Source of the DNA: a virus
DNA length: 34,470 nucleotides
Direction: 5' to 3' (one strand)
Virus record (IMG/VR): IMGVR_UViG_3300028287_000013
Coordinates: 1 to 34,470 of that record
The position numbers were made by a program, and so were the translations under genes. Numbering within the stretch: the stretch's first letter is position 1; each line of letters starts with the position of its first letter. A model generated the notes under the pieces. The model saw only the letters and a program-made list of their open reading frames with translations. It made no database searches and was not told where the DNA came from. Positions 1 through 34,470 of the stretch are shown one piece after another.

Positions 1-1236
1 ACTTATGAAGTAAAGAACACAGAAGCACGATCTCTAGTAGATCTAATGAAACCCTTCCAAGTTATTTATAACGTCTGCATGAACCAGTTATATAAGCTTC
101 TTGAAAAAGAAGTTGGTAAGGTTCAATTAATGTCACTCAGACATATACCAGTTCCTAAAGATGGTGATGCTCAAGATGCATTAGATATATGGGAAATGGA
201 AGCAAGAGAACGTGGTGTTGTATTTATAGATGATAGCCCAGAGAACTTAAAATCTCCAAGCTCATTTAATCAGTTTACATCTTTAGATCTTACACGTACA
301 CAGGAAATACAATCTCGTTATACATTAGCTCAGCAAATGAAGGTGGAATGTTGGGAACTTATAGGTATGTCTAAACAACGTATGGGATCAATAGCTGCAT
401 CAGAAACAGCTACAGGTACAAATACTGCTATGCAACAGAGTTACTCTCAGACAGAGCCTTTATTTATTGCACACGAGTATGTATTAGGACAATTATATCA
501 AGGTATCATCGATGCATCATTATACACAGAAAGCACAAAGCCTCAATCTACATTATCGTATATAACTAATGAAGGAGAGTCTGCATTTGTACAAGTAAAT
601 GGAACAGAGTTAAAGCTTAGAGATTTAAAAGTATTCTTAACTAATAGACCAGAAGACACTCAAATGTTTAATGAGCTTAGACAATTATCTCAAGCTATTA
701 TACAAAACGGTGGCACATTATATGATGTAATTGAATTGTACAGTACTAAATCAATGAGAGAAATGAAAAAGACTTTCAAAGATCTTAGAGATAGACAAGT
801 TCAACAACAAGAACAACAACAACAATTACAGCAGCAACAACAAGAACAAGCTGGTCAAATTGCACAAGCTCAAATGCAACAAACACAACAATTGGCTGCA
901 GCAGAGCAAGCAAATGATAATTATCAAAATGAACTAGATCGTGTCAATAAAAAAGAAATTGCAATGATAAATGCAATGTCTAAAGAAGGTGGAGCGTCTG
1001 CTGATGTAGATAATTCAGGAACACCAGATGCATTAGAGATAGAAAACTTAGCGTTGCAACAAACAAAAGCTACAAAAGATTATGATGCTAAGATGGCAGA
1101 CATAAACTCTAAGAATAGTTTAGCTCAGCAAAAGTTACAGATTGAAAGAGAAAAGATTAAACTAGCTCGTGACAATCAAGCAAACGATCTAGCTGTTGCT
1201 AAAATGAATGCAAAAGGTAGAGATAAGAAAAACTAA
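1..1236 (+). CDS. Portal protein, C-terminal part (5' end outside window)
   Basis: The reading frame is open from base 1, so the first Met at 46 is internal and the gene begins upstream. The visible 411 residues look like the stem and C-terminal part of a phage portal, the dodecameric ring at the packaging vertex. A helical region (QSRYTLAQQMKVECWELIG, then MSKQRMGS) is followed by an AASETATGTNTAMQQS stretch typical of portals. The last ~150 residues are a Gln-rich, charged helical tail (Q-rich DNA at about 796-909) that could form a coiled-coil barrel like the long portal barrel of P22. It is followed by a scaffold-like gene and the capsid gene, the usual portal-scaffold-MCP order. The portal call rests mainly on this order and the helical/Q-rich character; no catalytic signature is expected. 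A mixed head-protein identity cannot be excluded. Confidence 0.72.
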   Translation, partial: TYEVKNTEARSLVDLMKPFQVIYNVCMNQLYKLLEKEVGKVQLMSLRHIPVPKDGDAQDALDIWEMEARERGVVFIDDSPENLKSPSSFNQFTSLDLTRTQEIQSRYTLAQQMKVECWELIGMSKQRMGSIAASETATGTNTAMQQSYSQTEPLFIAHEYVLGQLYQGIIDASLYTESTKPQSTLSYITNEGESAFVQVNGTELKLRDLKVFLTNRPEDTQMFNELRQLSQAIIQNGGTLYDVIELYSTKSMREMKKTFKDLRDRQVQQQEQQQQLQQQQQEQAGQIAQAQMQQTQQLAAAEQANDNYQNELDRVNKKEIAMINAMSKEGGASADVDNSGTPDALEIENLALQQTKATKDYDAKMADINSKNSLAQQKLQIEREKIKLARDNQANDLAVAKMNAKGRDKKN

Positions 1237-1246
1237 TTAATTAAAT

Positions 1247-1340
1247 TAGGAGAGGTATAAATATTAATGCTATATTATTTAAAAAAGTTCTAATAATATG
1301 CAAATAATGTTTTGATAATACATACTCTTCTCCTATTTTT
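1247..1340 (+). terminator. Branched hairpin with T-run in portal-scaffold gap
   Basis: TAGGAGA at 1247-1253 pairs perfectly with TCTCCTA at 1329-1335, and GTAT (1255-1258) can extend it against ATAC. TTTTT follows at 1336-1340. Inside, ATATTATT and AATAATAT can form an 8-bp stem flanked by GC pairs, giving a branched structure. It may be a weak terminator or an RNA-processing element. The same T-run belongs to an overlapping promoter candidate, so the two readings compete. The 142-nt gap (1237-1378) contains no convincing gene. Confidence 0.4.
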
Positions 1341-1341
1341 A
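1311..1341 (+). promoter_or_regulatory. Bacteroidota-type promoter candidate before scaffold gene
   Basis: TTTG at 1311-1314 is followed 19 nt later by TATTTTTA at 1334-1341, close to the Bacteroidota primary-sigma pattern TTTG / TAnnTTTG. The start codon at 1379 would leave a leader of roughly 30 nt. Its last base is A rather than G, as in the candidate at 18687-18719. In AT-rich DNA such a match can arise by chance, and it overlaps the hairpin described separately. Confidence 0.35.
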
Positions 1342-1378
1342 CGTAAAGAAACCAAATAGTAATAAAATATAACTACAT

Positions 1379-2644
1379 ATGTCTGATAATTTAGATAACA
1401 TGGGCAATTTTGGTATTGAAAATACTCTTGACAATGGTGCAGGAGATGCTCAATTACTTAATGATTTATTAGCCCCAGAAACAGCTTCAGGTAATCCTGA
1501 TGATATTGAACCTATAGTTAACGAAGTTGATTCTCCAAAGGAAGAGAATAACAATGAAGTAAAAAAAGGAAAAGATATTATACCACCTAAAAGTGTAGAT
1601 GGTAAAACAGATAAAGAAAAGCAAACAGGAGAATCTCTAGTCGCTGACTTCTTAAGTGCTTCTGAGGATGATGAGAGTGAGGAAGAACCTCAACCTATAG
1701 AAAAGCCTATTGACGAACAATCTAATGATGATGAGCAAGATGATGAACCTCAAGAAGGTAATCAATTTTCTGCACTTGCAGGTGATCTACTAGAACTAGG
1801 AGTCTTTACAAAAAATAGTGAAGATGAAGAAGTGTCAATTAATACACCTGAAGAATTCTTAGAAAGGTTTAATGCTGAAAAGAAAAAAGGTGCATCTGAA
1901 TTAGTTCAAAACTTCATTGGTCAATTTGGAGAAGATTACCAAAATGCATTTGAGTCTATATTTGTAAAAGGTGCAGATCCAAAAGAATACTTTGGAGCAT
2001 ACAATCAAGTTGTAGCTTTTACTGAAATGGATTTATCTAAAGAGAATAATCAAAAGCAGATCATGAGTCAAGCACTTACCGATCAAGGTTTTGAAAAAGA
2101 AGACATAGTTAAAGAAATAGAAAGATTACAAAACTACGGTGATTTAGAATCCGTAGCTGCTAGACACCATAAGGTTCTAGTCAAAAAAGAAGCTGCAAAG
2201 CTTCAACAATTAGATCAGGAAGCGTCAGAAGTTCAAGAGCAAAAAATGGCAATCAAAAACCAATATGTTCAGAACGTACAGACAATCCTTACTGATAAGC
2301 TAAAAGAAAAAGAGTTTGATGGGATTCCAATAAATTCTAACTTAGCAAACGAACTACAAGACTTCCTATTGGTAGATAAGTGGAAAACTCCTGCTGGAGA
2401 AAATCTCACTGACTTTGATCGTGCTATCTTAGATTTGAAAAGACCTGAGAACCATGAAATGAAAGTTAAGTTAGGCCTTTTACTTAAGGTATTAGAAAAA
2501 GACCCTACGTTATCTACAATACAAAGAACAGGGATTACTAAAAAATCTAATCAACTGTTTGGTCAAGTAGCAAGACAAGTGACTAAAAGCAAAACTGCTA
2601 AGTCATCAGGAAATAAATCTAAACCTAATTCATGGTTTATATAA
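1379..2644 (+). CDS. Scaffold-like acidic head protein
   Basis: This 421-residue protein lies between the portal and capsid genes, the usual place of a scaffolding protein (the internal chaperone of procapsid assembly, removed or degraded on maturation). The first ~130 residues are strongly acidic and low in complexity (runs of D/E such as EDDESEEEPQ and DDEQDDEPQEG) and probably disordered. Residues ~155-400 are predicted mainly helical, with a coiled-coil-like stretch around EAAKLQQLDQEASEVQEQK. The C-terminus is basic (TKSKTAKSSGNKSKP), as expected for a segment that binds capsid protein. No protease Ser/His/Asp signature is visible, so a fused maturation protease is not supported. Scaffold is inferred from position and composition, not homology. 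Confidence 0.5.
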   Translation: MSDNLDNMGNFGIENTLDNGAGDAQLLNDLLAPETASGNPDDIEPIVNEVDSPKEENNNEVKKGKDIIPPKSVDGKTDKEKQTGESLVADFLSASEDDESEEEPQPIEKPIDEQSNDDEQDDEPQEGNQFSALAGDLLELGVFTKNSEDEEVSINTPEEFLERFNAEKKKGASELVQNFIGQFGEDYQNAFESIFVKGADPKEYFGAYNQVVAFTEMDLSKENNQKQIMSQALTDQGFEKEDIVKEIERLQNYGDLESVAARHHKVLVKKEAAKLQQLDQEASEVQEQKMAIKNQYVQNVQTILTDKLKEKEFDGIPINSNLANELQDFLLVDKWKTPAGENLTDFDRAILDLKRPENHEMKVKLGLLLKVLEKDPTLSTIQRTGITKKSNQLFGQVARQVTKSKTAKSSGNKSKPNSWFI

Positions 2645-2674
2645 ATAGTAATTAATAACAAAAAACGAATAAAA

Positions 2675-4240
2675 ATGGCAATTCAAACAATCCCAGGTTT
2701 AACTGGTTTTACTTATGCGCGAGTAGCGTCTATGGACAAGCGTGCTGTAGGTAAACTTACAGATTCAAACCACTTAGAGTCTTTTCACTCTTCAGAGCCT
2801 GCGGACTATGATAAAAAAATCATTAGTCTGTATACTCAATCTTCATTGTATAGCAATGATTTCTTAGACATGATTAATAAGAGTACTCCTTATTTCATTG
2901 ACACAAACAGTGATGCGTGGAAATGGAACATTGCAGTTCCTTACAAATTCCCAAAAATTCTTGATGTTCCAAGTTCTACACAAGCTATCATTGATGGTAC
3001 TGGAAAAGTAGGTATTGATGGACAAGAATTTGAGTTAATTTTAGATACAAACGAGTTTTCTAAAAATGCAATTATTTCTGTAGGAACACGTCAGTACGGA
3101 CCACGTTTCTACGTAATCAAAGATCCACAGCCTTGGAATGCTGGATTTATTTATAAATTTACATTAGTAAGTGATAACCCAACGGTAGACTTCGTAAACA
3201 CTACATTCTTAGCAGTAGGTACTGAATTAGAATTAGTTGATGCAGCTATTGGAGAATTTGATCAAGACTTATTAGGTCTTCCAAGATTAGGTGAGCAAAT
3301 CACAATGTTTGAATCTTTAGGTTCTGCATATGGTTATGAGCACAAAATTACAGAATGGGCTGATGATAAAATGATGCGTGATGCTTCTGGTAAGCCATTA
3401 GATATTTTAGTCTATGCTCCACAGAGACGTAATCAACTTCCTTTAACTCGTAATGATGTTAAATGGGAGCCTTTTATTGAGTTCTGGATGCGTAAGTCTA
3501 TGTTAGAATTAAAAGTTAAGAGAATGATCTGGGCTAAGCCTGGAACAGTTAAGACTAATGGTTCTAAACAAGAATTAAAAAGAACTTCTGCTGGTGTATA
3601 CCACAGAATGCGTAACAACGGAAACTTAGTACAATACAATAGAGGTGAGTTCTCTGCAAACTTGATTCGTTCAGTATTTGGAGACTTGTTCTATAGACGA
3701 GTGGATGTTAAAGATCGTAGAGTTAAAATGTATACTAATGAGGCTGGATTCGATGTATTCCAACAAGCTCTTAAAAATGATGCATTAAACTCTGGATTAA
3801 CTTTTACAGCAGATTCTGGAGACAGATATATGCAAGGGTCTGGACAAAACATTACTTATAACTTTGCATTTGATGCAATGGTAACAAGAGAGACTGGACG
3901 TGTAGAACTTGTTCACTTAAGAGAGTTAGATTTACCACAAACTAACTTAGAATTTGGACAAAACAAAAAGTCTACTCCTGTATTTATGGTATTTGATGTA
4001 TCTCCATCATCTGATGGATCAATGGTCAATAACATTCGTGAAGTACGTATGAAGGGTGCACCTTCTATGACTTGGGGTTATATTGATGGAACTCGTCATC
4101 ACTTAGGATTTGCAAAATCTCAAGGAATGAGCTCTGCTAATAAATTCCCAGGATACGAACTATGGATGAAAGATCGTTGTGATGTATTCATTGAGGACTT
4201 ATCTAGAACTGTACTAATAGAAGAAATTCCACAGTTCTAA
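2675..4240 (+). CDS. Major capsid protein
   Basis: This 521-residue protein follows the scaffold-like gene by 30 nt and has a well-balanced composition with no linkers, signals or cysteine clusters, unlike the fibre genes downstream. Its position, length and several segments (SMDKRAVGKLTD near the N-terminus, DTNSDAWKWNIAVPYKFP, and a C-terminal DVFIEDLSRTVLIEE strand region) fit the HK97-fold major capsid proteins of crAss-like phages, which are about 490-520 residues. Many copies would form the icosahedral shell. The start at 2675 has an A-rich leader (AAAAAACGAATAAAA), the Bacteroidota style. Codon choice is more regular than in neighbours, consistent with high expression. The fold itself cannot be confirmed by eye. 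Confidence 0.78.
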   Translation: MAIQTIPGLTGFTYARVASMDKRAVGKLTDSNHLESFHSSEPADYDKKIISLYTQSSLYSNDFLDMINKSTPYFIDTNSDAWKWNIAVPYKFPKILDVPSSTQAIIDGTGKVGIDGQEFELILDTNEFSKNAIISVGTRQYGPRFYVIKDPQPWNAGFIYKFTLVSDNPTVDFVNTTFLAVGTELELVDAAIGEFDQDLLGLPRLGEQITMFESLGSAYGYEHKITEWADDKMMRDASGKPLDILVYAPQRRNQLPLTRNDVKWEPFIEFWMRKSMLELKVKRMIWAKPGTVKTNGSKQELKRTSAGVYHRMRNNGNLVQYNRGEFSANLIRSVFGDLFYRRVDVKDRRVKMYTNEAGFDVFQQALKNDALNSGLTFTADSGDRYMQGSGQNITYNFAFDAMVTRETGRVELVHLRELDLPQTNLEFGQNKKSTPVFMVFDVSPSSDGSMVNNIREVRMKGAPSMTWGYIDGTRHHLGFAKSQGMSSANKFPGYELWMKDRCDVFIEDLSRTVLIEEIPQF

Positions 4241-4259
4241 ATTATAATATCCGAGAAGT

Positions 4260-4296
4260 GTCCCCTCATCCCACACTGTCCCTCCTCAGAGGGGAC
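4260..4296 (+). terminator. GC-rich hairpin downstream of capsid gene
   Basis: GTCCCCTC (4260-4267) pairs perfectly with GAGGGGAC (4289-4296). A second left arm, GTCCC with a following GT wobble (4278-4283), can pair with the same right arm, so two mutually exclusive hairpins are possible. The element has 24 G/C in 37 nt in otherwise AT-rich DNA. There is no clean T-run after it, so it may protect the 3' end of capsid mRNA or slow transcription rather than terminate it. Confidence 0.45.
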
Positions 4297-4388
4297 TACT
4301 TTCTCAACTAGAGTACTGGACTAAGATCCTACCTGTTTAATCAGAGTACTCAACAAGAAAAATAAAACCAAAAATTAATAACTACATT

Positions 4389-5357
4389 ATGGGTAAATTA
4401 GGAAAGATCTCTACTATAAAGAGACAATTTAACAGTTCGCAGTTGCAAACTATGGATAGTAATCTTGCTCAGCAAGGTATGACAAGGATTCCTGGAACAG
4501 GAGTTTTTAAGTATCCTTATAAAGAACTAGATGGTAAATATAGAACAGGATTAGATCCTGACGCTGGATATATTAAAAGGATTCAAGATTCAACTGAAAG
4601 AGAGTTGGAAACTGAGCGTGTAACAAAACTTAGAGATAAGTTACAAGCATCATTAGGAGATATTGATTTAGGACCAAGAGCAAAATTCTGGAACTATGGA
4701 TTATCTACTGGAACAAATGATGATTTACATGTTCAACCTGTCAAGTTATTAGACGGTGATAACTATTATGATCTAAATCTAACAATGCAAGAATTAGCAT
4801 TTGCTTGGTTGAGAGTACATCCAACTATTGCATCTTCTTTTCAAGCTTGGGAGAGAGGAGAATTTCCTGCAGATACACAATTTTACGTTGTTAATGATGA
4901 TATTGAGAATGCAATTGTATACAAGAAAAAACAACTAATCAATAAAGCTATTATTAAGTTTGATAGCATGTCTCCTGAGAAGAAGAAAAAAGTTGCAAGA
5001 CTTTTAGGACTTCCTGTTACAGATGACACAAAAGAAGAAGTTGTATATAATAAAGTAGATAATGTATTAAAGCAGTCAGAAATGAAAAGTGGAAGCTTTA
5101 GAGGATTGAATCCTGTAGAAGTATTTACTAGATTTGCTGATATGCAAGATAATTTACTCCATATAAAAGATTTAGTTAAACAAGCTATTCAACATTCTAT
5201 ATATAGAGCTAAGCCAAATGGAAGAATTTTTGAAGGAGAATATGAAATAGCAAAAGAAGAAGAAGATTTAATTAAATTCTTAGCTGATGAAGATAATCAA
5301 GAAGATTTATTATTATTAGAAAGCAAGTTAAAAGGTAAAAAGCTAGCTTCTATTTAG
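4389..5357 (+). CDS. Conserved head/neck structural protein
   Basis: The 322-residue product lies right after the capsid gene, where crAss-like phages encode head-completion and neck proteins. It is soluble and mostly helical in the second half. Visible features include a basic N-terminus (MGKLGKISTIKRQF), an IPGTGVFKYPYKELDGKYR segment, a Lys-rich helix (SPEKKKKVARLLGLP) and an acidic C-terminal helix pair (EEEDLIKFLADEDNQEDLLLL then a Lys tail). The GRIFEGEYEIAKEEEDLIKFL arrangement resembles the tails of several phage neck proteins, but I do not recognise the family firmly. The stop is TAG and sits inside a strong intrinsic terminator. A role in closing the head or joining portal and tail is inferred from position. 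Confidence 0.6.
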   Translation: MGKLGKISTIKRQFNSSQLQTMDSNLAQQGMTRIPGTGVFKYPYKELDGKYRTGLDPDAGYIKRIQDSTERELETERVTKLRDKLQASLGDIDLGPRAKFWNYGLSTGTNDDLHVQPVKLLDGDNYYDLNLTMQELAFAWLRVHPTIASSFQAWERGEFPADTQFYVVNDDIENAIVYKKKQLINKAIIKFDSMSPEKKKKVARLLGLPVTDDTKEEVVYNKVDNVLKQSEMKSGSFRGLNPVEVFTRFADMQDNLLHIKDLVKQAIQHSIYRAKPNGRIFEGEYEIAKEEEDLIKFLADEDNQEDLLLLESKLKGKKLASI

Positions 5358-5369
5358 AGGCTAGTTTTT
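5343..5369 (+). terminator. Intrinsic terminator overlapping the stop codon
   Basis: CTAGCTTCT (5343-5351) pairs with AGAGGCTAG (5356-5364) through nine pairs, one of them G-T, with a 4-nt ATTT loop, then TTTTT (5365-5369) and an A-rich 5' flank. The stop codon TAG (5355-5357) lies in the loop and right arm. The next start codon is only 16 nt after the T-run, so either readthrough is normal or the hairpin marks an RNA 3' end. Confidence 0.75.
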
Positions 5370-5385
5370 ATAAACATAATAAAAT

Positions 5386-6117
5386 ATGATACCAGTAGAT
5401 AGTTTATTGTACAAAATAGACCAAAAACTAAATAAACTATCAACTAACGAGCATCAACAGATTCAATTAGAAGACAAAATCTTAGCTTTGAATGAGGCTC
5501 AGATTAAGTTGATAAAACAAAAAGTTGATGGATTTAGTGTCGCTAATCGATTAGGTTATGATTCCTTTAAAAAAAGGTATGAAGATTTACAAAATTTAGT
5601 TATAGATTTTATAAATCAACCATTATCGTTAGTAGAAACAAATAAAGAACTACATCAATGGGATGCTGACCTAACTGTACTAAAACCTAAATATATGTTT
5701 TATGTAGACAGTTATGTTTTAGCAAATAAAGGTAGATGTAAGGATCGTAAAATATGGATCAATCAAGACCTAAGTAAACACGGAGACCTATCCTTATTAC
5801 TTAATAATGACCATTACAAACCTAGCTTTGAGTATCAAGAGACTCTCAACGCTATATCATCTAACACTATTAGTATATATACTGATGGTACATTTACTCC
5901 TACTGATATTTACATAATGTATATGAGATATCCTGTCTATATTAACAAAGCAGGTTATATCATGATGGACGGTACACCATCTACTAATCAAGATTGTGAG
6001 CTTGAAGAATATTTAGAAGATGAACTTCTAGATCTAACAGTTCAAAATCTTGCAATGTACACAGAAAATAGTGCAGCTGTACAAAGTGCACAGTTTAGAA
6101 TACAAACAAATGAATAA
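5386..6117 (+). CDS. Neck/ring-type structural protein
   Basis: The 243-residue product begins with a long helical region (about residues 1-75, e.g. LLYKIDQKLNKLSTNEHQ) and continues with a mixed alpha/beta part rich in Tyr, Asp and Asn. The segment IYIMYMRYPVYINKAGYIMMDG looks like a beta hairpin, followed by an acidic EEYLEDELLDLTVQNLAMY helix. Helical start, beta core and acidic C-terminal helix fit a connector or ring protein between portal and tail, and the gene lies in the head-to-neck segment. I cannot name a specific family. The start codon has the A-rich leader AACATAATAAAAT and lies just beyond the upstream terminator, so expression must come through that hairpin or from an internal promoter. 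Confidence 0.55.
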   Translation: MIPVDSLLYKIDQKLNKLSTNEHQQIQLEDKILALNEAQIKLIKQKVDGFSVANRLGYDSFKKRYEDLQNLVIDFINQPLSLVETNKELHQWDADLTVLKPKYMFYVDSYVLANKGRCKDRKIWINQDLSKHGDLSLLLNNDHYKPSFEYQETLNAISSNTISIYTDGTFTPTDIYIMYMRYPVYINKAGYIMMDGTPSTNQDCELEEYLEDELLDLTVQNLAMYTENSAAVQSAQFRIQTNE

Positions 6118-6143
6118 TAATTATTAACCTTAAATCATAAAAT

Positions 6144-7271
6144 ATGTCTGATTTTTCATTAACCACGTTATTCGTGGTGCCAGTGGGGCAAACTACTGTT
6201 CCTAGCTCTGGTTCGACTCAAGATTTAACTGCAGGTACTGTAGGGATCTTTGATCAAAATTATGCAACTGTAACCGCAGGAAATGCTGCAGCTGCAAAAT
6301 ACCTCTACATTGCTCAAGGTAGGGCAAACACTTACCTACAAGGATCTAAAAGATCTGATAAGATCTCAGGATCATTAAATGCAGGAAGTGGTAGTAATGT
6401 AACAGAATGGTACAAAGTATCAGGATGTTCTCAAGTATCAAATCAAATCACTGATGTAAGTGGTTTCAAAGTACAGTGTGGTGAAGTTGTAACTTTAACG
6501 TTACGTGCTCACTCTTCTTACATTGATACTCTTTATTTCAATGGATTTACTAGATCAGTAACTGTACAAGCTCCATGTTGTGAATGTGGTGGTGATGTAT
6601 GTGTTGATGTAGATGTTAACGCATTAATCAATCAACTTATTGTTAAACTAGAACAACAAGCTCCTGGAGATAATCCAGATAACGTTTCTTTTAATAGCTT
6701 CTTTACATTTGAAAATGTAGGTGGAACTAAACTTAGAATCCACGGTAAGCCATTAACTAAATATGGACAGCCTTGTGATGTTGCTGCATTCCCATGGGAA
6801 TATGACAGAATGTACTTTAGTACTTTTGTATACGATGGACCTGCTACAACTGCTGACTTTATTGTTGCTGATGCTTGTAATATTGTTGCAACTGCTTCTG
6901 TAATTCAAACTTCAAACTACCCATCAGGAACTGCTGATGAATTCAAACAATTAGAGAAAAACTTCTATAGCTACCAAGCTGGATATTTAAAATCTCTATA
7001 TAGAATGGGTGGATACAATGAAAACTTTGAATCTTATGTAACTGATGGAACTGTTTATGATAGTTACTACATCAGATTTAACCAGTATGATAAAGCTGCC
7101 TACCAATGGGGAGATTATATCATGCAAGATTCAACTGTAATCATCGCTGTACCTAACGCTACAACTAGTGGTATTGCTGCTTTAATAGAGCCAATATTAG
7201 TAGATGCATTAGGAGCTGTTGCTGATAACAATGTATGTATTACAACTACTACAACTACAACAGCTGCGTAA
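6144..7271 (+). CDS. Abundant-type virion protein (auxiliary capsid or decoration candidate)
   Basis: The 375-residue protein is rich in Thr, Ser, Gly, Ala and Tyr and looks mainly beta-stranded. An N-terminal part (GTVGIFDQNYATV, KYLYIAQGR) leads to a Cys cluster at about residues 147-156 (APCCECGGDVCVDV), then a second domain with many aromatic residues (FPWEYDRMYFSTFVYDG, YQAGYLKSLYRMGGY). It ends in seven consecutive Thr (nt 7242-7262) and Ala-Ala, the same low-complexity signature used as linkers in downstream fibres. A very strong terminator follows, common after highly expressed structural genes. Position near the capsid gene suggests an auxiliary capsid or vertex protein; a tail structural role is an alternative. 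The Cys cluster could bind zinc or form disulfides. Confidence 0.5.
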   Translation: MSDFSLTTLFVVPVGQTTVPSSGSTQDLTAGTVGIFDQNYATVTAGNAAAAKYLYIAQGRANTYLQGSKRSDKISGSLNAGSGSNVTEWYKVSGCSQVSNQITDVSGFKVQCGEVVTLTLRAHSSYIDTLYFNGFTRSVTVQAPCCECGGDVCVDVDVNALINQLIVKLEQQAPGDNPDNVSFNSFFTFENVGGTKLRIHGKPLTKYGQPCDVAAFPWEYDRMYFSTFVYDGPATTADFIVADACNIVATASVIQTSNYPSGTADEFKQLEKNFYSYQAGYLKSLYRMGGYNENFESYVTDGTVYDSYYIRFNQYDKAAYQWGDYIMQDSTVIIAVPNATTSGIAALIEPILVDALGAVADNNVCITTTTTTTAA

Positions 7272-7312
7272 GCACTGTTAGATGTAGGCAGAGAATAAAT
7301 AATAATAAACCT

Positions 7313-7359
7313 ATGCCAGAGGTGAGAGGATTATCTCATATCCTCTGGCATTTTTTTTT
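7313..7359 (+). terminator. Strong intrinsic terminator
   Basis: ATGCCAGAGG (7313-7322) pairs perfectly with CCTCTGGCAT (7342-7351), and an inner TGAGA/TCTCA pair extends the stem. Nine consecutive T (7351-7359) follow. This is the clearest terminator in the window. Only 11 nt separate the T-run from the next ATG at 7371, too little for a promoter. Confidence 0.88.
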
Positions 7360-7370
7360 AAAACAATAAT

Positions 7371-7937
7371 ATGGCAGCTAATCTACAATTAGATATAATA
7401 GTTCCTCCTAGTTATAGTGTCAATATACTTGCTGTTACAGATGCATCTATCTACCCTGATAGCCCACCTCTGATATCAGCACCTACTATTGAGATAGAGG
7501 TTCCAAACTTTGGTAAAAAGATTCTACCTTTTGTACCATTGGATACAAATATATTTGGCTCTGACACTTTAGGAATAACTGAAGTAGGGTGCCAACAAAA
7601 ATTACCTGATGGAATATACCATCTAAAATACTCAGTTGCTCCAGCATACTTAAATTTTGTGGAGAAGACTATAATGCGTGTTGACAGACTACAAGAGAAG
7701 TTTGACAATGCGTTTTTGCAGCTTGATATGATGCAGTGTGATTCGGCACTAAGAACTCAAGCTAGTATAAATCTAAATACAATAAACTTTTTTATACAAG
7801 GAGCTCTTGCAGCAGCTAATAACTGTGCAGAGGTAGAAGCTCTTAAGTTATATAAACAAGCAGACAATATGCTTGACACATTTTTAAAATCCAACTGTGG
7901 TTGTTCAGGAAACAACTATGTATTAAACTTTAGATAA
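7371..7937 (+). CDS. Conserved phage structural protein, function unknown
   Basis: The 188-residue product has an N-terminal beta part (residues ~1-95) with many Pro and Ile (LDIIVPPSYSVNILAVTD, PDGIYHLKYSV) and a C-terminal helical half (from about VEKTIMRVDRLQEKFDNAF to KLYKQADNMLDTFL) ending in a CGCSG motif. The strand-then-coil layout suits a small adaptor or assembly protein at the base of fibres. It is the first gene of the fibre island and is translationally coupled to the tiny Cys protein one base after its stop. I do not recognise a named family. The start at 7371 follows an A-rich leader directly after the terminator T-run. Confidence 0.5.
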   Translation: MAANLQLDIIVPPSYSVNILAVTDASIYPDSPPLISAPTIEIEVPNFGKKILPFVPLDTNIFGSDTLGITEVGCQQKLPDGIYHLKYSVAPAYLNFVEKTIMRVDRLQEKFDNAFLQLDMMQCDSALRTQASINLNTINFFIQGALAAANNCAEVEALKLYKQADNMLDTFLKSNCGCSGNNYVLNFR

Positions 7938-7938
7938 T

Positions 7939-8037
7939 ATGGCTCAATGTGCAAATTGTGGAGCAAAAGTGGGATGTGGATGTCAGTTAACAAACGGTCT
8001 ATGTGCTCATTGTAATGGTAATTCCAAAAAAGAATAA
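7939..8037 (+). CDS. 32-aa six-cysteine mini-protein, zinc-ribbon-like
   Basis: A 32-codon frame starts one base after the previous stop and ends 18 nt before the next gene. Its Cys spacing is C4-x2-C7-x5-C13-x1-C15-x6-C22-x2-C25 with His24, and the tail is NSKKE. Paired CxxC-type knuckles suggest one zinc ribbon or two small metal sites. Snug packing between two genes, a proper ATG and a TAA stop argue that it is real. Similarly tiny Cys proteins beside fibre genes occur in environmental phages of Bacteroidota, to my knowledge without assigned function. It could stabilise or chaperone a fibre, or be a regulator; neither can be decided from sequence. Confidence 0.65.
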   Translation: MAQCANCGAKVGCGCQLTNGLCAHCNGNSKKE

Positions 8038-8055
8038 TAAACACCAAAAAGTATT

Positions 8056-10911
8056 ATGTTAACACCTAGATTAACAAATTGTCAGGATTGTCATAAAATT
8101 CCTGACTTACTTAAGAGTATAGATTGTAAGCTTGCAGAGCTTGGTAATAACATGTATAACAATGTTGTATTCATGTTAGGTCGTGATGTACCTGCTTACA
8201 CGATTACTCAGTTGATAGCGTATAAACGTATATTAACATTTAAGTATTGTAATCCTAATTATGCAGGATCAGTCTGTGTTAATGATATTGCTAGTAAAGT
8301 GATTAGATTAACCTCTGGTTGCGTTAGTAGATGTAACGAACCTACAGTATGTGAAATTACTACATGTTGTGTAACTGTGGTACCAAACCCAAGCACAACA
8401 ACTACAAGTACATCTAGTACAAGTACAACAAGTACAACAAGTACGTCTAGTACTACAACCACTACAACTTCAATCTTCCCAGATTGTAGAGTGGAAGGAT
8501 GTTTTGAATTAGTATCTACCTATGAATTAAGCTGTGTTATGTACTCTACTAGTAGTCAAGATTTTATATACGATGTAAGTAATAACACTACTACTGCAGT
8601 TATACTTAACAATAATGAGTATGGAGATTTCTTTGCAAATGCCCACACTAACACAAGGTTATGGAAGGGTAATATGGAGACAGAAATTGTAGAATGGATT
8701 CCTTCAGCTGTAGAAAATGTACTTACTAGAAATAGAACTATAGTATTTAAAGAGGGTGCTATTGGTGTAACTTTGGGTAGTAATGGACGCTGGGTTTATC
8801 TAGCTCCAGTAGCAAACAATCTTTTATTAACTACTGTGAGACGTGACGTAAGTACTAACGAATTAGTTTCTTTAGATATAACTGATGACGTTATATTTGA
8901 TACTGATGTTACAACAATATTTGCATTTGATATATATGCTAAATGTTTAATGTACACATTAGATAATAAAATAATAACTGTAATTAATTCAGATGGAACA
9001 CCTCAAGGAGATGTTATATTAAAACAATACTCATATCCAGATGGTGCATTAGAAGTTAGTCAAGTATTATCAGAAATAGATCCGAGAGCTCGAGTAGATT
9101 TATTCCAAGATGGGGGTAAATTATACTTATCAGAAGAAGGAGGAGATCCATTCGCTCCAGTAGATAAAGTGTATGAAGTTAATTTAACTACATATACATT
9201 AACTTTAGTATGGGACAATGAACTTGCTAAGTTTAACCAACCCTTCCATTCTTCATTACAATGTAACGTTAACTCTTTAGGTACTCCTCAGACTACAACC
9301 ACTACAACCTCCAGTGGTGATCTAGTTGGATGTTTGCAGTTTAATTGGACTAGTAGTTTAATACAGCAAGCTATATGGCGTGGTCCTGGAGGTCAACCAG
9401 TTCCAACTGTTGGTCAAGAATCATTAAAGGTGGGAGTTTTTACAGCATCTGCAGGCCCAACTACTAATACTACAGGTTATACAAACTGGAATCAAGTTCC
9501 AGATGTTGCTTATACTGTAATATTTAATATAGGAGGAGTAGATTATCCAATGACATATAGACTAGAGAGTGGTGGTATCGGTTTTGAAGATGTTAATCAT
9601 GGTTATTTTCATACAAATTCTGGAACGTTAGCAACCCAAAAAGATTTCCAATTTTCAAAAATAAATCAAGAAGGTGTTGATAATTCAGCAATACTTTCAG
9701 TTTTTGATGAGACAGCTGGTGATTCAGTTTTAGTTACTGCAGCAGGAGACTGTGTTGCTCCTGATCCAGATATACCAGTTACAGGGAACTCATACTTTAC
9801 TTTCTGGAGTGATACTTCAGGCTCTATGGATGATACAGTAAGAGTGACAGCACAGATAGCTAGTGTTACAGGTATAAAAAGTCTAGTCAACACAACACAA
9901 CCAGCAGGAGTAACAAATATTGCCTTAGCTGTGGGTAATCTCAGCAACAAAGTTACTGTAGATGTTGGTGGAAATACTGCATCTCATGCGTACTTATGTA
10001 TTGTAGATGGTATGGAAGCTATACACCCTTCAATACCTTCAGGAACTTTTGTTGTAAGAACAGCTCTTCGTGAATATAATCTTGTAGATAGTAATGGAAA
10101 CTCTGTTGCAACAACAGCAGACATTGTCCAGGGAGCTAATGGTGTTATTACTTTTAATCTAACAGATGCTCAGAAATCTGCTGATTATGTAAACCCATCT
10201 AATTTAAGAAACTTACTTCAAGATTTCTATGCAACAGGAGGAACTGAAGCAAGTGGAAATACAGACAGAGCTACTAATGGTAGTGATGAGTTTGAATCTC
10301 GTGTGTACTGGTGTCATAGTGGTGTAGAAAGACAAATTTCAATGCTTTCAAATAGAGGCTTAGGAGGTACTATAGATGCAACAGGATATTTCCCTGATGC
10401 AGACAATTTAGTAATTATGGCTTTTGGTGATGAATCAGGACAAGGATATAATATGGATGGTGAGTTTACTACAGGAGGTGCATGGGAAAATAGAGATGTT
10501 CTTACAAACGCAAGAATAAAAGAGGACATAGCAAATTTAAGAGATTTTGTTGAGGATATAGAAACTGCAGCAGGAAACACTAATATATATAGAGCTAAGT
10601 TTTTCCATCCAAAAGCTACATCAGGATATACTTTCTCAACAATAAAACCTTTAGTTTCACCTACTGGACTTCTTAATGCAGGAATTAATGGTGCAGATGT
10701 TCTTACAAGTTATAATGCAGGACAACCTGGACAACCTGCTAGCAAATCTGCTAGTGCATACGGTCCTGAACAGAATGTACAAGACTTCCCAAGCGCAAGT
10801 CCTGCAAGATTTGCATGGTCAGCGGATCTAGATAATAGTCCTGCCAATCCACAACAATACTGGTATGATGAAATAAGAAATGCATTAATAGCCTTTGGAT
10901 ATGGAGTTTAG
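8056..10911 (+). CDS. Fibre/adhesin with VWA-type MIDAS domain
   Basis: The 951-residue protein is modular. Residues 1-110 form a Cys-containing N-terminal domain (CQDCHKIPDLL, SGCVSRC). A Thr/Ser linker spans 113-139. Residues ~140-409 are propeller-like, with a repeated feature near SYPDGALEVS and GGKLYLS. A short Thr linker (413-420) leads to a middle beta domain (~421-575). The C-terminal domain (~576-951) has a von Willebrand factor A metal site: D586-x-S588-x-S590 (SDTSGSM), a candidate Thr730 (ATGGTE) and Asp792 (AFGDESG). Spacing between these is longer than in typical VWA domains, implying insertions. VWA domains bind ligands through a Mg/Mn ion, so a receptor-binding role at the virion surface is inferred. 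The gene ends in TAG followed directly by TAA. Confidence 0.7.
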   Translation: MLTPRLTNCQDCHKIPDLLKSIDCKLAELGNNMYNNVVFMLGRDVPAYTITQLIAYKRILTFKYCNPNYAGSVCVNDIASKVIRLTSGCVSRCNEPTVCEITTCCVTVVPNPSTTTTSTSSTSTTSTTSTSSTTTTTTSIFPDCRVEGCFELVSTYELSCVMYSTSSQDFIYDVSNNTTTAVILNNNEYGDFFANAHTNTRLWKGNMETEIVEWIPSAVENVLTRNRTIVFKEGAIGVTLGSNGRWVYLAPVANNLLLTTVRRDVSTNELVSLDITDDVIFDTDVTTIFAFDIYAKCLMYTLDNKIITVINSDGTPQGDVILKQYSYPDGALEVSQVLSEIDPRARVDLFQDGGKLYLSEEGGDPFAPVDKVYEVNLTTYTLTLVWDNELAKFNQPFHSSLQCNVNSLGTPQTTTTTTSSGDLVGCLQFNWTSSLIQQAIWRGPGGQPVPTVGQESLKVGVFTASAGPTTNTTGYTNWNQVPDVAYTVIFNIGGVDYPMTYRLESGGIGFEDVNHGYFHTNSGTLATQKDFQFSKINQEGVDNSAILSVFDETAGDSVLVTAAGDCVAPDPDIPVTGNSYFTFWSDTSGSMDDTVRVTAQIASVTGIKSLVNTTQPAGVTNIALAVGNLSNKVTVDVGGNTASHAYLCIVDGMEAIHPSIPSGTFVVRTALREYNLVDSNGNSVATTADIVQGANGVITFNLTDAQKSADYVNPSNLRNLLQDFYATGGTEASGNTDRATNGSDEFESRVYWCHSGVERQISMLSNRGLGGTIDATGYFPDADNLVIMAFGDESGQGYNMDGEFTTGGAWENRDVLTNARIKEDIANLRDFVEDIETAAGNTNIYRAKFFHPKATSGYTFSTIKPLVSPTGLLNAGINGADVLTSYNAGQPGQPASKSASAYGPEQNVQDFPSASPARFAWSADLDNSPANPQQYWYDEIRNALIAFGYGV
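8392..8472 (+). repeat. Thr/Ser linker repeat in VWA adhesin
   Basis: Nucleotides ACA, ACT, AGT and TCT dominate and encode residues 113-139, all Thr or Ser. It separates the N-terminal domain from the propeller-like region. A shorter Thr run lies at 9292-9309. Confidence 0.9.
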
Positions 10912-10935
10912 TAAAATCAAAAATTATAGATAGAG

Positions 10936-13827
10936 ATGACAATAATAATAACATTAAGTTTTGCAGGTAATGAAACAGGTCCTTTTGATCTATATTCTGA
11001 CGCAACTAATTTTGCTACACCGTTTGCACAAGGTATATCTAAAGCAGCTTTATTAGCTGGATTTCAGGTTAATGCACCTGCAGGAACTACTGTTGTTAGA
11101 TTGGATGACTTAAGTGGTCTTTGTTTAAATACTGAAACAGATATTTACACTTGTGCTACACCAAATTGTGATTTTGCTGGAGAGATACTTTGTAATATTA
11201 CAACTACAACTACTACATCTACTCCACCAACAACTACCACAACAACAAGTTATTTCCCAGATCCATTTGGTATACCATGTTTATGGTCTACTGATGGTGG
11301 TAATTCAGGAAGTGTAGCTGTATATAACTTTAATACTAACACAAGTACAACTGTATTAGTTCCCAATGACTTTACTGACACAGTAGGTATTGAAAGACCT
11401 ATTTGTGCTACAGAAGATAAACTATGGTTAGCTAGTATAGTTGATCAAGGTTCTAATCCAACTAATGATAATGATGATAAAGTATACATTAGAGAGTGGA
11501 ATATAGATGGAACTACACCAAATGCTCCTACATTAACTTATGTAAGAGAGATAACAGTTCCTATGGGACAGACTTATGGACATAATCTGGGAGGAACGTC
11601 TGTATGGGCTATGACTGCAATAGATAATAATACACTTATTGTTGGAACAGGTAATAGATATGCTTCAGCACCATCAGAAGGTACTGGTGGTACTAATTCA
11701 ATTTATGTTTCTGAATTTAGTATTGCAGCCGCAGGAAACATTATGATTGACTCAAATGATATATCTTCTGAGTGGGCAGCTCATCCAGGAACTAATGCAA
11801 GTAAGTTGAGTAACCTTACTTATACAAATTCAGGACAACTTGTATTAGGATGGAGATGTGATCTTACCCCTAGTGGAGCTGGTCAGGAATATGCAGTAGG
11901 TAATTATTTAGTCGTATTCCCTGTAACTCCATCTAGTCCTGACTTTAGTATAAACAATCAGGTTATGCCTAGAATATTACTTCAAGATTATGGATTGCCA
12001 GAATTTTCAGCAGGTTATAATGGACCTAAAGATGTACCTTTCTGGGGTGTAAATGGATTAGCACAAGTTTTACAACCAGAAACTTTAGAGGTATACACAG
12101 TAAATCAATCAATTCCTAATAATGTAACATCCAATACTTTTGTAAATAGTTCAAATAACTGGTTAAGTTCAGCTACAAACTGTCCTAACATTAATTTTAT
12201 ATCAGGTGATCCTGACCCTAATTGTGGTCTTACTTATTTCCCTAACCTATTTGATGGTTTGTATGATAGTTCTAATAATAATTACCTAGGACCTCAGACA
12301 TTTACTTACTTTGGAATGACGTGTACAGCAAGTTTATCTAATAACTTAGGTGCTTGGTTTGTAAGCAATACAGATGGTGGTTTCTTAGGATGTAGTGGAC
12401 TTATGTCACCTGATTCTGAGGGAGAAGATGTACTTTTAGGTGTACAAGGTAATGACTTTAATATTACAATTAATTTCCCTGTAGCAGTTAATAATATTCC
12501 AATTAGAGCTAGTGTTCTAAATAGTAGTGCAGACGGTACAAGTGGAGATGTATATTATGTAGAAACTAATGGTGGAACTCCAACACTTTCTATAAATCAA
12601 GGATGTTTAGTTCAAGTTGATGGTAATAAACTGTGGGGTGGAATGGTAAATCCTAATTTACCTGGTACTCCTGTTATTAATAATGCTGGGGATGGAGAGT
12701 TTAAAGTTACTGCTCTGGCTAACTATACATCTATGACTATATATGGTAATGCTCCAACTGGTGGAAAATTATTCTTAGGATGTCGTCCTTTAAATTGCCA
12801 TAATATGGTATACATAAGATATGGAGGATTGGGTTGTTCTGATCCTGAAGAAGCAGGACGTTGTGTAGCTCCACCAAATGTTCCAGTAGCACAAACTTCT
12901 TATCAGCCAATTAAGATGTGGAATAAAACAACAGGTGCAATTACAGAAGTAGGACCTCCACCAGGTGAAGGTTTTGCTTCTGGCGATATTGGTATAGGTA
13001 ATAATATACTTGTAGTATCAGCTAACTTTAACTATCAAAATCCAGCAGCACCTCCTACAGATCAGTGTTTTATAAAATATAATTATGTTAATGAAGCTGA
13101 GGTTCCTACCAATTTAGAATGGGATGAGGTAAGATATGTATTACCTCCTGTCTGGGATCAGTTCAATAACGGTTTTATTCCAAACATTGAAGTAATAAAT
13201 GATAACACAATAGGTTTAACTGTAAGTACAACAAGTGGTGGTTTTGATCCTTTATATGATACTAGATTCTTAGAGTGTACGTTCCCTGAAAATGGTACAG
13301 AAATGATTACTGTAGAAAAGTTTGCACTTGCTGGAGCAGGTGTTAACAATGCTGGTAATGCAGGAGATTTACTAATTACATATAAAGAAGATGGTGTAAC
13401 ACCAAATAAAGTAATAACTGTAGGAGCTGTAGATCCCTACGTTGTTAATAATGTTATAACTGGTCATCTTGCAGTTCAACAATATGATTATGAAACAGGA
13501 GTTTTAGAGGTAAGTACAAGAGCTGAAGACTTTGGGGTTGAGACTGGAGGAGCAGCAGCTATTGCTCTATTTGACGGAAAACTTTATGTAGGTGCTACTA
13601 CATGGGCTACAGTAGATCTAGAGCCTCCATATGCATGGACTGAATTAGTACCTAATGCTCCTGGTACACCTGATGCAGCTGGTGGAGCAAGTCAAATACC
13701 TGGATGTAGAATAAGTGATGGATTTATTGTAGATCCTAATGTATCAACTACAACTACTAGTACTACTCCTAGCCCATCAGGACCCAAGACAATTTGGACA
13801 TGGTTTGAATCAGAAATAAATCAATAA
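10936..13827 (+). CDS. Large fibre: N-terminal GPFxLYSD module plus propeller-like domains
   Basis: The 963-residue protein begins with a ~72-residue module (GPFDLYSD, FATPFAQGIS, GTTVVRLD, then a Cys) found five more times in this window. A Cys pair and Thr linker (residues 89-105) lead to a body of beta repeats, e.g. GGNSGSVAVYNFNT, DNNTLIVGTGN, EYAVGNYLVVFP, GNNILVVSANFN and QQYDYETGVLEVS. These suggest one or two beta-propellers around an inserted beta domain (about residues 400-620, TFTYFGMTCTASL onward). A last Thr/Ser stretch (938-944) precedes a short tail PKTIWTWFESEINQ. The N-terminal module probably docks the fibre on the virion while the propellers contact the host. The C-terminal tail is only 4 nt from the protease gene start, so the two are probably co-translated. 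Confidence 0.6.
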   Translation: MTIIITLSFAGNETGPFDLYSDATNFATPFAQGISKAALLAGFQVNAPAGTTVVRLDDLSGLCLNTETDIYTCATPNCDFAGEILCNITTTTTTSTPPTTTTTTSYFPDPFGIPCLWSTDGGNSGSVAVYNFNTNTSTTVLVPNDFTDTVGIERPICATEDKLWLASIVDQGSNPTNDNDDKVYIREWNIDGTTPNAPTLTYVREITVPMGQTYGHNLGGTSVWAMTAIDNNTLIVGTGNRYASAPSEGTGGTNSIYVSEFSIAAAGNIMIDSNDISSEWAAHPGTNASKLSNLTYTNSGQLVLGWRCDLTPSGAGQEYAVGNYLVVFPVTPSSPDFSINNQVMPRILLQDYGLPEFSAGYNGPKDVPFWGVNGLAQVLQPETLEVYTVNQSIPNNVTSNTFVNSSNNWLSSATNCPNINFISGDPDPNCGLTYFPNLFDGLYDSSNNNYLGPQTFTYFGMTCTASLSNNLGAWFVSNTDGGFLGCSGLMSPDSEGEDVLLGVQGNDFNITINFPVAVNNIPIRASVLNSSADGTSGDVYYVETNGGTPTLSINQGCLVQVDGNKLWGGMVNPNLPGTPVINNAGDGEFKVTALANYTSMTIYGNAPTGGKLFLGCRPLNCHNMVYIRYGGLGCSDPEEAGRCVAPPNVPVAQTSYQPIKMWNKTTGAITEVGPPPGEGFASGDIGIGNNILVVSANFNYQNPAAPPTDQCFIKYNYVNEAEVPTNLEWDEVRYVLPPVWDQFNNGFIPNIEVINDNTIGLTVSTTSGGFDPLYDTRFLECTFPENGTEMITVEKFALAGAGVNNAGNAGDLLITYKEDGVTPNKVITVGAVDPYVVNNVITGHLAVQQYDYETGVLEVSTRAEDFGVETGGAAAIALFDGKLYVGATTWATVDLEPPYAWTELVPNAPGTPDAAGGASQIPGCRISDGFIVDPNVSTTTTSTTPSPSGPKTIWTWFESEINQ
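11200..11250 (+). repeat. Thr linker repeat in 963-aa fibre
   Basis: ACA/ACT/ACC codons encode Thr runs at residues 89-94 and 99-104, interrupted by STPP. It lies between the N-terminal docking-type module and the propeller-like body. A second run is at 13744-13767 before the C-terminal tail. Confidence 0.88.
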
Positions 13828-13830
13828 AAT

Positions 13831-15222
13831 ATGAAAGTAACAAAAGAAATAAAAGATAAAATAGATCATATAATAAAAACCTTTGCAAAAGGTAATACGA
13901 CTATTGTTTCTGTTGGACTAGGTCAAAAGGTTTCTGCTGGTAAAGTTACAGGAGATGCTGCTATTGTAATTGGAGTTACTGAAAAGAAACCAATTGAAGA
14001 ATTGTCTTCTGAGGAAATTATGCCAAGTGAAGTTACTGTAGGTAATGAAGTTATTAAGATAGATATAATGCAACAGTCTCCAGTTCAACTCTTTGCTACA
14101 TGTTCTGATTGTGGAGGATGGAATGGATCTAACTCTGGACAATTTACAAACAGACAATTTACTAGACCTTTAAGAGGAGGAGTAACAATGACTTCTATAA
14201 ACAATACTCCTTCTGTTGGTACATTAGGAACATTTGTACAAGATATAGCATCAGGAGCTATAATAGCACTTACTAATAATCACGTAACTATAGAAAATCC
14301 TACATACACAAGCGATAGAAACTTAGCTGCTGTTACTGTAGACAATGATTATGATCCAATAAATAGAATATATCAAGGTACAGAAGCAGTTGGTCAGGTT
14401 CAACCTGTTAATGAAGTAGGAATAAGTTTAAGATATGTTCCAATTCATTTAACTAATACAGGATTTGTTAATCAAGTGGATGCTGCAATATACTCTGTAA
14501 ACTTTCAAGACATTGAGACTGAAAGTGTACCTTCATCACAACAATATGCATCATGGCAACCTATAGGTCTTGAAAGTGTAATAACTAATCAAAATCCTCC
14601 GTTTGCTACAACAGCTGAATTAGATGATATATATAATACAAACCCAGACATTTGGACATCAGGAAGAACTTCAGGATCTAGAGGTAAAGGAGTATGTGGA
14701 CACCTAAGAGTGTATCAGGCACCTGTTGCTTCTAATGTTGCTACTGCTATTGGGACTGCAAGCTACAATGATCTCATTGCTGTAATTCGACCAGACGATA
14801 CTACTCCAGAATCTCAACAACCAGGATGTTTAAATCCAGGATTACCAGGAGACTCAGGTTCTGCTGTATATGCTGAATTTGGTGGTGTTAAGAAATTAAT
14901 AGGTCTACTTTTTGCTGGTACTTGTAATATGGCAATGATGCCTGCAGAATATAATGGTAACCCATGTTGCTCTGGTACACCAGGAGTAAATTCGTGTAGT
15001 ACAATTTTTTATCTTTGTAGAATAGATAGAATTGCTGAACAGCTAGGGATTGAATGGTGGGATGCTGCAGCTGCAAATCAATACACTGTTAACAAAGATA
15101 CTATGGAGTATGTAACAGAAGCTGGAGGAAGCGATCAAAGAACTAAACTCTGTAACGGTAAGTTACATTACCAAGCAGGATTAACTAATACATTAAATAA
15201 CCCTTGTATACCAACACCTTAA
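13831..15222 (+). CDS. Trypsin-like serine protease in fibre island
   Basis: The 463-residue product carries a complete chymotrypsin-fold catalytic triad in the expected order: His151 in LTNNHV, Asp217 in QVDAAIY and Ser342 in LPGDSGSAVY. The oxyanion motif GDSGS is intact. Residues 1-85 form a small alpha/beta domain (IVSVGLGQKV, AIVIGVTEKKP) like the N-terminal part of other trypsin-like peptidases, including NAL1-type proteins. There is no signal peptide, fitting a virion or intracellular protein. The ~100 residues after Ser342 contain several Cys (NPCCSGT, SCSTIFYLC). Standing between two fibre genes, it may cleave fibre precursors, digest surface protein of the host, or be a structural domain that kept its active site. 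The triad makes an active enzyme likely; the substrate is unknown. Confidence 0.82.
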   Translation: MKVTKEIKDKIDHIIKTFAKGNTTIVSVGLGQKVSAGKVTGDAAIVIGVTEKKPIEELSSEEIMPSEVTVGNEVIKIDIMQQSPVQLFATCSDCGGWNGSNSGQFTNRQFTRPLRGGVTMTSINNTPSVGTLGTFVQDIASGAIIALTNNHVTIENPTYTSDRNLAAVTVDNDYDPINRIYQGTEAVGQVQPVNEVGISLRYVPIHLTNTGFVNQVDAAIYSVNFQDIETESVPSSQQYASWQPIGLESVITNQNPPFATTAELDDIYNTNPDIWTSGRTSGSRGKGVCGHLRVYQAPVASNVATAIGTASYNDLIAVIRPDDTTPESQQPGCLNPGLPGDSGSAVYAEFGGVKKLIGLLFAGTCNMAMMPAEYNGNPCCSGTPGVNSCSTIFYLCRIDRIAEQLGIEWWDAAAANQYTVNKDTMEYVTEAGGSDQRTKLCNGKLHYQAGLTNTLNNPCIPTP

Positions 15223-15236
15223 AAATATAAAATATC

Positions 15237-16394
15237 ATGTCAAATAATTGCTCAAATTGCTATAACGGATGTACTGAAGTATCTTCAGATAAATGCGTTA
15301 AATATACAGGGGTAGATGTCCCTGTCTTAGGAATAAAACATGGAGACTCTCTATCGTTTGTAGAACAATCTCTAATAACTTATTTATCATCAACTCTTGA
15401 TGGAACAGGGGTATTTCCTATAATTCCACCATCTATAATATGTCCTACAGTACAGAGTAACTTAGATGATTGTAATCCATTATCTTTAAATAATTATTTA
15501 GAGGGCATAATTAAATCATTGTGTCAAATTGAAGAAACTATAGGTGTTATTCAAGAAGAGGTACCTACTGATCCATATATACTAGGATGTCTTAGTGTTC
15601 CAGGTGCCACTGATGATCCTAATGCTACAAGCACTGATACACAAGCTGTAATACAAGCTGTAATTAATAAGGTTTGTGAAGTTGAGAAGAATCTAAATGA
15701 CTTTGTAACATATGTAAATAATACTTTTGTTGCAATTTCAGATATAAATACATACATTGAAAACTACATAAATAATGATCCAACTCAAACTTTAATTAAC
15801 AACAGAATGGTTCCCTTTTCTGCTACACCATATTTTGGAAGCTTAGGTAACTTTGATGCTTCTGGTGCTGGTATAGGTGATTGGGATAGAATATTTTTAT
15901 GTAATGGTGCTAATGGAACTCCAGATCTTAGAGGAAGAGTTGTTGTAGCATCTACAACAGGAATGCCTGGAGGTGGTGGTCTTGATCCAGCTGTAGTTCC
16001 AGTACTTGGACAAGTTCCAGAATGGAGTTTAGGTACTACTAGTGGAGCGTATAGAGTAACGCTAGACTCATCTGAAATACCTCCACATACACATGTTTCA
16101 ACTGTAACCTCTAGTCTTACTCCAAGTGCTCACAGTCACAAGATGGTTTCAATGGGTACTGCTAACACTCAAGATCCAGTTCAACCTGACCAACAAGTAA
16201 GACAAGCTTATTCAACTGGTGGTAATTTAGGATACGCAATGAGAGGAACATCTTCTCCAGCTACAAACGGATTAACAAGTGAAGTTACTCAAACTTTAAA
16301 TGTTGGTGTATCACTAGCAGATACAGGAGGTGGACAAGATCATGCTAACTGGCAACCTGGATACGGAGCATATTATATAATTTACATACCTTAA
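15237..16394 (+). CDS. Tail fibre with collar-type C-terminal domain
   Basis: The 385-residue protein starts with a Cys-rich segment (NNCSNCYNGC), then a helical stretch (about residues 85-190, with repeated coiled-coil-like heptads such as VINKVCEVEKNLNDF). The C-terminal half is a phage tail-collar/short-tail-fibre-like domain: WDRIFLCNG, GTPDLRGR (residues 227-234), two HxH motifs (284-286 and 299-301) and the closing WQPGYGAYYIIYIP. In T4-type short fibres such HxH sites bind metal on the trimer axis, and the same could hold here. The domain mediates receptor binding in many phages. The protein probably trimerises through its helical part. It lies between the protease and the Cys-rich coiled-coil protein, all within tight spacing. 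Confidence 0.78.
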   Translation: MSNNCSNCYNGCTEVSSDKCVKYTGVDVPVLGIKHGDSLSFVEQSLITYLSSTLDGTGVFPIIPPSIICPTVQSNLDDCNPLSLNNYLEGIIKSLCQIEETIGVIQEEVPTDPYILGCLSVPGATDDPNATSTDTQAVIQAVINKVCEVEKNLNDFVTYVNNTFVAISDINTYIENYINNDPTQTLINNRMVPFSATPYFGSLGNFDASGAGIGDWDRIFLCNGANGTPDLRGRVVVASTTGMPGGGGLDPAVVPVLGQVPEWSLGTTSGAYRVTLDSSEIPPHTHVSTVTSSLTPSAHSHKMVSMGTANTQDPVQPDQQVRQAYSTGGNLGYAMRGTSSPATNGLTSEVTQTLNVGVSLADTGGGQDHANWQPGYGAYYIIYIP

Positions 16395-16406
16395 AATAAA
16401 AACAAA

Positions 16407-16733
16407 ATGGCATACTTACCTGTAAACCCTTGCTGCACTGATGTAGTTTTAAATAGCCCTTGTGGATGTACATCAAATTGTAACTGTTCTACAAACTCAT
16501 GTGGAACAAATGGCCCTCTGTCAAGCACAGTTGTGTATGATGGTCCTACAACTCCATGTACAAACATAGAAGCTTGTGACACATTGAATGTAGCATTATC
16601 AAAAATAGATGCTCTTCTTTGTGCATTACAAGTTCAACAAGTTAAAAACACTCAAGAGATTGCTGCAATGAAAGCTCAAATAATTGATATAAATAATCAA
16701 ATAACAAATATTAATAATAACTGTTGCTCATAA
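16407..16733 (+). CDS. Cys-rich coiled-coil fibre accessory protein
   Basis: The 108-residue protein has a Cys-dense N-terminus (NPCCTDVV, CGCTSNCNCSTNSCG) and a helical C-terminal half with heptad spacing (ALSKIDALLCALQVQQVKN, then IAAMKAQIIDINNQI) ending in NNNCCS. The coil likely trimerises, with cysteines at both ends that could form disulfides or bind metal. It immediately follows the collar-type fibre and precedes the stand-alone GPFxLYSD-like proteins, so a role as a fibre stem, clamp or adaptor is inferred. The segment DTLNVALSKIDALLCAL is of a type seen in other phage fibre stems; no enzymatic motif is present. Confidence 0.6.
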   Translation: MAYLPVNPCCTDVVLNSPCGCTSNCNCSTNSCGTNGPLSSTVVYDGPTTPCTNIEACDTLNVALSKIDALLCALQVQQVKNTQEIAAMKAQIIDINNQITNINNNCCS

Positions 16734-16735
16734 TT

Positions 16736-16954
16736 ATGACTGTACTTTTAACAATACCTACTATAGGTACCGATGCTGATAACTTTGAACTTTATTCAGA
16801 TAAAGATAACTTTAGTGATCCTTTTGAAACAGGTATATCTAGAGCAGATTTATTAATTGGATATACTAGTTCTGTTGTACCAGACTATTCAAGTATAGTA
16901 AGAGTTACATCTAGCTTTAAGTGTATTAATTCTTTAGATATTACACTACAATAA
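16736..16954 (+). CDS. Stand-alone GPFxLYSD-like module protein
   Basis: This 72-residue protein consists of one module: a beta start (TVLLTIPTIG), FELYSDKDNF, PFETGIS, a leucine-glycine-tyrosine segment (DLLIGYTSS), SSIVRVTS and a closing Cys. An upstream in-frame TTG at 16724 lies inside the previous gene; ATG at 16736, two bases after that gene's stop, is preferred. Five other copies occur in this window. The module is too small to be an enzyme and probably is an adaptor that binds the same virion partner as the fibre N-termini. Confidence 0.7.
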   Translation: MTVLLTIPTIGTDADNFELYSDKDNFSDPFETGISRADLLIGYTSSVVPDYSSIVRVTSSFKCINSLDITLQ

Positions 16955-16981
16955 ATTAAAATAAACACAACAATATAAGAT

Positions 16982-18094
16982 ATGTTAATACAAATAACCA
17001 TAACTATTCCTCCGTCTGGCATTGCTGGACCGTTTGATTTATTTTCAGATGCAGATGGATATGTTTCCCCTTTTGAAACACAAGTACCAGCTACAGAATT
17101 AGAGTCTGGTTATGTTGTAGAACTTCCTATAGGTGCAACTATTATTAGAGTTTGCTCTGTAGGTGACTGTGAAAATTGTATTGACATACCAACTAATTGC
17201 CCAACTACTACAACAACATCATCTAGTAGTACAACAACTACAAGTACTAGTAGTACATCTACTACTACATCAACTAGTTCAACAACAACAACAAGCACTA
17301 CAGCACCACCTCCTTATAAGTTTAACTGGCAGTTGCAAAGTCAAACTCCATCAACTATAGGAACTGTAAATCTTAAAATAACTGTAGACGGAATATCTGT
17401 TGTAAATTCTACAATAACTGTAGGTAATACTATACAATCTGGTCAATTACTTATCCAAGCTGGAGCTATTGTACAAGCAACTATGACTAATGAAAAAGTT
17501 GGATCTTGGAATTTTGGAAACAAGGTAGTTAAAAATGGAAGTTTATATCAACCAAATGATATATGTAATCCTTGTGTTGATGAATTAATAACTCCACTTT
17601 TCCAATCTTATGTAATGGAATCTTTCAATCAAGACTGGTTTTTCGATGGTGTAGTTATAGTTCCAACCACAACTACTACTACAAGTTCTTCAAGTACAAG
17701 TACAACAACAAGTACAAGTACATCTAGTACCACAACTACTACAACTACGTGTGATTGTAGTTTAAATGGTCTTTCTGCGGTATATGTAGTACCACCAACT
17801 ACTACAACAACAACAAGTTCTAATCCAATTGTAGATCCAGGAGGAATATCATCTCAAACAAATCCAAATGCATCAGATTGTTTCATAGCAATAGATAGTA
17901 TTTGTTATATACAACATCAAGCAGTAGGAACAATAAGTGTAAATGATAGAATATTTAATAATCCTGGAGCAACTAGTCCATTTAATGGAAATGGGAACTA
18001 CTATAAAATACGACTTAATACAAATGCTAGTGAATACTCTGCTAGAGTAAACAGTAGCGGATATATATTAGCTCCAATAGCAATATGTTTCTAA
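16982..18094 (+). CDS. Modular fibre: N-terminal GPFxLYSD module, two beta domains, three Thr linkers
   Basis: The 370-residue protein has the N-terminal module (AGPFDLFSDADGY, PFETQVP, ATIIRVCS, CENC), a Thr/Ser linker (residues 75-107), a beta domain (~112-226, YKFNWQLQSQ to DWFFDGVV), a second Thr/Ser linker (229-256), a short Cys segment (CDCSLNGLSAVYVVPP), a third linker and a final ~80-residue domain (DCFIAIDSICYIQH to APIAICF). A pattern like CDCSLNGLSAV-PP followed by Thr also appears in the muzzle-type protein. It is a typical bead-on-string fibre or decoration protein. The final domain is the likely tip and the module the likely base. The specific target is unknown. Confidence 0.62.
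   Translation: MLIQITITIPPSGIAGPFDLFSDADGYVSPFETQVPATELESGYVVELPIGATIIRVCSVGDCENCIDIPTNCPTTTTTSSSSTTTTSTSSTSTTTSTSSTTTTSTTAPPPYKFNWQLQSQTPSTIGTVNLKITVDGISVVNSTITVGNTIQSGQLLIQAGAIVQATMTNEKVGSWNFGNKVVKNGSLYQPNDICNPCVDELITPLFQSYVMESFNQDWFFDGVVIVPTTTTTTSSSSTSTTTSTSTSSTTTTTTTCDCSLNGLSAVYVVPPTTTTTTSSNPIVDPGGISSQTNPNASDCFIAIDSICYIQHQAVGTISVNDRIFNNPGATSPFNGNGNYYKIRLNTNASEYSARVNSSGYILAPIAICF
17204..17302 (+). repeat. Thr/Ser linker repeat, first in 370-aa fibre
   Basis: ACA/ACT/AGT/TCT codons encode residues 75-107, all Thr or Ser. It is the longest uninterrupted linker in the window and sits between the docking-type module and the first beta domain. Confidence 0.92.
17666..17749 (+). repeat. Thr/Ser linker repeat, second in 370-aa fibre
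   Basis: It encodes residues 229-256, again only Thr and Ser, with a short third run at 17798-17821. The nucleotide pattern (ACA/ACT/AGT) resembles the first linker and the one in the VWA adhesin, which would allow recombination or slippage. Confidence 0.92.
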
Positions 18095-18110
18095 ATAAAA
18101 AAAATAAACT

Positions 18111-18344
18111 ATGGCAGCATCAAATGTAAGAATTAGCTTAACTTCAGCAGGAGTCTGTTCTGGACCTGTAAATATATTTTCAAATGCAGATGGTTTTACA
18201 ACACCATTTGCAACAGGTATCTCAATAGCAATATTAACAGGACTCTTTGGTTTTTTAACACCTGTTCCTGCTGGTACAACTATAATTAGAGTTCAGAACG
18301 CAAATTTGAATTGTCAAAATTACGAACAAGTACTAATAACATAA
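18111..18344 (+). CDS. Stand-alone GPFxLYSD-like module protein
   Basis: This 77-residue protein is a divergent copy of the module: SGPVNIFSNADGF, PFATGIS, then PAGTTIIRV and a terminal Cys-containing segment (LNCQNYEQV). It ends 3 nt before the next module protein. The F/Y-S-D/N-x-D core and TTIIRV are kept, while the middle is more hydrophobic (ILTGLFGFLTP). Its closest partners are the copies at 16736 and 18348. Confidence 0.68.
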   Translation: MAASNVRISLTSAGVCSGPVNIFSNADGFTTPFATGISIAILTGLFGFLTPVPAGTTIIRVQNANLNCQNYEQVLIT

Positions 18345-18347
18345 CAA

Positions 18348-18572
18348 ATGACAGGAGCAATACAATTTTCACAACTAGGTGTAGATACAGGACCTTTTTA
18401 CTTGTACTCAGATATAAATGACTACACAGCACCAATTGAATCAGATATAACTAGAGATCAATTACTAGCAGGTTATCCAACAGATCAAATACCTGACAAT
18501 ACAAAAATTATTAGAGTAGTCTCTTTTGGAAGCTGTATAAATACTGTAGAAATAATAGTGGAACCTCAATAA
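18348..18572 (+). CDS. Stand-alone GPFxLYSD-like module protein
   Basis: This 74-residue protein has TGPFYLYSDINDY, IESDITRDQLLAGY, NTKIIRVVS and a closing Cys (GSCINTVEI). It is the last gene of the fibre island and is followed within 35 nt by a strong terminator. Its start has only AACAA upstream and it is coupled to the previous gene. It is probably an adaptor or cap of the same type as its two stand-alone relatives. Confidence 0.68.
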   Translation: MTGAIQFSQLGVDTGPFYLYSDINDYTAPIESDITRDQLLAGYPTDQIPDNTKIIRVVSFGSCINTVEIIVEPQ

Positions 18573-18606
18573 TAAAAAGTCTTGTTTTGTTGGTTTTACA
18601 AGGCTT

Positions 18607-18638
18607 CTCCTAGGGTGTAATAGCCCTGGGAGTTTTTT
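18607..18638 (+). terminator. Intrinsic terminator closing the fibre island
   Basis: CTCCTAGGG (18607-18615) pairs with CCCTGGGAG (18624-18632) through nine pairs, one of them G-T, with an 8-nt loop, then TTTTTT (18633-18638). It separates the fibre island from the neck/tail block. Confidence 0.87.
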
Positions 18639-18639
18639 A

Positions 18640-18662
18640 TTTATAACTAAACTAGTTATAAA
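18640..18662. repeat. 10-bp perfect inverted repeat after terminator
   Basis: TTTATAACTA (18640-18649) and TAGTTATAAA (18653-18662) are perfect complements around a 3-nt AAC centre. It lies right after the terminator T-run and 24 nt upstream of the promoter candidate. It may be an operator for a dimeric regulator or a second small hairpin. Confidence 0.5.
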
Positions 18663-18686
18663 GAATAACCATCCTTAGTAAATTTA

Positions 18687-18719
18687 TTTGTAATATCCAA
18701 AATAAATTTCATATCTTTA
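18687..18719 (+). promoter_or_regulatory. Bacteroidota-type promoter candidate for neck/tail block
   Basis: TTTG (18687-18690) is followed 21 nt later by TATCTTTA (18712-18719), matching the Bacteroidota pattern TTTG / TAnnTTTG except for the last base. It lies after a strong terminator and 25 nt before the phosphoesterase start codon, where a promoter is expected. No other feature occupies this stretch. Confidence 0.55.
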
Positions 18720-18744
18720 CCATATTTAACTAAACCCACACCTT

Positions 18745-19986
18745 ATGTCTTACTCTGAAGATTTACTTGTCCAGTTAAAATCATTACTAGCTTGGAAGAA
18801 AAGTAAAAAGTTTTATGCTGATAAATTAAATATTACAGAAGATGAAGTAAATGAGTTACTGAAAGAAATAAAAAAGCAAGATGAAGATCCTGCAGAAAAC
18901 TTTATTAAAGAGGCTGGTAAACTTAATGAGCAAATTGAGTTTGTAAAAAAAGTAAACAATGAAAAGGGAACAATAGAGAGCACAATAACTCTTGACTTTG
19001 AGCCAAAGAATGATATAGAGCTAGCAGAGTTACACAAGATAGATTTAGAAAAGTATATAATTACTAACTATTGGTCTAAAGTTCTACCTACTGGAAAGTT
19101 TACATCTTCTATCTTTTCTAAAAGAAAAGGTCCACAAGATTACACAGCTGATGATTTCAGCAAGTTCTTAGAGAACTATAAATCAAACTACATTCCTATT
19201 CCTGCTCCTGAGATGGAGCTAAAACCTCTGGTAGATATTGAGTTATCTTTATCAGATTATCACTTAGCTAAAAGATATGTTGATGGAGATAATGATCCAC
19301 AAACTAGAGCTAATAGATTTGTGCAAATAGCAGAAGCTTTAACTCATAAAGTTAGATCTATTTATAATATAAATAAAGTGGTGTTTCCTATATCTAATGA
19401 TTTCTTTCATACAGATAATTATCAGAACACTACAACTAATGGTACTCCTCAAGATATAATATTAGATTATGCATCAGAGTACGAGATGGGATTTAATCTT
19501 TTAGTAGATACTATTAAAATGTTAAAGACCAATTCTAAACATGTTGAGGTTATTTTAGTACAAGGTAATCACGATAGAACTAAATCATATTACTTAGCCC
19601 ATGCGCTAGATATATTCTTTAAAAAAGATGATAATATATCATTTGTTAGAGAAGAAGGATTGATTAAAGCAACTGTAGTGGGTAATACGTTTATTGGATT
19701 CCATCATGGTAACTGTAAGATTGATGCCTTACCTTTACTATTTGCTACACATCCAACTTATAGTAAGTGGTTTGGAGATGCTACGTATAGAGAAGTTCAT
19801 ACAGGTGACAAGCATCATTATATGGCAAAGGAAATAAAAGGAGTTAGGATACAACAAATGCCTAGTTTATCTGGAACAGATAGGTGGCATAAAGATAATA
19901 ATTTTGTACATAGTGTACGAGCTGCTCTAGCTTTGGTTTATGATTTTAAAGTAGGCAAAGTAGCTGAATTTGAAGAAAGAATATAA
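18745..19986 (+). CDS. Calcineurin-like metallophosphoesterase with N-terminal helical domain
   Basis: The 413-residue protein has the dimetal phosphoesterase signatures in order: D171-Y-H173 (in SLSDYHLAK), D219 in SNDFFHTDN, G274-N-H-D277 (QGNHDRTK), a histidine pair at 320-321 (GFHHGN) and H352-T-G-D-K-H357-H358. Residues 1-50 form a separate helical region (LAWKKSKKFYADKLNITEDEVNELL) with the look of a helix-turn-helix. Enzymes of this family hydrolyse phosphodiesters or phosphomonoesters, including nucleic acid ends (Mre11/SbcD) and nucleotides. It is the first gene after the mid-window terminator and promoter, in a block of neck and tail proteins, so a DNA-processing or virion-associated role is possible. 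The substrate cannot be deduced. Alternatives are a 2',3'-cyclic nucleotide or RNA phosphatase. Confidence 0.85.
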   Translation: MSYSEDLLVQLKSLLAWKKSKKFYADKLNITEDEVNELLKEIKKQDEDPAENFIKEAGKLNEQIEFVKKVNNEKGTIESTITLDFEPKNDIELAELHKIDLEKYIITNYWSKVLPTGKFTSSIFSKRKGPQDYTADDFSKFLENYKSNYIPIPAPEMELKPLVDIELSLSDYHLAKRYVDGDNDPQTRANRFVQIAEALTHKVRSIYNINKVVFPISNDFFHTDNYQNTTTNGTPQDIILDYASEYEMGFNLLVDTIKMLKTNSKHVEVILVQGNHDRTKSYYLAHALDIFFKKDDNISFVREEGLIKATVVGNTFIGFHHGNCKIDALPLLFATHPTYSKWFGDATYREVHTGDKHHYMAKEIKGVRIQQMPSLSGTDRWHKDNNFVHSVRAALALVYDFKVGKVAEFEERI

Positions 19987-19988
19987 TT

Positions 19989-20717
19989 ATGGCAACATTG
20001 AGAAAATTAGTTTCAGATATAAGATCTACACATAAGATCTTATCTACTGATGCGCTTATAACTGATAGAGCAATAGCATCTGAAGTTAGAGTTAACGCAT
20101 TGACTTTAATTAAAAGAGAAACTAATATAAGAAAACTCTGGGCCAGTGATACTTTATTTACTACTATTCCTTGTTTGGAAATGGTTGAAGTCCCTATATC
20201 TGAATGTTGTGAGTTTGCTGATGAGTGTACAGTTGCAAGAACAAAATATAAACTCCCAAGAATGTCTGAAGGAAATTACCAATATGTAATTCAAGGTGTA
20301 TATTCTATAAATGCTATGGGAGGAAAGGGTACTAAATTAAAAGAGATAACAATAAATAGATACTTAAATTTATTAAAGTTACCAATAATTAAAAAGCAAA
20401 GTTACTTTTGGATATCTAATGGTTATATGTACATTAACAATCCTTTATTAAAGTCAATAAGATTAGCTGCTTTATTTGAAGAAGATGTACCTAATGAAAT
20501 AATGTATCCAGATTGTGATTGTGGAAGTTCTAGTTATACTGACGAGGATTACTGTAAGAACCCTTTAGATAAAGAGTATGCTCTTCCAGGTTACTTAGAA
20601 CAACAAGTACTAGCTATGACATCTACAAAACTTTTATCTACATACTTCCAACTTAAAGATGACATGAGCAATGAAGGTATAGATGGTCAAGCTCCTAATG
20701 CACAACCTACTAATTAA
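19989..20717 (+). CDS. Neck/ring-type structural protein with Cys motifs
   Basis: The 242-residue product starts 2 nt after the phosphoesterase stop. Visible segments are a helical N-terminus (TLRKLVSDIRSTHK), a Cys region (SECCEFADECTVARTKYKLP, residues ~72-91), a beta-rich middle and an acidic Cys segment (PDCDCGSSS) followed by a C-terminal helix (YLEQQVLAMTSTKLLSTYF). The CC-x5-C-xxAR-KLP arrangement is one I associate with a conserved protein of crAss-like phages coded beside the IHF-like and tail tubular genes, consistent with a neck ring component. The name is inferred from this context. The last 15 residues are polar and likely disordered. Confidence 0.55.
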   Translation: MATLRKLVSDIRSTHKILSTDALITDRAIASEVRVNALTLIKRETNIRKLWASDTLFTTIPCLEMVEVPISECCEFADECTVARTKYKLPRMSEGNYQYVIQGVYSINAMGGKGTKLKEITINRYLNLLKLPIIKKQSYFWISNGYMYINNPLLKSIRLAALFEEDVPNEIMYPDCDCGSSSYTDEDYCKNPLDKEYALPGYLEQQVLAMTSTKLLSTYFQLKDDMSNEGIDGQAPNAQPTN

Positions 20718-20728
20718 AAATTGTATAA

Positions 20729-21208
20729 ATGTCTAGAGTCTCTGTGGATTGGAGAAGTGCAAGTAAAGATAACTACAAAGATTTTTGTAAGAATAACCCT
20801 CTTGTAAATTTAAACTTTGATGAGTGGAGAAATATACTCTATACATTTAATGATTCCTTTAAACATCACATACTAGAAACAGGTGAAAAAGAAAAACTTC
20901 CCTGTGGGTTTGGAGACTTCTCAATAAATAAGAAGAAAAGAAGAAAAGTTAAAGGAGTAGGAGGAAAAGAGTTTATCAATCTTCCTATTGATTGGCAAAA
21001 AACTAAAGAGAAAGGTAAAGTTATATACAACTTTAATTATCATACTGAAGGATATTTCTTTGGATGGTTATGGTTTAAAGAGTCTGCAAGATTTAGAAAT
21101 GCAGACCTTTGGTATTTTAAACCATCTAGAGACACATCAAGATTACTATCTCATTATATAAAAACTGATAAAAAGTACCAACATACGTACAACGAATGGA
21201 AAAAATAA
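20729..21208 (+). CDS. HU/IHF-like DNA-binding protein
   Basis: The 159-residue protein keeps the HU/IHF core pattern: an N-terminal helical part (FDEWRNILYTFNDSFKHHIL), the glycine-phenylalanine turn GFGDFSI (residues 60-66), a basic arm-like strand (NKKKRRKVKGVG), a GKEFINLP strand, then WYFKPSR (128-134) and a closing helix. In HU the corresponding motif is GFGxFxV and the arm is basic and bends DNA. It is longer than bacterial HU (about 90 residues) because of an insertion rich in aromatics (YNFNYHTEGYFFGWLWFK). IHF-like subunits encoded among neck and tail genes are a known feature of crAss-like phages. A role in organising packaged DNA or as a structural derivative in the virion is inferred. 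Confidence 0.62.
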   Translation: MSRVSVDWRSASKDNYKDFCKNNPLVNLNFDEWRNILYTFNDSFKHHILETGEKEKLPCGFGDFSINKKKRRKVKGVGGKEFINLPIDWQKTKEKGKVIYNFNYHTEGYFFGWLWFKESARFRNADLWYFKPSRDTSRLLSHYIKTDKKYQHTYNEWKK

Positions 21209-21211
21209 GTT

Positions 21212-22186
21212 ATGTCATACTATTATAAATATAATTTCGTATCACCAGAGCCTCTATATGCAACTGTAAAAGAAGAACTTAAAAGTTACTTTGATACTGG
21301 TGCAGTAGATGATTTGTTATTCCCTACATATTTAGACAAATGTTTAAAGAAGCTGGGAAGAACTACTTACATAATTAGTGAACAAGTTTTATTTATAGAA
21401 GACTTTGAAGCAAGATTACCAGATAACTTTCATGCAGTTAGAGAAGCGTGGATGTGTACATCTATACCAGGCAACCCTTATCCTTCTGCTACATCATTTT
21501 ATTCACAAGCAGCTAACGCAACAACAATACAAATATCTCCACTAACAATAGGAGGAACTCCTTGTAATAATCCTGAGTGTCAACATCCAAGTTGTGATGG
21601 TACGTGTATGCCTGAATTAGTTCAAGCTGTATACAAAACAAACAATGAAATAGCTAGATCATATAGACATAGCTATTTATTAAAACCAGGAAATATATCT
21701 ACTAGAAAACAATGCGATGTAAATTATAGAAGTGACTGGAACAATTTTGCTCCACCAGTTCGTGAGTTTACTCCTGGTTCTGCTACTTATGATTCTTTTG
21801 ATATTAGAGACAATAAGTTTGTCACTAATTTTAGAAATGGTGTAGTTCATTTATTGTTTTATTCTGCTGAGTATGATGATATAGGTAACCAATTGGTTCC
21901 TGATAACTATCGTATAGCTGAATATGTAGAAGCTTTTATTAAATTTAAAGTGTTTGAAATATTAACTAATCAAACAAATGATGAAACTTTTAATCAGCTT
22001 CAACAGAAGTTAGCATACTATAAGCAGGAATATAATGAAAAATATATAGAGGCAGAGATTGAGGTTAAAAAACAAACACCTTGGGAAAAGCAAAGAAGAA
22101 TTAAAAAAGATTTAAACAGGTTCAATATGTATGAGTTACCTAATCGAACCAATAGATACGGAAGTAGAAGAAGACGCAATAATTAA
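21212..22186 (+). CDS. Tail tubular / P22 gp4-like protein
   Basis: The 324-residue product is directly before the muzzle-type giant gene (5 nt gap), the position of the P22 gp4-like tail tubular protein in crAss-like phages. It has an N-terminal helical part (LYATVKEELKSYFDTGAVDD, FPTYLDKCLKKLG), a Cys-dense insertion at about residues 114-131 (PCNNPECQHPSCDGTCMPE) that may bind zinc, a beta segment and a C-terminal helical tail (EVKKQTPWEKQRRIKKDLNRF) ending in a basic NRYGSRRRRNN. Such proteins form the ring joining portal to tail. The C-terminal Arg cluster may contact DNA. The Cys insertion is unusual for the family. Confidence 0.6.
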   Translation: MSYYYKYNFVSPEPLYATVKEELKSYFDTGAVDDLLFPTYLDKCLKKLGRTTYIISEQVLFIEDFEARLPDNFHAVREAWMCTSIPGNPYPSATSFYSQAANATTIQISPLTIGGTPCNNPECQHPSCDGTCMPELVQAVYKTNNEIARSYRHSYLLKPGNISTRKQCDVNYRSDWNNFAPPVREFTPGSATYDSFDIRDNKFVTNFRNGVVHLLFYSAEYDDIGNQLVPDNYRIAEYVEAFIKFKVFEILTNQTNDETFNQLQQKLAYYKQEYNEKYIEAEIEVKKQTPWEKQRRIKKDLNRFNMYELPNRTNRYGSRRRRNN

Positions 22187-22191
22187 GAACT

Positions 22192-25100
22192 ATGGCTAAA
22201 GATCAATCAAATGGTACTTCTGGGACATCTGGAAACTCAAGAAGAACCAATATAACGATGAACTCTGCAACTGCTAGAACAGGATTAAATCTAGACAGTT
22301 CAATTAATCAGGTTGGTCCTGGAAGGCTTACGTATGCTTTAAATGCTGCTATAGAAAACTTTGACTCTAGTTCTGTTAATTATCAGAATGAGCCAGGTAA
22401 TGAGTTATGTCTTGTTTTTACTACTGGTTATAAATTAATTGGGGAACATTTTATTCCAGAAAAAAGAAAGAATATTTTCTTTTTATCAAACCCTGACACA
22501 GGAGGAAGTGAGATAGGATACATGGATAATAATGATTGTGTATATCGTGTATTAGTTAATGCACCTTGTTTAAACTTTAACACACAGCATCCTATTCCTA
22601 AAATTGTACACAGAATAACTAATTGTACAACAGAGATATACTGGACAGACGGAATTAACTCTAGAAGATACCTAGATATAGAAAACATTCCTTATAAACT
22701 TATAGCAGGAACACCTAGTTGTGATCCTGTATATGGTAATGAATTAGATTGTAACCAAATTAAATTACAACCTAATTTTTCCATACCTTCTTTAGAAGTT
22801 TCCAAAGTTGAAAATGTAGGATCTTTAGTTGCAGGAACTTATCAGTTTGCAGTTCAATACGCAGATGCAAGTGGTAATGAACTTACATCGTACTACTCTG
22901 TAACAAACCCAACACCTATTGCTGATGAGTTTGTAACAACAGTAAACTTTGACTATCCTGTTGGAAAGTCTATTATTATAAGTGTAAATGATTTAGATAT
23001 AACAGGGCAGTTTCAGTACTTTAATTTAGCTGTAATAAAAACTATTAATAATATAAGCTCTGCTGAATTAGTAGGTACTTATAATATTGAAGAGCCCTTT
23101 AAAGATATTACTTATACAGGAGCAGATCAAACATCTATTCAATTAGCAATGATTGATATTTTTGAAAAGTTTCCATATTATGATATAGCTCAAGATGTTA
23201 CAGCTGTGCAAGATGTTCTTGTATGGGACAATCTTACATCTATTGATAGAATTAATTATCAATCTATTGCTAATCAAATAGAACTTAAGTGGGAGACATA
23301 TAGAATTCCAGCAAGTGAAAACTATGCAGATGAACTAAATGCTACTCACTTACGTGGGTACATGCGTGATGAGGTATATGCATTTGAAATAGTATTCTTA
23401 CTACGAAACGGTAAACAAACAGATGGTTTTCATATTCCAGGTAGAGAAGTTAATCAACCTATAGACAACCCTCAAGATATACCAAGTACAAATAGTGATT
23501 TTATTGGTGAACCTGATTACTATATAGGTGATGTAGGATATAAATCATATTGGAAAGTTTATAATACAGCAACAGTTTCTGAGTTTTCTTCAGGTTATGA
23601 TCCTACAGATGCAAGTTATAAAGGACCTTATCAATATGGTGAATTTGCATTTTGGGAATCTACAGAAGAATACCCCTGTCAAGATGATGTGTGGGGAGAT
23701 TTAGCTGGACAAAAAATTAGACATCATAAATTTCCAGATGTTTTAGTTAGCCCTATTATTGAGAACGGTCAAATTGTTTATGATAATGATCAGATTGTAC
23801 CTACTATGCAAGATGATGCAGTATTTCCATTAGGTGTTCGCATTAGTAATAGTGAACTTGATTCATTAATTTCTACGTCTGATTTATCAGATGATTTAAA
23901 AGATGATATTGTTGGATATAAGATTATAAGAGCAGACAGAGGAACTAATAAGTCTGTGATAGCAAAGGGTATGCTCAGGAATGTAAACACTTACACTCGA
24001 GATGAGCAAGAATATTATTATCCAAATTATCCTTATAATGATTTAGGGAGTGATCCTTATGTATCAGCATCTAATAACGCTTGGCTTGCAGAATCAGAAC
24101 CTTATTTATTATATCTACCTTCAACTGAAACAATATTCTCTTGGGAGGATTTTCTTGGAGGTGGTGATGGATTTATTGAAATTACAATAAATGATGAGCA
24201 AGGAGTATATGAATACACAAGCGCAACAAATGGTAGAGTTGCAGAAGCAACTATTGAATTAGATACAAGGATTGAAATATGTTCTCTTACAAGACCAACT
24301 GCTCTTCTTGGTAGGATTTTAATAGGTCCTGGTAATTATGATGTATGGAGAGGTAGAAGTTACAATCCTGGAATTTCTCCTTTTGTTCGAGGTTGGGGTT
24401 TTAACTGGAGAGATCCTTTTACAGATGATAATAGTGCGTATGAGGACAAGTATGAATGGTTGTCAGGCTTCACTGCTTATATTGGTGGTGAGACACAATA
24501 TGGGAGAGTTAGTATTGATGGACCAACTCCATATGAAACAGGAGCTTCAAATGGTGGTCCATTTGAGTCAGGAGTTAGTATAGTAAAAATGGATAGGATA
24601 GAAATGCCTGATGCAGAGGTTACTTCTAGTACTAAAGGTAGAATATCTACAGTAGGTTGTAAAGTTGAAAAACCAGTTAAACCAATTACAGAACTAAATG
24701 ATGAAGAAGGTCTTTCTTATAGACAAATATTTAACTCACCAGATACATCTTTTGGACAACCATTCTTAGGAAATATATTAAAGCTTGAAAGTGTAATGTT
24801 TGGTGCAGGTAAAGGTCACTTTGCTGCAGTCAAAGATAATGCTAAATATAAACTTCTTTCTTTAGAAGCACAGCAAGATGCATTAGATAGCGCTATAGAA
24901 GTTGCAGATCTTACAAATCCTTTTAATGCTGGTGTATGTTTTACTGTATACCAAACATATTTAACAATATATATAAACGGTATAACTAGAAGAAACTATG
25001 CACAGTCATATAACTCTAGAGCTAGTTATGATTATTCATTTGATATTGGTAATAATAAATTTGGTAGCGGTAGTGGAACTTCTTTTGTAGGTATTAAACA

Positions 25101-28100
25101 AAGAGATATTGACTTTGCAAGATACTTAATACCTGGAGTACAATCCCTTGCACCAAATGAATATAATGTAAACAATTGGAATAGAGAAAGCTCAGTGTTT
25201 ATAAAAACAATTGAGAATAGAGATTTTACAAATAATTCTAGTGTAAGTTACATACCTTTTCCAAGTGATACGAATAGTTTGAAAACTCCTTCTGGAGAAC
25301 CTTCTATTATAGATAAATCAAGATATACTATTGGTAGTGCTGGAACATGTGGAACTCCTGAAAAAGAATTTGACCTGTCTGTTGTATCATATTATGCATC
25401 AATGAAAAATATTGTAGTTAATCAATACGGACAGATATACTCTTACAACACTGTAGACACAGGTTATCAAGCTCCTAAACAAACTGGTGGAACATCAACA
25501 GTGTTTGGAGGAGATACATTTATTTCTAGATTTGCATATAAAACAAAGCTTCCATTTTTTATTGATAATAGAGTAGGTGCTCCTGTTGATAGTGATGTGT
25601 TCTTTGATGAGATTGGAAACATAGCATATCCTAGGTTTTGGCATTCTTCAAGATCAATATTACAAGATGCTCAAATTAATGACGTTACAGCTACAGCTTT
25701 CTTTTCAACTAAAGCTCACAATTTGGATTGTGCTAATGATCCATCTAAAATAGCTAGTGGCACAGGAGGTTCTTATAGAACTTTTTATGATGGGTTTATG
25801 TATTTGTTTGCATACGGTATTCCTAGTTTCTATTGTGAGACTGTATATAATACAGATTTACGTCAAGCATTTAATAATAAAGAAGGAGACTTCTGGCCTC
25901 ATGTAAGTAGCGGTATTCCTGATGATTGGTTACAAGAAACAAACGTACCTATTGTTCAAGATAACACATATTATTACAATGTAACATTTTCTAAACAAAA
26001 TAAAGAAAATGTATTTACACATCTTCCTCCTGACTGGAAAGAAGATTTATGCTACACAGTTTATCCTTTTAGAGCTATTTATTCTGATGCTGCTACTACA
26101 AGTGCTGATGTTAGGGTAAACAACTGGCTAGTTTATAGAGCATTATCTTTTCATGATTTTCCACAAAACTATGGGAATCTTACATCATTAGATGGTATTC
26201 AAAACAAAGCGATACTTGCACGATTTGAGAATAAGTCACTGTTGTATAACAACTTACTAACTATTGATACTAGTAATCCTCAAGCGGCTTATATAGGTAA
26301 CCCTAATCTATTTGATTCATCTCCACCTATTGATTTTGCTGAAACAGATCTTGGATATGTAGGAGCTCAAAATAAGTTTTTATTAAAGATACCTCAAGGG
26401 CAAATAACTGTAGATGCAAAAAGAGGTCAAGTGTTTTTAGTGAAAGGTGGTCAGGTGGCAGACCTTACTGGATATGGTTCTGGTGTAAATAGATTTATGA
26501 CAGATCACTTACCTTTTAAAATATTACAACACTTTCCTAATGTAGATACTGACAATCATTTTAATGGTATTGGATTACATGGTGTATATGATAGTAAGTT
26601 TGAAAGAATAATTATTACTAAACTTGATTACACACCTCTTAGTGATGATATTAAATATAATGAAGAAACAGGAGATTTTTATATTGAGCTAGCAACAGGT
26701 GCATCCTCATTTAGTTCAAAGGTACCTACACCAATACAGTCAGTTTGTAATGAGTTTACAAGTTTACCTTTTAGTGAAAGTATAAGTGTAAAATATATTC
26801 CTTGTGGTACTGAGTGGGTAGTACAAAGTATAAATCTTCAATGTGATTTAGAGAATGGAGAGTTTTGTAAACCGCTTGTGTTATGTGCTAGAGAGATTTT
26901 ATCTTCAGATGTAAGAATGCTTCCAAGTGGTAATTGTGATATTGATTTAACAACTACAACAACTACTACTGGTAAAGAAGAAATTACAACTTCAACTACT
27001 ACTACTGTTGAAGATTCAATTGGAGATGATACAACAACAACTACTACAACAATATCTAGAGAGACAGATCCACCAATAAGAATAATTTCTTTAGATGATG
27101 AAAGTTATTTCTGTAATAAGTCTTGGACAATGTCTTTTGATTTTAATAGTAACAGTTGGATATCGTTTCACTCATACCTACCTAATTTTTACGTAGGGGA
27201 AAACAATTTTTATTACTCAGGTACAAACACATGCTGTGTAACACAAACACCTTTATCAGTAATAGCAGGGCCAGTTAAAAGTCCTTCAATTATTACAACT
27301 TCAACCACTACTACAAGTAATCCTTTATTTCCAACTACAACAACTACTACTACAGTTAAAGATTGTATTATGAAAGGTGGATTCTTTATACCAACAGACT
27401 GTGAACTTTCAGGTGGTACTGGAATTATAACTGTTCCTCCTACTACCACTACTACAATATGTGCAAGACCTTCAAATCTTAATGAATTATATTTTGGAGA
27501 AGGTTATCAAATTGTTGGAGATTCTCCACAACTTACAACAGCAAGTAAAGATGATGCTTGTGGAGCTGCTAATTTTATTATGGCTAATCCAGCTGTAGCT
27601 CTTTCTATTCAAACGCAAGCAATGGTAGAGTATGGTGAGGGAAAGACTTTAGGAGGCACATACGTTTACTTAGGGTGGGGAACATCAGACTGTACTTATA
27701 TTTCTGATGGTTGGTATTTTGTGTTAGATGAAAGTGAATTTCCGTATACCTATCAAGTTGCAAATGGTCAAATTGTAAATTATGAAACTTGTGATTGTTC
27801 AACATTAACAACTACTACAACAATAACTCCTTCTATAAATGAGTGCTGTTCTATGCTAACAACTACAGGTACTACTGTTACTGCTTACAATTTTAATGAA
27901 GAACCAAGGGTTTTAAATTTACCAGAATTTACATCATCTTACGGTTTAGGAATAACTGTTAATAAAGTTTGGTCTGTATATAGTAATGGAATACAAGAAT
28001 GGGATATTACAATATCTCCTTTTAGTTCAACTTATATAGAGCAAATTGCTTTACCTGCAGGATTTAGTACTACATTTGGAATAACAGCATTAGATGACTC

Positions 28101-28764
28101 AACGTTAATAGGAACAAATACATCTGCCTCTCCTTCTAGTATTGTACAGATTGATCTAGTTAGACAAACAGGTGTTGCAACAGTTGCAACGAGTACAACA
28201 AAAATTACTTTACCATTAGGTAGAGTAATGATTAGTAATGTTTTAACTGTTAAAAATCAAGACAAGGTAGTATTTGTAAATCAAGATACAGGATCATCAG
28301 ATTATTATGTTTCAGAATATTTTTATTCAACAGGTGTATTAAATACAGAAGTGAATATAGGAGCAGTAAATGCAGTGGCAATTATGGATTGTGCGTGTGT
28401 ATTATATTTATTTACACCATCAGGTGATTTTAAAATTTTATCTCCTGGACCAAATTACACTCTAATTGATGGCCCTTCCTCTATAGGTTTTAATTTAATA
28501 TCAGCATCTCAAATACCAACTTGTTCAAATCAAGGATTAACAAATCCAACAACTACTAGTACTACTACTGGCGCACCTACTACTACCACCACTACTACAA
28601 TATCAGCAACCTGTAATGAGTATGAGGTGACTGGACCAACAGCAATCTATTACACTAATTGCTTCGGTCAACAAGAATCAATATCTGTAGGATCTGGGCA
28701 AACCTTAAGAGTTTGTGCAAGTGTAGCAATACCAGGAGCAACATTAATAGGACCGTGTACATAA
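22192..28764 (+). CDS. Muzzle/stabilization (P22 gp10-like) protein with fibre-like C-terminal extension
   Basis: The 2190-residue protein opens with a Ser/Thr/Gly-rich segment and then TGLNLDSSINQVGPGRLTYA and YQNEPGNE (residues 30-72), a signature of the P22 gp10-like stabilization proteins of crAss-like phages that plug the tail end. The long beta-rich body runs to about residue 1585. A clear break follows: from ~1587 the protein switches to Thr linkers (26950-27051, 27295-27354, 28549-28599), Cys-containing domains and a propeller-like region (~1890-2110, with STGVLNTEVN and ALDDSTLIG echoes of the 963-aa fibre), ending in a ~50-residue beta domain with paired Cys (CNEYEV, CFGQQE, RVCASV, GPCT). 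The C-terminal ~600 residues look acquired from fibre genes. The TAATAA stop area leads into another module fibre. Confidence 0.75.
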   Translation: MAKDQSNGTSGTSGNSRRTNITMNSATARTGLNLDSSINQVGPGRLTYALNAAIENFDSSSVNYQNEPGNELCLVFTTGYKLIGEHFIPEKRKNIFFLSNPDTGGSEIGYMDNNDCVYRVLVNAPCLNFNTQHPIPKIVHRITNCTTEIYWTDGINSRRYLDIENIPYKLIAGTPSCDPVYGNELDCNQIKLQPNFSIPSLEVSKVENVGSLVAGTYQFAVQYADASGNELTSYYSVTNPTPIADEFVTTVNFDYPVGKSIIISVNDLDITGQFQYFNLAVIKTINNISSAELVGTYNIEEPFKDITYTGADQTSIQLAMIDIFEKFPYYDIAQDVTAVQDVLVWDNLTSIDRINYQSIANQIELKWETYRIPASENYADELNATHLRGYMRDEVYAFEIVFLLRNGKQTDGFHIPGREVNQPIDNPQDIPSTNSDFIGEPDYYIGDVGYKSYWKVYNTATVSEFSSGYDPTDASYKGPYQYGEFAFWESTEEYPCQDDVWGDLAGQKIRHHKFPDVLVSPIIENGQIVYDNDQIVPTMQDDAVFPLGVRISNSELDSLISTSDLSDDLKDDIVGYKIIRADRGTNKSVIAKGMLRNVNTYTRDEQEYYYPNYPYNDLGSDPYVSASNNAWLAESEPYLLYLPSTETIFSWEDFLGGGDGFIEITINDEQGVYEYTSATNGRVAEATIELDTRIEICSLTRPTALLGRILIGPGNYDVWRGRSYNPGISPFVRGWGFNWRDPFTDDNSAYEDKYEWLSGFTAYIGGETQYGRVSIDGPTPYETGASNGGPFESGVSIVKMDRIEMPDAEVTSSTKGRISTVGCKVEKPVKPITELNDEEGLSYRQIFNSPDTSFGQPFLGNILKLESVMFGAGKGHFAAVKDNAKYKLLSLEAQQDALDSAIEVADLTNPFNAGVCFTVYQTYLTIYINGITRRNYAQSYNSRASYDYSFDIGNNKFGSGSGTSFVGIKQRDIDFARYLIPGVQSLAPNEYNVNNWNRESSVFIKTIENRDFTNNSSVSYIPFPSDTNSLKTPSGEPSIIDKSRYTIGSAGTCGTPEKEFDLSVVSYYASMKNIVVNQYGQIYSYNTVDTGYQAPKQTGGTSTVFGGDTFISRFAYKTKLPFFIDNRVGAPVDSDVFFDEIGNIAYPRFWHSSRSILQDAQINDVTATAFFSTKAHNLDCANDPSKIASGTGGSYRTFYDGFMYLFAYGIPSFYCETVYNTDLRQAFNNKEGDFWPHVSSGIPDDWLQETNVPIVQDNTYYYNVTFSKQNKENVFTHLPPDWKEDLCYTVYPFRAIYSDAATTSADVRVNNWLVYRALSFHDFPQNYGNLTSLDGIQNKAILARFENKSLLYNNLLTIDTSNPQAAYIGNPNLFDSSPPIDFAETDLGYVGAQNKFLLKIPQGQITVDAKRGQVFLVKGGQVADLTGYGSGVNRFMTDHLPFKILQHFPNVDTDNHFNGIGLHGVYDSKFERIIITKLDYTPLSDDIKYNEETGDFYIELATGASSFSSKVPTPIQSVCNEFTSLPFSESISVKYIPCGTEWVVQSINLQCDLENGEFCKPLVLCAREILSSDVRMLPSGNCDIDLTTTTTTTGKEEITTSTTTTVEDSIGDDTTTTTTTISRETDPPIRIISLDDESYFCNKSWTMSFDFNSNSWISFHSYLPNFYVGENNFYYSGTNTCCVTQTPLSVIAGPVKSPSIITTSTTTTSNPLFPTTTTTTTVKDCIMKGGFFIPTDCELSGGTGIITVPPTTTTTICARPSNLNELYFGEGYQIVGDSPQLTTASKDDACGAANFIMANPAVALSIQTQAMVEYGEGKTLGGTYVYLGWGTSDCTYISDGWYFVLDESEFPYTYQVANGQIVNYETCDCSTLTTTTTITPSINECCSMLTTTGTTVTAYNFNEEPRVLNLPEFTSSYGLGITVNKVWSVYSNGIQEWDITISPFSSTYIEQIALPAGFSTTFGITALDDSTLIGTNTSASPSSIVQIDLVRQTGVATVATSTTKITLPLGRVMISNVLTVKNQDKVVFVNQDTGSSDYYVSEYFYSTGVLNTEVNIGAVNAVAIMDCACVLYLFTPSGDFKILSPGPNYTLIDGPSSIGFNLISASQIPTCSNQGLTNPTTTSTTTGAPTTTTTTTISATCNEYEVTGPTAIYYTNCFGQQESISVGSGQTLRVCASVAIPGATLIGPCT
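26950..27051 (+). repeat. Thr linker repeat at muzzle/fibre boundary
   Basis: Three Thr runs with TGKEEI, VEDSIGDD spacers encode residues 1587-1620. It marks the start of the fibre-like extension of the 2190-aa protein. Confidence 0.9.
28549..28599 (+). repeat. Thr linker repeat near C-terminus of muzzle-type protein
   Basis: Thr runs with S and GAP interruptions precede the final ~50-residue Cys domain. Another run at 27295-27354 splits a neighbouring domain pair. Confidence 0.9.
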
Positions 28765-28776
28765 TAAAATAAACAG

Positions 28777-29652
28777 ATGGCAAACAACACTAAAGCAATA
28801 AATATAAAAATAACAGAGTCTGCACCTGGAGCAGGACCTTTTAATATACTAGACGAAAGTGGAAATGTATTAAAAGGCGATGTGTCTCTAGATGAGCTAG
28901 TGTCTGGTATTGCTTTAAATGTACCTGGAAATGATATTAGTATATCAATTACTTCCTCTGGAAATTGTACGTTTGAGCAATATGTACCATTAAAAGAAAT
29001 AGAGAATGAAGATTGGGTAAACTCTGATTATACAACAGCTATAACAGGATGCCTCTGGACACATTTAAAAGACACATCTATATATAATTACTACTATGGA
29101 AACATCGAACCTTATATTATAGAGTATCCATTTTCTTATACATATCATGATGAGATATTACAGAATGTAAAAGACTACAGTAAAGTTTATAATTATCTAC
29201 CAGAGGCTTCAGGATCTTTTGATACAAATAAAAAGATACAAGTTGACAACCAATGGTTTAATAAAGCTGTTTTATATAATGGTCAACAATCAACAGGTGT
29301 ATTAAATCTAGTACCAAAACCTGAAAATAACTTATCGTCTTATATGCAGTACCCTATTTTAAATACTGATAGTAAAACTATTACCTACGCAAAGACAGAT
29401 AGCTTTTATCAATATAATACATTTTGGGCTCTTCAAAAAAATGATGAGTTACCTTTGTTCTTAAGTTCATGTAAATCATTATCTTTAGACAAGGAGGTTA
29501 ATCAGACTAATATGGATTACGGATCTAGATCATTTAGAAAGTCTCCACTTAGAGCTAAGAATTTAAAAGTTAGACACATACTTGACAACAGGTCAACAAC
29601 ACATATAGTAAGTCAATTTATAATCACACCATCACAAATATCATATAAGTAA
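28777..29652 (+). CDS. Fibre/structural protein with N-terminal GPFxLYSD-like module
   Basis: The 291-residue product begins with the most divergent of the six modules (GAGPFNILDESGN, LKGDVSLDELVSGI, NDISISITSSGNC). There is no Thr linker; the module runs straight into a Tyr- and Asn-rich beta body (CLWTHLKDTSIYNYYYGNIE, WFNKAVLYNGQQSTGVLNL). The C-terminus (FRKSPLRAKNLKVRHILDN, then HIVSQFIITPSQI) is basic and hydrophobic. The stop codon overlaps the next start (TAATG at 29650-29654), indicating translational coupling to the large multidomain gene. It may anchor something at the tail via its module. The body is not recognised. Confidence 0.5.
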   Translation: MANNTKAINIKITESAPGAGPFNILDESGNVLKGDVSLDELVSGIALNVPGNDISISITSSGNCTFEQYVPLKEIENEDWVNSDYTTAITGCLWTHLKDTSIYNYYYGNIEPYIIEYPFSYTYHDEILQNVKDYSKVYNYLPEASGSFDTNKKIQVDNQWFNKAVLYNGQQSTGVLNLVPKPENNLSSYMQYPILNTDSKTITYAKTDSFYQYNTFWALQKNDELPLFLSSCKSLSLDKEVNQTNMDYGSRSFRKSPLRAKNLKVRHILDNRSTTHIVSQFIITPSQISYK

Positions 29653-32600
29653 TGGCAAAAGGTTTATCAGCAGCAAAAGCTAAAAAGATACTACAAGATG
29701 GTTACGTAAAAGGTAAGCCTCTCACAGCAAAGCAAAAGAAATACTTTGGAGCTATTGCTAGTGGTGGTACGCCCTTGAAAGCAATGAATGGTAATTGGCT
29801 AGATAAGTTTGCTATGGGAGGAAGTCTTCCAGGTGCATCTGGTATGATGTATTCACGTAACTCTGGTTCTTCTGCAATGTCTCCTCCTAACCTTACTAAA
29901 GCTCAAGATGGAACAGTAGAATATGGTACACCTGAATATAAAAAAGCATATGAGGAAGGTACATTTGCTGATGTTCCTAATCAACTAGATGAAGTAGTAA
30001 TGTACTCAGGGGTAGACTATGAGAAGTATCCTTACTATAATGATTTAAGTGCAGAGCAAAGAAAATACTTTAAGGATGATGGTCCTATAGGGAGAGGTGT
30101 AAGAAGAGCTGCTTATACAAAAAAAGGACTTGCTGAGGATACTTATGATGTTGTTAATCCTATAATGTATGGAATGTTAGGTGTTGCTGGAGGTATGATG
30201 GCTGGTCCAAGTATAGCAACATTAGGTAGAGCAGCAGCTGTTCCAATTGGAAGAGCACTAAGCTATAAACCTTTTGGAGGCCCTGTAAGCATAGGTAATA
30301 CAATAGATGCAGTTAGTGCTGCTTATGCTGCTTATAATACTCCTGAAGCATATGATAAATTCAAAGAAAATCCTAGTTTTGATACAGGGTTAGATCTTGG
30401 TTTAACAGCAATGGATATGATTCCATTTAGTGAAATATTTACAGGAGGTAAAAATATTAAAAATTTATACAATAAAGGTAAAAACTTATTTACAAATGAT
30501 TTAAAACCAAACCCAAATATGTACTATAGGGGCATTGGGCAATCTGGATTAGATGATATTACGGAAAGTGGTTTACTAAGAGCAAAGCCTGCAGATCAAA
30601 TTCCTTTTAATGGAATGGGAAGTAAATTTGATTTTGCAAAAAGATTTAACAATTTATATGTTACCCCACGCTTTAATGTAGCTGATCAATATGGTAGAGG
30701 GGTTGTTGCTGAGATTCCAAAAGATATAGCAGACTTTTCTCAGAGGTATAAGAGTAGTGATTGGAGCATGATGACTAACAATCAAATACCTATAGAAGAA
30801 GTAAACTTATACAAGAAGAATTTCTTTGGAAACTACAAACCAGTAAATATTCCACAACCATCACTTAGTAGTATGCCTTTTAGTAAACCAAACATCTATC
30901 CAACAAGTAGTCCGCTACCTAAATACATGGAGCCTTATCTCTCTAGAAGAGTTTACCCATTTAACAAAGAGCAAGAAGTATTTGAATCTTTTTTATCTAC
31001 AGATAGACGACTTAATAACATAGATTCAAAGAGTCTTTATTATAATCAAGCAGGAAAGCGAATAACAAAAGGTGAAGCTGACAATCTTCTTTACCCACCA
31101 GAGTATCAAAAGAATGGTGGAGATGTAGATAAAGCACAGTATGGGAGACTACTGAAGTGGGGAAAAGATATATATGATGGCATTAGAGGAGTTGATAATG
31201 TTGTTGATGTTGCAAACACAGTTAGAAAAACTAGTAAAGTTGTTGATAATGCATGGACAGTAAAACCACTACCAGGATTGCATTTAAAATCAACAATGGA
31301 CAATGGTGCTATTTCTAAAATAATAGAATCTAAGACTGGACTTATAAATACAGAACAAGCTTTAGCTATTATAAACAAAGAATCAGGAGGTGCTGAAAAG
31401 GTAGCTCTTATAAGACAACAATTGGGAGATAACATTCCTAAGAAGATGGACTATAATAACTTTAGAACAAAAACGCAAGAAAGTCTTATTCCTTTAGAAG
31501 TTAAAATAAATTATGATGGTAACTCTGAATATGGTTTAGAAAATATTGGTTATGATCCTTGGAAAATAGAACATGAAGCTTTAACTATTAGTAATAGAAA
31601 TCAATTTGGTACAGGTTCAAGTATGCATGGTAATCCTGATGACACATTAGGTCATGTACATTTTTTAAAAGATGCTGATAATCCAAACACACTAACTATA
31701 ACACAAATACAATCTGATGCGTTTCAAGGTGGCAAGTCAACAAAGGAAACTAAAGAGCAGTTACAAAAATCTTTATCATTAAATAAGAAACATGCTGAAG
31801 CTCAAAGAAAACTTCATGACCTTGCTGTACAAGATCCTAATTCTAGAGTTTGGACATACCCAGATGGTCAGCAACTTAGTAATAGTATGTACAATAAAGT
31901 TATGGATGGTCAAAATAATTGGAATAAAATGCAGCAAGCATCTATAGATAACTATAGTCAAAAACAATTATTAGGTAAGAATCATGAAGAAAGATATTTG
32001 CAAGAGATTGTAAACTATGCAGGTGCAAACGGTAACAATAAAATAAGAATACCGACTATGGAAACCGCTGCTAAAGTGCAGGGGTTTAATGACATGCAGC
32101 AGAACATGGGCGTTCTTAAAAAATATAAAAATCAACCTAAAACTATTAAAAAACTATATGGTCAAGATGTTATAACTGTAACTGATAGTAAAGGTAATAC
32201 TTGGTATGAGTTTGATATACCAGAATCATTCAAATCAGGAAAAGGAGAAATAAAAGCATTTAAAGAAGGTGGTAGTACACCTAAGGCTCAAGTTGGAGAT
32301 AGCGATGTGGAGAAAGCACAGTGGGGTAAACTATTAAAGCTTGCAAAGAAGTACGGAAATAAGGTATATGAGATGTACAAAGGTACTGATGAGGTTGTCG
32401 ATGCTGCAAGCACAACTGGTAAGCTTAAGTATATGGATGAGCTAAGTTCTAAAGCAAAGAAAGATGTATATGAACAAAATTATGAAGCTCTCACTAAAAC
32501 TGATAAAGAAACAAGAAATTTAGGCAAACCACATATAGCACAAGAAGAGTATGGTGAAGGTTGGAAATATTCAGATCAGGTAGACTTTAACAATCCTGAA

Positions 32601-34163
32601 GAGGTGGCAGCACATAGAAAAAGATGGATTGCTTCACAAAAAAAAGGTAACCTTATAAATGATAATCGCAGGTTTCCTTTCTTTGACGAAACTAGTGATA
32701 TCTTTTCAGACTTAAGTAGAAAAGATCTTTCAGGGTCAATACGTGATGGCCTTAGTAAACAATTTGGTACTATTGGTAATACTTATAGAACTGGATATGG
32801 TCATAGAGGATTAGCTTATCAGACAAACTATTTAAACGATTATTTTAAAAACTACAGAGTGACACTACCAGATGGTTCAAATGTTCCATATGGAAAACTT
32901 GATGGAAGTGTGGAAATAGACCCATCTTCTTTTAATAGTTCAGATGAGGTTATGGAAGAGCTTAGGAGACTGGCACAAACAAGAATGGGTGATCAGTTTA
33001 ATAATGCATTTGAAAAAACTTCTAGAATAGATTTTGGAGACTTACTAAAAAATAAAAACCGTAATGGTGGTTGGTTATCTAAGTATGAGAACGGTGGTGT
33101 GATAGAAGATGATAGAGGACAATGGGCACACCCTGGAGAGGTAACTAAAATAAACTCCAATAATATAACGATGAAGGGTGTTAACTACCCTGTCCTTGGA
33201 ATATCTGACACTGGTGATACAAAGATGATGCAACCAGGTGTTGAGAATTACACATACGATGGTAGCTCTGTAACAGAGTATCCTATGGCACAGGATGGAC
33301 TTAAAACTAAAGTTCCAGATCCAACACCACAAATAAACTTTATGAAAGACTGGGCAAGCTCAGCTATGCATAATAAAATGTTAGATGCTAGTTCTAGCTC
33401 AGATAAATTTAAAAATAAAGTTAAGGGTGCAAGAACTAACTTTGATGATGTAACTATAGGTATGTTTGATGATCCAGGATACTTAGGACTATATAGTAAT
33501 AGTAACATAAGAATGAATCCATCTTTATTAGAAGAAGCTCCTATAGGAAATGGTTATAATAGCATCTTAACTCATGAGTTATCTCATTATACAGATGATG
33601 TAAACCCTTCAAGTTCTTATTTTAAAGGATATAATATTCCTTTATCTGATCAAAAATTAATTAAAGATTATTCAAAGAAAGGTATCAAGCGTGCAAAAGC
33701 AGAGGAAAAAGAACTTAATAAGTTATTAAAATCTGAAAACATGAAACCTAACAGTAAAGATGTAATTAAAGAAAGAGTCAAGCGTTTAAAATATTTAGGT
33801 AATCCAACTGAAACAAGATCAAGAATAAATGCTACAAGATATTTTTATGAAAATGATAAGAACTTTGGTAGGAGTAGTGAAAGAAACGCAGAAAAAAACT
33901 TACCTAGTATATTTGATTCAGAGGTAACTCCTGACATGATTAAAGTTATGCAAGAGAGTGGTCAGTATAAGCAGTTACAAGAATTATATACTGATGATCA
34001 AATACTAGAAATGTTTAATACCATATCAGATAACAGTAAGTCTTCTGACCCTTCTAACATGGCATATGCAAAAGAGGGAGAATCTTTGGTAGCCTTAGAT
34101 CAATTAACTAACTTTACGAACTATAACACACCACAACCAGGCGGCTGGTTAGACAAATACTAA
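29652..34163 (+). CDS. Large multidomain internal-virion-like protein (ART-like, IQSD region, zincin)
   Basis: The 1503-residue protein starts with KGLSAAKAKKILQDG and KPLTAKQKKYFGAIASG, an N-terminal signature common in phage internal proteins. A Gly/Ala-rich hydrophobic stretch (171-197) follows. Residues ~290-390 look ADP-ribosyltransferase-like: R293 in YYRGIG, T338 in YVTPRF, Glu382/383 in IPIEEVNLYK. Residues ~600-860 hold LTITQIQSDAFQ, ERYLQE and RIPTMETAAKVQGF, as in phage polyvalent proteins. A DDRGQWAHPGEV segment (1153-1164) is followed by a zincin motif HELSH (1308-1312), with Glu1387 as a possible third ligand. AQxG motifs at 84, 495, 879, 889 and 1213 punctuate the domains. In crAss-like phages large cargo proteins encoded after the muzzle gene are ejected into the host; this fits, though each domain call is tentative. 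Confidence 0.65.
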   Translation: MAKGLSAAKAKKILQDGYVKGKPLTAKQKKYFGAIASGGTPLKAMNGNWLDKFAMGGSLPGASGMMYSRNSGSSAMSPPNLTKAQDGTVEYGTPEYKKAYEEGTFADVPNQLDEVVMYSGVDYEKYPYYNDLSAEQRKYFKDDGPIGRGVRRAAYTKKGLAEDTYDVVNPIMYGMLGVAGGMMAGPSIATLGRAAAVPIGRALSYKPFGGPVSIGNTIDAVSAAYAAYNTPEAYDKFKENPSFDTGLDLGLTAMDMIPFSEIFTGGKNIKNLYNKGKNLFTNDLKPNPNMYYRGIGQSGLDDITESGLLRAKPADQIPFNGMGSKFDFAKRFNNLYVTPRFNVADQYGRGVVAEIPKDIADFSQRYKSSDWSMMTNNQIPIEEVNLYKKNFFGNYKPVNIPQPSLSSMPFSKPNIYPTSSPLPKYMEPYLSRRVYPFNKEQEVFESFLSTDRRLNNIDSKSLYYNQAGKRITKGEADNLLYPPEYQKNGGDVDKAQYGRLLKWGKDIYDGIRGVDNVVDVANTVRKTSKVVDNAWTVKPLPGLHLKSTMDNGAISKIIESKTGLINTEQALAIINKESGGAEKVALIRQQLGDNIPKKMDYNNFRTKTQESLIPLEVKINYDGNSEYGLENIGYDPWKIEHEALTISNRNQFGTGSSMHGNPDDTLGHVHFLKDADNPNTLTITQIQSDAFQGGKSTKETKEQLQKSLSLNKKHAEAQRKLHDLAVQDPNSRVWTYPDGQQLSNSMYNKVMDGQNNWNKMQQASIDNYSQKQLLGKNHEERYLQEIVNYAGANGNNKIRIPTMETAAKVQGFNDMQQNMGVLKKYKNQPKTIKKLYGQDVITVTDSKGNTWYEFDIPESFKSGKGEIKAFKEGGSTPKAQVGDSDVEKAQWGKLLKLAKKYGNKVYEMYKGTDEVVDAASTTGKLKYMDELSSKAKKDVYEQNYEALTKTDKETRNLGKPHIAQEEYGEGWKYSDQVDFNNPEEVAAHRKRWIASQKKGNLINDNRRFPFFDETSDIFSDLSRKDLSGSIRDGLSKQFGTIGNTYRTGYGHRGLAYQTNYLNDYFKNYRVTLPDGSNVPYGKLDGSVEIDPSSFNSSDEVMEELRRLAQTRMGDQFNNAFEKTSRIDFGDLLKNKNRNGGWLSKYENGGVIEDDRGQWAHPGEVTKINSNNITMKGVNYPVLGISDTGDTKMMQPGVENYTYDGSSVTEYPMAQDGLKTKVPDPTPQINFMKDWASSAMHNKMLDASSSSDKFKNKVKGARTNFDDVTIGMFDDPGYLGLYSNSNIRMNPSLLEEAPIGNGYNSILTHELSHYTDDVNPSSSYFKGYNIPLSDQKLIKDYSKKGIKRAKAEEKELNKLLKSENMKPNSKDVIKERVKRLKYLGNPTETRSRINATRYFYENDKNFGRSSERNAEKNLPSIFDSEVTPDMIKVMQESGQYKQLQELYTDDQILEMFNTISDNSKSSDPSNMAYAKEGESLVALDQLTNFTNYNTPQPGGWLDKY
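31122..31238 (+). repeat. Internal repeat copy A of multidomain protein
   Basis: It encodes residues 491-529 (DVDKAQYGRLLK, then VDNVVDVANTVRK). It matches copy B at 32304-32423 over about 38 positions with a small gap. It links the ART-like and IQSD regions. Confidence 0.6.
32304..32423 (+). repeat. Internal repeat copy B of multidomain protein
   Basis: It encodes residues 885-924 (DVEKAQWGKLLK, then TDEVVDAASTTGK), similar to copy A. It starts the segment after the IQSD region. The duplication marks a domain boundary. Confidence 0.6.
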
Positions 34164-34167
34164 TAAT

Positions 34168-34470
34168 ATGAAAGCTGAATTTTTAAAAATAGCAGGCGTT
34201 AAGTCTGAAGCAGAGTTTTACAAGAAGTTTCCTACAGAGGAAGCTTTTATGAAAAAGCATGGTAAAGCTGTAAAGAAATCTATAGTTAAGGCACAAGTTG
34301 GTCAGCTTATTCCCAACAAGCAAACTCCAACAGGTAATACTAATCCTACTCGTATAGACGAAGCATTTTTGTTTGATACAGTAGCTGGATTAACTGGTAA
34401 GAAGAACTATGAAGATACTATGAAAGATATGCAAGCTCAAGCTGCTATACAACCAGCACAGCAATCTGGT
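34168..34470 (+). CDS. Partial gene: related AQxG-bearing virion protein
   Basis: The frame starts with ATG 4 nt after the previous stop and is open to the window end (101 codons). The N-terminus is MKAEFLKIAGVKSEAEFYKK, followed by a PTEEAFMKKHGKAVKKS segment and KAQVGQLIP, which carries the same AQxG motif as the preceding protein. The tail is Gln/Ala-rich (DMQAQAAIQPAQQSG). Length and motif suggest a second cargo-type or internal virion protein. Function is unknown; the stop lies outside the window. Confidence 0.6.
   Translation, partial: MKAEFLKIAGVKSEAEFYKKFPTEEAFMKKHGKAVKKSIVKAQVGQLIPNKQTPTGNTNPTRIDEAFLFDTVAGLTGKKNYEDTMKDMQAQAAIQPAQQSG

Follow-up and report, generated by a model that had tools for sequence, protein, structure and literature searches.

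The window, which is the whole 34,470-nt stretch of IMGVR_UViG_3300028287_000013 that was analysed, represents part of a crAss-like phage genome, and six of its ORFs carry one module of about 70 residues. We interpret the module as the N-terminal docking (anchor) domain of tail appendages in one crAss-like family, a reading that we hold at a probability of about one half. The module-bearing family is known from metagenomes only. The docking interpretation is drawn from the N-terminal place of the module in all ORFs, the position-specific subtypes, the replacement of passengers at the 'up1' position and the stalks, and also from the conserved lone cysteine, the cysteine-richer tail proteins, the places of the genes and the confident model of a free-standing copy.

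Gene order in the window follows that of crAss001: gp31, MCP, gp33, R4/R5, (THA place), R2, IHF-like, R1 and muzzle (Table 1). The N-terminal region of the muzzle is homologous in the two. The presence of more than one ring protein gene is described in PMC10172136 as conserved and defining for the Crassvirales-type tail, and the window has two, 19989 (gp40) and 21212 (gp43). Between them 20729 matches gp42 (hhalign E 1e-8), and 5386 matches gp34 weakly (E 0.003). The muzzle homologue has tblastn matches in phi17:2 and csAssE-Sib, and a three-sequence muzzle profile (L151, Lbo-JY46, phi17:2) aligns with gp44 at 96% probability over residues 23-394. The nearest muzzles among cultured phages are those of Cellulophaga and Flavobacterium phages and of Leptolyngbya phage Lbo-JY46. 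The MCP matches phrog_11589 (E 3e-35), and its hhalign probability to gp32 is only 0.6% over 375 columns. Among genome contigs the MCP has a single match, to a 13.4-kb contig from a Tissierellales MAG, presumably a binning error; no host is claimed. The module genes occupy two places, one in the stretch from the tail-hub place to R2 and the other at the muzzle. The PHROG family of the gene that follows the module block is named 'DNA repair exonuclease', and we take its product to be metallophosphoesterase-like.

Table 1. Module copies and tail genes of the window, with the evidence for each.
Feature	Coordinates	Strand	Evidence
THA (gp38) place gene	7371..7937	+	mostly gene order; hhalign to gp38, E 0.0013, 26 columns, 18% probability, best among crAss001 proteins tried
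module, N-terminus of 963-aa protein, 'up5'	10936..11136	+	leave-one-out HMM E 4e-19
963-aa module-bearing appendage protein: module, Thr-rich linker, large passenger	10936..13827	+	
free-standing module, 72 aa, 'up4'	16736..16954	+	leave-one-out HMM E 2e-19
module, N-terminus of 370-aa fibre-like protein, 'up3'	16982..17194	+	leave-one-out HMM E 2e-17
370-aa protein: module, Thr/Ser stalk and tip	16982..18094	+	
free-standing module, 77 aa, 'up2'	18111..18344	+	leave-one-out HMM E 9e-17
free-standing module, 74 aa, 'up1'	18348..18572	+	leave-one-out HMM E 7e-21
gene right after module block	18745..19986	+	phrog_704 E 8e-52
ring protein R2 equivalent	19989..20717	+	hhalign to gp40, 196 columns, E 8e-5, 61% probability
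ring protein R1 equivalent (weak)	21212..22186	+	hhalign to gp43 (E 4e-4, 87 columns, 35% probability) and gene order
muzzle chain 1, 2190 aa	22192..28764	+	phrog_37948 E 1e-103
divergent module starting muzzle C-terminal chain	28777..28998	+	HMM E 2e-4; predicted strand/helix order
muzzle C-terminal part, ~217 aa (about 220)	28999..29652	+	phrog_15100 positions 1564-1781 of 1783

All six copies named in the original prediction are in frame at the positions in Table 1, and the three that it described as whole proteins are indeed so. HMMs built from five copies and searched against 395 six-frame segments of the window recovered the remaining copy in each case, 28777 being the weakest; the best non-member segment over the six runs reached E 0.047. 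The other three copies were said to start larger fibres. This holds for 10936 and 16982, which are module-bearing appendages, but not for 28777, which precedes a part of the muzzle. The closing cysteine proposed as a shared feature was found, but the other motifs are not uniform and differ by module type. The 28777 type retains GPF (90-97% per residue) and has weak or missing LYSD, PF and TTIIRV; at the position of 16736, the G and P of GPF stand at just 39%.

A wider search, as had been suggested, identified 458 module ORFs (302 distinct domain sequences) in the window and related IMG/VR loci. These loci overlap, with several per contig and five (L001-L005) that are the window itself, so that there are fewer independent genes than a raw count such as 458 implies. 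In all 458 the module is N-terminal, occurs once per ORF and is on the gene strand (+), and it is N-terminal also in 51 of 51 further matches; these come from 44 loci added later, which in part share contigs with the earlier ones. Fewer than 15 residues follow the module in 167 of 435 closed ORFs, and at least 100 in 219. Searches of Pfam and PHROG with 96 family members gave no convincing match, and with the short copies no Pfam family reached E 1. The family phrog_26864, which has no named function, matched two of the 96 weakly (best E 3e-4) and was set aside; other families matched one member each. In phmmer, 28777 matched the BRI1 receptor at E 0.004 and ADP-ribosyltransferases at E 0.15 or worse, and these matches were judged to be probably chance. 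No cultured relative with the module was found by tblastn or HMM among 50,697 phage records and the stretches checked: two window modules had no tblastn match at a limit of E 1, a consensus-like module reached about E 1 at best, the HMM gave E 1.1 at best against the L176 stretch of Lbo-JY46, and L177-L179 yielded no module.

The position labels number the modules upstream from the 18745-type gene, and they shift in genomes where modules are fewer. A tree of 265 modules shows 21 changes of gene position, compared with a mean of 155.5 in 50 shuffles, which indicates that positions mostly keep their own module subtype; given the shifting labels, 21 is too many, if anything. The free or fused state changes 17 times (85.7 when shuffled). 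Free mixing of modules between positions finds no support in this tree. The predicted set of interchangeable fibres on one virion site is likewise not borne out, both by the tree and by the copy that heads a muzzle part.

Passengers are replaced freely in some positions only. Relatives of the 'up1' copy combine the same module type with many unrelated passengers or none, and median identity in sampled pairs (up to 200 per set) is 0.48 for the module and 0.28 for the passenger, with 57% of 200 pairs below 0.30. The 'up2' relatives with a passenger include L090 and L091 (179 and 183 aa in total). Modules are more conserved than passengers at 'up3' (0.64 vs 0.45) and 'up5' (0.70 vs 0.46), where the passengers diverge more and remain homologous. 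A conserved module with an exchanged passenger is seen at 'up1' and partly at 'up2', and the relation is reversed for the muzzle copy. Mixed passenger clusters may partly be label shifts. Among passengers of at least 100 residues, a Thr/Ser stalk lies within 80 residues after the module in 47/47 'up3', 4/4 'up4', 13/18 'up5', 13/21 'up2', 12/37 'up1' and 0/29 muzzle cases, the last two figures being counted against docking.

The AlphaFold model of the free-standing 16736 has a pLDDT of 94.8, and the module is predicted with confidence to be an autonomously folding Ig/FnIII-like beta-sandwich. Folds were predicted for two of the six window copies, 16736 and 28777, and the separate predictions share strand and helix order rather than showing unrelated folds. 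In the 28777 prediction the first 90 residues are good (mean pLDDT of 10-residue blocks 72-89) and the muzzle part is at 21-46, on a shallow alignment of 27 rows that may alone explain the low values. This model is mostly below pLDDT 50; the structure searches (Foldseek, VIA) used the module model.

The closing cysteine, Cys63 in the numbering of 16736, is present in 94% of the 265 distinct modules to which a gene position was assigned; five of the six positions have it in every module and the sixth in 81%. It is the only cysteine in 29/30 muzzle-type, 35/36 'up4', 13/13 'up5' and 67/83 'up1' modules. Cys63 is conserved and mostly unpaired. The 16 of 83 'up1' modules that lack Cys63 were counted against docking. 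Cysteine content is 1-3% for most of the window's tail and appendage proteins and 11% for 16407; it is 0-0.5% for the portal, scaffold, MCP, 4389, 18745 and 29652 proteins. The tail barrel and fibre hubs of crAss001 are reported to be disulfide-stabilised (PMC10172136).

If the module docks, its N-terminal pole with the Cys-bearing loop would face the virion, at the tail hub, rings or muzzle as candidate binding sites, and a disulfide of Cys63 could lock it in place, while its C-terminus would direct the passenger outwards. Each free-standing copy would occupy a place of its own as a minimal appendage or an adaptor. On the split muzzle, the same domain would come to lie beside the tail gate, and muzzle-borne and hub-borne appendages could thereby use one common attachment layer.

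A fibre identity is rejected for the ORF at 28777, which encodes the muzzle's C-terminal part as a chain of its own. Homology of chain 1 to the fused muzzle of L151 ends near residue 1677 and is followed by a Thr-rich extension of about 510 aa. In L151 and Lbo-JY46 the muzzle has no module and its C-terminal part is continuous, and in phi17:2 the matching stretch is inside the phage's own muzzle. The C-terminal part is separate in 36 of 37 ORFs of a first set and in 39 of 41 of a second, which shares contigs with the first (L181 with L151, for example); the one-chain exceptions are L151/L181 and Lbo-JY46. L151 has a module protein and a module-free muzzle, which indicates that module-module pairing at the muzzle is not obligatory, a point counted against docking. 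A one-chain muzzle, as in gp44 of crAss001, is usual in the cultured phages compared but is not defining, and that of the window is in two chains.

Within the same genome pairs, the modules show 2.5-6.4 times the amino-acid divergence of the two ring proteins. The factor is 5.1 for the muzzle-type module and 2.4 for the muzzle part that carries it, a twofold difference. This relative divergence is a safer measure than dN/dS, whose values saturate and are biased upwards when identity and GC are low. Median NG86 dN/dS of the modules (up to 120 sampled pairs per set) is 0.84 (muzzle-type), 0.71 ('up2') and 0.59 ('up1'), and lower, 0.26-0.36, for 'up3', 'up4' and 'up5'; it is 0.57 for fibre 15237, 0.38-0.63 for passengers, 0.16 for the muzzle part and 0.08 for both ring proteins and the MCP. 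Two single pairs, the window with L106 and with L088, have few changes; their module ratios span 0 to 1.4, with 10936 and 16982 at the low end.

Such fast evolution is unlike that expected of a tightly docked domain and makes a serious rival of an explanation that we consider unlikely: the module would be a displayed, host- or glycan-facing Ig-like domain at free N-termini of tail or muzzle, with free copies decorating the virion. Hoc-type and BACON-type domains are models for such display. The dN/dS of the muzzle-type, 'up2' and 'up1' modules, in the range of fibre 15237 and the passengers, and the high relative divergence agree with it, although the former is inflated by the saturation noted above. 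A review (PMC10136315) also notes that Ig-like domains of the crassvirus muzzle may help cell-surface docking, and that such domains occur in head fibres. Against display, the 'up3' and 'up5' modules are more conserved than their passengers, the 'up3'-'up5' ratios are low, and the strictly N-terminal module is frequently followed by stalk and tip, an arrangement in which the C-terminal tip is the natural receptor-binding end. It is very improbable that the modules instead anchor head fibres on capsid hexons. Head-fibre N-termini of crAss001 do occupy hexon pockets, and crassvirus head fibres, those of crAss001 included, have Ig-like domains (PMC10172136 and PMC10136315, respectively), but the module genes lie in the tail-hub to R2 interval or at the muzzle, one copy is physically part of the second muzzle chain, and profile comparison of the module with gp21 and gp29 gave no match.

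The muzzles bear on another, improbable explanation: the module would cap the N-termini of long, stalked or split chains, aiding their folding, solubility or oligomerisation, and would have no dedicated virion site. Every split muzzle examined has the module at its new start, none of the few fused ones does, and the muzzle part of 28777 is predicted not to fold alone. The low pLDDT may, however, reflect just the 27-row alignment, and a cap leaves the 167 of 435 free-standing copies and the position-specific subtypes unexplained.

Docking by the module may work like that of the N-terminal anchor of phage receptor-binding proteins, with attachment to the virion predicted by analogy. In other tailed phages such proteins have a conserved N-terminal anchor domain and exchangeable C-terminal tips. 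The module resembles these anchors in being always N-terminal and differs in that a record can hold as many as six paralogues, of which some stand free and one is on a muzzle chain. As a doubtful but possible extension, a disulfide-locking Ig-like plug could be a general N-terminal tail connector, allowing gain, loss and swap of appendages, a tail gate reassembled from two chains and tail-tip fibres; none of the papers that the literature searches brought up describes such a connector in crassviruses. If the module is a docking unit, it offers a simple sequence handle by which many of these phages' tail appendages and receptor-binding tips could be found. It would then also make a test case of a conserved tail-gate protein that is split yet working.

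Identity with THA or THB of crAss001 by synteny was considered and found unsupported; gene order puts 7371 (a weak profile match) in the THA place. The THB place is perhaps the N-terminus of 8056, although gp39 is absent from the best four matches of 8056. No relationship was detected between the module profile and gp38 (hhalign probability 0.6), gp39 (0.3) or 22 other crAss001 or phi17:2 proteins, and the compared stretches of crAss001 and phi17:2 yielded no module. The fibre hubs of crAss001 hold the first 26 residues of gp22 (Bayfield et al. 2023, PMC10172136).

Foldseek found no match to the module model in the PDB better than E 0.5. The best VIA match has Z 5.9 (rmsd 2.5 A, 68 residues), a level (Z below 8) that possibly reflects just a common arrangement. 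Ig/FnIII-like beta-sandwiches share this arrangement with the module, including type 9 secretion C-terminal domains such as that of RemZ (Z 5.8). A chain of the phage N4 tail complex is also in the VIA list (Z 4.7). Strong structural matches are confined to five proteins of the uncultured Virus NIOZ-UU157 (NCBI taxid 2763269), with E 3e-6 to 4e-4, TM (query) 0.84-0.94 and 19-40% identity. All five are listed as uncharacterised, and their sizes of 77, 417, 939, 77 and 287 aa are nearly those of the window set.

As the original prediction held, one module is common to six ORFs of the window (genes are named by start coordinate). When HMMs built from five copies were run against all 395 six-frame window segments of at least 30 residues, the left-out copy was recovered at E 9e-17 to 7e-21 in five cases and at E 2e-4 for 28777; the best non-member segment scored E 0.047, and no seventh copy was detected in the window. 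IMG/VR loci were taken around the MCP (best 80 of 598), the 18745 gene (best 80 of 596) and the 18348 module (14). An iterated HMM applied to 176 records (the window plus 175 loci, of which five are again the window) found 458 module ORFs with 302 distinct domain sequences. Each ORF carries a single hit, on the + strand in every case, that starts at or before residue 43 of the stop-to-stop frame. Among 435 closed ORFs, fewer than 15 residues follow the module in 167, 15 to 99 in 49 and at least 100 in 219. Searching 44 additional records yielded 51 more hits, again on the + strand with a single copy per ORF and starting no later than residue 46; the crAss001, Lbo-JY46 and phi17:2 stretches among them gave none. 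Twenty long records carry 2 to 6 copies apiece, each with at least one module on a 288-316-residue frame, taken as the 28777 protein by size only.

The module is a real domain, spread through one phage family, and is new as far as the literature search reaches. It is undescribed in the titles and abstract starts of work on crassvirus tails, crAss-like Ig-like domains and N-terminal anchors, and is unmentioned in the available portions of PMC10172136, PMC10136315, PMC10537231 and PMC13037465. No PDB sequence matches it, no Pfam family matches the short copies, and 96 family members gave only scattered single matches to known families, the best being phrog_26864 (2/96). The AlphaFold model of a free 72-aa module (96 related sequences; mean pLDDT 94.8) has the order E E E H E E E, strands with one short helix. 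The N-terminal part of the 28777 protein is predicted to have the same order, with pLDDT block means of 72-89 over residues 1-90 and 21-46 in its muzzle part. All five Foldseek matches below E 0.001 among viral models belong to Virus NIOZ-UU157 (proteins of 77, 417, 939, 77 and 287 aa); the best match in the PDB is at E 0.5. VIA matches at Z 5 to 5.9 include FnIII, pectate-lyase and type 9 secretion C-terminal domains, a level that may reflect only a common arrangement.

The 34,470-base record contains no tRNA genes. By profile comparison its genes are in register with the tail genes of Bacteroides phage crAss001 (see table), which indicates a crAss-like tail gene cluster; the MCP showed no visible relationship to crAss001 gp32 in the same test. 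The 18745 gene matches phrog_704 and is presumably metallophosphoesterase-like. The MCP is 92-100% identical across the best 80 of at least 598 contigs, and the fibre genes are strongly divergent. One 13.4-kb contig (L180) carrying this MCP is binned in a Tissierellales MAG, a doubtful host link.

Window features in gene order. A place is numbered by counting module genes back from the 18745 gene; a copy is free if under 25 residues follow its module; the passenger is the part after the module.
Feature	Coordinates or start	crAss001 profile match	Place	Free copies	Median passenger (residues)
Portal
Scaffold-like		gp31
MCP	2675-4240
4389	4389	gp33
5386	5386	gp34 (R4/R5), weak
6144	6144
7371	7371	gp38 (THA), very weak
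Gene with Cys-rich N-terminus	8056-10911
Appendage block	10936-18572
Module gene	10936		up5	1/19	897
Protease-like	13831-15222
Collar-type fibre	15237
Cys-rich protein	16407-16733
Module gene	16736		up4	34/42
Module gene	16982		up3	9/57	301
Module gene	18111		up2	39/61
Module gene	18348		up1	35/85
18745	18745
19989	19989	gp40 (R2)
20729	20729	gp42
21212	21212	gp43 (R1)
Muzzle	22192	gp44
Muzzle chain 1 C-terminus	27100-28764
Module-muzzle gene	28777
1503-aa protein	29652-34163

Relatives with the full set share the order collar-type fibre 15237, Cys-rich 16407, 16736, 16982, 18111, 18348 and 18745, with the 10936 gene ahead of or within the block; other relatives have fewer modules. A tree built from 265 modules needs 21 changes of place label, compared with an average of 155.5 over 50 shuffles; for the free or fused state the figures are 17 and 85.7. 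Sequence comparison thus indicates that the paralogues diverged long ago and for the most part stay in their own places, with passengers gained or lost within one place. Median identity is 0.48 for up1 modules and 0.28 for their passengers (below 0.30 in 57% of 200 pairs), and 0.46 and 0.32 at up2. Passengers are still homologous at up3 (0.45, module 0.64) and up5 (0.46, module 0.70). The muzzle copy is reversed: its module is at 0.41 and its well conserved muzzle part at 0.68. The protease-like gene (phrog_20754, E 3.5e-15) is 440-1282 aa in relatives.

The 28777 protein aligns to the final ~220 positions of phrog_15100; in phi17:2 a matching stretch lies within a 2289-aa muzzle (tail-gate protein). 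In locus L151 a single 1645-aa ORF holds both the muzzle and this C-terminal sequence, and the module is absent. Most of this part is present in 37 ORFs: 36 are separate chains that all begin with the module, and one is fused and lacks it. A second set, overlapping the first in some contigs, has 39 separate ORFs, all with the module, and two fused ones without, from Lbo-JY46 and from L181, which shares its contig with L151. Chain 1 runs 219-559 residues past the last L151 homology in most split cases and 9-126 in five loci, at least two of them cut by the locus end. In the window it closes in Thr-rich linkers and a different short Cys-containing segment, which may be a second recurring module. 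In L221, L222, L223 and L225 a module-stalk-tip gene directly precedes the module-muzzle gene, so that a fibre gene sits in the muzzle break. Module genes at this break link the module not only to the hub-to-R2 block but to the muzzle too. L151 possesses a single module protein although its muzzle lacks the module, so a module on the muzzle is dispensable as a partner. No module precedes the 18745-type gene in 8 of 108 loci having 3 kb ahead of it (L026, L030, L038, L043, L048, L070, L076 and L078; that gene is 28-33% identical to the window's). Two modules lie elsewhere in five of six searched records of this group, a second module gene accompanying the muzzle instead, and L221, L222, L223 and L225 belong to four of these five records; the sixth, that of L030, gave no module match and ends about at the muzzle start.

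Phage receptor-binding proteins are known to pair a common N-terminal anchor with tips that can be exchanged. Docking is the best reading of the module, although unproven. G42 (99%), L39 (96%) and Cys63 (94%) are conserved (16736 numbering); in muzzle-type modules S59 and Cys63 reach 100% and G61 97%. A single Cys is the rule at the muzzle (29/30), up4 (35/36), up5 (13/13) and up1 (67/83, the other 16 having none); up2 and up3 modules have up to three. The loop that precedes the last strand of an FnIII-type fold is found at the N-terminal pole, remote from the C-terminus, and by this geometry the Cys loop would face the attachment site. Counting against docking, the modules diverge 2.5 to 6.4 times faster than the two ring proteins when the same pairs of genomes are compared, and the muzzle-type module outpaces its own muzzle part twofold. 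Sampled dN/dS, inflated by saturation, lies between 0.26 and 0.84 in modules; passengers and fibre 15237 span 0.38-0.63, and the rings, 20729, MCP, 5386, 7371, 16407 and 18745 span 0.05-0.15. Module evolution therefore resembles that of fibre tips rather than of the tail barrel, and for the up1, up2 and muzzle modules display fits this no worse than docking does.

Cys content is 1-3% in most tail and appendage proteins, 11% in 16407, 0.8% in ring-like 5386, and 0-0.5% in portal, scaffold, MCP, 4389, 18745 and 29652. The 108-aa 16407 protein contains 12 Cys, shows a coiled coil on visual inspection, and is lengthened to 340-719 aa in some relatives. Protein 8056 opens with a Cys-rich domain of ~100 residues (10 Cys in 130) that many relatives encode on its own, at 88-159 aa; in the window a Thr linker joins it to a large passenger. 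Gene order puts 8056 at the place of the tail-hub gene THB; profile comparison gave no THB match. The 29652 protein has zero Cys and carries an HExxH-like motif, HELSH, in its C-terminal part.
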